Part shown: positions 1 to 64,000 of the stretch, in pieces
Numbering within the stretch: the first letter of the stretch is position 1
Layout of the letters: each line of letters begins with the position of its first letter
NCBI GenBank assembly: GCA_947396885.1
Contig: OX377205.1
Coordinates: forward strand, 98,934,428-98,998,427
DNA length: 64,000 nucleotides
Source: Heligmosomoides polygyrus polygyrus
Taxonomy: Eukaryota > Nematoda > Chromadorea > Rhabditida > Heligmosomidae
Reading direction: 5' to 3'
Notes under the pieces: model-generated
Told to the model about the DNA's origin: nothing
What the model saw: only the letters and a program-made list of their open reading frames with translations
Database searches by the model: none
Program-made: the position numbers and the translations under genes

Positions 1-640
1 TCAGAGCATCCAGTTTCGGAAGGTCATAACTCGCTCAGGAGTTTCAATTTGCAATTTCGACACCCATATTCGTAATCAGCATTCCGAGCTCTTTCTAATA
101 ATTCTGGTCTCAACTTGAAGATCCATGGGAGGTCGAAACCCTTCCCTAGTGAGAAGGGAACGGTGCCATTTCATTTACTTTTGGGGTAGGAGGCCGCCAA
201 GCGTTTTTTCGTCTCCTTGACGATTGTACGATGTCTGTCATGAGTTTTCGGAGAACGTACCTGATCCTAGTATAGAAGTTGAATCAGGGGAATGACTACC
301 GTGTTTCCCTGAAGGGGGAGTCTAACGCAGTGTCGCCACAGATGTCTGTTTGAGATCTACCTCATACACTTCGAATGTACGTACTGGAGTCGACTGTCTC
401 GAAGAACGTGTCTTCTGCGATATGTTGATGACTACTTGATATGCTCGTCTTCGAGGGAGGAACTTCTGCAAGTGAGTTGTTTTCATGGGCCTAATTCTGA
501 AACCTTAAAGCGTGACGAAATGCGAAGCTGTCGCAGATGCTGACTACCCTTCGAACGCCGAACGAGTTCGGGATATCAGCTAGGCTCGTCAAGTGTGAGG
601 TGGAAAATGCTTTTCACTCAAATTTTAATATTCGTATATA
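1..640. other. no gene recognised
   Basis: I see no convincing ORF, splice-bounded exon or known repeat here. The right edge abuts the 3' end of a minus-strand LINE. Confidence 0.4.
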
Positions 641-2340
641 TGTTTATTACATGGGTGACCATGTAGAAAAAAATGCCTGAGTAGCGAACACATAACACAA
701 CACATCAACTCAAAAGGTATTCGATGTAATACTAAAGTCGAAAATAACAAAAAAAACGACAAAAAAATGGGCAAATAGGTGGCCGTAAGACTGGAACTGA
801 CATCAATTATTTGTTATTTAATCTTTAGATAGTTATCCACCTGCTTCTTGAATGTGCGAAAGCATAATGCAACCTGCTGCTTCCTGCTGAATTTACCAAA
901 TTCTGTGCCTGCTCTGTTTACGAAAAAAATTTTCTTACGTTTCTCTTGGCCTTTGGTAGAAATACTTTCAAAGCTCCCCCTCGCGTGCGTGATGGGTTTA
1001 AGTTAAATAACTCGTTGACTTTACATTCTGTCGGGCAGTATATAATTTTATATAACATTAAAAGGTCATTCCTCACTCTTCTCTTGGCTAAGGATTGGAG
1101 TCCAAAATTGATATTTCTCGTCGCACCATCTGGGATAAGGTCATATATAAACCCTAGAGATCTAATCATCAGTTTCCTCGTAAAACTGTTTTGAACGCTT
1201 TCTAACTTCGAAATCGATTTTTTCTTGAAGGGACAGAATACCACCGTACCATATTCCAGGACTGGGCGGACGTAGGTTTTGTAAGCTTGCAAAAGTACTT
1301 CATGTTTGCGAGTCGATAGAGCTCTGAAGATGTTATATATCAATCGGGTTGCTTTGGTGGCAATATATTCACAGTGGCTATCAAAACTCAGATCCTCGCT
1401 CACTATAAACCCAAGATCTCTGACGCTGGTTGCTGAATTAACTGTTGCGCCTCCAACATTGTAAGAAAAACGAGCATTTCCTGGTCCTAAATGCAGAACA
1501 TGGGATTTTTCTTCAGACAGAGGCAATCCCCAACTTCCAGACCACGAAAGCACTTCGTCTATCCCATTTTGGGGTGCCTCCCGAGAAGTCGAGTCAGATA
1601 TGACATGGTACAGCTTTAAGTCATCAGCAAATGCACAGCATTTCACTCCCGTCTCGCATGCTAATTTAGGGAGATCGTAAGTGAAAATGTTAAACAATAC
1701 CGGTGACAGCACGCATCCTTGGGGCACCCCAGACAGTGCTGATCTTGGACGCGAATAGCAAGAATTAACCCTTACCTGAAAGGTTCGATCATCAATGAAG
1801 TCTGCAATCCAGGCTATGATCCTTGGGTGAATCCCAACCTCATACATTCTGCTTAGAAGTAGTTTATGACTGACACGGTCGAATGCTTTTGCGAAGTCAA
1901 AATACACTACATCTACAGCGCTATCTTTATCTGCAGAGGAAGTCCAGTCATTGAGACATTGCAGCATGGCAGTGATAGTTGACCTTCCTTTCTGGAAACT
2001 GTGTTGGTTTGTTGAGATTATGCAGTTATCGCTTAGATGGTTGACGATCTTTTTCTTCAAAAGCTTCTCAAACAGTCTGGCCAGGATAGAAGTTGTGCTC
2101 ACTGGCCGAAAGTTTTTTGGACAGTCGTATGGCGCTTTCTTTGGCAACGGGGTAACATATGACATTTTCCATCTTCGCGGCACTTTGGCATGCATAAAAC
2201 TAAGGTTAAAGATGAATTCGAGGGGTGTTGCATCACTTCCGCAACGGCTTGAAAGAATGACAGCGGGATATGATCAGGTGTAAGAGATGATGTTAATATT
2301 CGTGGACTTTTAGATGAGTCTGCTCGTACAATCACACAAT
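641..2340 (-). mobile_element. 5'-truncated CR1/jockey-type non-LTR retrotransposon
   Basis: On the minus strand this holds a reverse-transcriptase ORF followed by a 3' UTR of about 270 bp. The UTR ends in ACATGGTCACCCATGTAATA followed by AAACATATA, close to 640. The same 3' UTR recurs on the plus strand at 30210-30450, where it runs into a (CATA)n tract, so the family appears to end in a simple-repeat tail, as many CR1/L2-type LINEs do. No endonuclease domain remains, so the copy is 5'-truncated. Clade assignment is inference from the RT motifs. Confidence 0.85.
918..2335 (-). pseudogene. LINE reverse transcriptase, frameshifted
   Basis: The main open stretch (918-2195, 425 codons) is a reverse transcriptase with box motifs in order: DVVYFDFAKAFDRVSHKLL (palm catalytic Asp), SALSGVPQGCVLSPVLFNIF and CCAFADDLKLYHV (the FADD catalytic pair), then the thumb. 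The N-terminal continuation (TPDHIPLSFFQAVAEVM) lies in another frame at about 2230-2335, so a frameshift near 2195-2240 breaks the protein. In an intact element this enzyme reverse-transcribes the element RNA at a nicked target. There is no endonuclease domain upstream, so this copy cannot act alone. Confidence 0.85.
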
Positions 2341-2423
2341 GGATGTCAGGGAGCGTTTTCTATGACAAATCGCATAGAGGAAGTAAATTACTAGTGGATA
2401 ATGTTGAATAGCAAATGTGGGAG

Positions 2424-2520
2424 CCCGTTTATACTTTCGACGCCGAGTAGCGCGATGACTTGTATACTGGCTCAATTGATCGATCGTGTCGTTCTACCAT
2501 CGTGGTCATTAGGGCTCGTT
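2424..2520. mobile_element. MITE family A, half copy
   Basis: Begins GCCCGTTTATACTTTCGACG, the family A terminus seen intact at 41073. The matching right end is missing; a family C palindrome follows immediately. Confidence 0.6.
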
Positions 2521-2524
2521 TAGG

Positions 2525-2672
2525 GGTGTTTAGGTCTTGTTTGGTGTGCGCGCGACGCGCGACGCGATGCTATGTGTACATAGTGCCCGAATTGATCAAT
2601 CGCGTCACTCGATCAATTTTATCGCCACACATGCATCGCGCCGCGCGTCGCGCGCACACTAAACGATCCCTT
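2525..2672. mobile_element. MITE family C palindrome
   Basis: Inverted ends containing GTGTGCGCGCGACGCGCGAC on the left and GCGCGCACACTAAACGATCC on the right. Related copies are at 18784 and 31926. Confidence 0.65.
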
Positions 2673-2673
2673 A

Positions 2674-2806
2674 GTTCCCGTTAATACTTCCGACGCCGAG
2701 CGATACCATGGCATGTATAGTGCCCAATTTGATCAACCGCGTCGCTCAATCAATGTGGCTACAATACGTGGCGTCTCGTCGCTCGGCGTCGAAGTATAAA
2801 GGCCTT
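2674..2806. mobile_element. MITE family A palindrome
   Basis: Starts TTCCCGTTAATACTTCCGAC and ends GGCGTCGAAGTATAAAGGCC, preceded by TTA and followed by TTAG, as expected of a 3-bp TTA/TAA target duplication. Confidence 0.7.
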
Positions 2807-2989
2807 TAGTGTGCATGCGACGCACGACGCGAACACTTCCAAAAGATGCAAAATCAATGGATCGCTCCACGAATTCGCGTCGCGCACGTTTATTAAAGCT
2901 GCCATTATCGATCGCTTACTGTGCCTACTCGATATCGATAGCTTTCATGACGCTGTTTCATCCGAAGCTGAATCATAAATTTCGCTATA

Positions 2990-3420
2990 AATATGATTTC
3001 AATGTCTACGTAAGACTTTTAACGCCGGAAGTTATCGTGAATCTAATCGTAAGTTTTCACAAGGCAACGTTCCCTGTAGAGGGTATTCGACGTGCAGGAC
3101 GATTCATAACGTGGTGCGGATGGCAGATCGACACGAAGAGATTGAAGGTGCTTACTAAGATAATTCCGCATTCATTCTTTCTGTTTTACTCTGCATCTTG
3201 TAGGTGGTACAAGTGCGATCAGATGCCCAACTGTTACAAGCTCCACGTTGCATCAATGGAAGTGAACACGCAAGGGTACGCGTTGTCATTTTAGTTTGAA
3301 CGTTTCCGTCAGCGATTCTTTTATAATTCTTGACGAAAACGTTTTTCAGAAGCGTATCCTCCTGCGTACCAAGGCCACTGCCAACGAAAAGCCTCGTACA
3401 GCAATGTCATGACGGTTCAT
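2990..3420 (+). CDS. possible 3' exons of an unrecognised gene
   Basis: Three splice-bounded blocks join in phase 0: an open block ending at a GTAAGT donor (about 3047), a block from about 3204 after CTTGTAG to an AGG/GTACGC junction near 3279, and a last block from about 3351 after GTTTTTCAG to a TGA near 3410. The joined peptide reads ...LTPEVIVNLI / VVQVRSDAQLLQAPRCINGS... / KRILLRTKATANEKPRTAMS, stop. I do not recognise it. A rival reading frame through the last two blocks is also open, so both exon structure and frame are uncertain. The 5' side runs into the MITE cluster, so any earlier exons are not visible. Confidence 0.25.
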
Positions 3421-3495
3421 GTACTCATACGCATTCTACTGAAGAGGGCTACATTGATGCGGCACCGTACTCCGTCTACCTCTCTATATACGTTT

Positions 3496-4879
3496 GATTT
3501 CAATGAAGGTTCGTTCTGTCGTTTTCCATTCTGAGGCTCAACTTCAACACTTTACTATTGCAGTAGGTGTTCCAAAACGTTGTGCTGGACACTACATAGC
3601 AGCTCAACTCAACTCAACTTTATTACATGCACATAGAGCATGTGAGGTAAGAAAAGAACCAAGAAGTACCGGTGATCCTATACGTAGCAGTTAACAAAAC
3701 GGAATGTAAAACAACACAAATGAAGAGAACGTGCCTACAATAAAGGAAAAAAGAAAGAGAACATTGCTGCAACACTAACTCAGGAACTACTACGGAATCA
3801 CTTCAAGTGTTTGTCAAGAACTTTTTTGGAGCTATTGAGATTGTCAGGAAGCTGAATTCTTTTGTTTAACCTAACTGTTGTGAAACGGAGGCACCGCTCG
3901 CGGGGGAATATGCCCCTGTTGAGCTAGGTCTCCAATCGCCTCGTGGTACTACGAGGTGACGATGAGACCCAGAACGCTGGGGGTTGTTGGAGACCCCATG
4001 ATGTTAACACACTACGCCCTCACTGGCAGACGGGGCCCCGCGTGGTAACCTCTAGCCCCTTGCCCTGGTCAAGCGCATGGATTGACGTGCACTCGCACCT
4101 CACGTCGGCCATGGATGCCTACGGGCGTGCTGTGAACCTCGACTGTAGTGGACAAGAAACATACTAACATGACCAACAGCAACCAACAACGCAATATTTA
4201 GGAGACTCACCTCCTTCCTCCTCAAGTGCTGCACACTGTAACACCATACAGTTTATTCCACACACCAGGATCACACGACCATGAGAGAATACAGCAGGTG
4301 AATACTAAATGGTATGAAGGAGTATACGGATAACGTGGCTGCTCCGGCTGTGTAGTGACCATCCGGGATCTTTTACCGGCTGTAATGTGTGCGAGGAAGC
4401 ACAAAGGCTCCGCTCCAGAATTCTCAGGAGTGACGGTTGGAAATGGCGCGAGTGTTCGGCGCCCCAGAGCCGCGACCGCGCGGCCGCTCAACGAGTCGAC
4501 GAAAGTATAGAATGAACCGGCGAAGGAGCCACCCGCGCGGATTGATAGTGTGCGCAGGCAGCCTGCGGGTCCCGGGCGGATACGGTATCCCGCGGCAGTT
4601 TGAATTTTAAGGAGCGATCGATCGCACTCGCGACAGCTACTGAGAAGTGAAGTGTTTAGCACGGATATGAGCTCAGCTATTTAGAAAAGAGTGTTAGCGT
4701 CCATGAGTCCATGAACAACAACAGAAGACATGGAGAGTTTGACCCAACTGTACCATAGCGGGTGTAGAGGACGTCACACTTCCTCGAAAAGGCTCAGCCC
4801 TTGAGGAGAGCACTAACCCCTCGTCGCTCATCTGCGACTGTAGCAATAAAAACATTTTTTCCGCCCCTGGTTTCGCTTG
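3496..4879. other. no gene recognised; repeat-like
   Basis: No supported exon. The GC-rich stretch 4440-4645 ends GGAGCGATCG...CTCGCGACA, like the right end of repeat M (28055, 36342), so it may be an old relative. An ACTCAACTCAACT run lies at about 3603-3621. Confidence 0.35.
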
Positions 4880-5836
4880 TTATCGTGAAGTAAACATGCC
4901 TAACGTTTTTCACATCAAACTGAACGTCTTCCAAATGAAAATGAGCACCTTCTTTACCAAACTAGAGACTCAGGGACGGTTAGATTAATTTTTTGTTCAA
5001 GAAAAACTTTAGTATAACTTTCTGTGAAGTTTTAATTTACCTGCTCAATAAGGCATACTTCATACTTCGGCGACCCGTCGCCGACACCAGGATTCGAGTC
5101 TTGCCTGGTGTAGAACTTATGATTGCAACTGGGCATCCTTCTAACAACTTCTATCTCCTACGTCACACAGTGATCACCCGAAATGGCTTCGACTGCCCTT
5201 GCAAACATTGTAGAGCTCAGAGATTGCTCGAAAAATGAAGAAAAGCAGATATATACACAAGCGACATGTGTGGATTTCTTAAACAAACCCAGGACGTGCC
5301 GCATCTCGATGTCCGATTCAAAAATTTTGCGCAGGCCGCCCTTTTCAGATGCGGCCCGACGGCCAGAGACAACCTTTCGCTATGCTGCGCACAGCGGCAA
5401 GTTGTCGCCGACAGCGTCGACGACAGTATCGGCGACGGGAGTATAACAGTCCTGCGACGCTGTCCGCGACGCATCGCCGAGGTATAACATATGCCTAAGT
5501 CCACTCATTGTTGAAATTTTTATTTTAGAGAAAAAATATTGGTTTAATGTTTGTTTTAAAGAGCAGGAAGGCGATCATTTCTCACTGCCAAAATAGGAGA
5601 TTGGGCCGTGCCCGTTCAAGACGTCGCGACTATTATTTGATTGTTAGTAAAATTTTTGATAGCATTGGGTTTTGCGCCTGTTAACAATACAACAAAAAAC
5701 AATCATAAAGAACACATATTTAGATGTTTCATATAATTTGAGCAGCGTCTACACTGTTAATCGAACAAAAATCGTGGCGAGCTAGATGCGATTTATTTTT
5801 TTCGAAGCATTGAATGATTATTTTTTAAAAATGATG
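4880..5836. repeat. family J repeat arm, split by a MITE
   Basis: Shares the family J series of phrases (CAAACTGAACGTCTTCC, TTTTTGTTCAAGAAAAA, GAAGTTTTAATT) with copies at 14.7, 51.5, 55.6 and 63.1 kb. It is interrupted at a TAA site by the palindrome 5052-5495 and resumes after it. Confidence 0.7.
5052..5495. mobile_element. MITE family F-like composite palindrome
   Basis: Left end GGCATACTTCATACTTCGGC, right end GCCGAGGTATAACATATGCC, flanked by TAA at 5049-5051 and 5496-5498. A second inner CTTCGGCGAC/GTCGCCGA motif pair suggests nested or duplicated copies. Interrupts family J. Confidence 0.75.
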
Positions 5837-5837
5837 T

Positions 5838-6606
5838 ATACCGTTTTCAGGTCGAATTGGACACTTTTCACGTCAAATTAGACACTCTCCTAAGCTCGCC
5901 TAAGACTTTTGAAATCAAAAAGGATGCTTCCGAATGAAACAACTTTCATACGGGTTGAACTACAGACTCAATAAGATGGTTAGAAAAATTTTTTTGTTCG
6001 AAGAAAATTCACAATAACTTTTTTGATTTTTTTTTTACTTCAGCTGCGCGAACGAGCGTTATAAATTTTTGCTTTTGGAGAAAATCAAATTAGACCCTTT
6101 TCACGACAAAATGAACACTTTAGGTTTAAAGAAATTATACTGAAATTTTTCTAACAAAAAAACCTATAGACAATGCAACAAGTACAAATGTTAAGAACGC
6201 ACTTATCTCGTTGCTCCATGTAAACAGCATTTACACTATCAATCAAAAATCGCGACTAGCTTTTCGAGTGCGTGGCACAATCTGTTCTTTTAGTGCACTA
6301 TATGGTTGCTGCTTTGTTGCGCTTTAAAGCAGAACTTAATTTGTTATTTTTTCTTCAAAAGCAAAAATTTTGTAAGATGATTACACTCATTCGGGCAGCT
6401 AAAGTAAAAAAAAAGTTCAAAAAAGTTATTATGAATTTTCTTTGAACAAATTTTTTTCTAACCATCTTATTGAGTCTGTAGTTCAACCTGTATGAAGGGT
6501 GTTTCAATTCGTAAGAGTTCTCTTTGATTTCAAAAGCTTAGAAGGCGAGCTTAGAAGAGTGTCCAATTTGGTTTGAAAAGTGTCCAATTCGACCTGAAAA
6601 TGGTAT
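5838..6606. repeat. family J foldback, near-complete palindrome
   Basis: Left end TATACCGTTTTCAGGTCGAA mirrors the right end TTCGACCTGAAAATGGTATA. Arms of roughly 270 bp surround a short centre. It has no ORF of its own. Confidence 0.85.
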
Positions 6607-6619
6607 ACATTTCCGAAAT

Positions 6620-6722
6620 CGAGCGAAACGATGGCATCTATTGTGGTAAAATCGATCGATTGATTAATTTCGCCTCTGCTAATGGCATTGTGTCGTCCGA
6701 CGTTGGAGTATAAATGGGGCGT
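6620..6722. mobile_element. MITE family A remnant
   Basis: Contains the ATCGATCGATTGATTAATTT centre and a GTTGGAGTATAAATGGGGC terminus like the right half of family A. The left end is lost. Confidence 0.5.
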
Positions 6723-6794
6723 TGCGCATACCGCGCTACGCCTGTGCATCTCGCTGCAAACACTCCCGGTTAATCTCTCAAAGGTTTCGTATCC

Positions 6795-6830
6795 CTCATA
6801 TAAATAAATAAATAAATAAATAAATAAATA
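6795..6830. repeat. (AAAT)n microsatellite
   Basis: Nine or so ATAA/AAAT units in a row. Confidence 0.9.
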
Positions 6831-7019
6831 TCCTTCATATCCTTACAAGTTGTGGAAAAATTGTCCAGTAGCATTCCCGGCTGATAAGGAGCAGCGGAGA
6901 ATCACTGGCGGCCTATAAAAGTCCTGGCATTGCGTCTACACCAGGCGGGCTATAAAGTCGAAGCCGTTAACGTGTTGATAAGCACTGCGCTTCTCTGATC
7001 GTCACTTACATGTCCTTGC

Positions 7020-7345
7020 ATTTTCATGCTCGTTTTTAATGCACTAAATAATTGCTGCCTTTAAAGCAAAATTTAATTTATTATTTTTTCTAAAAAATAA
7101 AAACTTTACGGAATTATTACACTCATTCGGGTAGTTGTACTTAAGAATTTTGAAAAAAGTTAGCCAAATTTTCCTTGAACAAATATTACATATTCTGACC
7201 TTTTTCGAGAGTCTGTCGTTTAACATGTAAGAAGCTCGTTTCGATTCGGAAGATGTTCACTTTGATTTCAGAGTTATCATGTTTGTTTTGGAAAATGTAC
7301 AGTTTGACGTGAAAAGCTCCCAATTTGACGTGGAAATTGTATTTA
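7020..7345. repeat. family J single arm
   Basis: Matches the right arm of the family J foldbacks (ACTCATTCGGGTAGTTG, GTTTGACGTGAAAAGCTCCC). The partner arm is absent. Confidence 0.65.
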
Positions 7346-9224
7346 TGAAAGTGGTAGTGTCTGTCCGTTTGTCATATCACTGCCGCAAACATTGCTGACC
7401 ACTATCGATCGATTTTATCGATTTTGTTAGGAGCTGACTGTTTGAGATGGGAACTACGTAAATATGTTGCTCGGTGGATAGCAATCAGAACTAATAACTG
7501 GCGTCGATCGACTTATTGTTATCAATAGATTTTATTGATTTTTGTTGATCTGCCTGCCTGAAAGGGGATAGGGTTACGGTACTACATATGTTAAAAGGTC
7601 GACAAATCATTAAAAAGTGAGCAATACCGATCGTTTCCTGCTAACCACAGTGCCGAAATTCCAGCCGTGGTCAGGCCGATCGCTACGCCAGTCAATATCT
7701 GAAGGTTCTTCTATGGAATTCAAATGTTTTGATAAGATTTCGAGCAAAAACGAAAACGAACACTGTTCCGGATGCCCTTTCCACTTATCTTCTTATTACC
7801 AGTGGAAGTCTTCCGCTTGATAAATTCTCCGGAATTTACGACAGGATCACCTAGACAGTTTTCAACCAGCCATTCCAAAAACACAAATGAGGGGTTCAAT
7901 GTACCTCCCTGTCTTCTTCCGTTTCCGCATTATGCATTGGAAGTAAGGCGACAACTCCAGAAGTTCCATGAAGCTCCAGAAAGCGACAGTGGGTGTCATC
8001 TGTGAACCCTGCAAGTGATCCAGAGCTAAGTGTTTCTCAAACGGTTGGGTGTTCAACCATTCATTTGCCGGAATACTGCCTCCTCAGCATGTTTACCAAC
8101 CATCAGCAGTTCCGACAACAGCCTCGAGACGCCTTTTGAGACGAGAAATTATTGTGATCGGGACTGTCTCGGCCAATATTTGCCTGTCTGATAGGCCGCT
8201 CGTTTCTTCGAGGTGTGGTATTCAGAAAGCAAACTGCACTGCAATGGTCTCTTAAGGTCTCCTTTTTTGGAATACACCGTACGCTTCATGGTTACAGATT
8301 CACCATAAATGAAGCTGCGCGCGAATCTCTACAATATCGAAGCCACACCTAGAAAGAACAAGCTATTAAAGGGTCCACCATTCACATGTAAAATTGAAAA
8401 GTTGAAGACAAATAGGAAACGAAACCGTAATGAAGGTAGAACCCCACGCTTGACCCTGCATGAGACCGCGTTAATAACGCAGCCTGAACAGAAGCTGTCG
8501 AACGTACGCGATTTATTCTCCGAAGTACCCGTTCTTTACGTGGCGAGAGACACAGAGGCCCAATACGAAGTGTTTAATCTGAGGAGAAAGATGAACAAAA
8601 TTAATCAGTGTTGGTGGACCGGTTGATATCGTTTACTGTCCAACGGCAGTAATACTCCGCCGATACCTTTAGTCACTCTTCTACTCCCCCCCCCCCCCCT
8701 CAACTACCTTACCATGTGTCGGTGGAATGGCGGAGAAACAGCGTAAGAGTCAAGCACGCGCATGCTCTTTGCAGATGCCTTTAGAAGGTGTGCTGAAAAT
8801 CCAGCGCATGCTGAGCAAAGTATGATTTGTGACGCATCCTCTGGATCTGGACGCACGTTATGCGACATTCATGTCACGTCTTCTGAACCAGGACGCATGT
8901 TGCGTAACGTATGTGACACATTCTTTGAGTCCCAAGGCACATCTTGTGACACTGCCAAAAAAAGGGAAAGTATTCAGCATCCTGACGTACGTTGGACGAT
9001 ACTGTTCACCTTTATTGTTCCCCCCCCCCCTCCCTCAATAGTTCCTCTTTACTTGTCCCACCCCTTTACTTGCCCTCTCTTACTGGTCCTCCTTTATGGT
9101 TCCCCTTACTGGTGTCCCGACGCACTTCTTCTGAATCCCGACGCACTCTGGACGGCGTCTTCTTGGATGATCCGTCATTATAACTTCGCCAGCAATCGGC
9201 CATGGTGAAGCTGAAAGAAAACAT
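7346..9224. other. no gene recognised
   Basis: Several ORFs of 60-148 codons occur (for example 8309-8626 and 8762-9208, plus), but none shows a family motif or a clean exon structure. The stretch includes poly-C runs near 8685-8698 and 9019-9029. Confidence 0.4.
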
Positions 9225-9234
9225 GGCTGGCACA

Positions 9235-9527
9235 AAGGATAAAAGATAAAGGACGGCGTTCAATCCCTTTTGGGATACGCCACGCATTCTACTTCTACGG
9301 GATATGGTGGAGGCGAGTTGAATGCGTATTTGGCCATACAATGAATTGCAGTGGCCAGCCGATGAACAAGTCTGTGCTTTATCCTTCCCAGACAAGTCTG
9401 ACACCAATTCACCGACCCCGGAGGGATGGAAGGCTTGGTTGGCCTGGGCGGGAAATCCGAACCAGGAACATGGCATCGGGTGCAGGCGACAGTCGGCGCC
9501 TCCTCCGACTGAGCTCCAATCACCCCC
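9235..9527 (-). mobile_element. tRNA-derived SINE, copy 1
   Basis: Minus-strand copy of the window's SINE family. It is flanked by the 10-bp duplication GGCTGGCACA at 9225-9234 and 9528-9537. The TCCTTTA-type tail sits at the low-coordinate end. Confidence 0.85.
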
Positions 9528-9537
9528 GGCTGGCACA

Positions 9538-10305
9538 CGCCACACTATCGTAGGCATCTCTTGGCTTCAATCCCCCTCCCCGTGACGGACGCGTGACACT
9601 CACGAATTATATATAGTAGGAGATTATATATAGTAGGATGCGCTGTCTTTAGAGATACTCTCTGGTATATGCATAATTATGACGAATATATGTGAGGTAT
9701 AATGAGCAGCAGACGTTGGTTACACGTGGTCATCAACAAAAATATGTAACCTACTGTTGTAAGATCTTTGTTGCAATCAAAACTATCGCTCCAAGCGAAA
9801 CACGTACACGAATTCCCTGTCTTCCGGGCAGGATGTTAGCCCATTAGACTACCAGCGCTGGTAAACCGCGCCTCATCCGAGATATCCCCATTGCAAATGG
9901 CTCAAATGGCACTCTTCCACGATTTGGGAACGTCGAGTGCGATCAACCAACGTTGTTGCTGTAATTATGTCCACAAAGCAGATGGTACAGAAACAAGTCC
10001 CGCATGGCGCGAAAGTAGATCGCAGCAGAACATCAGGTAACAATAAATAGCACCTACATCAGCTGAAGATCAAGTGTGGGGCAATGTTTTGAGTAATCTG
10101 AGTGTCACCCCTCATCTTTTTTCGTTCCTGATAGAGGAAATCTCCCAACATACGGCAGCTTCTAACGACTACCGGGAGTTTCCAATCGCGCTCGACATAT
10201 TGCTGACTATGAACACTTTGTGGGTCGCGCACACATGAAAAACGTCCATATGCATCTAACCCATTGTCGCACGGATGCTGATGGCGACTACGGACGAGAC
10301 AATAA
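9538..10305. other. no gene recognised
   Basis: No exon seen. A 17-bp direct duplication containing TTATATATAGTAGGA lies at about 9606-9640, and a tRNA-like remnant near 9800. Confidence 0.4.
9806..9880 (-). tRNA. tRNA-like remnant
   Basis: On the minus strand, GGTAGTCTAATGGGCTAAC fits a tRNA A-box/D-arm and CCTGCCCGGAAGACAGG nearly forms an anticodon arm. The T-arm/B-box is degraded and no closing acceptor stem is visible. Probably a decayed tRNA gene or tRNA-derived repeat rather than a working tRNA. Confidence 0.25.
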
Positions 10306-10439
10306 TGCCCCGTTTATACTTCGACGCCGAGCGACGCGACGCCACGTATAGTGGCCATACTGATTGAGCGACGAGATCGACCAATTTGGCCATTTTACAT
10401 GCCGTCGCATCGCTGGGTGTCGGAAGTATAATCGGGGCC
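10306..10439. mobile_element. MITE family A palindrome
   Basis: Ends GCCCCGTTTATACTTCGACG and GTGTCGGAAGTATAATCGGG (then GCC), flanked by TAA at 10303-10305 and 10440-10442. Confidence 0.8.
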
Positions 10440-10442
10440 TAA

Positions 10443-10576
10443 GCCCTAGTTTATACTTGCGCCGCCACGCGGTGCGGCACCACGACCGCCATAGATATCG
10501 ATTTTTCGCGCTGCCCGGTCGATATCTATCACGACCATCGTGCCGCGCCGCGCAACGACACAAGTATAAACTAGGG
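10443..10576. mobile_element. MITE family B palindrome
   Basis: Begins GCCCTAGTTTATACTTGCGC and ends ACACAAGTATAAACTAGGG. Its left TAA is shared with the neighbouring family A element. Confidence 0.8.
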
Positions 10577-11883
10577 AGGGTAGTCTGATCGCAGACGCGG
10601 ACAGCATCTTGCCCCTCTTCATTTTCCGGGAGGGACCAGAACTGAGCCCAGACCGCGTTTTAACGGGGTCATTTTGAACGGAGAGTTTCCCTCAGATCCG
10701 CGCTATAACGGGAGTAGCGTTGTATCCGACGCATCCAGAGCGGAGTTGGTTTGTATTGGCGTAAAGTTAAGCTGGCCGGGCCAGAAGAAATCTACGTTAT
10801 GTCGAGAGTCGCGTCTTATCCAGAGGCTTATAACGAGAGGGGACTGCATTTAATTTTGCGACATTTAGAGATCGGTCTAGCTTGGTTAAAAAAGAGATTG
10901 ATATGGAAGTACCAATGATGCCCGCTTGATTTGCTTGGGATGATTTAAAATGCTATTACATACGTGTTTCCTGAGGGCGTGGATGGCGAATTCGGTACAC
11001 AACTCGCCTAAGACAACGAATCCTTCCTTACTCTCGAATTGATGAATTTCTCCATACCTGTATTGAAAGGATAAAACAGTGCATTTTCTATTGACGTATT
11101 AGATTGGTCAGAAAGTCTTGATCCGGTTTTGTGAAGGTTCCGGAGCGCTCCTTATTTGAACATTAGCCGTGATCTACCTATAGTAGTTGTAGATCATTCT
11201 TGAAACTTCTTCGTGATAGGCTCTTATAGCCGTGGTGCCTTTTCTTAACTCCAGTTTGTTCAATTGTTTATTTGCACAAGATAGTGCGCATGAAACTGTC
11301 CTTCTAATACGCACACAGCAAATTAGACAGCTAACACGTCAAAAGAAAGTCTACAAACAATAACAAGATCAGCCATCATGTTTTCGTCTTCGGGGAGATA
11401 AGAAACTCATAGAAAAAAGAGGCAAAACAAAACAGGGAAGCATTACCAACTTATGACTTCAATCATGATGCCGACTCCACGCGACAGACATGGACTTCGG
11501 AGACAAACCTCGGGCGGGAGTCGCAATAAGAGGAAGGCTCCGTCGTTCTCAACGCAGTCAGACGGGATCCGGAGTGCACCCATCCAACAGTCCTCAGCGG
11601 ATGCTTATTTATATATTTTTCCTTCATGGCGTCATTACATCACACACAAGCATAAAACAGTAAGAAAAGAAGTTAAAGCTGGTACTAAATAGAATACAAC
11701 ACAACACCAAACAAATACTAGAAGGTACAGTGGAAGCTCTATGTGCCTGTGAACAACTAATACAAAAATTTATGTAAATCTAAATCTTAAATGTACGCAA
11801 ACATAAATCTAGGAGATTTTGTTGTCCGCAAGCAGCAAGTTCAGCTCTCGCAAGCTTTTGTACGTCAAAAGTACATTTGTACG
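10577..11883. other. no gene recognised
   Basis: No supported exon. ORFs are short and lack motifs. Confidence 0.4.
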
Positions 11884-13140
11884 TAGGTTGTCCCATAAAA
11901 CCTCGCCGTTTCTTCGTTTCATTGCGGATTTCGCCGGCGGTCTCTTGCATAGCGCTATACAGCTTTCGAAAGGGAATGACTCGCTCTATCTGATTGTGTA
12001 TTGCATTTCTTTTTTCATCCTGAATTTTGTCAATTTTTAGGTCGTTGAAGTGAAAAGTAAAAAGTGAAAAAGTGAAAAAGTGGCCATCTGCGGCGGTTGC
12101 TTCTCTCCGCTTAGGTTTGAATTTTTTGCGCAGTTTTTCATAGCGTTTGGAAGACAATGTTCTGTACTACAAGAATACATGTTGGTCCTGTTTGCTCATT
12201 TGTCCTTTATTGATTTCTAGGTCATCAAATTGGGACGTCCGACTTTTCGGTTCAAATTTTTACCGACAGCTCCTGCTCTGGAGGGCACTTTTTTGCTTGA
12301 TGTTTATATTGTTCGAAAGAGAATGTCTCGCTCTATACGAATTTGGGTACATGTCGCGTAGGTGGGCGGCATTGGTAGGTGGGAGCGTACCAGCCAATAG
12401 TAACCAAACAGAACACAGGCTGAACACATGCCAGCCCATCAGGGACCAACAGTACATGCCTTCTCTGAATGGCATGTCCATTTCATGCGGTGTGATTGGT
12501 TCAGGCGTTCTGACCTACCAATGCTGCTCACCTACGCGACATATACCAGAAATTGTGTCGCGTTTATTGGCTCATGCTGATCTCTACCGAATATCAACAA
12601 CTGAACAAGGAGAAGGAGTTGTTGGTGAAGATGATTTTTTCTTTTTTGGGATTTTGTTGATATTCGACAGAAATCAGCATGAGCTAATAAACGCGACACA
12701 ATTTCTTGTTGAGCAAGACATCCTCTTCCGCACGACATATAACACTGAGCAAAAAATCCACGCAGAGCAGGAGCTAAAAAAAGTAAAAATTCGGACGTCC
12801 CAATTTGGTGACCTAATAATCAATAAAGGACAAATGAGCAAATAGCGCCAACACGCATTCTTGTAGTAAAGAACATTGTCTTCCAAAGATTATGAAAAAC
12901 TGTGCAAAAAATTCCAAACCTAAGCGGAGAGAACAATTGCGCAAATGGCTACTTTTTCACTTTTCCACTTTAACGACCTAAAATTTGGCAAAATTCAGGA
13001 TGAAAAAGAAAAGCAATAGATGTTCTGATAGAGCAAATCGTTCTCTTTCAAAAGCTGTATAACGCTATGCAAAAGACCGGTGACGAAATCCGCAATGAAT
13101 CGTTGAAAAAAAACGGCTGGGACTTATGGGACAACCTAAT
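11884..13140. mobile_element. family K foldback with mariner-like ends, copy 1
   Basis: Left end TAGGTTGTCCCATAAAACC and right end ACTTATGGGACAACCTAA are inverted copies. The arms continue as inverted repeats for hundreds of bases, and the centre (about 12555-12705) is itself a palindrome. The 232-codon ORF 12147-12845 is simply one strand of the palindrome and shows no transposase motif. It carries a nested family L element. Compare the intact copy at 16423. Confidence 0.85.
12351..12542. mobile_element. family L palindromic MITE, copy 1
   Basis: Ends ATGTCGCGTAGGTGGGCGGC and GCTGCTCACCTACGCGACAT. Nested in the left arm of K. A second copy lies at 60008-60200. Confidence 0.8.
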
Positions 13141-14660
13141 AGATTTTTCTGTGGCCCTTGCAACAGGAACATTAACTTATAACTATAAAATTTTGAAATC
13201 ATGCTAGTTATCCTTCAAACTGTGGGGTTCTCCTCTTATCAATCCCATCATTTGTTTAAGCAAGCTTAGACCGATTTTTCAATTCTGCCATCGTTTTGAA
13301 TGCAGCGATTGAGGTGGGAGGAACACGACTTCTTGCAAACTTGATGTAACTAGAAGCCGAACGCTTTTAAAGCTTGGAAAACAATGCTTTAAGAATTCCT
13401 CCAACAACGCGCGTCATCGGTACAGGTCACGCTCTGCGAATTGGGTTGAATAGGCTCCGAGAACAGCGGTGAAACGTCAACTCGAGCTCGCTCACTGACT
13501 CAACGACCTCCGTGACCGACATGGAGGCATGTGGGCGCTCTTTTGTCTTGCTCCGTGTCTTGACAACAAGAGAATGCGGGTAAAAAGGATGTGATATCAT
13601 ACTTCAGGAAGTGCTATAAAACGGCGACGACATCTGAAACGGTCATCCGTTTCCTTGTCCAGTTTTTGCCGCCTTATCGGATAGGTTAGGTGCTGGGGTG
13701 CTAGTACCGGCTGAGAGCTGTCAGATGACTGCAGATGTTCCTCTGTGTTTCACTTATCTTTATAGCCGTTTCTTCTGAGAAAACCGATCGTGAGCGTTGT
13801 TGATAAGACTGGTCACCAGTGACGCATTCACATTTAACGACCTCTTCATGTCGAACAGTTTGAAGAGTAAAGAACTACTCACGGGACAGGTACACAGCTG
13901 TGTTCCTGGTCGTGATCGTTCCTTCCTGTTTTTCTGGATTCGCACGGCTGCCAGAAATGTCTCCATTCGCTCTTGTCACGTGCCAGAATGACCCATTGCC
14001 TCCTCCCGCTCACTGCAGAGACGTGAGCGGCGTTCTATAGTTCACGGACAAGTCCGAACATCACCGCTGTGAACGTTCCAGGTGTCCTTCCGGCACCTAA
14101 AAGGCAGTAGATCACAACTCTTATCCACAAGGCGTCAACGAAGCGCATTACGTGTGAACAAATGGCCCACCTAATTTTCAACGCCTTAGTCGATGGTAAA
14201 GCGTGTGCGATCCTTGAGCATCAAGATGCTCAGATGCAAAAGGCGCGTTGTCACCGATGCACGCTAATCTCAAAGCACTTCTGACGACCTCGTCTTCTAG
14301 GACCACCCGTCCGTGTCGTCTGAGAACCGCTGGTATTCGACCAGAATTTGACCGGTTGTTCTGCCGTGACGGCGCTGGTAACGCGCACTGCTATCGTCGT
14401 TTATCACTGTGTCAATAATTCCGGATTTAATTACCGTTTTATGACCTTTGTTCACGTATTTATGCCTGGATCGTTTCGGTATGGGCGGCCGTAATCTGGA
14501 ATAGGTTTTTGTTATTCTGGCGAAACTGCTTACGTGTAGAGTTGTGCTCTCCGCTAACCTTGCTTGTCGTCGTTAGGAACATTTTCCGCGAAGCTTCTCG
14601 CTCTCCCTTTCCAAGCTAACAAGCTGTCAAGTCGGTGAAAGCGTTTTTGTGAACATCTCA
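13141..14660. other. no host gene recognised
   Basis: Mostly low-information sequence with short ORFs. An old RTE-like LINE piece is at 14030-14230. Confidence 0.4.
14030..14230 (-). pseudogene. RTE-type LINE C-terminal relic
   Basis: Minus-strand translation contains KIRWAICSHVMRFVDALW, a degraded form of the KIRWAGHVMRFADIRL block seen in the better copy at 20101-20271. Confidence 0.45.
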
Positions 14661-14669
14661 CTTTTCATG

Positions 14670-15590
14670 GTCATATTTATATAATTTGACGTATTGGACA
14701 CTTCATAAATCAAACTGGGCATTTTTCAAATCAAATCGGACACTTTTCGCGTCGAATTGGGTGCTCTTCTAAGCAAACTTGATGCTTCTGAAATCGAAGT
14801 GAACGTTTTCCAAATTGAAACGAGCTTCTTGCAGATGAATCAGATTCTCCTTCTCAGATTCTCCCAGATGTTTGAGGATATTTTTTGGTTGAAGAGAAAT
14901 TTTGTATAAATTTCTTTGATATATTTTACTTCAGCTGCCAGAATGAACGTAATAATTTTAAATAATTTTTGTTTTATGAGGAACAATAATAAGTAAAATT
15001 TGTCTTTAAGCAGGGCTCCAGCAAGGCAGGAATCGTTTAGTGCGTTAAAACACGAGCCATGCACAGATGTTGCTATCAATCAGATAAAAATCTCGAGGTC
15101 CTGATTTAGAGCATGGCGCAACCTGTCCTTTAGGCAACGTAAAATGCTCCCCATCCTGCTGTTTGAAACAAGCTTCAAACCATTATTCTTCCTTGAAATT
15201 AAATAAAAGGATAAAGACCGGCGTTACTCAAGCCATTTTGGGATGCGCCACGCATTCTACTTCTACGGGATGGAGGCATTTTGAGTGCGTATTTGGCCTA
15301 TAGAATGGCTTGCGGTGGCCAGCCGATGAACAAGTTAGCGCTTTATCCTTCCCAGACAAGCCTGGTACCAATTCACCGACCTCGGAGGGATGGAAGGCTT
15401 GGTTGGCCTGGGCGGGAAATCCGAACCAGGAACCTGGTATCGGGTGCAGGCGACAGTCGCCCCTCCTCCGATTGCGCTACACGCGCCCTATTGAAAATCG
15501 AATTTATGAAAATTTCAAGTGTGTTCAGATATTGAGACACGTGAGCTAAAAAATTTCAAAGAAAGTCACGCTAAACATCACGTCAAATCG
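14670..15590. repeat. family J repeat, interrupted by a SINE
   Basis: Family J phrases on both sides of the SINE 15206-15492: TCAAATCGGACACTTTTCGC before it, and TCACGTCAAATCGGACACAT after it. Confidence 0.65.
15206..15492 (-). mobile_element. tRNA-derived SINE, copy 2
   Basis: Minus-strand copy of the SINE. The tail side starts AAAGGATAAAGACCGGCG, and the A-box region sits next to CGCGCCC at 15488. A target duplication is not clear (TTGAAATT versus TTGAAAAT). Confidence 0.85.
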
Positions 15591-15689
15591 GACACATTTT
15601 AATCGCCCAAAAGGTCGACCTTCGATAAAATGTCCTAGTGACTCAAAGATCATGCGAAGCTATGGAAATAACAGCGGTTTAGTCGGTTT

Positions 15690-16360
15690 ATACCACTTTC
15701 ACGTTAAACTTGACACTATTCTTAACAAGCTTAGCCCTTTTGAAGTCAAACGGAACATCTTCCAAATCAATACGAGCTCTTTCTAAACTGGATTCTCTTC
15801 AAAAAGGTAGAATAATTTTTTTATTCTCAAGAAAATTTTTAGTACTTGCTTTGAAGCTTTAATTCGCCTACTCAATAGGCGAAGATATTGTTTTATATTT
15901 TAAAAAATGTCCATTTTTGTGAAAAATATGGTTTAGAGCTTGTTTTAAAGGGAGGGAGGGCGGTCATTTTTAGGACCGAAAGAAGAGACTGCGCTATGCC
16001 GTTGTGATTCTCATACGACTGGTAGCAAAATTTCTGTTTCACATGGAGTTTCATATCTGTAAGCGATGAAGTAAAATGCAGTTGTAATGAACACATACCC
16101 TATATACCCTCACTTTGATCTTCATTTGAACTATCATTCAAATCAAAATCGCGACCAGCTTTTCGAATGCAGGGTGCGATCTCCTCTTTTTCTGCACTAA
16201 ATGATTTCTGCCCTGTTGCGTTCTGAATAGAACAAAATTTAATTTATTTGATTTACTTTTGAATGTCAGCACAACACTGAAAAATTCGAAGTCGCAATGC
16301 ATAGTGATATTCTTCGGATGCCTCACTTTGTTGATCCGTGTGAGTCATCTAAAATTGCGC
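15690..16360. repeat. family J repeat
   Basis: Opens TATACCACTTTCACGTTAAA and proceeds through the family J order of motifs; the other end is diverged. Confidence 0.65.
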
Positions 16361-16422
16361 AGGATTGCTTTGTTCATCTTTACCCTGTTCTTATGAGCGC
16401 ACTTGAGGTGCAGTTATAAATA

Positions 16423-17593
16423 TTAGGTTGTCCCATAAGTTCCCGCCGTTTTTTCAACGATTGATTGCGGATTTCGCCGGCGGTCTCTTGCATAGCGCTA
16501 TACAGCTTTCGAAAGACAATGATTTGCTCTATCAGAGCGTGTATTGCGTTTCTTTCTTCATCCTGAATTTTGTCAACTTTTAGGTCGTTAAAGTGAAAAC
16601 TGAAAAAGTGAAAAAATGGCCATCTGCGTAGTTGCTTCCCTCCGCTTATGTTTCTAATTTTTGCGCAATTTTTCATAGCATTTGGAAGACAATGTTCTGT
16701 GCTACAAGAATATGTGTTGGCGCTATTTGCTTATTTGTCCTTCATTGCCTTTTAGGTCATCAAATTGGGACGTCCGACTCTTCGGTCCGAATTTTTACCG
16801 ACAGCTCCTGCTCTGTGGTGGACTTTTTTGTGTGGTGTTATATGTTGTTCGGAAGAGGATGTCTTGCTCAATAAGAATTTGTATCGGGTTTATTGGCTCA
16901 GGCTGACTTCTGTCGAATATCAACAAGATTCCAAAAAGAGAAAAATCATCTTCACCAACAACTCCTTCTCCTTGTTCAGTTGTTGATATTTGACAGAAGT
17001 CAGCACAAGCCAATAAACGTGACACAAATTCTTATTGAGCAAGACATCCTCTTCCAAACGACATATAACACCAAGAAAAAAGTCCAACCACAGAGCAGGA
17101 GCTGGCGGTAGAAATTCGGACGGAGAAGTCGGACGTCCCAATTTGATGACCTAAAAATCAGTAAAGGATAAATGAGCAAATAGCGCGCATTCTTGTAGCA
17201 CAGAGCACTGTCCTCCAAATGCCATGAAAAAACTGCGCAAAAATTCCAAACCGCCCCAATTTGATGACCTAAAAATCAATAAAGGACAAATGAGCAAATT
17301 GGTCCAACACGTATTCTTGTAGTGCAGAACATCTTCTTCCAAATGCTATGAAAAACTGCGCGAAAATTTCAAACCTAAGCGGAGAGAAGCGACTGCGCAG
17401 ATGTCCACTTTTTCACTTTCCACTTTAACGACCTAAAAATTGACAAAATTCAGGACGAAAGAAGAAATGCAATACATGTTCTGATAGAGCAAATCATTCT
17501 CTTTCGAAAGCTATGCAGCGCTATACAAGAGACCGCCGGCGAAATCCGCAATGAATCGTTGAAAAAACTGCAAGGACTTATGGGACAACCTAA
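16423..17593. mobile_element. family K foldback with mariner-like ends, copy 2
   Basis: Starts TTAGGTTGTCCCATAAGT and ends ACTTATGGGACAACCTAA, with TA on both sides. Long arms, including GGATTTCGCCGGCGGTCTC and its complement, surround an inner palindrome around TTGTTGATATT. No transposase is encoded. The ends resemble those of the mariner at 63742 (TTAGGTTGTCCGGAAAGT), so mobilisation by a mariner-type transposase is plausible but inferred. Confidence 0.85.
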
Positions 17594-18439
17594 TAAATAA
17601 ATAAGTAAATAAACGTATAGAAGGCTGCGGGGTGCAGCGATACAACGAACCTTAAAGGCCAGGAATTAATATATTCTCAGCGGCAATGTATCGCACAACT
17701 CTGTAACTTTCGAAGAGAGACCATTTAGTTGTATATAGTTTCAAGATCGAACTCCTCTGGCATGGTCTTCTGAAGGTTTTCTGAGATTCTAACCCACCGG
17801 TTGGCAGCTTTCTTCCATCTGCTGTCGACAGTCGCTGCTCAAAAGAGTCTCAAGGTTTCTCTATACGAGAAAGCTGGCAGGTGTGATTTTTGTTCTGCTA
17901 CTGGTTGTTCAACAATGCGACTCGAATGTGCCTATCTATTCTCTGAAGAATAATGTCTGCCGTTTTTCGGAAAGACTTCTTTCTTCCTACAACAGCCCTG
18001 ATAAGAGCCGCTGATGAACTTTAGTAGTTCAGCAGTCCTCGTGCCCTTGAAGGACCATGAAAGTGCACGCAGCGGCGCCACGTGCAGCAGAGCTACCGCG
18101 TTCGTTTATCAGCGCGTTGGAATTCCCCTGTTGTCATGGGCAGAGTGTCGGTGTTTTCGTCCTTACCGTCATAATGTTCCGGGTTATTAGCCTTGACTGG
18201 CCGACATACATCACTCGATACGGGTATTTCTCAGCTACCGTGAAGTTAGAATTTGAACAAAGTTGGCAATATGCTGTTGTGAAGGTGCGAAAATACTATA
18301 ACGAAACTTTCACTGGAGAGTAGTCCTTGTTCTTCTCTTGTAAGCTTTGTGAGGAATGAATTCGTTCTCGGGATGTGTACAATCGTTGATATTGACTTAT
18401 GCGGTCTTATGAGGAATGTTCAGTTCAGACCGTCTACGC
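17594..18439. other. intergenic, possible promoter region of the channel gene
   Basis: No repeat recognised beyond a short (AAAT)n at 17593-17615. An 88-codon ORF at 18057-18320 is unsupported. If the exon at 18440 is the first exon, this stretch would hold the promoter. Confidence 0.3.
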
Positions 18440-18523
18440 ATGACGTTAAAAGTACCGGAGCTTAAGTTCGATACTTTCGAGGATGCAGAAAAGCCGTTGG
18501 CAATCGTCGAACCGGAGAATCGG
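18440..18523 (+). CDS. DEG/ENaC candidate exon 1 (start codon)
   Basis: ATG followed by 27 codons (MTLKVPELKFDTFEDAEKP...), closed by a GTACGT donor in phase 0. Charged, coding-like composition and compatible phase with the next candidate exon. No family motif is expected this far N-terminal. Confidence 0.45.
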
Positions 18524-21500
18524 GTACGTTCTTCAAGCTTGTGAGTGCTAAGCTCAAAGCTTTCCAATTTTGTGTAAATACCACGACGGCAGCGTTTACA
18601 GTACGCCGTGCAGTTCTCACAGTTCCTTCACATGGTGAACTGCATCAAGCTACGATCAAGTATCCTGAGGGCTTGTTCATACTTCGCGACAAGAGCGACT
18701 CGTCGCCCGTGCAAAACATGCGTATCGATTAAAACCGAGCGCGCGCCCCCGAAAAGTGTTCGTACTCGAGCGCCGGCGCTATGGGATCGTTTAGTGTGCA
18801 TGCGATACGCGACGCGATGTTACAATAGGCTCCCATATTGATCGCGCGACGCGATGGATCGATATGGTAGCTTGTCATCACATCGGGTCGCGCGTCGCGT
18901 GCACACTAAACGTTCCCTATCGCTCCAGTCGCTCTTGTAACTCTAGTCGCTCTTGTCTCTGCTGTCACGAAGTATGAACAGGTCCTAAGATGAGAGGACA
19001 AATCCTCTGAGAACAGAACTTCGTCTGGCATCTATCTATCTGGCACTGCATAAATAAGTTTGTCCGCAGTTAACGATTATATATAGTTTCGGAGCTACGA
19101 CGGACCCTTTATACTTCCGACGTCGAGCGACGCGATGATATGTGTAGCGGCCAAATCGATCGATTTTCGCCACTATAAATGGCGTTGCGTCGCTCATCGT
19201 CGGAGTATAAACGAGGCCATGACAGCGATTGCAGGCTCGACGTGAAGCGTTTATAATGGGAGCACTCTAACTGTTAGCCGTTACAAGGATACAAGCATAA
19301 AGGATAAAGGACGGCGTTATTCAATCCCCTTTGGGATGCGCCACGCATTCTACTTCTACGGGATGTCGTGGAGGCGACATGAATGCGTGTTTCGCCATAC
19401 AATGACTTGCGGTGGCCAGCAGATGAACAAACCAGCGCTTTATCCTTCCCAGACACGTCTGGTACCAATTCACCGACCCCGGAGGGATGGAAGGCTTGGT
19501 TGGCCTGGGCGGGAAATCCGAACCACGCACCTGGTATCGGGTGCAGGCGACAGCCGGCGCCTCCTCCGACTGCGCTCCACGCGCCCGCCGTTACAAGAAT
19601 TTTGATAAACTCTGTTATTCTTGGAGGATGTCGAAGAAAGTTTTATGCCAAAATGCGTGAAAGGAATTGAACAATAATTTTTCAGGTGTCATTCTTCTTA
19701 CCGGACAACGAGAGCATTGAATCAAGCTCGACACGACACATATTGCCATTGAAAAGGTTGGGTGTCGCTTCTAATTTTTGCTATACTCGTGTATCGATAG
19801 GTGTTTAACTGACACGGCAATTTAGGTGTATTTTTAGAAATTCAATTCTGAATCTTTTCTTGGGTTTCACCTTAGTGGTGACCAAACGTGAATCCACTCA
19901 TATAACACTTCTGGGGCCAGATTCGTCAACGACTTACATAACTTTAGCTGAGAATTCATAGCGGAAAAGTCAGATAACGCGGCTTATCGCTCACCATGTC
20001 GCTTAATAAGCCGCGTTATCTGAGTTTTCCGCTGCGAATTCTCTGTTAAAGTTATGTAAGTCGTTGATGAATCCGACCCCTGATATAATGTGAAATAAGC
20101 GTCCTGTTGTTCTCTTGACATCCCGCGGAATCCAGTCGTTGACGACCCTCGTCAAGCGAATGTCTGCGAAGCGCATTACGTGGCCGGCCCATCTAATTTT
20201 CGACGAGTTGGCCCATGTGACAGCGTCTCTGATCTTTAAACGCTGACGAAGCTCGGTTTCAGCGTAGCCAAGATTGACACAAGTTTTTGTTGCGGCTTAA
20301 ACTCTGGCGTTGTCGCCTACTTCAGAGCCTGGGAAAGTCGAAGTCATTTGAGGAGTCATTTACCCCTCCTAAATGTCATTTCTTTCTGCAGGAACCCATC
20401 CAAAAGGCTAAGAGACCACGAAAAAGACGCCGTAAGAAGTTGAAAAACAAGGCTAACCTTAGATATGGACAACGTCAGTCACCCTTCAACATCACCCTAG
20501 CTGGCTGGTTAGGTCGCTAGAGCGGATGGTTCCAAGGACTCGAAGTCTTACCTTTCATTCAGCTAGGGTGAGCATCCTTAGTTGAGAGAGATTTATCTCG
20601 GCAGATTTCAGCCAACGGAGTCGTGGATCAATATTCGATTCGACCGTCAACCTCAAGAAGCGAGCATCACATATAATCCTCGAGGTGCCTGCGGCTCAGC
20701 TACGAAGAATAAATGAGACGGAAGGAGTCGGTTCCATAAAGCGTGAATCGAAACACTTCTCCGGTGCGTTAAAATTTTAATTGATGTCTGGTTCCATAAC
20801 TGCCAGGCGTGGTTGGAATCTGATGACACGGGCCAATAGCTGCTAGATGGGATGGCTAGGGGAACACGGTCCACCTTCTAGAGCTTCACTGAAGAGTCAC
20901 CAGTAGCAGTCAGATTACGAGCACGAGACATGTGGCTAATGATTTCCCAGAAGTTCTGTTATAAGTTTTTTTTACGAATTCTTCAAAAAGACTCCTTATT
21001 TCTGCATTCTTTAAAAATGCATTTCTCTCTTTGTTGACTTAGGCCAGCTCTTATCAAACCCGCGCCATCCACTAACAAGGGAACTGTCTGAAATGTACAC
21101 CGGAGCGGCAAGAACGAGTACTATAGGGAGAATCTCGAATCCTTCAGGCAAACGAGTAGGATGGCGTAATGGTTAAGTGTCCGCAGAGTGAGCTTACCAC
21201 GGCAGCGCAAGATGCCGGTGCCGTAGACTGGGTGGCGCAGTGGTAGAGGGGCTGCTTCATATTCGTGAGGTGGAGGGTTCGGTTCCCATGCTAAGGCACA
21301 TTTTTACCATAGTATCGGGTTTCCGTAGAGATTTCCATATCTGAACTTGTTTTTGAAGTTTGCTACGGTAAGATGTTTTTACTTCTTATTATTTGTTAAC
21401 ATCTCGTAATTCACCAGCAATGCACGAAACATGCCAAATGCGATTTTGTATGAAACTTTTACTCCAGTAAATTGTTCTCACTGCCAATGTAAGAAATTTT

Positions 21501-24500
21501 GACAAAGAACAACATGAAACAGCGGCAGAATGCCAGAAAAATGCTTCAAATGCAATTTATTAGTGTCGGTGGGTGAGTGCCACCAGTGTACTCACAGTGT
21601 AGGAGGGGACCACATGATCTTCAACTTGACCTACCACCTCGATCAATATTGTCGCCTCTGTTGTACTTACAAAGTCACGCGGTCATAGCAGGCTGCTACC
21701 GCCAACACTGACTCTACAATGTCTGCTTACCCTCGAGTGGTCATTCACCTACTGACACTGAAGTGCAGATCTCCACTGGATGCTGTCCCTTCGAGAGACG
21801 AGATCAAGCTGACGGAAAGGATAGTGGGTATCCTACGGGATTGATTCGAAATTGCGACAGCTGGAAATCGACGAATTGGAGATGTTGGAGGTAGTGGAAG
21901 AAGGGGACCAAGAGTTTCAATCAGAAGAGAATTGTGCCGGAGTCACGACACCACTAACCAGTAAAGGCACTACCACGTTTTCGGGAGGACAGATCGTTTC
22001 GGAGGAAAAGGTTTGGCTATACTAGAATTGTTATACTATACAAGTTTGAGAACTGGGGAAAGTGGTCTGTATCGCGATTCCAGGCTTCGGCTGCAGCAGA
22101 GTACCACTGGGCAGGAACTGTGAAGCCAAACACAATTCAGATATGGAAATCTCAATGGAAATCCGATACTATGGTAAAAGTGCAAAAACGCGGCGTACCA
22201 TGGGAACCGAACCCTAGACCTCACGAACATGAGGCAGCTCCTCTACCACTGCGCCACGTAGTCCACGGCAACAGCATCTTGTACTCTCTTGGTTAACTCG
22301 CTCTGCGAACCCTTAACCATTACACCCTCTAACTCGTTTGCCTCAAGGATTCGGCAAAAACAAAGCATGTTCTGCTACTATTTGGAGGAGGAGATTCTCC
22401 CTATGGTTCTCGTTTTTGCCGTTCCGGCGCACCGTTCAGGCAGTTCCGTTGTAGGGAGATTGAGAGAAGCATCCAAGCAGGAGGAGAAGTCTACTTTAGA
22501 TACCGACTGTTCTTTCGTTCTAAGACTGTCGCAGCTGTCAGCTGATAAAGAAACTCGTTAGCTCTTGCGTGCTCCCTACAGTTCTATACGATCAATACGC
22601 TTCCTCTATCATGTTTCCGAATCTGCCAAATAATTTCAGACAACACAACTATGCATGGTCCAAAGCGGATATACTACGGGAAGAAGTGGTCGTTTTTCTT
22701 CTGGATACTGATGGTCATCTTCTCAGTGGCGCTGCTGATTAAGCAAGTCGCCACTCTCATATCCATGTACTTAAGCCATCCTACTATATCCGACGTGAGT
22801 CTCTTGCGAACACGTGTTTGCTTCATTTCGTGTCTTGGCAGTGGAAGAGCAAAATATCGCAGAAGGGTGCAGCTAGAGGAGAAATGCTGAAAGGAGGCGC
22901 CAGCGATGGAATAAGTCTAAGTTGGTAACTATTCGTTGCAGGTAACGTTTTCAATCAAGCAGGATGGTCTGGATTTTCCGGTGATTACATTCTGCAACTT
23001 TAATCCTGTAAGGAAATCATATATTCACCGTGAGTGCGACATTTTGTTCTCCAACCTCATCAGCGTAAGCCATTTCTTTGGCCCGAAAAAGCCTAAGCGT
23101 TCTCCTAAACTGTCTTTTGAAAATGGAATAAATTCTGGTGACCACTGCGTGTTTCTAACGGGCTGTTATTTGTTCAATCAGATTCCTGGCTATAAAAAAT
23201 ACTAAATGCTCAGCTCAAAATTTCTTTTTTAACAAAAGCTGGCTTTGATGTCCGTCTTCTCAGAAACCTATTTGTAATTTAGCTGTGAACACAACGGTTT
23301 TTCCTCTTCTTCACACAGCCAATTTCAACGTGCTTTTCAGAAATCAATCAGACGGGTGATTTCTCGGACGATCTCCTCGACTACATGATGAAATTTTTGA
23401 CGGATCCCTACACATTGTACGGCGCCGCTGATCGAGCAAACTTACATGTAGGTAGGGCATTGCCTAATGGATCTGTTATTTAGAAAGTATTCGATTAAGG
23501 AGAAACATTTGTATTTGTTATCTAGTATGGTCACCTGACAAAGAATGACAAAGAAGGTGTTTTTATAGTCCTGCCATGGCGCGATCATAAGCAGAACGGA
23601 TCACCACGCCCCAACCGCTTCACTGCCACCCCTTCCTGGCAACCGTATATACTCCGACGCGCACAAGCGTACACGCACACACGCACGCCTGACCACGCAG
23701 AAACGCACGCGACCACGCGAGGGTTCACGCGCACGCACACACGATCGCGCACGCAACGCACACGTCCACACGAGGGTGTACGCACACGCACGCTTACGAA
23801 CGCCGACGCACGCGCTCGGTGATCTGCAGAAAGCGGGTTAGCCTACACACAACGGGGCGTATGCTCAGCTCCCCCTCCTGGAGAATACACTGCCTAACAA
23901 GTGGCAGGAATCCTCGTGTGAAACGACCTAAAGGCGGACAGTTAGAGCTTCGCTTCAGCCCCCAAATGAATTCTCTTTGGTATGCATTGATACCTCGGCA
24001 GTTAAGCCTTTATTCAGACGGTGGTCTGACCGCTCAGCACCGCGCACACAGCTCAAGAATGCCACGTGCTCCGGGCGCTCGCCTTTTATGCCGTCGGCGG
24101 GGAGAAACCACGCCTCTCTGCGGCCGGCCGGCGGGCTCGGCCGCGGAGCATCGAAGACGCGACCAGACACACACACAAAATAGTCAATACAGCACGTTTC
24201 CTACGAGAACTGCTGTCTGGAACAATTTAAACTCAAAACACATACTAAATACAACAATTAAACATTGTAACACAGCAGTAAGGTAGAAATACAAACAAAA
24301 CACATCAATTCCTACTTAACACAAGAACTTTTCCAACGGCGGCTTGGGCCTTTCACCACTTCCTTTTACGATTGCCTGAAAGTATTCCGAAAAGGAAATA
24401 TGAAATGGTCCTGACCCTGACCGGTGCTGGTATCCTTTCACAACACTGCATTACGTGTTCTTCTTTTGTACTCTATCTCAAGTCACTTATTTGTTTTGGT

Positions 24501-26062
24501 TATTGCTAGCTTTGCTGTTCTCCACGTAGGCTTTGTCTACGTCAATAAATACAATACAATAGATGGCCCAAATTATCTTTATCATAGGACATAACCACAT
24601 CAACGAAGCATTGTGCGCCCGATGGCATTGTCAGTAAGTGGCTCGGTCGCTATGGAGAGCGTCGAAAGTGGCGCAACCATAAGGCCTGTGCTATAGTGCC
24701 ATCTGTCGCTGAGGCTGACATCGTTCACGCAGTTCTGCAGACGAATACTTTTGTAGAATTTACTGCAACTCAGCTTGTTCATTGAATTTTCCTCGTTTTA
24801 GGGGGGGGGGGGGAGTCCATTCATGTGCTCACTCCGGCATTTCTTTCGATTCCTATTTTGCTCTTGGACGCTTCGGCATCATTACTGCAATGGTAAAAGC
24901 TTCGTCCTGTTTCTTTGTTGCTGCGTAGCCAGAGTTTTCGTCGCGAAGGGAACGTATCAGGGAAACGTAAATGGCAAATATGCCAGTATGAAATGCCAGA
25001 ATGAACGAAGGTAGAATTTCGCTAGAAAAACATAACTTGATCAAAAACAAACAACAAACGTAAACATCACAACATCAGGAAAACGTCAACCAAACGAATG
25101 TTGAAATCAGCATAGAACTGCCAGGAACGAAAAAAGTGTTGGAATCAGTCGGAACAAGTGCAAAAATGGTGCACGACGAGCGCTTGCCCCTCAGCTACCG
25201 TCTCTCGTCGATGTGCACTGCATGGTGGTAGTAGAGGTGGTGGTCTGTTGGTCCTCCTCAATATGTGAACACGCATTGTTGTGAAGGAAGGAGATAGATG
25301 TGATACACTACCGCGGTGGCATAAGTGCAAAATTCTGAAGGTTTCCTTACAGTTAGTCATACATCCGGATTTTGTCACGCGCAAAAGTGGCATCAAGGTT
25401 ACACAACATATAATCAACATCATACTCCTAGAACCTATGTAATCAAGCTAAATTTTAGGACAAAAAGCACTGGAGCTCTACACACAGACCAATCCAAATT
25501 TTACGGCGAGGGGGTTTTTCATGGACGCTGGGTAGGTTATTATTGTTGTTATTCGCTTACTTTGCATCATTATATGGTCACACTATGCGTGGTGACAGTG
25601 TTGCGCGGGTAGCTACAGACTGCCTACCATATCTATGTACTATACTAAAGGCATAAGACTATTACCTCACATGGGATTGTATTTGCTGACCAAATTTCAC
25701 AGCACTGGTAGGGTCATGCAAAGTTCACCAACTGCGTTGAGTTAAAGAATCGTTTCCATTGTTTCTTTAATGTTTTAGGTGATTGTATCGATCACAACCC
25801 GAAGCTTTCTCTATTTTCGAAAAGAAAACATCAAAATTAGTCTTTAATCAAGCAGTAACATCTCCAACAACAATCTGTTTGGTAACTTATCCTTAAAGAT
25901 TTGTATTAAGCTTCGCATGTGAGGAAGAAATGGTGCTGTGTTCGGTCGCAGGTCGGCAGTTCAACTGCTGTCAGTACGTGTTACCTATTTTGACCAACTT
26001 GGGAAAGTGCTACAGGTACAGAACACAATTTTGTCTAAAGACTATAATATTAGAACGGCTCT

Positions 26063-26114
<52 letters not shown>

Positions 26115-29100
26115 CATCTCTCTCTCTCTCTGACGATGGGGCATCACTGAATAACTTAGCAAATGTTGCAGTTTTATCTTATTTAAACGAGCGGAGACGT
26201 GATATCCAGACTAGTGGTCCGTTGCGTTTGTCAGAACTAAGATGTGATTATTTTAGTATGAACATACACCAATCTGACAAAATATGGATGCAGAAACAAA
26301 CTGGATCGGGAGTGACTGCCGGGTGGGTGATTTCGAAGTGATCATTCTTATGTATACAATACTTTTGGTCACGTTCTTGGTGGTCGAACCTATCACGCCT
26401 TGGAATTATTTCAAAAGTTTTTGTACGAAACCCCTTTATGGTTCTATGGAGCATCAATGTTGTTACCTGTTACCGCATTGCATATAGTGAGATATTAGTT
26501 CGAAAAGTCGTCTTCTGGAGGTTTTGACCTCGAGGACGAACCTGTTCCTGGTCGGAGGAAGTCGCAAGACGATTACGTTCTAAGAGCAGCCGTTGGGTTA
26601 AGGCCGAACACAACTATCCGAAAGATAGCAGTAGATATGGATGCTAGACTCTGCTACAGTATCAAAGCATCCCGACTCAATCGGCGCGGTGAAGAAGAAA
26701 CTGACGAGGATACCCCATGACTTGACTCGCGAGCAGCGACTGACTCGCTTCAACATCTATTCAAACCTTCCTGTTCATCTGAAAAGCGACTCGTTCTTAG
26801 ATCGCTTCAAAACCGTAGATGAGAAATGGGTCTTGTATAATAACAGGAAGCGAGAATATAGTTGTGTTCTCCCAGAATTTATTTATAGTTCTTCGCAATA
26901 AGTGTTTGTCAACGCGACTGCTGATAAGAAAGCACTTGGGTATAGGTTGGTAGCGTCAACGAGCCCTCCGCTTTCAGCGACAGGGCTTCGAGGCAAGTTA
27001 TTAGGCAGATACTACGTTAGAATAGCATGATTGATTGTCAACTCTAGAATTCTCTTCCCTACAACTCCTCCGCAAAGAAAAGGAGCTGTAGCAGAGCGAG
27101 TTGTCAACCCAGTGTCGACTGCGCTTGATGTTGACGTACAGACTCCACTTCTCACCTGTGACAATGGACGTCAGCCTGTAATTGGACAGCCAGCTCCGCA
27201 CGTCGCCGGAAATCGCGTTCCGTCAAGTAATGGGTGCTCACTGCAGCAACCTGTACACCTTACTCAGTTGTCGCAGGTGATCAGCGACCGTGGAAAAGTG
27301 TACTTCTTGCGATCGCAGTCTGAAGTGAACCTCTGGCCTTTGAGAGCTCCTTGTCGCCCCACAGGCACCGGAGGGAACCCAGATCTTACCTAACGCTAAG
27401 AGGACCTCGCGTATTGCCGTTGCCATATCGTATTGCCTACAACGTATTGGTCGACCTCCAGCTACCCGGGCTGGCCCTTTCCTTTTGCCTCTCTTCACAC
27501 GGCTCGTTGCCTTCCCCACGCCACAAAGGACGATCCAAATCCAGGGGAGAAAATGCAAATGCCCACAATATACACATACACACTACCTGCAACCTTGATA
27601 AAGGAACTCACCCGATTCTTTCGATATAACACATGGTACTTCATACGGTTCATTTCGTTCCGTAGCCAACACTGAATCCAACAACCATAGTGGAGAAGGA
27701 TGAGATGAGACTAGGTGTCCTCTAAGATCGTGGTGAACGGACTTCTGAGGCCGCGGAGGTGAGCGTAGTGCTCACCAGACCCGGGGCTCTCTTCTGGCGC
27801 TCTACCCGTAGTGGACGTAGTGTGTAGCACAGGTGAGGCCCCACGGCAGCCATCCGGAACGAGAGGAAGGAGCAAGAGGTCGGTAGACCTCGTAGCGGGA
27901 GCGCAGGACGTCGAATGCGGCGCGCGCCAATCGATGATGCTGGCGTCACCGATTTTGCCACGTTCTCAAGCCGATCGATGGCGCCTCATCGGCAAGCCAC
28001 CGTGGGAAACAGCGCACCCAGTCCGGACACAAAACCGAGGAGCGATCGCGGTCGCTACAGTACTCTTTGGCCTTATGCCAGCTGATGCGTGATTTGTCGT
28101 GGGTCTGGTTCCACCAGCCGTAACAACCGGTCGTTGTTGGCTTTGGATAGACGTTCCAATCGACCGGAGCCTTTAATGTTGGAGTGATCGTTACGAAAGC
28201 TAGCGAACCTGTCTCGCGCAGCGCATTCGAAAATCGTGTTTTCTCTGAATACGGCGTGGATGCGGCTGCTAATTCGCCGGATTCGAAGTCTTATAGCAGA
28301 AGGCCAAAAATGTACTCCTTTGATAGCTCCATCTTCCTGGAGAGGGTTATTCACGAGTGATCAGCTTATAATAATAGTAAACTTGCACATACCTGATCTA
28401 CTTACGCATACACAAAAAATTGCTTCGGGGAAGTGTTAGGACGGGAAAGGCGCACATTCAGAAACGACAAGAACTTTCCCTATAACCTATTAGAAAAGAA
28501 GCATCTAGTATCTGAGATTGTATCAGCTGCAGGTTTAAGGCATTGCTGGCTGAGATTAGAAGTTTATTAGGTGCAATTTTTAGATTTCAATACAAAACAT
28601 ATATTAGTTGTTTTTAGGGTGCAGGTAATTATGGACGCTCATCTGGAAGAGCAGTTTGATGGGTCAGATGGTGAGTGATTTGAAAACGAATGATGAATTA
28701 TCAGTTCCTGCTTAGTTGTTCATTTTACTCAGTAAAAGCTAATTTAATAAATTACGGCGTTTTAGAAGATGTTGGTCTTACTATGATTACTTTCTCTGCA
28801 CCCTAAAAAAGCAAGGAGTCTCGGTAAAGGCTTTCTTTAGGGCTTCAAGTAGGTATAGCTCCCTCAGAAAAAGGAACCGTTCTAGGTAATCAACTTAAGC
28901 GGCTGTCTAGAGACGACCGACTGAAAATCTGCTGTTCAGGTGATCCGGATCCAGTGTTCTACGACTCGTTTGAGAACGGGTTTCGTTACTATGTGCACCC
29001 GGCTCAGGCGATACCGTACCTCACATCGGAGGGCATTAGTGTCTCTCCTACCTGTCGAGTCTATTCCGCGATTTCGGTCAACACTGTAAGAGATTGTTAC

Positions 29101-32100
29101 TTACTTCGTACTTCAGTTTAAAATAATAATAATTAGTCTACGTTACAGTATACGCTACTCCCATCTGAACGGTATGGTAACTGCACTTCCGAATGGCCGC
29201 CTGGCTTCAGCAGTGGTGCATTACCATACTCGGCGGTGAATTGTGATTCGGTCTGCAAGGCCGACTACTTCAATGCGAAATGTGGATGCAGCCCGTTTGC
29301 TTACAACATTGGACAAGGTAGTTATTACTACTATTATCACTGTTATTATTACAATCATTATTATTATTATTTATTACACGAGCATGCTCATGTGGGTTAC
29401 AACCACTAAGTGAGACAAAACATTCACAAAGTTGAACGATAATATACCTCGACAAAGTCTTACAGAAAGCCAACTAAGTACTGCTCAGTTAACTCGAGAG
29501 ATCGACTGCAAAAACTGACCGTAAGTGAATTCACAAATCTATATGGTTGAGGACACCAATAGCTTAGTAGTCGGTATTTTAGGTTGTGCCTAACTGTATT
29601 TGAAGACTGGGGTTTACATAGGGCAGTGACTGCTCTCACGCTGCTCCAGATCAGACCGCGGTACAGACATAGGTCAGCCCACAGAGACCCAAAAACGAGG
29701 AAATTTCGCCGGGATCGCGAGACGTTCCTCTTTCCGGTTAACATTTTGGGTTCTTAGAGTGAATCCAAAAGGCTTCCGGTGTTTTTCGCGCAGCAGTGGC
29801 GAATTTTAGGCCCAGGCTTCTGACCGCAATCCCAAAGTCTTGCCTTTCGAGCCGAATGGTGCCCAGTGGAGTGAAGAGCCGCTATTTTGGATTTGCCCTA
29901 ACTAAAATGTAGAGAGGCCGCGCCGTCTCTTCGATGTATTCATCGCCACAGACGCAGCAAGAGATTAAATAGATGGTGTCACTCTTGCTGCAGTCACCCG
30001 GCTTCCTCAATGGCAAATTACGCAATTAGGGATCAGACGCTGATGGTCGTATATGCGGTTGCCTCCTTGTTTACTGTCTTATACAGGAAATCCTTCTCTA
30101 CAAGCGTAGAAAAAATAGAGCTTAATATATTGTTTTAACGAATGAGGAATAGAAGTCCATAAGAGGAGCTACGACTGCGACTGCGGCTTGCAAAGCTGCC
30201 AAAGAATTGAGCAGGCACAGAATTTGGTAAATTCAGCAGGTTGCATTATGCAGTCGCGCATTCAAGAAGCAGCTGGATAACTATCTGAAAGATAAAATAA
30301 CAAATAATTGATGTCAGGTCCAATTTTACGGCCATTTCTTTTTTGTTTTAATTTTCGATTTTAGTATTACTTCGAGCACTTTTAGAGTTGATGTGTTTTG
30401 TTATGTTTTCGATACTCAGACATTTTTTCTACATGGTCACCCATGTAATAAACATACATACATACATACATACATACATACATACATACATACATACATA
30501 CATACATACATACATACATACGTACATACATACATACGTACATACATACATACATACATACATGTATACATACATACATGCTCTGTCAAAAGGCTTTCGT
30601 CACGCCACGAATAGATATTTATGAATAAACCCTAGTTTATACTTGTGCCGCCACGTGGCGCGGCGTCATGATTGCCATAGATATCGATTTATCGCGCCGC
30701 GTGGTCGATATCTATCCCGAGCATGATGCCGCGCCGCGCAGCGACGCAAGTATAAACTAGGGCTCATACTGATCCACCGTAATCTGAAAAGTATGTGGAA
30801 ATAAAGGATAAAGGATAAAGGACGGCGTTATTCAATCCCTTTTGGGATGCGCCACGCATTCTACTTCTACGGGATATCGTGGAGGCGATTTGAATGCGTA
30901 TTTGGCCAAACAATGACTTGCGGTGGCCAGCCGATGAACAAGTCAGCGCTCTATCCTTCCCAGACAAGTCTGGTACCAATTCACCGACCCCGGAGGGATG
31001 GAAGGCTTGGTTGGCCTGGGCGGGAAATCCGAACCAGGAACCTGGTATCGGGTGCAAGCGACAGCCGGCGCCTCCTCCGACTGCGCTGCACGCGCCCATA
31101 TGTGGAAATAGCATTTCAAATAGTATAAAATTGGGTCTATTGCTATCGTTTTTATAGAACTGAGTTTTTCCCACATTATTTTGTGGGTCACCCTATATTT
31201 TGGCAGTGTAAAAATATCGATTTCACTCTCTATACTGGAGCCAACCCTCGCCGTGACGCAAGTAGAAACCACGCCTAAAACTGACCCCTTACCCAGATGT
31301 TTTGGAGCTCTATTACAAATTGCTGGCTGTATCTTTTTGCAAGGATATTATAAAATATTATTAAATTTTAGTGTATGCAATGTGCACTCCGTTTCAAACT
31401 GTGCGATGTATTGACGACCACATAAGGAAGACCGTAGACGGTAGGTCCTTTTCTACCATGTATCATTGTCGTAATGCTGATTCTACGAGGTATTAGGGTG
31501 TCGGAAGGTTTTGGAAATTGAATTTTTAGTCAGTTTTTTCAAGACACAATAACTTCAAACAAAACGAAAGATCAGTGACAGGACGAAAGATTGACGTCTC
31601 TCTATCAATTGGGCAAAACAGCTACATCATCCTTTAAGAAAAGACGAAATGAAATTCATTCGTCAGACGCAGTTTTGACCTGGCGGTTGTGGAATTTCTT
31701 CCCCTCGCGTAGACCACAAGCCTTCTAGGGTCGGATTCATCATTCACTTACATAACTTTAACAGAGAATTCACTCGGAAAACTCAGATAACACTGCTTAT
31801 CAAGCGATATGGTGAGCGCGCGTTATCTGAGTTTTCTGCTGTGAATTCTCTGTTCTCCAGTTGCTCTCATTCTTTGCCTGGTGCGGAAGGCGTTGTCCAT
31901 GACGATTAGGAACTTGCCCGCGTTAAGGATCGTACTGTGTACGCGACACGCGACGCGATGTTCTGGTAAGCTCCCATATCGATTGCGCGACGCGATGAAT
32001 CGATATGGGGGCTTATCATGACAAGACACTCGTCGATCCGCATTCGGCGATCCTTTTCGGTGAGGCACCGCGGAATAACTTCATAGCGTGCTGCGCGGAA

Positions 32101-35100
32101 GTTGCTTCTGGGAAGAATGTCGTGTATATGTCGTCCCCTCCATTTTCCCTTAACCCTTTCACGACATTGTCCGACGATGTCGTCAGACACCATCATAAAA
32201 ATAGTTCATGTAAAATCATCAATTATTTAATAGTACAGTATTAATTACTGAGTCCACTATAATATCTGCGTTCAAGAGGGTTCATGGGAAACTTCATTGG
32301 TTACTGTTTTATTCATATCTAACAAATAATGCAAATAAAACGATACAATTGATCAACTCGTGGGAAAAATACGCACTCTCCCACGCGGCAGTCACGTGAA
32401 AATCGCGCATGTCGTGAGAGGGTTAAACTTCGGGATTGCTTCTTACGGAATCCAGAATTTGTGCACAGATCGAAGAACGAGATCCAGGATGAGGTGCATC
32501 ATCATGGCTAAAATCTCCTTCAGAAAAGCGGGCGTGTCATCCAAAGCTGGTAGCTGGGGAGGGCGCGAATTACCCATCGACGACTGTAGCTCACCCCGGG
32601 CTTGAGTGCCAAAGTGTCCCGAACGATAGAATTGAAGAAGAAGCCGCCTGAAGTCCTGTCGGCCAAACTTCGTTTAGTTGATCCTAACAGATGACAGCGA
32701 CAGTGACTAGTACGTCCATCTCCGTATTTAATCCAGCGATTCTTCCCTTTTCCCGCCATTTTATACATATCTTTATTTTGTCGCGTTCCCGCACTTAGAA
32801 CTTAGAGCTCAATTCCTCCACTGCTGTTTAGCGCTTACAGCAACGAACACTTTACATCGCTATCTGTCTTGGGCGATGTCTTCACACTCCTGCCTAGAAA
32901 TATTCCAAAATTTCAAGTTATTCATGAACATGCGACGCCAGTTGCTTCCTGGGCGGCCTCTGGCTCGCTTTCCTGGCGGAATCCACTGCATAGCTGATCT
33001 TGGGAAGCGGTGCACCGGCATGCGCAGAAAGTGTCTTAACAGGAGAAGTCGGCGTTGCGTAGCCGTTTCATAGAGGCTGCTGGAGTGGCAGCGTCGTAAT
33101 ACTTCTTCGTTCGTCAAGCGATCCGTGTGACGTATTTTCATTATTTGTCGCAGACATTTGCAGTGAAACGCGTTGACCCGTCTGATGATGCTAGCTGACA
33201 GCATGTTTCGCTAGCGTACATTGCAGTGGGGACGGCTATCGAAGAATATAAACGCAGCGTGACGTTATTTGAATTGGAAGGCTTAAGCCTCCGGAATACT
33301 GTTGACGCCTTCACAATCCTAAGGCCTAATTCACTCTAAGGCCCGTTTATACTTCGATGCCGAGCGACGGACGCCACATGTGATGGCCACATTGATTGAG
33401 CGACACGATGGATTAATTTGGCTACTTTACATGCCGTCTCGTCGCTCGGCTCTGCGTCGAAGGTATAAACGGAGCCTGATGGTTGTGTTTGGACATACCT
33501 GGCCGAAATGAAATGGAGTACAGTAGGCACTCCGGTGTGTTGTATGGTTTGGAGACATCTGGTGCCTAGTTTCAGGGGTTGATGTCTACGACATTCCGAA
33601 GTGTGATCAATGCAAAATCGAGTGCCAGAGCACTGCCTACCACGCCTACAACTCATACGGTCAAGGGTTCAGTAATGGTGCTTTGTCCTGGCTGCACAGG
33701 AAGAACAGTTCATGGAGCAAGCCACACATCAGGTAGATCCAGAAGATGTTCATTTCATTTCCCAACGAAATGAGGAAACACTTGGCGAGCTAGCCGTATT
33801 AAGGTTGGTTCGGAGTAGTTTATAGCAGCAGAGGATCACAATCAAATAAGATCAATCGCAAAAATTCTAAGCCACTTTCTTTTTATGGAAACTGCTCAAC
33901 TACTTCTTCATGAGAACATTGTGACCCATCGTCTTCCGTTTACTGTCTTCAAAAAGGGTTTCTCTTATCGTTAGTAGCAGGTGTTAAGGTATGAGGTGCT
34001 TTCAACTGGTGAAATCAGCTTGCATTATACAGGGTGTCTCAAAAAATGTAAAAGCTGTTGGAAGAGTGATAACTTTGCCGAAAATAAAGGTGCTGAAGAA
34101 GTTAAAGGCTCGTTTAAAAGCACATGAAAATAGAAATTTTCTGATATATGGGCGATAGGGATCGCACTACGCACTTTTCTGAATTCTTACATTTTACATT
34201 TGATCGATTGTTTCGCTTGAATATTTGTCAAAATGTCTCTGTAAAGCAGTTTTATCGATTGATTTCGGCTTTTTTAACTCTTAAAACTTGAACATTCTAC
34301 AGCCAGCTTATTGCGAAATGCAGGGTATCATGAAAAAGCACCTACTGTTTGGAATGCTCCCGCATTGCCGCTGGTGAAGGTTTTGAAGAGATTGGAATTC
34401 ACTAGTCAGGGCAATAAAAATTCTGTGTCGTGCAAATGGTCAGGATTCCGCCATGCACCCTCTTTCGATCAGTACTTGGATTTTTTAAAGGTTACCCTCA
34501 ATTTCGCTCAACTCGTTGAGTGATTCTAGGTCTTCACCTTTGAAAAAAGCAGAAATGATCAACGCGCGGTCACTTTATGGAGGAATTGTGACAAGTGTTC
34601 AAACAAGAGCTATTTAATCGAGTGAAAATTGCAAGAATTCAGAGGAGTGCGTAGTGCAATCCTGTACGTGTTCCTCTGTGCCTTTGCGGCTCCGTGTCGC
34701 TCCACGATCACCGGAGGGTTCCCAGATCTTACCTAACCCCACGGGACTCCCCACGTATTGCCATTACCGCACGTATTGCCTAAAGGTATTGGTGGACTTC
34801 GAGCTGTCCGGACTGCCCTCTTCCCTTGGCCCCGAGCCACCCGGCTCCTCAGCTCCCACTCCGCTTCAGAGAGACAACCCAAACCGATGGGGAACTCACA
34901 AGGTGACATATGATAGCACACAATATATATACACACATGGTCACTGCCTTTATATGAAGGGACACACCCGGTTTCTTCACGCGCACACAGTATGAGCCAT
35001 GAGGTTTATTGACACTTCGCGACCAGCAAATATCCAACAATCCATAGCAGAGGAGGCGATGACATCAGGCATCCTCCGTGGCCGTCGTGGTGAGATCTCC

Positions 35101-38100
35101 TTAAGGCGCCTTTTATACTCCCGCCGCGGCGCGGCGCGTTAATTTGGGGAGCGGCGCGTCCAGTCGCGCCGCGCCCCGAATTTGATGCGCCGTTGCGCGA
35201 TTGCAGTTAGAAAGGGGTGCGTCAGCGACGCGCGACCTCGAGCTTCTGCGCACTACGGCCCGTGCTCCGGAAACGGTCCATGAGTCATTGAGGGAGCAAA
35301 ACAGAAAGGATTCGTCTGGCTGATCAGCGCAATGCATCTTATCAATGTTTGTCGTGGGATTCCTATGGGGAGCGACGAATCCTCTCTTAAGCCTGGAGTC
35401 GAAGTCGTTCGCTCAACCTACGGTTGAAACTGGTGAGTCTGGTATTGAGTCGAATCCCCTGCAATGCAAACGGCTTTAAACCACTCTTTATTTCGTGATA
35501 TGTGCGGGTCCAAAAGTAAAACTACTGGAAGGTACTCATCGTCGAGAATCACTCAAAATTCTTTCTCATATGGCCATTCTGGGGTCAATGTGCACTAAGC
35601 ATATCTTTGGCGTGGTATATGAAGCTTCCTGAATGTCTACAGATCTCCGTTCTCTTCCTAGGTTAAAGAAGGTACGGGCTAAGGTCATGGTCACCAATTT
35701 CGCCCGAACTCCCTAATCATGCAAACCTAGTAATCGTCTGTAACTTCAAAAAACGATGTCAGACTCGTGATCAGCACCCTAAATACCCCCTTCTCCTTCC
35801 CAATAGGAGAAGTTTGGTCGAAACGGTGAAATCCCCCACACTACACCGAGTCTGCCGCGGCTGATCGCGCCGCGCCGCGCCCTTCCCCTCAGCGGCGCGA
35901 TTCGCCGAATACCGTAACCCAAAATTCCGTCAAGTGTGGTGTTTTGCGGCGGCGGAGTATAAAAGCGATGCGGCGCCGCCTCGCGGCGCGAAAAATCGAT
36001 AGCCATGCCGACCATCACGCCGCGCCGCGGGGCGGCGCAAGTATAAAAGGCGCCTAAGCCGCCGGGGTGAGCGTGATGCTCACTAGATCCCGCGGCCCTC
36101 TCCTGGCGCTCCCGTCCGTAGTGTCAGCACTGAATCTTGCAGGGACGAGCCCCGCGGTAGCCATCAGGAATAAAGGGAGCAGAGCGAAAGGTCGCAGACC
36201 TCGTCGCGGGAGCGTGGGACGTTGACTGCGGCCACGCTCCTGTCGAGAGGAGGCGGCGCGCGCCGATCGATGGTGCAAGCTACCGTGAGAAACGGCGCGC
36301 CCGGGCTGGCCGCGGACCGAGGAGCGATCGCGCTCGCGACATGTGCTTTCGTATGAGTTCTTAACTTCTTCAGTACCTTTACTGGCAACAAGGTCTTTCA
36401 AACAGTGGATACATTTTTTGAGACAGCTGTATATCAACATATCTCCTTCGTGAATTAGATTTTCAAAAACTTCACATCAATGCGGTCTGCATGTCACTGA
36501 CCCTGTAACTATTGAATGAATCGTAAGTAAGGACAAGGTAAAAGCTTTGGAATTTGTTGACATATATCCGGCACGGGCGCGTGTAGCGCAGTCGGAGGAG
36601 GCGCGACTGTCGCGTGCACCCGATACCAGGTTCCTGGTTCGGATTTCCCGCCCAGGCCAACCAAGCCTTCCATCCCTCCGGGGTCGGTGAATTGGTACCA
36701 GACTTGTCTGGGAAGGATAAAGCGCTGACTTGTTCATCGGCTGGCCACCTCAAGTCATTGTATGGCCAAATACGCATTCATGTCGCCTCCACGACATCGC
36801 GTAGAAGTAGAATGCGCTGGCGCATCCCAAAAAGGGATTGAGTAACGCCGTCCTTTATCCTTTTTTTTATATCCGGCACGAAGGTGGACTTTCAGAGCAA
36901 ATTTCGTCACGATCAACGTCTTCTATCGTGACATGTCCTTCATGCAGTACTCTCAGACCGAGAAGACGTCACTAACCGAAACCCTCAGTAAGTCCTAGAC
37001 GCTCCTAACAACGTTATGACTTTGCATCAATGCGTTTTTCGCCTAATCGATGCGTTGTGTTTTTTCAACAGCAATAAAGAATAAATATTCTTCTCTTAAT
37101 ATTATGTACTGGTTTTTCTGTTCGGTCCTAAGTGCAACTGCATGGTGTACTTCAGGTGACATCGGTGGAAACATGGGCATGTTCCTGGGAATGAGCCTGA
37201 TTACTGTCATTGAAATACTGATGTATCTGTCCAAAGTCGGCTGGATTACACTGTCAAAGAAGCGACGTTATTACATGTACAAAAAGAAGGAGAAGGAGAT
37301 GGTTCGTTGTGATTTGTTTACGTCAGTTTTATTGTCTTAAATATTGTAAAATAACGAGGTTGCCCAGAGGTTTCTGCACGGAACAAGCAAACTCCAGGGG
37401 ACAGCGACCGCTTACCGCCCGCTAACGCTGAAAATACCCGCGAAACCTCCTGGTATGACATTCATCAGCATCGGGCTTGGCGGTATTTTCACCGTTAGAG
37501 GGCGGTAAGCGGTTGATGAATGAAGCTTGCTATAGCTCGTTAGAGCCAATCAGTCGACCTCGCTCATCACCTTGCAGTTCGAGTCTTCGAGAAGATAACA
37601 GCAGTTCAATGAAGCAGTAGATTTTTAAGAATGTAGTTCTCAATCATGATTGTTAACTACAGTGGGCGTTTTTCTAACCACCATAATATTTCTCAGATAG
37701 TAGGCGGGTTCATTGTCTTATGGATGGTGTATATATATGTATGTACAGGGTGCGCCATAAATATGGTCACTTTTTCGCGCGTCATTTTTTGTATTTGTTT
37801 GTGAACGTTTTTATATTTTCATTGTTTCATCGGATTCTACGTGTCATCTCAACCGTATATAGTGTTTTTTGCATCTCCACACTGCTTCTATCAGAAAAGG
37901 TGAAATCTTGTTGTCAAAGAGGCGCAATCTTGGATCCGAGAAGAGCAGGACCATCTGTTCCCAACATCTCGTCTGCTGAAGCTGCACAAGATGACAGTCT
38001 ATCGCTGTGTGGAACGTAATTCTCTCGTTGATCGTTCCCAACCTGGCTGCTCGGTATCCGTAGCTACGAGCAGTCTTTGAAAAATCGTGAAAGAACAATT

Positions 38101-41100
38101 CAAGTGGGATCCAGGCCGCAGCATGAGAAAGATGGCATCCGAGCTCAATGTATCGGCTACGACAATGAAGCGAGTTGCTAAGAATGAACTTGGACTATAC
38201 CCCTACAAGTTCCGTCAACTGCACGGACAAACGCCTGTACAGATGGAAGGAAGAAGAAAAAATGTCCAAAACTCCTCGAGCGGCACGACCACTGCACGAC
38301 GCTCTTCACCGATGAGAAACTTTTCTCAATTGAGCGGTCTTTTGACCGCCAAAACTCGCGGTTATTGGCTGACAGTGGTGAGGATGCAGACATCGTTAAC
38401 AGAAACTCTCTTGCAGCTTCTCTGTTGGTTTGGGCCGGAGTTTGCGCCACAAGACGGACACGATCGGTTTTCGTTGGAAAAGGAGCCAAGGCCAAAGGTC
38501 GTCTGCTGGCTGTTATTCGTGTAGCAGGGATCATATTGAATGATATTTATTTTGCGTGTTAACTAGGTTGTTACTAAATTGTTGAGGAAGTCTCGCTGTT
38601 CCCTGATAAATGCCGCGTGAGTAATTAATTCTCTTTTTATTGAGTGACCATATTTATGGCGCACCTTGTAAAAGGAGGGTCAGCGAGAGTAGTCACTGAT
38701 TGCAGTTAATATTGTTGTACATTTTTTCGCTTTTGTTCAAATTTAATGATTCTCATTCTCCGTATCGACGTCTTTCGTTCGTGCGTTTAAATGTGCGCAA
38801 CTCCCTTCTATGCCATCGCCTGAGGTACGTACCAGTTCAAAGAGGCCTTTGAGATATGGGACCCGTCTTGGGGTCGTGTGCTTACCAGGAGACAACATCA
38901 ACGATAGGTCGGAACGACCCAAGTGTTGTATAAGGGCAGAATCGCCTCTCTCTGGGAAACAACAAAATGCGCATATCTCTACCCCAATACAACTCTGCGC
39001 AGAGTTAAGGACGACGGAAGATGGGCCGTTGGCGGCGTTAACCCTCTCCATGCACGCGGAGGGCGGGCTCAAGTTGACTGGAAACAGCGATGACGAGCGA
39101 GAGATGGTGGTGCAGTGAGTAGAGGGGAGGCGTAATCCTCATAGCCGCTGTTTCCAGCCAACTTGAGCCGGCCATCAGCCTGCAGGCACAGGGTTAATGC
39201 CACCAACAGTCCAACTTCCGTCGTCCCTAACTCTGCGAAGAGTTGTATTGAGGTCGAGATATTTGCATTTTGTTGTTTCCCAGGGAGAGGCCATTCTGCC
39301 CATATACAACACATTGGCCGATCCGACCTACCATTGAGATAGTTTCTGTTTAGAAGGTCATAGGCTTGGCGCATATTACAATTCGCATGCAAGACATCCT
39401 CGCAGAAAGGATTTCATATGCGCTTTATGTTCTTTTTGCGATTTTAACAGCCTTTGCAAATTATTTTTTCTCCCACTATATGAAAAAATATGGGCTACTC
39501 TTCGACGAAACTATTTTTCCATTCAAGTGAACCAGGCAATGAACTTACAACGATCTCAGTTTATCTAATTCCAAACTGGAGTTTCTACATTACTCACAAA
39601 TGGATTGAAAAACGCTCAAACCGAACATATGCCATGTAATCTGGCTTAATCTACAGTATTCGTTTTGTTTATTATTTATGGCGCACAGTTTGTGTAATAA
39701 ATAAATAAATAAATCTGGTCCCGGGAAACAAGCGGATACATATTGAAGAAGCTTTGATCGTTTCGGAACAAAGCTTTTGTGGGGTCTGTGTCGTTCTACC
39801 TTATGCCTTTAGCGGCTCTCTGAAATGATGAGCGCAATCATATATTCTGATTGTCATCTCTCTTATTATGCAACTTCATAGCCATACAAATATTATGACT
39901 AAGTTTTTCTACGAAGCACAGAACTGCTATTTTCGGATAGCTGACTTGTTGTCACTTTTAGGACCTGCTTTTTAGGTGTAGAATTCACATTTATTCTAGC
40001 TTCAATGCTCGCTCCAAAAACTCAAAAAATGAGATGAATCCCCTAATCATATTGAAGATGCCATTTCTCTGATTCTGCAGACGATTGGTCGTCTGAGTGG
40101 TGTTGTCACTTCTTCCAGCTGCAAGTGCTTATTCCAGGAACACGCCAAACAATTAGAGGAGACAGTGAGCAGCTTCAAGATGTTCCGAAGTCGCAAAGTA
40201 GGCGGCACCGAGGGCAGCAGCGCCCTCGGCAGACTCCGAGCGATGACCGGAGGGCGGAAAGTAGCTCGAGTCGAGGATCCGTCAGTAGTTTCTGCAGTAA
40301 GTAGTTGTTCATATGGAATTCTATAGAAAGTATTCATATAATATTTGACACTCGTGTTTATTTCATTCTCACATATGCCCTAGAAAATTATCCTGCCCTG
40401 CGTCCGAGTGAGCAGTACCCTGGTTTGTGACAAGGCTGAGGGCTCTTACTATTAGGTCATTATGAATGAAATGGCCGATTTTGAGCCAGAACTTTGGTTT
40501 ATTATTTCTCAACCAACAGACAATGTAATCATGCAGAATATGCGCCTTAACCATCTACATATCTCTGCCATCTTCACGCTAATTTGCCCATTCCGGAAGC
40601 TTAGAGCCCGGAGGGCGAGAAGCGATGAAATCTGAAGCATTTTCCACATTCACTTGAGAATTGAATTTTTTATCCTGTAAGAAGTGGACCAATGCTTGGG
40701 GGATGTGGTAGTCAGTTGGTGCGAGATGCGAGTCGCTGCGAGGGTGAATACGGCGGGTGAATGAGTTGTTCCGCATCCAGCTCCTGCAGTTTCATCAACG
40801 TTGTCTGTGTGACGTGTGGTCGTGCGTTGTCTTGCATAAGTATTAGGCTGTCGCCGTCAACCAATCTTGGGTGCTTAATTGCAAGCTTCCTCATCGTATC
40901 GTCCAACTGGTTACAGTAGACGTCCGCAGTTACCAATTCACCAGGTCTCATGAATTTGTAGTGGATGATTCCATAGGTATACCATCTAACAGACGCCATC
41001 AACTCTTTTGGTGGATGTTGGGCTTCGGACTGCGCTTCGGACTTCATCTTTATCCATCGTGCCTAACTCTTAGGCCCCGTTTATACTTCCAATGCCGAGC

Positions 41101-42264
41101 GACACGACGCCACGCATTGTGGCCAAATTGATCGATCGCGTCGCACGATCAATATGGCCACAATACGTGGCGTCGTATCGCTCGGCGTCGGAAGTATAAA
41201 CGGGGCCTTAGGCTTATGTTATACTTCTGCGACGCTGTTAACGGCGACGTCGGGGACGGTGTTGACGAAGCTGCTACTCAGTGCGTAGCAACCCGTGCAA
41301 CACTGTCGCCGACGTCGCCGAAGTATAACATAAGGCTTACGGTTGTCGACCCCATTTTTCATTACAGGTAACAATGCGATGTGAAAATGGTTCGGTTTTT
41401 TGAAGTGAGAGCAAAGAAAGACAAGAGTCGAAACGACTTCTGCTGCTCGTTCAGATCGTGTGGTACCCATTGATCCAGCTTCTTTACTCTGCCGATTTGC
41501 TTCAAATGGTCCAATATTGTGCGGATAGAGACCTTGGACCTTCCTGCTTATTCACTTGTAGTTTGAGATGTATCGCCTTCAACTATAGCTTCCAATTCAT
41601 CGTTATCCACCTTTGACACAGGTTCCCCGCGTGGCTCATTTTCAAGATTAAAATCGCTAGATAGAAACTTCTCGAACCATCGACGTACTGTGCATTCGCC
41701 AACCTCGCCGAAAACCTCATCAATATTCCGGACCGCCTGCGATGCCTTGCTCTCTCGACGGATCTCGTATTCGAAAACAGCACGAATTTTCAATTTTTCC
41801 ATGATTTCGAAAAGCTGCTCTGAAACCGACACTTTGAAAGACCGCTTCAAAGCCAAACAATAGGTCAAAAGTGTGAGAGTGTACCTTCAGAACAGAGAAA
41901 AATCCGGCACCGTAGAAGTGTTGTTGCCTGAAATACCAACTCTGAACTTTAACATTGACAAAATCGGCCACATCATACTTAACAACCTAATACATGTATG
42001 AGTTGAGGCTAGAAATACTTGATAATACTATCCAATGGTGTGTAGTACATGAAAGCGAAATGAAATAAATAGCAATAAATGTTCCAGGAGTTGGCGATAG
42101 TCGATCAAGAGTACGATGTTTCGGATCGGAGGTCTAATTTCCTAGAAAATCTAAAGGCGGTATGTTTTCTTATTTCTCAGATTTTATTAACACATACGAA
42201 CGAAAATGACCAAATATGCATAGGCAGTCTTTGTCGAGAGCACGAAAAGCCGTTGCTGGAGTAG
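18440..42264 (+). CDS. DEG/ENaC-family sodium channel subunit (whole gene)
   Basis: Multi-exon gene for a two-transmembrane amiloride-sensitive-type channel subunit of the plasma membrane; such subunits assemble as trimers and pass Na+. Seen in the joined exons, in order: the NTTMHGPKRI gating His-Gly motif, TM1 (WSFFFWILMVIFSVALLI), the post-TM1 FPVITFCNFNP block, TGDFSDDLLDY, FACEEEMVLC...GRQFNCCQY, VIMDAHLEEQFDG, FENGFRYYVH, ISVSP, GNCTSEWPPGF, a cysteine-rich stretch, NSYGQGFSNGALSWLHRKN, and the pre-TM2/TM2 block GGNMGMFLGMSLITVIEIL with the GxS filter as GMS. The tail continues KQLEETVSSFKMFRSRKVG. Exon phases agree throughout except between 23447 and 25899, where roughly 15-30 residues are unaccounted for. 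Exons at 18440, 20392 and 42088 are tentative. It resembles the nematode FLR-1/ACD-type subunits most, but I cannot assign an orthologue. Confidence 0.88.
18673..18990. mobile_element. MITE family D palindrome with family C nested inside
   Basis: Outer ends GGCTTGTTCATACTTCGCGA and TCACGAAGTATGAACAGG. A complete family C element sits inside at 18784-18917. Confidence 0.75.
18784..18917. mobile_element. MITE family C palindrome, nested
   Basis: Ends GATCGTTTAGTGTGCATGCG and CGCGTGCACACTAAACGTTC, inverted and near-perfect. Confidence 0.75.
19102..19219. mobile_element. MITE family A palindrome
   Basis: Contains CTTTATACTTCCGACGTCGA and, inverted, CGTCGGAGTATAAACGAGGC with the family ATCGATCGATT centre. 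Confidence 0.7.
19288..19586 (-). mobile_element. tRNA-derived SINE, copy 3
   Basis: Flanked by the 11-bp duplication GCCGTTACAAG at 19277-19287 and 19587-19597. Tail repeats (ATAAAGG) at the low-coordinate end. Confidence 0.9.
19913..20080. mobile_element. family H palindromic element, copy 1
   Basis: Ends GGGGCCAGATTCGTCAACGA and CGTTGATGAATCCGACCCC. The inner CAGATAACGCGGCTTAT is repeated inverted. Further copies at 31728 (truncated) and 61338. Confidence 0.8.
20101..20271 (-). pseudogene. RTE-type LINE, C-terminal fragment
   Basis: 57 uninterrupted minus-strand codons: LRQRLKIRDAVTWANSSKIR then WAGHVMRFADIRLTRVVNDW and IPRDVKRTTGR. This block is the usual C-terminal end of RTE-clade endonuclease/reverse-transcriptase proteins. 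The catalytic domains are absent, so it is a dead fragment. Confidence 0.75.
20392..20473 (+). CDS. DEG/ENaC candidate exon 2
   Basis: Begins after CATTTCTTTCTGCAG and encodes EPIQKAKRPRKRRRKKLKNK... ending CAA C before a GTCAGT donor (phase 1), which supplies the missing base of the next exon (C + AC = His). Basic, consistent with a cytoplasmic N-terminus. The donor is imperfect. Confidence 0.45.
21072..22454. mobile_element. FB1: large foldback with tRNA-like arms
   Basis: Left end CTAACAAGGGAACTGTCTGA pairs with the right end CAGGCAGTTCCGTTGTAG. Each arm carries a tRNA-like pair: A-box TGGCGCAGTGGTAGAG (21233-21248) and B-box GGGTTCGGTTCCC (21275-21287), with complements at 22241-22256 and 22202-22214. 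The interior has a decayed copy of the acidic ORF found intact in FB2. It lies in the intron before the exon at 22640. Confidence 0.85.
21719..21960 (+). pseudogene. decayed copy of foldback acidic ORF
   Basis: Starts MSAYPRVVIHLLTLKCRSPL and matches the FB2 protein (47827) through ...EIKLTERIVGILRD, then meets a TGA and changes frame. Homology continues in the DNA to ACCACGTTTTCGG. Function unknown. Confidence 0.75.
22640..22794 (+). CDS. DEG/ENaC exon: His-Gly motif and TM1
   Basis: Acceptor TAATTTCAG, donor GTGAGT, ends in phase 0. Encodes NTTMHGPKRIYYGKKW and the first membrane segment. The HG pair is the conserved N-terminal gating motif of the family. Confidence 0.9.
22942..23029 (+). 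CDS. DEG/ENaC exon: post-TM1 block
   Basis: Acceptor CGTTGCAG, donor GTGAGT, ends in phase 1. Encodes VTFSIKQDGLDFPVITFCNF then NPVRKSYIH, the family's conserved first extracellular block. Confidence 0.92.
23341..23447 (+). CDS. DEG/ENaC exon: finger-region start
   Basis: Acceptor GTGCTTTTCAG, donor GTAGGT, phases 1 to 0. Encodes QINQTGDFSDDLLDYMMKF then LTDPYTLYGAADRANLH. Confidence 0.9.
23655..23815. repeat. degenerate (ACGC)n/(AC)n low-complexity tract
   Basis: Imperfect ACGC/ACAC units for about 160 bases within an intron. Confidence 0.85.
23820..25898. other. intron; one coding segment not located
   Basis: No exon could be confirmed. A 31-base block at 23525-23555 (YGHLTKNDKE after TATCTAG) is coding-like, but its phase does not meet the next exon. 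GC-rich 24000-24165 and an 11-G run near 24801 are present. Confidence 0.35.
25899..26015 (+). CDS. DEG/ENaC exon: CEEE...GRQFNCC block
   Basis: Encodes FVLSFACEEEMVLCSVAGRQ and FNCCQYVLPILTNLGKCY, conserved disulphide-forming segments. Donor GTACAG, phase 2. The 5' boundary is set at ATCCTTAAAG because an in-frame TAA lies just upstream; TATTAAG at 25911 is an alternative. Confidence 0.85.
26063..26128. repeat. (CT)n microsatellite
   Basis: Near-perfect CT dinucleotide run in an intron, with single-base interruptions. Confidence 0.95.
26257..26322 (+). CDS. DEG/ENaC exon: KQTGSG block
   Basis: Acceptor GATTATTTTAG, donor GTGGGT, phases 2 to 2. Encodes SMNIHQSDKIWMQKQTGSGV then TAG, continuing GKCY and leading into VQVIMDAHLEEQ. 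Confidence 0.88.
26505..26900 (+). pseudogene. mariner transposase fragment
   Basis: First part reads FDLEDEPVPGRRKSQDDY and TTIRKIAVDMDA. After a frameshift near 26640 it reads TVSKHPDSIGAVKKKLTRIP, HDLTREQRLTRFNIYSNL and TVDEKWVLYNNRKREY, the block holding the first catalytic Asp. The C-terminal third is missing and no terminal repeats were found. Dead relic in an intron. Confidence 0.85.
27327..28055. repeat. repeat M, copy 1
   Basis: Shares, in order, CACCGGAGGG, CCCAGATCTTACCTAAC, CGTATTGCC, AGGTGAGCGTAGTGCTCAC and GAGGAGCGATCGCG with the copy at 34665-36342. The class is unknown; neither copy shows a coding motif. Confidence 0.75.
28618..28670 (+). CDS. DEG/ENaC exon: VIMDAHLEEQ block
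   Basis: Acceptor GTTGTTTTTAG, donor GTGAGT, phases 2 to 1. Encodes GVQVIMDAHLEEQFDGSD. The alternative acceptor at 28624 would break phase, which decides the start. Confidence 0.9.
28940..29085 (+). CDS. DEG/ENaC exon: palm-domain block
   Basis: Acceptor GCTGTTCAG, donor GTAAGA, phases 1 to 0. Encodes FYDSFENGFRYYVHPAQAIP and SEGISVSPTCRVYSAISVNT. Confidence 0.93.
29149..29317 (+). CDS. DEG/ENaC exon: cysteine-rich block
   Basis: Acceptor CGTTACAG, donor GTAGTT, phases 0 to 1. Encodes YGNCTSEWPPGFSSGALPYS and CDSVCKADYFNAKCGCSPFA, with the conserved cysteines. Confidence 0.93.
29318..29378. repeat. (TTA)n-rich tract
   Basis: Degenerate ATT/ACT trinucleotides right after a splice donor. 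Confidence 0.8.
29379..30209. other. intron sequence, nothing recognised
   Basis: No exon, ORF with motif or repeat identified. Confidence 0.4.
30210..30575 (+). mobile_element. 3' end of the CR1-type LINE with (CATA)n tail
   Basis: From GAGCAGGCACAGAATTTGG onward it matches the 3' end of the LINE at 641-2340. The UTR ends CATGGTCACCCATGTAATAA and passes directly into about 120 bp of (CATA)n, the element's likely 3' tail expanded as a microsatellite. Confidence 0.85.
30629..30763. mobile_element. MITE family B palindrome
   Basis: Ends CCCTAGTTTATACTTGTGCC and GACGCAAGTATAAACTAGGG, inner ATAGATATCGATTTATCGCG. Confidence 0.8.
30804..31098 (-). mobile_element. tRNA-derived SINE, copy 4
   Basis: Flanked by the 12-bp duplication TATGTGGAAATA at 30792-30803 and 31099-31110. 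Two GGATAAA tail repeats. Confidence 0.92.
31372..31440 (+). CDS. DEG/ENaC exon: CTPFQT block
   Basis: Acceptor TAAATTTTAG, donor GTAGGT, phases 1 to 1. Encodes VYAMCTPFQTVRCIDDHIRK then TVDG. Confidence 0.9.
31728..31857. mobile_element. family H palindrome, truncated copy 2
   Basis: Left end GGGTCGGATTCATCATTCAC; the palindrome stops at GTGAATTCTCTGTT, without the terminal part. Confidence 0.7.
31926..32030. mobile_element. MITE family C, partial
   Basis: Holds GTACGCGACACGCGACGCGA and TCGATATGGGGGCTTATCAT; the right terminus is gone. Confidence 0.55.
32031..32859. other. intron sequence; possible old protein relic on minus
   Basis: A minus-strand open stretch at about 32040-32196 reads KGKWRGRHIHDILPRSNF and YEVIPRCLTEKDRRMRIDE, which is protein-like, but I do not recognise it. 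The rest shows nothing. Confidence 0.3.
32860..33204 (-). pseudogene. LINE (endonuclease/RT) C-terminal fragment
   Basis: Minus-strand 114 codons: RRVNAFHCKCLRQIMKIR, RLTNEEVLRRC, LLLLRHFLRMPVHRFP and GKRARGRPGSNWRRM. This pattern is the C-terminal region of many metazoan non-LTR endonuclease/reverse-transcriptase proteins. No RT or endonuclease core is next to it. Confidence 0.75.
33340..33476. mobile_element. MITE family A palindrome
   Basis: Ends GGCCCGTTTATACTTCGATG and CGAAGGTATAAACGGAGCC, preceded by TAA and followed by TGA, a mutated duplication. Confidence 0.8.
33576..33732 (+). CDS. DEG/ENaC exon: thumb/wrist block
   Basis: Acceptor CCTAGTTTCAG, donor GTAGAT, phases 1 to 2. Encodes IPKCDQCKIECQSTAYHAY and NSYGQGFSNGALSWLHRKN then SSWSKPHIR. 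Confidence 0.93.
34665..36342. repeat. repeat M, copy 2 (split by family E)
   Basis: Collinear with 27327-28055 once the insertion 35105-36054 is removed: GTCGTGGTGAG before it and GCCGGGGTGAGCG after it match the uninterrupted copy. Confidence 0.75.
35105..36054. mobile_element. MITE family E-ended insertion, 950 bp
   Basis: Ends GGCGCCTTTTATACTCCCGC and GCAAGTATAAAAGGCGCC, flanked by TAA at 35102-35104 and 36055-36057. The interior includes inner GTATAAAAGCG and GCGGCGCG palindromic blocks, so it is composite. Confidence 0.85.
36575..36867 (+). mobile_element. tRNA-derived SINE, copy 5 (reference orientation)
   Basis: Starts GGGCGCGTGTAGCGCAGTCG, with A-box TAGCGCAGTCGG, then B-box GGTTCGGATTTCC near 36636, and ends GCCGTCCTTTATCC plus a T-rich tail. 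Flanked by the 12-bp duplication TATATCCGGCAC at 36563-36574 and 36868-36879. Transcribed by RNA polymerase III in intact families. The tail ends 28 bases before the next exon. Confidence 0.93.
36896..36987 (+). CDS. DEG/ENaC exon: pre-TM2 block
   Basis: Acceptor GTGGACTTTCAG, donor GTAAGT, phases 2 to 1. Encodes RANFVTINVFYRDMSFMQYS and TEKTSLTETLS. Confidence 0.92.
37156..37301 (+). CDS. DEG/ENaC exon: TM2 and selectivity filter
   Basis: Acceptor GTACTTCAG, phase 1 to 0. Encodes DIGGNMGMFLGMSLITVIEI and LMYLSKVGWITLSKKRRYYM then YKKKEKEM. GMS is the GxS filter position. The donor GTTCGT is weak, but the next exon joins in frame. Confidence 0.93.
37408..37514. repeat. short palindrome, family I
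   Basis: CCGCTTACCGCCCGCTAACG on the left and CGTTAGAGGGCGGTAAGCGG on the right. Confidence 0.7.
37746..38668 (+). mobile_element. mariner/Tc1 element, internally deleted
   Basis: Terminal repeats CAGGGTGCGCCATAAATATG and CATATTTATGGCGCACCTTG, TA on both sides. At 923 bp it is shorter than a full element of about 1.3 kb. Intron insertion. Confidence 0.92.
38087..38560 (+). pseudogene. mariner/Tc1-type transposase, broken
   Basis: First frame: WDPGRSMRKMASELNVSATT and LGLYPYKFRQLHG, the second helix-turn-helix. After a frameshift near 38240 the LFTDEKLFSIE block with the first catalytic Asp is seen. The last frame reads NRNSLAASLLVWAGVCATR, VFVGKGAKAKGRL. The QDxAPxH and third-Asp blocks are absent, so the enzyme cannot work. 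Confidence 0.88.
38893..39345. mobile_element. FB4: small foldback related to FB3
   Basis: Left ATAGGTCGGAACGACCCAAG and right-end complement GGTAGGTCGGATCGGCC. Arms share CTCTGCG(C/A)AGAGTT and TGGGAAACAACAAAATGC with FB3 at 43489-45108. Confidence 0.75.
39346..40137. other. intron sequence, nothing recognised
   Basis: Apart from an (AAAT)n run at about 39697 no element is recognised. A 260-base open frame starting at 40081 overlaps the next exon but lacks a matching phase. Confidence 0.4.
40138..40296 (+). CDS. DEG/ENaC exon: cytoplasmic tail
   Basis: Acceptor GCTTATTCCAG, donor GTAAGT, phase 0 to 0. Encodes EHAKQLEETVSSFKMFRSRK then VGGTEGSSALGRLRAMTGG, directly following KKKEKEM. If the donor were not used, a TAG at 40324 would end the protein 9 codons later. 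Confidence 0.82.
41073..41207. mobile_element. MITE family A palindrome (best copy)
   Basis: Ends GGCCCCGTTTATACTTCCAA and GTCGGAAGTATAAACGGGGC (then C), flanked by TTA at 41070-41072 and 41208-41210. Inserted in the mariner gene. Confidence 0.93.
41211..41336. mobile_element. MITE family F palindrome
   Basis: Ends GGCTTATGTTATACTTCTGC and CGAAGTATAACATAAGGC, TTA at 41208-41210 and 41337-41339. Shares its left TTA with family A. Confidence 0.92.
42088..42264 (+). CDS. DEG/ENaC candidate last exon
   Basis: Acceptor AAATGTTCCAG, phase 0, open to TAG at 42262. Encodes ELAIVDQEYDVSDRRSNFLE ... CREHEKPLLE. Contains a 21-base GT...AG block (42160-42180) that is in frame whether kept or removed; it is too short for a normal intron. 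The assignment rests on phase and position only. Confidence 0.45.
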   Translation, partial: ELAIVDQEYDVSDRRSNFLENLKAVCFLISQILLTHTNENDQICIGSLCREHEKPLLE

Positions 42265-42439
42265 ATACCTTCTGATAACGATTTATTTAATGATGGCGTT
42301 TCAACTGAATCCTCGCTGTAGGATGGTCAAATGTAATGCAAACCTTCTCGATAACTTGGTGACGAAATCAAGGAGAAATGACACGCTCCATTAGTTTTAA
42401 TCCACCTCAAACCGTGGTTAATCGAGTCTGCCAGACTAC

Positions 42440-42572
42440 GGCCCGTTTATACTTCCGACGCCGAGCGGCGCGATGGCATGTATAGCCGCTAAATTGAGCA
42501 ATCGCGTCGCTCGATCAATATGGCTACCATACGTGGCGTCACGTCGCTCGGCGTCGAAGTATAAACGGGCCC
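42440..42572. mobile_element. MITE family A palindrome
   Basis: Ends GGCCCGTTTATACTTCCGAC and GTCGAAGTATAAACGGGCC; TAA follows. Confidence 0.85.
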
Positions 42573-43488
42573 TAACATGTTAAGCCAGTTTTCGGCGGTT
42601 CAGTTTTCGATGCGTGTCCTTGATACACACACGCAAGATGTCGTTCGACGATTTCTTCTCAAACTTGGGTAATTAAACCGCTGTAACCATAAATACATAA
42701 AAATAAATCATATGAGAGCACAACGCATGAGAAAGTTAATGAACGGGGGCAATGGGATGAACACAGTATGCTTTTCCCTGGTGACCTTTTATAATGATTT
42801 TTGTTTCCCAAGCGCAAAAATTCTTATACCGATCTACTCCTTTCTAAAATCCCACGGATAGTTTCTATGATTGCGAGAAAGTCGAGACACGTATAATTTT
42901 GCAATACCAAATGTAAAATCGAGGCAATCTTCCATAAAATCTCCAGGTAATTTAGATTTTCACCACCAACTAAGCAAACACCACGAAATATGCACTGTTG
43001 AAGTGCATTCCGCCATCTCCCCACGAAATGGTCTCAGGCATATGTCTAAACGACGAAAATGAATGCCACTGCGAGAATCTTAACCCTTCAGGTGGTAGAA
43101 AGTGTGTTCAATTTTCGCAGAGTCCTTGAACCTACTGAATTACGGGTGGGGAAGCTGAAAGTTTGCTATGGAATCGAGCAGTCGCGCAATGCAATGTCTT
43201 CCAAAGGTCAAATATGTAGAAAAATGCAAAAATACTGCCCTGTCAAGGAGTCAAACATCTGACCCCGCGACTATGGAGCAGTATCTTTGCGTTTTTTCCA
43301 TATTCGAGGTTTGGAAGCCATTGTGTTGTGCGACAGTGCGACTCCATAGCGAACTTTCAGCCTCCTCACCCCGAACTCGGTAGGTTCAAGGGCTTTGCAA
43401 AAAATGGAACGTATTCTTCTACTATTTGAAGAGTGGAGATTCTCGCAGTGGCATTCATCTTCTCCGTTGCAGACGTGTGCCTGACCTG
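42573..43488. other. no gene recognised
   Basis: Short ORFs without motifs. Confidence 0.4.
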
Positions 43489-45108
43489 GATACTATCTCA
43501 ACGGTAGGTCGGAACGGCGCAAGTGCTGTATATGGGCAGAACCGCCTCTTCCTGGGAAGTAACAAACTGCAGGTATCTCAACCCCAGTACAATTCTGCGC
43601 AGAGTTAGGGGCGACGGAAGCCGCATGTTGATTCACGTGCTCCCCAGCTGACGGGCGCATGGGATGAGGGCTCGCGGATCAGCGCAGTGCACAAGTGGCG
43701 TAGTAGGGAAGCGCTCGGGATCGAGAGCGAGGGGTCGAGGGTTTGGATCCCGCAGACTGCGTTTGTTTTGCACTTTTGCAAAATCCATGTCTGTCATATA
43801 GAATCCACCTAGGGGTGTATAGGGTGTTATAGAGCATGTTTACATAGAACGTATGGTTCAAACTACAGATCAGCTAAAATGTTAACTTCTATGTGTCACT
43901 TGTTTGAAGCCTATTTTGTGTGATCGTAGTTATGTAACGATAGATATTTTGTGGCACTAGTTGAAAGTTCTGACTCCATCGACAAGACTTCGGTCAAGAA
44001 AAATCCCTCTGAAGCTTTGTCTAGATAGTTGTGGTGCTGATCACGAATCTGACATCCGTTTTTCACGATTCGGTCGGAGACCACCCATACCGTTAACAAA
44101 CGTGGTCCACTCATGGTCACCGATTTCGCTGAAACTTCGTCTAGGGGGGTTATTTGGGGTGCTGATCACGAATCGGACATCCGTTTTTCACGATTCTGTC
44201 TCTACCTGCCGTCACCGGCAGAAACATTAAGAATGTAATCCTGTGCCTTCCTGTATCTATATTATCCAGCCGAATCGTGAAGAACGGATATCAGATTCGT
44301 GATCGGCACCTCAAATTACCCCTAGACAAAGTTTCAGTGAAATCGGTGACCCTACCTGGACCATTCTTTTTAACGGTATCGGAGATATGTTGTATTAAAC
44401 ATGCTCTATAACACCCTGTAGTACCCCTAGGTGGATTACCTATATGATAAACATGTATTTTGCTAAAGTGCAAAACAAACGCAGTCTGCGGGATCCAAAC
44501 CCTCGACCTCTCGCTCGCGATCCCGAGCGCTTCTCTACCACGCCACCTGTGCACTCCACCCATCCTCGATACCAGCCCTCATCCCGCGCGCGCCCGCCAG
44601 CTGTGGAGCACGTGAATCAGCAGGGCGCCAACACGCGGCTTCCGTCGCCCCTAAGGCCTCGTGCATACTTCCCGTCGCCGCGATGGGATCGCAGCGATGA
44701 GTTTTGCAGAGCGACGCGAAAGAATTTGAATTTCTCTGTGCTGGTCGCATCGCCCATCGCTTTGCAAGGGAGCGCGACGGCGATCGTCCAGGAACAACGC
44801 TAAACACCGCGCGCGGCGCGAAAAAGTATGCCAGGCCCGCGATGGGCGCGGGAAGCCATCGCGCATGCCGACCGTCACTGTTGCGGCGGCCGCGGCGAAG
44901 TTTCCATTGACTATTCGACCGCGTGCGGCGGAATGGCCATGAACTGAGCGCCGCGATGGCATCGCAGCGATGGAAGTATGCCCCCGGCCTAACTCTGCGC
45001 AGAGCTGCATTGGGGTCAAGATACCTGCAGTTTGTTACTTCCCAGGAAGAGGCCGTTCTGCCCATATACAGCACTTGTGCCGTTCCGACCTACCGTTGAG
45101 ATAGTATC
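43489..45108. mobile_element. FB3: large foldback with tRNA-like arms
   Basis: Ends GATACTATCTCAACGGTAGG and CCTACCGTTGAGATAGTATC, exact inverses. Arms extend at least 350 bp each with further inverted homology up to a loop near 44200-44270. Each arm has a tRNA-like pair: TGGCGTAGTAGGGAAG plus GGGTTTGGATCCC on the left (43696, 43738), complements at about 44530 and 44489. A tandem duplication lies inside the left arm. The right arm carries a nested MITE. No ORF with a motif. Confidence 0.88.
44655..44989. mobile_element. MITE family G, nested in FB3
   Basis: Ends GGCCTCGTGCATACTTCCCG and GATGGAAGTATGCCCCCGGC (then C), TAA at 44652-44654 and 44990-44992. Inner GATGG(G/C)ATCGCAGCGATG repeats. 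Confidence 0.88.
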
Positions 45109-45317
45109 GTGGTGAGACCCTATTCTCGACAGCATCCAACGGAAATGTTCATTATGGCTCTTTCTTGTTAAGGTACGAACTTTACATCAGCTGAAAACTT
45201 CTACGGTCATTCGAGCAATATACGCAACCTTTGAGAACATTGTAAAGTGACACTGAGACTGAGATTCCTTCCACCAACATTTTTTGGAAAAGATTTTTTG
45301 AAAATGGCGGCAGTCTA

Positions 45318-45575
45318 AAATAAAATGTAAAGCACGGCGTTAATCAAACCGTTTCGGGATGCGCCACACACTCTACTTCTACGTGATGTCGTGGAGGTTA
45401 TTTGCATGAGTATTTAGCCCAATGGCTTGCGGTGGCCAACCGACGACGAACCAGTGTTTCGTCCTTCCCAAACGAGTTTAACACCAAATCGCCGACCCAG
45501 AAGGATGGATGGCTTGGTTGCCCTGGGCGGGAACCAGAAACCAGGAAACAGGAGTCGGACGCACGTTCCAGTTCG
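45318..45575 (-). mobile_element. diverged SINE, copy 6
   Basis: Recognisable GATGCGCCACACACTCTACT, GGTGGCCAACCGACGA and TGGTTGCCCTGGGCGGGAA blocks of the SINE, with many changes; the A-box end is lost. Confidence 0.75.
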
Positions 45576-46608
45576 CAGTGCCAGGCGCTGATGTAACCAC
45601 TTCAGTGAATAAAACGGCATTTATTAGTCAGTAGCGGGCACAACTGTGTTCATTAACAACATAACGAAGAGTTTTACACTAAACGAAAGGTCTTTACGTA
45701 TATTATTGCGGTAAAATTGATTAATACCGGCGTGTCTGTCATGTGTGTTACAATGGATTTTGTATTTCTTATAACTAGTGCCTTCTCATTGTCTTATTTG
45801 AAAGAATCGTTTTGGGGTGTAGTTCACACTTTCATCGCCGCGCGGCGCCCTTACTCGGAATCGATATCGATTTTCGTCGCATGCGTCTCATTGCAGTTTA
45901 TTGTTCGCCGTCACAATGCACATTATTTGACGGCATTTTAGGTACTGTTGTCAGCGGCTCGCGTCTCAAAAAGAATTGGAGGCGTATAGAAGCCTCATTA
46001 GACCCTTGAAAAGATTTGAAGCAGCAATATAAGACGAAGTGTGTCAAAAACAAGAGCTTGCGGTCGAACGTAATTTACCCAACGAGAACGTTGGTAGACC
46101 TACGATCGAATTTGAAAGTGCATCACATGGGAATTTCGAGCTTATTATAGAACTCTAATATTATATAATGACGGAAATAGTGAGCTGTGATGATCGAGAA
46201 AGGTGAAAAATCGGTGTTGTAAATGAAGATTACTTTAGTCGCCTTACTACAGCGACGATCCGGTTCCTCGACCGGGCAGCGTTGTGAGTTTGCTTTCGTT
46301 CTCTGTGCCGAACGAAATCACTCAGGCATCAACCGGCTCATTCTCGTTGAAGGTTGAGCTGAAGATCGACCTGAACGGACTCGACACGCCGAGCGGTGTT
46401 TGTTGGATGACGGCGGACTATCGCTCGAGGCCACGGTCGAGCACAGCACCACCTCCTCCGACTAGACTCTGGAACGACTGCTGAATTGGCATGACCTCCC
46501 TTCTTCATCTGATTCTCACCTATGCAATTTCGAATGATGCTCAGTATTGCGATAAAGAACATGACAATTGTTCAACGTCGACTTATGGCGTCAGAAGCTG
46601 AAGCATTA
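45576..46608. other. no gene recognised
   Basis: No exon or repeat confirmed. Small ORFs only. Confidence 0.4.
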
Positions 46609-46741
46609 GCCCTGGTTTGTAATTGCGACGCTGCGCGGCGCGGCACCATGGTCGGAATAGATATCGATCGGGCGCCGCGAAAAATCGATATCTATGGCAA
46701 TCGTGGTGCCGCGCTTTGGCGGCATAAGTATAAACTAGGGC
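46609..46741. mobile_element. MITE family B palindrome
   Basis: Ends GCCCTGGTTTGTAATTGCGA and CATAAGTATAAACTAGGGC, TTA at 46606-46608 and 46742-46744. Confidence 0.88.
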
Positions 46742-47144
46742 TTACGCTGTTCAAGGTGTGATGGACTATTTGTACAAGAGGTTGTCTTTTTTGAACACTT
46801 AAGAGGTTATTACGTCGTCGTTATTCTAACATCAGCTTCCCAAAAATGATACTTGAACAATGTCTACAATCTTGTTAGCGATATATACCATTTTCTCGTC
46901 GAATTGGACACTTTTCAATCAAATTAGACACTTTGGCGATCATGGTGCCGCGCCGCGTAAGTATAAACTAAGACTAAAACTTTTGAAGTCAAAGTTCTAC
47001 AAGAACTGTTCCACATTGAAATGAGATTTTTCTACATCAAATTAGAGACTCTTCAAAAAGGTGGGAATAATTTTTTGTTCAAGGAAAAATTTAATATGAT
47101 TTTCTCTGAAGTTGTAATTCATCCACCCTTTAATTCATCTAACA

Positions 47145-48594
47145 AGGGAAGGGTCTGAAGCGTAAGTCTGAACGGGGGGAGCGAATCATATAAGGAGCCT
47201 CACCCCTCATTTAGTATAGAAATGAGTTTATTTTTTGCCAAGTCGCTGAACCCAAGGAGTAGGGGTCACAATGGGATACGGTGCAGCACGCGTTTGGGGG
47301 TCTTGTACGCCCGCAATGCCTCATCAGCCAGTGGCTCGGAGTGCGGGTGGGTAGAAGGTTGACTCACGTAAAAGAGGTCGGGGGTTTGGTTCCTCTGCGC
47401 TGCTGCATTTTTGCATTTCAACTGATTGGTTGAGATTTGGGGGATTCTGACGTCTATACCATTTTCAAACGTTTTCTGCGCATTTTCCAGCTGTACGTTG
47501 TGGTATTCAACATGATGAGTATAAATGTTCAACACCAGTGATAAATAGATACAAAGTGCATGAAGCACCACTGGGCACTTTACGGGTAGCGTATAAAGGC
47601 TACAGGCTCCTCATAGTCCGATTCCATACATGGACCAAAGGCCTCGGGAAAAACCATCCCGCTCGGATTTTCAAAGGAGACCAGGATGTGACGTCGGAGG
47701 TGGTTCAAATGAGAAACGAGGTGTGCGGATTAAGCTAAACGGCATCGATACACTCTTTCCCTTATGTCTGTCTGTCACCTGTAAATCAGAGGTCTGCTGA
47801 AGGTTTTCTAGAACCTAACACCAACAATGTCCACCGATGCTGGAGTGGTGATCCACCTGCTCACGCTGAAGTGTGGCCCACCTTTAGACAAGGAACCTTC
47901 GAGGGAAGAAATCAAGCCGGCCGAACGGATGACCAGCATACTCAAGGACTTCGAAGCACGTCAAGTTGAAGTTGACGAAGACGAACAGCTGGAAGTGATG
48001 GAAGAAGAAGAGGAAGATTGGGATCCGCAAGATGAACTGAAGGACGTGGAGAGGCAAGCAAGCAGTGGGCATATGACAACGTTTTCGGGTTGAACTCTTG
48101 TTTCGGAGGAAAGGGTACGTCTTCAATTGGATTCCGGTTGCGTGCTCATAACCATGGAGAAAGACACTGCGATTCACTACAGAGGCACTTTGTACCTGTG
48201 TATCACTGGTGCTGAACATTTATCACAATGTTGAATACCACAGCGTACAGTGGAAAACGTCTGAAAATGGTATAGACATCAGAATCCCTAAATCTCAACC
48301 AATCATTTGAAATGCAAAAATGCAGCAACGCAGTGGAGCCAAACCCCTGACCTCTCTCGCACGAGTTAACCATCTATCCACCTGCGCTCCGTGTCACTGG
48401 CTGCAAATGCATCGCGGGAGTACAAGACCCCCAAACGTGTGCTCCGCCATAGCCCATTGTGACACCCTACTCCTTGGGTTTAACGACTTGACAAAAAATA
48501 AACACATTTTCAAACCAATTGAGGGGTGAGGATTCTCCCTAAATTACTCGCTCCCCCCGTTCAGACATACGCTTCAGACCCTTCCCTTGTAAGT
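47145..48594. mobile_element. FB2: large foldback with tRNA-like arms and an ORF
   Basis: Ends ACAAGGGAAGGGTCTGAAGC (left) and its complement near 48575-48592; arms of about 400 bp. The terminal CTAACAAGGGAA is shared with FB1, so they are one superfamily. B-box-like GGGTTTGGTTCC (47382-47393) with complement near 48336. Encodes the acidic ORF 47827-48093. Inserted in family J. Confidence 0.88.
47827..48093 (+). CDS. foldback-encoded acidic protein, unknown function
   Basis: 88 codons. N-terminal half VVIHLLTLKCGPPLDKEPSR and EIKPAERMTSILKDFEARQV looks structured. The C-terminal half is highly acidic (DEDEQLEVMEEEEEDWDP) with no membrane segment or signal peptide. A related but interrupted copy sits at the same place in FB1, so the ORF belongs to the element family, not the host. 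It could be the N-terminal piece of a transposase whose remainder is deleted, or a separate accessory protein; I see no catalytic motif. ATG chosen because homology with FB1 begins there. Confidence 0.6.
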   Translation: MSTDAGVVIHLLTLKCGPPLDKEPSREEIKPAERMTSILKDFEARQVEVDEDEQLEVMEEEEEDWDPQDELKDVERQASSGHMTTFSG

Positions 48595-48839
48595 GAACAA
48601 ATTGTTTGCAATTTTATAAGGTTCTCTTTTTTTTTTGCGGAAAAGTAGTTGTTTAGTGCTTGTAAAAGAACATGAAGGCGACGATTTTTCACTGCCATCT
48701 TCGAAGACGTCGTTGATTCTTATTTCATTGATAGAAGAAGTACACCAAAAACAACTGTAAGCAGCATACATGTTCTCACTTTGATGCCTCATGTGAGCAG
48801 CGACGCCTTGGTGAAGACTGGGTGGCTAACGGAAGACTG

Positions 48840-49345
48840 CCAGACGAGTGTTAGGGAAATTCTAAGTAGCACCGGGTGACTTCAGGGAAGCCACCAAGTT
48901 CACTACCAGGTGACTATCAGGGAACAGTATGGCAGGTAGTCGCGGAGCTGTCGTGCCAAGGTATCAATCGAAAACGTTCGATATCAACCTTGCCATACTG
49001 TTCTAAGACATGCCGAGATTCAAGGACAGTCGCACATGGACTATCAGGGAATTCTGGGCACTTCTTAGGTGATTGCAAGATGACTGCCAGGTGACTGCCA
49101 ATTAACTACTAGAGGAAATCTAGGTGACCACCGGTTAACTTCTGGGTGAATCCTAGGTGACCAATAGGTGACTGTCAGAAGACTATCGGGAGATCTCAAC
49201 GCGACTACCAGATGACTTCTAGGTGAAGTGTAGGTGCCTACTATGTAGGTGACTATCAGGGGACATCGAGATGCTACTAGCTGACTTCTAACTGACTTCT
49301 AGGCGAATTCCAGGTAATTGCTAGTTGACCGCTAGGTGACTGCCA
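48840..49345. repeat. degenerate minisatellite, block 1
   Basis: Units of about 10-13 bases around CTAGGTGACT and CCAGGTGACT, strongly diverged. Confidence 0.85.
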
Positions 49346-49353
49346 CCGAAATT

Positions 49354-49428
49354 CCGTAGAAGTAGAATACGTGGCACATCTCAAAAAGGGCTGATTAACG
49401 CCGTCCTTTACCATTATCCTTTATAGAA
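49354..49428 (+). mobile_element. SINE 3' fragment, copy 7
   Basis: CCGTAGAAGTAGAATACGTG ... AACGCCGTCCTTTACC matches only the 3' part of the SINE. Confidence 0.75.
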
Positions 49429-49561
49429 ACAATCGGGCTTTCACCACAATGGGTGCTGGTTGGTTCCTCGTCTCCTCACGAGCGACGCACGTCATGCTCT
49501 TTATAGTGGTTCCTTACAGTACCTCCATACAGTAGCTTCAGAAATACATTAACTACAACTG

Positions 49562-50796
49562 CAGGGTGGTCCACATGAAGTGTTACGGGCTACAGGGAGT
49601 CCATTTTTGGAAACATCTCTTACCTTTTGTGCTTTGCTGTGGTGCTATTCGTTTTCTCCGTATTTTTCAGTCTTCCTATGGTCAGTCTTATTCTCCGTTT
49701 TAGGTAAACATGGTTTCGCTTGAGAATCGTTCAGCAGTAGTCGCTATATTCTAAGCGCGTCGTCCGTTTCCACGACTTCAGAGATGCTCTAACTGCATCG
49801 GATGCAAGTACACCGCGTCATTAAACGTTTCGAAGAGACTGGAGGGAACGAAAATCGTCCGAGAGGAAGACTACGACAAGCTGCAAGGACTTCTGCCCTT
49901 CGAAAGGCCGTCAAAGACAAGTTACACCGAAATCCTGCAAGAAACATCAGGAAGCTAGCGAAGGAGCACAACGTTGGTCGTTCTACTATAAAACGACTAA
50001 TCAGGGATGATCTGTGATTATACTCCTACAAATTCACCAAAGGACAGCACCTCACTGAGGAAATGAAGGCTTGAAAATTGGAGAAATGTAGAAAAATGAA
50101 GGTCCTTACGCGCGGTGACAAGCGCGACCGAGTTCTCTTCACAGACGAGAAGTTATTTACCGTCAAACCACTCCAGAACGCGCAAAATCAACGGAAACTG
50201 CTGCGAGAAGGATCCGCAAAAGCCGCCAACGTCGGATGAGCTCATATTCTACAGTCCTTGATGGAATAGGCTGGAGGCTATCGGGCCTGAGCAAGACCAA
50301 GCTTGTTTTTATTCAAAAACAAGTCAAGATCAATGCCGAAGTCTACGAGAAGCAAATCTTGGAGAACGGTGTGATACCGTGGCGCAAGAAAATGCTAATG
50401 AGATAGAATGGACCTTCCAGCAAGATTGGGCACCAGCTCACGGTTCCAAGAAGACTCTGGAGTGGTGTGAGGCCAATCTACCGGATTTGTGGACGAAGGA
50501 GGTTTGGCTTTCAAACTTGCCCGACTCAACCCTATGGATTTCGCCATCTGGTCAAACCTGGAGCAAAAAACTTGCTCTTTCAGACACAGTTCACTGGATT
50601 AGCTGAAAAGAGCTCTGGAGAAGGCATGGGACGGAATTTCACCGGAAATGATCGCGCGCATCCTCAAGAATTTCTGAAAGAGATTGGACGCCTGCATTGA
50701 AGCCAAAGGAGCACATTTTGAATGTGATGTATGATATGTTATGCAGAATTTTCTTGTCTTTCGAATGATTGTGCACACTTCATGTGTACCACCCTG
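49562..50796 (+). mobile_element. Tc1/mariner element, near full length
   Basis: Terminal repeats CAGGGTGGTCCACATGAAGT and ACTTCATGTGTACCACCCTG. At 1,235 bp it has the usual length for the superfamily. Confidence 0.92.
49711..50685 (+). pseudogene. Tc1/mariner transposase with several breaks
   Basis: Starts MVSLENRSAVVAIF, then frameshifts. VHRVIKRFEETGGNENRPRG and LHRNPARNIRKLAKEHNVGR form the helix-turn-helix pair. RVLFTDEKLF (about 50125) holds catalytic Asp 1, WTFQQDWAPAH (about 50410) Asp 2, and LNPMDFAIWSNLE (about 50530) Asp 3. A TGA after LIRDDL and other shifts make it non-functional, although all three catalytic Asp survive. Confidence 0.9.
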
Positions 50797-51465
50797 GATT
50801 AGCAGCGATAAGGCGTCGATAAACACAAAAGTCCGGGAAACATTGCAAAATTCTGTGCTCAAGCGCACAATAGGAAGAAAATCTGTCGGCTGCAGAGAAA
50901 ACTCATCCGCTGCTGGCTCAGCCTAGCGACGATCTCCAACGACGCACAGTCTACCAATGTAGGGTGATTACTCCAAACATAAACCCCTTTGTGCTCTCAT
51001 GTTTTTCACTGTTAAAAATTCGCACTTAGCCATATTGACCTGTATCCTCAGTCACGGCGCATAGCAGAGCTCCTCACGTTTTTTGCCAAGGCGCCAACGT
51101 CATTACATCCGATCTTACTGTAAAGTATACGTCCGAGGAGAAGTGATTCAGAATAAAAGTGGAATGCTAGGTGCCGAATGCTGACCTTTTCCTAGATTCT
51201 GAAGCACATCAAGTTTCAAAAGGGTGCATAACGTGCAAGGACAAGGGAAATGTTGTGGGCTAACCGTGCTGAAGACTTTGCCTCGCGAAAATGCATTCTG
51301 ATGATGAGCGATTGTGCAAAATGGCAGTGACATTAGCGCATAAGTCACCTGCTCAACGACCGTAACCTGAAGAATGAAGTAGAAGAGGTGCTCTCCACTT
51401 GAGCAAAGAACGGAGACATTTTCACGTAGCGAAGAGAGCTCCCTCCACTATCAAACTTCAATGCT
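50797..51465. other. no gene recognised
   Basis: No motif-bearing ORF or repeat identified. Confidence 0.4.
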
Positions 51466-51469
51466 GCTC

Positions 51470-51870
51470 TCTTCTGAACCAAATTCGATACTCTTCTAAA
51501 TAGGAATAGCGCTTTTTGAAGCCAAACTGAACGTCTTCAAAATCAAAACGAACTCCTTCCACATTAAGCTGGAGGCTCCCTAAAAAAGTTAGAATAACTT
51601 TGTCCTAGGAAAATTTGGTCTAACTTTCTCTGAAGTCATACCTCACTAATCCAATAAATGAACACACTGTGTGAAATTTTATAAAATTCTCATTTTTAAA
51701 GGAAAGTAACGGTTGAAGGCTTGTTTCATAGAGCAAGAAAACGGCCATTTTTAGTGGAAAAAGAAGAGATTGGGCTATGACGATTTTTTTGTTCGATTGA
51801 TAGCGGAATTTCTGTCTGCATAAAATCGCGGTGAACTCGGCCAATGCATAGCTCGATCTCGTCTTTCAGT
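51470..51870. repeat. family J repeat arm
   Basis: Carries GAAGCCAAACTGAACGTCTT, AAAAGTTAGAATAACTTTGT and TTGATAGCGGAATTTCTGTC in the family order. Confidence 0.7.
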
Positions 51871-51884
51871 GCGCTCAACTGTGA

Positions 51885-53030
51885 CTACCACGAGACTACC
51901 AGGTGACTATTAGTGAAATTGCAGGTGACTTCTAGGTGACTGCCAAGAGACTATTTCTATGTGGCTTCAAGGTGACTATCAGGAGGCTACCAGGTGACTA
52001 TTAGGGGAGTTCTGGGACATTCTAGACTTCTAGATGAGTGCTAGGTGACTACCAGATGGCTTCTAGTTGGCTAGTAATAGACTATTTGGGGGAAATTCTA
52101 GGTGACCTCTAGGTGGCTACTGAGTGACTGCTAGGTGATGCTTTGTTGTCTTAAAGTAACTATCAAGAGTACCACCGGCTGACTGCTATGGTAATCTCAG
52201 ATGAACTCAATCTGAGTACCTGCTGACTATCTGGGACTTCTAGGCAAACCTAGGATACAACTGACTTCTAGGAGAATTCTATGTGACCTCTAGGTGACTA
52301 GTACGTGATGTTTAGGGGAAATTTTAGGGGACTTTACATGGCCACTGGGTAACTGCCAGGTGACTACCAGGTACTTCTAGGCGACTACCATTTGACTTCT
52401 AGATGAATTCTAGGTGACTGCTGGGTGAGTACCAGGTGACCTCTAGGTGAATTGCGTGACTTTTAGGGGAAAATTTAGGGGACTTTACATGGCCACTGGG
52501 TAACTTCCAGGTGACTACCAGGGACTTCTAAGCGACTACCATTCGACTTCTAGGTGAATTCTAGGTGACTGCTGGGTGAATACCAATTGACTTCCAGGTG
52601 ATTGGTACGTGAATTTGAGAGGAAATTCAAGGTTACTTCTACATGGCCACTGGATGACTGCCAAGTGACTACTAGGAGAATTCTAGGTGAATTCTAAGTG
52701 AGGTGAGTGGTACGTGAATTTGAGAGGAAATTCAGGATGACTTCTACACAGCCACTGGATGATTGCCAGGTGACTATTAGGAGTATTCTGATGAATTCTA
52801 GGTGACTTCTAGGTGTCTGCTCCTTGACTAACAGGTTACAGACTACATGTTGATAACCAGGTCACTATTATTGGAATTCGTGGAACCTCTAAGACACTCC
52901 TAGGTGACTTCTAGGTGACTTTTTACGAGACTATCAGTGAAATTGTAGGAGGCTTCTAGGTGACTACTAGCTGACTGCTGGGTCACTACCAGATGACTTC
53001 TAGATGAATGTCAGGAGACTAGGTTGAACT
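51885..53030. repeat. degenerate minisatellite, block 2, with higher-order units
   Basis: Same short unit as block 1 (CTAGGTGACT, CCAGGTGACT). Longer units repeat too: ACTTTACATGGCCACTGGGT at about 52332 and 52481, with diverged versions following, giving a period of roughly 150 bases. Confidence 0.88.
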
Positions 53031-53179
53031 CCCTTCTTGTGATTGGAGGTCCACAAGTCCGTTCAAAGATGAGTTTAGCAGATAAGGAACACATACTTAG
53101 AATCAGCGTTCGAAGCCGCATCTGTCGATGTACATATAATCTCAACGTCCCACAGTTACCTGGTGTCCTTCCCTGGTTA

Positions 53180-53740
53180 GTATGATTTACTGTGAGAGAA
53201 TGAGAGTTCTCCTGGGGGAGAGAGACCGAGCAACCGAACACCACTGCCGGCCCTTAATCGCCGCCATCGGTCCTCGGCCGTCCAAAAGCTGGCCGCTGTT
53301 TGTTGGTGGGAGTGTAACATGGCGCCGAATTCCGTGCACTCCATGCATATTTCCGAGTGGGCGGGTCAATTGCCCGAGGCGACGACGGTGGTGGCGGCCT
53401 GGTGGAGGTCCTGCTCGCCGAGCCGAGCAGAGGAAGGCGGAGCGTCTCACCTCGTCGTCTCGACGTCCGTCCACTGCAATCGATGTCTCTCGTAGCAGCA
53501 GCAGCAGAGCCGCTCAAGCCGGCTGACCGAGGACGACGACGACGAGTGCGTAGTGCGTTCGGATCTGCTCTCACCCTCTCTGACGTCGATTCATGCCGTC
53601 GTGCCCTTTTATGGCTGCTCCGTCGGCTGGCCGCTAGTGCTCGGCCGACCGAATCTTGAGCGGCATGTCTTCTTTTTGGCTTCTGGAGATCTCTATACTG
53701 CTTATAAAGAAGCTTTCGGACGTGATCCATGCTCTTAGAG
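53180..53740. other. GC-rich island, possibly coding
   Basis: Long open frames exist on both strands, including minus 53254-53730 (158 codons). On plus, after CTCTCGTAG at 53492, a frame reads QQQQSRSSRLTEDDDDECVV ... LASGDLYTAYKEAF to a stop at about 53736 and could be an exon. No family is recognised; GC richness alone lengthens ORFs, so coding status is open. Confidence 0.3.
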
Positions 53741-54998
53741 AGTTCCGCTTGCTATCCTTGCAGCCCTATCGGGTCAAGCTCGCTGTAGGTCCTCTTCTGT
53801 CCCTTTTGGAATGCAATTTAGTGCATGTCTGTTGTCCTTTTTTATGCTTCCTTCCTCCTCTTCCTCATTGATCTATTCCTTTTGATTCTGGAGGAGGAAT
53901 CGAGCTCAAGTCTCAGTCTCGTCTAGCGGCTCCCTATGCAACCTTCTCTAGCGTAAATAGGCTCGAGGAGAGTGTTTTTGATCAGTGGACCGAGGTTATA
54001 AACAGCCCGAAGGGAAGCAATTAGTTCCGAATGTTATTGAACAGCTGGCGCTAACCAACGCTCTCAGTTTTACAACTCTTCTGGAACCAGATCGCTTCCT
54101 ATACACTGAGTTCTAAGCACTGGCATTTGTTTATTCTTGTCTGTACCTATAGATCATTATAGTAGGTTTCCTAATCGGGTGGGAGGCAGGGGTGGAGCTT
54201 GATTACCGCATTTCTGCGCTTTCTCGGAGTCCTCTATGTAAAATCTGAGCTGCAGAAATTTTCTCGAGGAAAGGCGATCTAACTTGTTCTACTTCGCAAA
54301 GACGGGGCATTTTTTACTATTAGACGGGCCCTGTGCAGATTATGACCAACCTTGGTGACGTCATTTTGACCCGAAAAAGGTGGTCCGTATCATTCTTTCA
54401 TTACCAAGAGTTGCCGTGGGGCCGTTGCACTTTTATTCGTTTATTCATCGCATCATTTCTTCGCTAAATTCTTATACGGCTCACTAGTTAGTAGTAGGAT
54501 TTTCTCCCTGTTTCCTATTATTCATCTTTCTCCTTCAATTTCTTTTTTGTTCATTCTGCTCTACTTTCTGCAATCGTTTCTTCGTCATTCTTCTCTTTTT
54601 GCCTAGTTCCGTCGGTCATTCCCCTCAACGTTGGGCTGAAAATTCTTCTTCTCCATTTCCATAAATGAAGACTTCTATCTACGAAATAGTAGCTAAAGCT
54701 GGTTAAATTTAATGCCCCGGGCTTCATTGTATTCACATTAAGCAATCCCTTCCAAAATAGGGCGAAAATGAGGCAAAAATAATCCATAAATCTTTGGCGA
54801 GAAGACATTTAGTCGTTTATGGCTTGGAAAGTATAAACTTCTGAAGTCAATGAATTCATCGAAGAGAGCTTCGAGCGTTCAGTAGGTGAGTGTTTCGACA
54901 CACTTTGTCGGACACCGTCGTTTTCTCGTTGCCTCACCGTTTCATGTACGTGAATCTACCTGTTTCGATTTCCCCTTCCTTCATCGGAGCGTTGCTTA
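53741..54998. other. no gene recognised
   Basis: Mostly AT-rich, no exon or repeat confirmed. Confidence 0.4.
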
Positions 54999-55135
54999 GA
55001 GCTTGTTCATACTATGCAACGAGACCGGCAGAAAAAGGCGTACGTGTCGATATCGATTAGTGCCAAGTGATCGCGTGGGAAAAATCGATACGTATGCTTC
55101 GCCCTGTCACTCCCGTTGCAGAGTATGAACCGTCA
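54999..55135. mobile_element. MITE family D-like palindrome
   Basis: AGCTTGTTCATACTATGCAA on the left, TTGCAGAGTATGAACCG on the right, preceded by TTAG. Confidence 0.65.
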
Positions 55136-55264
55136 GTCGCACTCCCACCGACTAGGAAACTGTAGCGAAATCCGAATTCTTCTCCATTTTCCTTTAAAAT
55201 GCTTTAAAATATCTGGTGAACGATAAGTCCTTATATTGATTCTCCGCATCGTCAATCGATAAGA

Positions 55265-55450
55265 GAGCTTATCCATACGTCGCGTCAAAGGACCCTGAAC
55301 AGCCTTTAAAAGCGATTCTTGTGCTTAATTCGCCGGAGACGCGGCGCAGCGAAAGCTATTAGTATTGATTAGTCGGCGCAGACAATCGATATTGCCGCCT
55401 GTTATAACCACGCGCCTTCTGGCGACTGAAGTATGATTGATGCCTAATCA
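55265..55450. mobile_element. possible diverged D-like palindrome
   Basis: AGCTTATCCATACGTCGCG on the left and GGCGACTGAAGTATGATTGA on the right, followed by TAA. Weak pairing. Confidence 0.4.
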
Positions 55451-55624
55451 TTCACAATTTCGATGTGTGCAATTTTGCGTGGTGTCTACAGTCTTGTCGT
55501 GCACCGTAGCAGCAGCCTTTAAACAGTTGTCCTCTTTTACTTTACAATAAGGTATCTCTTTTTTATGTGTATTACTTATATTATATTTACATATGAAATA
55601 TTTTTATGTTAATTTGTGATTTTG

Positions 55625-56465
55625 TAAATATACCATTTTCACGTCAAATTCGGCACTTTTCTCGTTACGTCGGACGCTCCTAGAAAAAACTTGATGGTTC
55701 TGAAACCGCAGTGACGTCTTCCAAATCGAAACGACCTTCTCAATAGTTGGACTACAGATTCTTTAAGGTGGTCAAAAGAATTTTTTGTTCAAGAAATATT
55801 TCGTACAACTTTTTTTGAAATTTTTTATTCGAGCTGCCCGAATGAGTGTTATAATTTCATAAAATTTTCACTTTTTGAGAAAAAAATAAAATCAGTTTTT
55901 AGGCGCAAAGCAGCATTCATGTAATGCATTAAAAGAAGAGGTTGCGCCATGTATTTGATCAGCTCGTTGCGATTTTTATTTGGCCGATAGTGTACATTCT
56001 GCATAGATGAAGCATCAAAGTAAGGATATGTGTGTTCTTTAGAACTGATTTTGTTTTATCGTTTAAAGGTGTGAAACTCCATGCAAACAGAAGGTTTGCT
56101 ATCACTCGGATAAACCTTTGGTAAGTCTTTGACGAGAGCATGACGCAATCTCCTATTTTGACAAAAAAGTGGCTGCCTTTCTGCTCTTTAAAACAGGCTT
56201 TAAACCCTTATTTTTTCTCAGAAAATACATTTTTCATAAAATTTCGAACAATGTGTTCACTTATTGGGTAGGTGAATAAAACTTCAAAGAAAGTCCTAAA
56301 TTTCAGTTGAACAAAAAATTATTCAAACCTTTTTCTGGGGTCTCTAGTTTATTCTCGAAGACGCTCGCTTTGATTTCGAAGATGTTTGGCTTGACTGATT
56401 TCAGAAGCGTTGGACTTGCTCAGAAGAGTGTCGAATTCGACGCGAAAATGGTGTGTATAATATTC
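55625..56465. repeat. family J foldback
   Basis: ACCATTTTCACGTCAAATTC on the left pairs with GAATTCGACGCGAAAATGGT on the right; arms over 300 bp. Does not encode a protein. Confidence 0.85.
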
Positions 56466-57825
56466 CGCCCCAACCGATTGGGATAGCGGTCAGCAACTGA
56501 TGTTTTCAATGCGGGATACTTTAACTTTTAGACGAGCTTCATCGTGAAGTGTGCCGTTTCTTTGAACTTGGTTATTGGCACAGATCTACGGTACATAGCG
56601 GGCATTTGTCCAGCCGAGCGCAAGGGGCGTGGCAGCTGGCCTACTAAACGCTGTGTTAAGCTGTGGAGGAATTTGTCACCTGAGCCCTCCACTCCGTGGC
56701 GCGTAGTGACACCTGACCCGCTGGCGGTCGGCGAGTGTTTCAGCGCGTGCGCGTTGTTCGGCGTCGCACGACGGCCATTACTGCTGGCCGAATGGCTTCC
56801 TGCTCCTGCCAGGGAAATCGCCCCCAATTGGTTCAGTCTCAAAACTGCTCTCAAGGACACCTAAGATCGATTGAAGGTTCGGGTCCGCACGGAACGACGA
56901 AGTTTTGCATCGCTAAGGGGTCAATGGACTGATCGGTAATTCCCTTGGAAAGATAAGGCACAGTTGTCGTTCATGTGGCCTACATGAGTGGGAGGGTGCG
57001 CATTGAAGCAGTCTGGCGGCTTCAATTAGACGCACCACCCAGAGGGGCGTGTACCATCCTTATCCTGATTGGTCCATGCGTATTCGGTCGGTGTTCTGAT
57101 TGGTTGTGGTTGAGTATCGCGCTCCTTCCTCTCCCATGTAGGACACATTACCGACTAGTACCATTTTCATTCACGGCTCGTACACTATTTGCATTAAAAA
57201 ACAATACAAAAGGAGTTTTACAACGCGTTCTAAGTACATTTAGCCTCAGAGTGACGCATGCAGCTCGGACCATGTTAGGATGTCCGCTTTAAAAGTAGAC
57301 TCTTCTGGAAGCCCTGAAGTTGATCAGTTTTCTAGCTCTGAAGAACAAAAATTAACAACTTTAGGACGGCGTTAATCTATTTTGGCGAGAAGGGTCCATT
57401 GGAGCACTCTGGCACGCGACAGGGACGAATGGGATGGACGGAGGCGTTGCTGAAACTCTCAAAGCTGCCTCGATTCTTCTCCTGGGCGGAGTGAAACATT
57501 AGCGCCTAGAGTTCACTGAAAGAAACCAGGGCAGTTAGTGGGAGGAGAAATGACCGGATGAATTGTGACCAGCAATCAGCCCCGGTCGTTTGATACATGT
57601 GACTTCCGGCCGGCTTCTTTTTCGACCCATATATTCTGATGGTACATTTGGTCCGATGGACGCAGTAAATCTGCCCCTTTTGAGAAAAACGTCTTCGCTT
57701 TATGATGCCGCCACGCTCCATTACGTCGTTGTCGTTTGGTGCTTAAATTCATGCATTTCTCTGCCGTTCTTCAGTACTAGAGCTGATTACTTGCTTCAGG
57801 CTTACCATATTAGGGAAGGAAGTAC
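56466..57825. other. no gene recognised
   Basis: ORFs of 60-110 codons without motifs; GC-rich 56590-56830. Confidence 0.4.
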
Positions 57826-58009
57826 CTAATAAGTCTCCGCCGTTTTATTTCATATTTTAGTTTTGAATTTCGCAGAAAGCTTTTTAATGGTGTTATGTAT
57901 TGTTTTAAAAGAACAATTTGCTCTACCAGAAAGTATTTTCGCTTTTTCCGTTTCGATTTCGGTCAATTTTTAGATTTATTTTTAGATTTTTTATGTGGTA
58001 CAGTAAACC

Positions 58010-58745
58010 GGCATCCCATAACATCATTTTACATGCGCGGAGTTGCCACCCTTCGTATATGAAACGAAATATCGTTCATCATACAATAACCACATCTACA
58101 GCCCTCACTACTACGAATTCTCCAGAGGTGGAAGATCAAGTCAAAGAAATCCTGCGGCAGAACGGATATGGCACAAGGCTATGTCGTTGTTGGAAACCTC
58201 AGCAACGACCTGGTGGTTCTCCTCTGATTGTTCCTTTTGTCACGGATTCTTTCGCTTTGGACATCAACCGTGTCGTAAAACGATCGAGGCTCCCTATAAG
58301 CCTCGTGTTTCGACCACCTCCATCTCTGCGACGTCTACTTACAGCGTCGCGTCCATACGAGAATCAGTGTGAAAGGTCAGATTGCTTTATCTGTGAAGAG
58401 GATAACCAAATTTGCCAAATGAGGTGTGTGGTGTACAAAGTGGTTTGTATGACATGTGAGGAATTCTACTTTGGCGAAACAGCGAGTCCACTTTGTATGA
58501 GAATGGATGAACATTATAGAGCACTGCGTAGCCCCCAGAGCTACCCAGATAATCCATTCTCTAGACATCGTACCCTCAGACATACACGTGATCCACTGCC
58601 ACAGCTGCGAGTCTCGATCCTCCATAGGAACTTAACAGATCCAGTGGAGAGGAAGATCAAGGAAGCGCTTGAAATAATGCACTGGCGACCACCCATTAAC
58701 AAGAAGGAAGAAATGAAATGTGCAATGAGCCTTATCAGTCTCTAA
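58010..58745 (+). pseudogene. Penelope-like GIY-YIG endonuclease domain
   Basis: Open to a TAA at 58743. Order: HARSCHPSYMKRNIVHH, EILRQNGYG, CERSDCFICEED (cysteine motif that precedes the nuclease in this family), VVYKVVCMTCEEFYFGETAS (GIY...YIG position, here VVY...YFG), LCMRMDEHYRAL (catalytic Arg and EH), and VERKIKEALEIMHWRPPINK. The nuclease nicks target DNA in intact elements. Upstream ORF sequence from 57918 belongs to the K element, not to the protein. The domain is intact but detached from its RT. Confidence 0.85.
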
Positions 58746-58984
58746 GGGCTAGTGATGTGACTGCTGAGGATGATGGCGACATTGAGAGACGAGAGACCGG
58801 TCACTTCCCGCGATTCTATATAAGCAGCCCAGAGACCCCTGCACCTCATTTCCGGCCGAGCCACGTATTCGAAGTCATTGGCTTTACCCGCTTCCCTTCC
58901 CGATTACCCAGCCAGGTCTGTAGTGTGTCAGACGTTGTGTTGCTGTTGAATGTATGCAATGTATGACATATAGGCGACATGGTT

Positions 58985-59035
58985 CTTTTAGATCTGAAGA
59001 ACGGCTTAAGGCCCGAAACGTCGTCAATAAAGATT
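58985..59035 (+). ncRNA. hammerhead-like motif 1
   Basis: CTGAAGA (58994-59000), a GGC...GCC stem, GAAAC (59015-59019), a 3-base loop and GTC (59023-59025) give a minimal stem III as in Penelope-type hammerheads. The stem II base is imperfect. Confidence 0.5.
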
Positions 59036-59130
59036 CGACTACGACTCGCATTTTGAACTGGGGTAGCTGCTGTCCCACACCCCTCGTCTGTCCTGCGCTG
59101 CTTCCATTGGTCCCTCGGTGGACTACGGTC

Positions 59131-59172
59131 AGGCTCTGAAGAAGGCGATCTCGCCGAAACGTTGGCCAGTAA
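59131..59172 (+). ncRNA. hammerhead-like motif 2
   Basis: CTGAAGA (59136-59142), stem GGCGA/TCGCC, GAAAC (59156-59160), then GTT. GGCT before and GGCC after can form stem I. One unpaired A after CTGAAGA is unusual. Confidence 0.5.
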
Positions 59173-60007
59173 ATAAATCCGTCTACCAACCTCGTGTAGA
59201 GCTCAACACGCACAACAGCAAGATTCGACTACATTGAGCTTCACTACTATGATAACGAAAATTTTTAGGTTATTAAAATGGGAAGTCTGACAGCTCCTCA
59301 CTGCTTATGTAAGAGTTTTTTTTGCAGCACTATAAGCCGGTCAAAAGTGTATGTTTTCTCCACAAGGGAGATATTGGGTTTTTTGTTTGTTTTGGTTTTT
59401 GTTTATTTTTAGGGAATTAAAGTGAGGTGTCCGAGAGGCGTAAATTATTTTTATCAACTGCTCCTATCCCTTGATTAATTTTTCGGACGGTATATTTCGT
59501 TTGAGCGAGAATTATTCGTATTATCAAAGCTCACATTGAGTTTTTATGTTCATGCTGACTTCTGTCAATTTCTAGCCGAATGTTTTTAAAGAAGAAAAAA
59601 TGGTCTACAGCCTTTACTCCAGCTCGTTCCCTTTCGAGCGACATATAACACTGTCTGTACTGTTTTTGGTCATTCTGAGTTTTTCTAATTTTCAGGTCAT
59701 CAGAGTTAGTTTAAAAAATCAACCAAAGGGTACGATCTGTTGGCAAAGTAATCGATGTCTTCTGGACACTTCAGTTTAATGCCCTAAAAAATAACGATAA
59801 TTGAAATGGTCGAAATAACCAACAAACGCTCTTTTAGAGGAAATCTTCTTCTTTCGAATGGCTCATAACGTTTGCAAAAAATCTTTTACGAAAGGAGATA
59901 GAAGGAACTATCCGTTAAGGTCGCTTTTCTTCATCTGTATTTCTACTTCAATGACATAAAAATTGAAAAAAAAATTTATAGAAATGAGGAAAAAGCGAAA
60001 CAGGTAT

Positions 60008-60200
60008 ATGTCGCGTAGGTGAGCAGCATTGGCAGGTGGGAATGTCTAAACCAATCAGATCGCACTGAATGGGCATGCCATTCAGAAAGAGCATATACAG
60101 CTGCTACCCTGACGGGCTTGCATGTGTTCGGTCTGTGCCCTGTTTGGTTATCGTTGGCTGGCGCGCTCCCATCTACCAATGCTGCTCACCTACGCGACAT
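60008..60200. mobile_element. family L palindromic MITE, copy 2
   Basis: Ends ATGTCGCGTAGGTGAGCAGC and GCTGCTCACCTACGCGACAT, GTAT on both sides. Inserted at the edge of the old K element. Confidence 0.85.
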
Positions 60201-60469
60201 GTATCCAATTCTCAGTTTCAGAGGCGCCACATGTAGGCCAGGTAGAGAGGCTCTGGCATTGGTAGAGACACTCAGCGTGTGTTCGTGCTAAAGTTCTGCT
60301 TTCGCTTGGATCAGCGCTTAACAAGCTGCAGCTCAAACCTGGCCACTGCCAGTAGCTTACAGGTAACTTACGCGCAACCCACACTTCTAGGTAACTTCCT
60401 TAGAAGTTCACTTTGGTTACATGCCACCTTAAAGCTTGTAGGTATTAGGATGTCCGGAAACTTTTCAGT

Positions 60470-61600
60470 GTTCTGAGTGCTTCGCTTTGAACTACCACAA
60501 CTTTCTCAAATCTTGTCGGATTTGGTCGAAATGAGCACCGTTCGAATCAGCACACTTTTACCAACGGGCCACTTGTCGACCTTTTCCATCGGAGAAAAAG
60601 TTAGGTGGTCGAGAATCGTCAAAGTCCACAAAAGCTGTTTTGGCTTGGTTCTGATTGCTGAAGGTTTTACCAGCGAGAAAGTTCTGAAGAGGTGGTCGTT
60701 GTCGGTTGCGAGAGGTTTGGAGAACATGGCGGCTGAGGCAGCATTTCAATCCTTAATTCGTTCAATTTTCGAGTGGTGATTTATGAAACGTGTGGGCTGA
60801 CGTTATCGTGCAGAAGAATCGGGTCTCTTCTGTAGATCAGTGCTGGCTGAAGTTGCCACAATTTTCGGTGCATTTCGTCGATTTTCTTACAGTAGGACTG
60901 TGCTGAGATCGTTTGGCCTGGTGCCAAACGATTGTCATGGATCACACCAGCCGCCGTCCACCACAAAGTGACCAGTACCTATTTTGGTGGAGGTTTGGCG
61001 TTGGAAAATGCTTAGGGGGTTCCTCGGCGTCCATCCACTGTCCGGAAGGTTTCCTGTTATCATACAGATTTCTCTTTTCACCGAAGTGATGACTCGACCC
61101 AAAAACGGGTCAGTTTTGTTGCGTAAAAGTGGAGAAGAACAAATCCCGAGATGTGACAGTTTCTGCCGCTCACTCAACTTGTGGGGCACCCACTTTTCGA
61201 GCTTTTTCACCTTTCCATGGCGCTTCAAACGCTTCCGCAACAGCAGTTCTACTGACGTCCAGCTCTTCTGTGATCCCGCGAACTGATTGGAATGATTCAC
61301 CTTCCACCAACTCCTGCAACTCGTGGTCCACGATGCCTCCAGGGTCCGGAATCGTCAACGACTTACGTAACTTAACAACGGAGAATTGTAAGCGAAAAGC
61401 TCAGATAACGCGGTTTATCGCTTACCATGCCACTTGGTAAGCCGCTGATAAGCCGCGTTATCTGAGCTTTTCTCTTACAATTCTTCGTTAAAGGCACGTA
61501 AGTCGTTGATGAATCCGGCGTCAGGTCGACCGCTACGGGGGTCATCTTCGATTTTGAAATCTCCGGTCCGAAATTCTGCGAGCGGAACTGTGCCGGATTC
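60470..61600 (-). pseudogene. mariner transposase, broken
   Basis: Minus strand in order: GDFKIEDDPRSGRPD, then after the insertion VDHELQELVEGESFQSVRGI, KKLEKWVPHKLSERQKLSHL, TAAGVIHDNRLAPGQTISAQ, RRDPILLHDNVSPHVS (second catalytic Asp), and the C-terminal FLAGKTFSNQNQAK, SRPPNFFSDG. Frames change several times. Confidence 0.88.
61338..61524. mobile_element. family H palindrome, copy 3
   Basis: GGGTCCGGAATCGTCAACGA and CGTTGATGAATCCGGCGTC with inner CAGATAACGCGG repeats. Sits between two conserved transposase blocks of the mariner. Confidence 0.85.
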
Positions 61601-61640
61601 TGAGGCAAGGATGTATGATCCTCGAACTTGACTTCAATCC

Positions 61641-63061
61641 GACTGACTTTGGATATAACTGGTTGAAGAATGACAAAAAATTCAGCGGATCATACCTTCG
61701 AGCTCTCCTGATGATCCTCGACTCCCTAATACACCTCCTGTTCAATTCGGTTTTTCAACCATCCTCCAACCGAACTTGTACTGCTGTATTCTGCCGGTTC
61801 GAACTGCAACAGGACGGCAATCAGCCGAGGTTTTCCAACGCTCTTTTTGGAAGTGAGCGTGGGAGACGACGCAAGCCCTCTCTGTGCCCTCCCATTTCGA
61901 CACGATCTCTACAGTACCGCCGCTAAACATTCAACCAAACGACGTTTGCGACGCAAAAATGCGTTTTTTGCGTCGCATCATGATAACTTAGTTCAAAGTA
62001 AAGCCTTTCTCACCAAAACTTACAAGCGCTCCTAGCATCATCCTACCTACCAATGGGCATGCAAACGCCGTTAAAAAGTGGATGGAAGCCTGAAAACCAA
62101 TGCCGCAATTAAGGAGAGTCCTAATTACTGTGACCCGACCCAACACCGTCGCCGAGTCTCGCTTAATTATGTCCCCAGGCGCAAATAGTGCGGCCCAGTT
62201 GAATTATAAAACTCCTAAACCTAATTAAAAATTATTTTCCTCCTGTTTGTGACCTTCTCCTGGCTGCGACAATTCATTTGATACCAAATTTGGCAGGAAA
62301 ATATGCATGAGTCTGCAGCTGCTTCAACCGATTTTGTTTATTTCAACGGAAACATCCTCAGTCTAAGCCTGTTATTGTAGCTTGCAATCTACTCATCTTT
62401 AAGGAAGGAAAATGGCATAGAAAATTGACGTTTCGAGTTCATTTTGGGCATTTGCGTGCTGGCTGCGATTCATCAAAACTGCAAGTGAACCTTCGTGAAT
62501 AACACCCTCTGTCGCCGAGTTTGGCTGCGAATATCCATGTCCTAAGGAAGGAGTTAGTCCAAAAATACGTCTACACTTACCATACACAATGTAGAGGCTC
62601 CAAGTATGAAATATCGAGAAACCAGGTGATCAGATGGCAGAATTTCAGCTGGTTAAAGTGAAGACTTTTTTCAAAAGTACGACTGAGCTTCTACAGCGTT
62701 TCATGCACAGTCTTTGCAGAATGAACGCTGGGAAGCCCAGCATTCATATTAAGTATTTTTTCGCTCAAAATTTTCAACCAGTCCAGATGCCAATATTTTG
62801 ACGCACCAGATCAAGCGTCGATGTAGAGGTCTTCATCGAGCATAATTGCACTGACCTGACATGCCCTACAGAGATATTGCACTCGGCTGCATGACCAACA
62901 AATCCCTCACTTTTCTTTCTCGTAATTACGGTTCTGTTCGACTTTATGCAGCTCACCAATATCGATTCATGCTGCCAAATCTCGATGAGTTTTTTGGTTT
63001 TCCGGATTGCGTAGATCACGCAGATTCTATATTTCTCAAAATTGTGTGCCTAGCCGCAACG
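61641..63061. other. no gene recognised
   Basis: ORFs up to 103 codons, no motif, no confirmed repeat. Confidence 0.4.
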
Positions 63062-63741
63062 TAAAATATGCCTTTATCATTTTCACGTCGAGCTGGACAC
63101 TTTTCCAATTAAATAGGAATAAAACATCTTTTAAATTGAAGCGAGCTTTTTACAGGTTAAAATACGAACACTTCAAGAAGGGTAGAATAATTTTTTGTCC
63201 AAGAAAAAATTGGTATAACTTTCTTAAATTTTTTAAAAGTTAAGCTGCCCGAACGAATGTAATAATTTTGCACAAGTTTTGTTTCTTTTGAAAACATAAT
63301 AAAATAACCTTTGTCTTAAAGCGCAACAAGGTAGGATTCATTTAGTGCATCAAAGACCAGATTGCGCCCTGCACTTGAAAAGCTCGCCGCGAATTTTATT
63401 TGATTTATAGTGTGAGTGCTGCTTACATGAGGTATCAAAGTGAGAATATGTGTTTTTACAATTTTCTTTGTTATGTTGTTTATAGGCGTAAAACTCTATG
63501 CAAACAGCAATTCTGCTATCAATCGAATAAAAACCGCGAAGTCTTGGACAATTGCATGGCGCAATCCCTTTTGGCGCTAAAAACTGCCGCGGTTCTACTC
63601 TTTAGAACAGGATATAAACCATTATTTTCTACAAAAAAATGAAAATTTTATAAAACTTCAAACGAAGTGTTCATTTTTGAGTAAGTGAATGAAAGCATGA
63701 AAGAAATCGTACTGAAATTTTCAGCCAACAATTTCATGTTA
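63062..63741. repeat. family J repeat, cut by a mariner
   Basis: Opens ATCATTTTCACGTCGAGCTG and follows family order to CGTACTGAAATTTTCAGC, where the mariner enters at a TA. Confidence 0.75.
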
Positions 63742-64000
63742 TTAGGTTGTCCGGAAAGTTATCAGCGTTTTGCGTTGCTATCTTTCATTCGTCTATTATC
63801 AAGTAAAAATTCACTTAAAAAACTTGTATTGCGCATTAATGTTACTTTCTGCACAGAATTTTTCGCTTTATCTGACTAAAAAAATATGTTTCAACATTGT
63901 TTTGTATTTCTGTTCTTGAAGGGCTTATTGGAGTATGTCGAATGAGCAATTCCGAGCGATATCTTATTACAACTTCAAATTGGGAGAATCCGCAGCCGAG
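63742..64000 (+). mobile_element. mariner element, 5' end only (runs off window)
   Basis: Terminal repeat TTAGGTTGTCCGGAAAGT after TA, about 190 bp of 5' UTR, then the transposase start. Looks younger than the other mariners because the visible ORF is unbroken. Confidence 0.88.
63935..64000 (+). CDS. mariner transposase N-terminus (partial)
   Basis: 22 codons, beginning MSNEQFRAISYYNFKLGESA, typical of mariner transposase N-termini (first helix-turn-helix). ATG chosen from the fit to the family start. The rest lies outside the window, so intactness is unknown. Confidence 0.85.
   Translation, partial: MSNEQFRAISYYNFKLGESAAE

Follow-up and report, generated by a model that had tools for sequence, protein, structure and literature searches.

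Candidate Pol III Transcription Units in the Inverted Arms of Tc4/Tc5-Type Foldback Transposons from Heligmosomoides polygyrus polygyrus

Three foldback elements, FB1, FB2 and FB3, in a 64,000-nt stretch of Heligmosomoides polygyrus polygyrus DNA (the window, meaning the whole stretch analysed) are Tc4/Tc5-type DNA transposons, and the sequences of the elements and their copies make it probable that they are non-autonomous members of this type in which each long inverted arm carries a short Pol III transcription unit. Such a unit would comprise an A box, a B box usually ~44 nt further on, and a T-run 20–26 nt after the B-box start. The mutation pattern in the copies suggests that these putative units have really been transcribed. 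Pol III is usually associated with SINEs and not with cut-and-paste DNA transposons.

Results

Foldback Elements of the Tc4/Tc5 Type

The near-palindromes named in a preliminary description of this DNA are present in the window, with ends that move by a few bases. FB1 occupies positions 21076..22451 (TIR CAAGGGAACTG; TSD TAA at 21073–21075 and TAG at 22452–22454), FB2 occupies 47143..48589 (TIR CAAGGGAAGGG; TSD TAA on either side) and FB3 occupies 43485..45112 (family TIR CCAGGATACTATC; TSD TGA on either side), all without an assigned strand. FB3 is split by a GC-rich 338-bp insertion in its right arm (44650..44987, no strand assigned), which is missing in the 1320-bp FB3 consensus. A short relative of FB3, the 465-bp FB4 (38885..39349, TSD TTA, likewise unstranded), lacks the tRNA-like unit, or module, described below, and the module model gives no match to it. 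The consensus arms (328 bp at 99.7% identity, 426 bp at 96.7% and 390 bp at 99.7%) are long, near-perfect inverted arms. The interior of FB2 holds an ORF of 88 codons plus stop (47827..48093, + strand) that is kin to an ORF of the FB1 consensus, with dN 0.28 and dS 2.0 between the FB1 and FB2 consensus ORFs.

All three are multicopy elements inserted at C|TNA|G and flanked by TNA duplications, and this frame is intact in 14/19 FB1, 12/19 FB2 and 16/18 FB3 copies with both ends found. Galileo/P-like and Mutator-like foldbacks, which have 8–9 bp duplications, are ruled out by the 3-bp TNA duplications. At loci chosen for the Tc5 transposase C-terminal domain (7 read of 150 listed, about three families), the module is present in 7/7, in both arms at five and in one arm at two, and C|TNA|G ends were read at 6/7; elements with ends like those of the FB families hold Tc5_C. 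The FB1 consensus ORF matches one of the transposase loci (L113) upstream of its Tc5_C domain (E 1.8e-4). Pfam searches of the FB1 and FB2 consensus ORFs gave nothing above the cut-off and no transposase domain, and a PDB search with a Tc5 fragment gave no match. Pogo-like DDE_1 elements were rejected as partners: the module is found in 0/8 such loci, each spanning only about 1.5 kb per side of the match, and their inverted repeats measure 21–29 bp in some and 70 bp in L097 and are absent in others.

tRNA-Like Units in Both Arms

A scan of the window finds A-box-like and B-box pairs at tRNA spacing in each arm of FB1 and of FB3, as described preliminarily. In FB1, the left-arm unit (21214..21307, + strand) has its A box at 21233–21248, B box at 21276–21286 and T-run at 21301–21305, and the right-arm unit (22174..22274, − strand) has the same parts at 22241–22256, 22203–22213 and 22184–22188. 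The left-arm unit of FB3 (43679..43778, + strand) has an A box at 43696–43711, a B box at 43740–43750 and a T-run at 43766–43769, and its right-arm unit (44463..44559, − strand) has a B box at 44491–44501; the FB3 A boxes are 3–4 positions off the search strings. FB2 was said to have clear B boxes and weaker A boxes, and this is what we find: its left-arm unit (47325..47421, + strand) has a B box at 47383–47393 and a T-run at 47408–47412, its right-arm unit (48308..48406, − strand) has a B box at 48335–48345, the A box of each is weak and neither passes the pair scan. The paired units of all three elements point inward.

Chance occurrence of the boxes is ruled out by the pair counts, with four A-box-like and strict B-box pairs in the window against a mean of 0.07 and never more than 1 across 30 first-order Markov shuffles; the arms within an element are not independent of each other. 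With two B-box mismatches allowed there are five pairs against a shuffled mean of 0.53 (maximum 2), the fifth lying at 37576, outside the foldback elements. The modules have the layout of type 2 Pol III genes in boxes, spacing and T-run. In 10/11 of them a T-run (TTTT; TTTCT in two) begins 20–26 nt after the B-box start, where the chance of one in such an interval is 0.087. The exceptions to the layout are the weak A box of FB2, a box spacing of about 52 in L052, interrupted T-runs in L108 and L110, and L107, which has no T-run at the expected place. In the module alignment, few columns are kept as well as those of the B box.

The tRNA cloverleaf is not kept in the modules, whose consensus folds into a 3-bp stem only. 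ARAGORN predicts no tRNA anywhere in the window. With Rfam RF00005, the window has no match up to E 5, the modules from 10 FB1 and 10 FB2 loci have none up to E 10, and the seven Tc5_C loci have none either.

The Module Is a Fixed Part of Each Family

Among the copies read, which are the best matches to the FB1, FB2 and FB3 of the window, the module is well covered in 161/162 arms (FB1 62/62, FB2 59/60, FB3 40/40); the exceptional FB2 arm, L059, aligns at 72/94 module positions with 93% identity. Because it is present in both arms of the copies read, the module came with each family, and a separate later SINE insertion in single copies, the concern raised preliminarily, is ruled out. The B-box motif is intact in 40/62 FB1, 38/60 FB2 and 32/40 FB3 arms.

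Boxes conserved above background had been proposed as a test, and the outcome is mixed. Among copies, the boxes exceed the remaining element in divergence in FB1 and FB2 and roughly equal it in FB3. Comparison of the FB1 with the FB2 consensus, however, shows better conservation in the module than in its flanks, and inside the fast-diverging unit the FB1 and FB3 boxes are cooler than the linkers; the FB2 boxes are not clearly cooler there (11/93 shifts), and the B-box bin of a fourth family is not cool (0.09). A first within-family comparison gave 0.07 for FB1 boxes and 0.098 elsewhere in the arms, the latter apparently inflated by poorly aligned left ends, and 0.074–0.081 against 0.057 for FB2; it was later redone by position.

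A Mutational Footprint Coincides with the Unit

From ~64 nt upstream of the B box as far as the T-run that follows it, divergence among copies is 1.7 to 2.3 times that of the rest. The module excess is seen in 31/31 FB1, 30/30 FB2 and 20/20 FB3 copies and in 17/20 arms of the fourth family. Divergence in the module against the rest is 0.086 against 0.037 in 21 FB1 copies (0.098 against 0.043 in 10 hold-outs), 0.083 against 0.042 in 21 FB2 copies (0.084 against 0.048 in nine hold-outs), 0.084 against 0.0425 in 20 FB3 copies and 0.098 against 0.059 in 20 arms of the fourth family. A change-point search places the hot segment at −63..+34 relative to the B box in FB1 and −64..+26 in FB2. Taken by itself, the left arm of FB2 yields a weak segment (0.084 against 0.054) whose LLR of 13.3 lies below the 21.8 reached by permutations with both FB2 arms together. 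Equally hot single 10-nt bins occur outside the unit, at −240, −210 and −140 in FB3 and at −260, −200, +80 and +90 in the fourth family. GC content was rejected as the cause, as GC-rich stretches elsewhere are at baseline, and so was CpG, as the excess persists at non-CpG sites (0.081 against 0.038 and 0.082 against 0.043).

The changes are also strand-asymmetric in FB1–FB3 taken together. In these pooled modules, C>T exceeds G>A (OR 1.47, p 5.7e-5) and A>G exceeds T>C (OR 1.72, p 5.4e-7); the same comparisons in the arms outside the module give 1.18 (p 0.06) and 0.91 (p 0.35). The C>T asymmetry is not significant in FB3 alone (1.16, p 0.47), and the fourth family has no such asymmetry (0.80 and 0.76, not significant). 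Raised divergence with strand asymmetry is the footprint that Pol III transcription of ~90 nt would leave; probably Pol III was active on these units in the germline, and the mutations are transcription-associated.

Discussion

An inert module is an unlikely reading of these data. It would be a degenerate tRNA or SINE fragment picked up a single time by an ancestor of the Tc4/Tc5 type, with the hot segment otherwise caused, and the loss of the cloverleaf agrees with it, as do boxes that are no better conserved among copies than the remaining element. Against this, families that barely align elsewhere share the same box spacing and T-run position, and the hot segment has the limits of a Pol III unit in four families. 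It is also rather improbable that TFIIIC binds the units without transcription and that occupancy or replication-fork pausing raises the mutation rate. Such binding would suit the well-kept B-box columns and the weak A boxes of FB2, but the footprint runs past the B box and ends at the T-run, and the asymmetry in FB1–FB3 is of the non-template-strand kind.

The excess could instead reflect a mixture of subfamilies or conversion of modules between families, and not mutation, which we consider quite improbable. Indeed, widely shared variants are more numerous than a star phylogeny allows, with too many common to at least four FB1 or at least six FB2 copies, and same-variant pairs between the arms of one copy exceed permutations (25 against 12.8 and 28 against 12.4). 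However, per-arm counts lack overdispersion (0.90 and 1.12), the excess also appears among four copies of one insertion (0.0205 against 0.011, p 0.045), and variants of the FB1 left arm show no lean to FB2 bases, which rules out conversion with FB2 for that arm. The preliminary suggestion was that the inward-facing units yield self-complementary RNA. Such a reading, in which transcription runs across the element and the RNA feeds small-RNA pathways, is very improbable: the T-run 20–26 nt past the B-box start and the end of the footprint there speak against it, and the left and right units code for one and the same strand of the repeat. Since the arms hold two inverted copies of one short unit, each arm would yield the same ~90-nt RNA and not a hairpin RNA.

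If short Pol III units are indeed present in the arms, they might serve the transposon, perhaps by preventing silent chromatin at its ends, which is the most speculative step of our proposal. It is conceivable, though doubtful, that the Tc4/Tc5 lineage has a Pol III unit as a functioning part of each terminal repeat, and that families have retained it because it helps the element through open chromatin at the ends, escape from silencing or the ~90-nt RNA itself; this would be a first case of cut-and-paste transposons using Pol III.

A first look gave 1613, 5427 and 5765 loose candidates for FB1, FB2 and FB3, with 40 scored in each, and these loose counts suggest that such places number thousands in the genome. 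Such numbers would matter for tRNA annotation, for chromatin and for the sources of small RNA in this model parasite. For the sister species H. bakeri, a table in PMC6468290 gives 675,650 bp of tRNA-annotated DNA against 62,284 bp in C. elegans, about ten times as much (columns assigned from totals), and such elements may account for the excess. More generally, divergence among transposon copies can reveal a germline-transcribed stretch, and the method is general.

The preliminary description knew of no class for these elements. The class is in part familiar, the carriers being of the Tc4/Tc5 type. Tc4 of Caenorhabditis elegans was called a fold-back element in 1991, in a title cited by PMC11071193, and, as that article's account of the Tc4 group has it, shares the C|TNA|G insertion with TNA duplication; the likeness is one of description. 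The word tRNA occurs nowhere in PMC11071193. Judged by title and the opening lines of the abstract, none of the papers listed in searches of the open literature describes Pol III units in Tc4/Tc5 arms. In Tc5 elements (Pfam Transp_Tc5_C), the domain adjoins module-bearing inverted arms in 7/7 loci.

The modules share A and B boxes at tRNA spacing with tRNA-derived SINEs, and an ancient SINE or tRNA may be their source. Unlike in those SINEs, the unit here lies in the arms of DNA transposons with TIRs and TNA duplications. Stutzman et al. in 2020 reportedly described extra TFIIIC sites in C. elegans where B-box-bearing repeats are bound by TFIIIC. Mutation is likewise raised at Pol III units in the transcription-associated mutation described for tRNA genes by Thornlow et al. 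(2018, as cited in PMC8113476). Unlike in tRNA genes, the raised mutation here is seen across copies of transposon-borne units.

Foldback elements and their transposon families

Three near-palindromes reported in the preliminary description are borne out in the window, with target duplications setting the limits of FB1 at 21076-22451, FB2 at 47143-48589 and FB3 at 43485-45112. Its tRNA-like boxes hold as well: FB1 and FB3 each have A and B boxes at tRNA spacing in their two arms (four pairs against 0.07 expected), and FB2 has B boxes with weak A boxes, as had been claimed. We refer to the A box, B box and T-run of each inverted arm as the module. A module sequence model, built from 24 arms (the best-matching arm from eight copies per family) and applied to unseen loci, finds no module in FB4 (38885-39349; 465 bp, C|TTA|G ends), a short relative of FB3, when run on the window. 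Elsewhere in the window, 918-2273 on the reverse strand holds a 451-codon open frame that by eye is non-LTR reverse transcriptase-like, and 30420-30603 is an ACAT tetranucleotide array, which looks like the cause of the mir-297 Rfam matches there, all under gathering score.

Genome searches, with 40 candidates scored per family from loose first-look sets of 1613 (FB1), 5427 (FB2) and 5765 (FB3), gave the sample read: 31 FB1, 30 FB2 and 20 FB3 copies and 20 arms of a fourth family (L113-type elements), drawn non-randomly from the best-matching 40 per search. The copies end in CAAGGGAACTG (FB1), CAAGGGAAGGG (FB2) and CCAGGATACTATC (FB3) and are inserted at C|TNA|G. Among two-ended copies, which leave out two FB1, two FB2 and two FB3 copies without one end (in one, the end lies beyond the sequence read), the TNA duplication is the same on both sides in 15/19 FB1, 13/19 FB2 and 17/18 FB3, and the full C|TNA|G frame is preserved in 14/19, 12/19 and 16/18, respectively. 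The inverted arms of the consensus are near-perfect (identity 99.7% in FB1, 96.7% in FB2 and 99.7% in FB3). The ORF common to FB1 and FB2 (dN 0.28, dS 2.0; 24, 19 and 57 differences at codon positions 1, 2 and 3 over 99 codons) bears the mark of constraint in its evolution, and the FB1 ORF matches L113, a locus with the Tc5 transposase C-terminal domain (Tc5_C), upstream of the domain (E 1.8e-4). Four FB1 copies (L018, L022, L024 and L025) have common flanks on both sides and seem to be a single insertion, copied later along with its host repeat.

The module within and beyond the families

The module was called present in arms with 75 or more of its 94 positions aligned and an identity of at least 70%. 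In the copies read it is part of the families, occurring in 62/62 FB1, 59/60 FB2 and 40/40 FB3 arms; the sole FB2 arm under threshold, L059, aligns over 72 of the 94 at 93%. Fewer arms have an unbroken B-box motif: 40/62, 38/60 and 32/40. The consensus sequences of FB1 and FB2 are collinear, aligning over the outermost 100 bp (73%), within the module (73% across 45 nt; 60-67% for windows of 30 nt) and in the ORF; identity in the arm stretch between these parts goes down to 40-47%.

Seven Tc5_C loci, picked by score or long open frames from 150 places among 4146 first-look candidates, were read, and in all seven the module lies in inverted arms next to the domain (E 6.6e-4 to 2.5e-10): five have it in both arms and two (L109, L112) in one, with the right-arm match of L108 covering the B-box half only. 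By eye, their C|TNA|G ends carry CGAGGAAGG in L107 and L108, CAAGGGAAGG in L110, L111 and L113, and CTAGGGAAGGG in L109, so that about three families are represented; no outer ends were found for L112. The module model matched 0/8 DDE_1 pogo-like loci searched. Tc5_C domains also occur as inverted pairs about 880 bp apart (G000 C39:41241128/41242012 and C1:44735882/44736765) and as three tandem domains at 380 bp spacing (G000 C52:42463761-42464712); the arms of such foldbacks may be transposase-coding.

Across the window and 20 kb more, the model gave three matches beyond FB1-FB3 and FB2 copies: window 43220-43280; L052 1731-1806, which is a tRNA-like repeat of another kind; and L052 5726-5820, in another palindrome with right end CTAA|CAAGGAAAGG. 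The window match comprises the B-box end with the T-run, half of a module (23.1 bits), within a small palindrome, 43049-43468, that adjoins FB3. A further palindrome, L052 1-660 (G000:C27:4500210 on), has arms with outward-facing tRNA-like sequences over Rfam gathering score, at 234-308 (-) and 521-595 (+) with 29.8 and 30.3 bits; sub-gathering relatives lie at L052 1734-1808, L052 7119-7193 and L051 3914-3987.

A mutation footprint over the module

Divergence from consensus was counted by position, excluding stretches aligned <65%. The first sets comprised 21 copies each of FB1 and FB2; in these, the most diverged 100-nt windows of each element lie at its two modules (0.088 in FB1 and 0.086 in FB2; best windows clear of modules, 0.047 and 0.056). 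With limits fixed, the module is hotter in 10/10 FB1 hold-outs, copies left out of the first set (0.098 vs 0.043), in 9/9 FB2 hold-outs (0.084 vs 0.048) and in 20/20 FB3 copies (-64..+30 of the B box; 0.084 vs 0.0425, p 1.9e-6). It is also hotter in 17/20 fourth-family arms (arms only; 0.098 vs 0.059, p 2.6e-4). Change-point limits, as offsets from the B box, are -63..+34 for FB1 (LLR 86.3, against at most 25.3 in 12 column permutations) and -64..+26 for FB2 (LLR 44.8, against at most 21.8 in 12); per arm they are -63..+26 and -81..+34 in FB1, and -64..+19 (left arm, weak, LLR 13.3) and -64..+29 in FB2. The hot segment starts some 20 nt upstream of the A box, the expected starting point of a type 2 Pol III unit. 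From the T-run bin to the following bin, the rate falls from 0.098 to 0.025 in FB3 and from 0.189 to 0.045 in the fourth family. Equally hot 10-nt bins lie beyond the unit in FB3 (-240, -210 and -140, 0.087-0.093; -70, 0.145) and in the fourth family (-260, -200 and +80 to +99, 0.10-0.16).

Within the modules, in module orientation and pooled over FB1-FB3, there is an excess of C>T over G>A (OR 1.47, p 5.7e-5) and of A>G over T>C (OR 1.72, p 5.4e-7); beyond the modules the ratios are 1.18 (p 0.06) and 0.91 (p 0.35). The asymmetry is uneven among families: for C>T and A>G, p is 2.8e-4 and 0.085 in first-set FB1, 0.066 and 0.025 in first-set FB2, and 0.26 and 0.0076 in the pooled hold-outs, FB3 has 1.16 (p 0.47) and 2.14 (p 9e-4), and the fourth family has none (0.80 and 0.76). 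The boxes are cooler than the linkers in FB1 (A 0.064, B 0.057 vs 0.104; 0/93 circular shifts as large) and FB3 (A 0.030, B 0.041 vs 0.104; 1/93), less clearly so in FB2 (A 0.070, B 0.075 vs 0.092; 11/93), and a cooler B box is not seen in the fourth family (B-box bin 0.09). Cool boxes may reflect protection by bound TFIIIC, or selection. Strand bias like that pooled over FB1-FB3 has damage of the exposed non-template strand as a usual cause, as treated for Pol II in a yeast review (PMC12139591). Raised mutation at tRNA genes, in their flanks, is noted in PMC8113476 with reference to Thornlow et al. 2018.

Conversion or a mixture of subfamilies could also raise divergence in the module. There is some subfamily structure or conversion between arms: variants common to many copies are more numerous than a star model allows, and paired arms of a single copy have more variants in common than permutations give (25 vs 12.8; 28 vs 12.4). 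As the source of the excess, however, either process predicts overdispersion per arm, whereas the counts are 0.90 and 1.12 times binomial; FB1 left-arm variants show no lean toward FB2, and the four same-flank FB1 copies, as one insertion, still differ from one another more in the module (15/732 vs 50/4536 cells, p 0.045).

A probable Pol III unit in each arm

We consider it fairly probable that these are Tc4/Tc5-type foldbacks with a Pol III unit in each arm, whose germline transcription left the footprint; our confidence is slightly reduced because the FB2 left arm is weak and hot bins lie beyond the unit. The evidence for the Pol III reading is the sequence of one genome. Every arm would carry a putative unit of about 90 nt, inward-facing and terminated at the T-run, which stands at the unit end in 10/11 modules (two of these TTTCT). 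Both arms would then yield the same RNA, and the self-complementary transcript envisaged in the preliminary description would give way to this arrangement: with the T-run ending the unit, a hairpin would need read-through. A cloverleaf is not kept in the module RNA, and therefore the promoter, rather than a tRNA product, appears to be the conserved part. We think the likeliest use of the unit would be holding the transposon ends in open chromatin. The C|TNA|G site of FB1-FB3 agrees with the description of the Tc4 target in PMC11071193.
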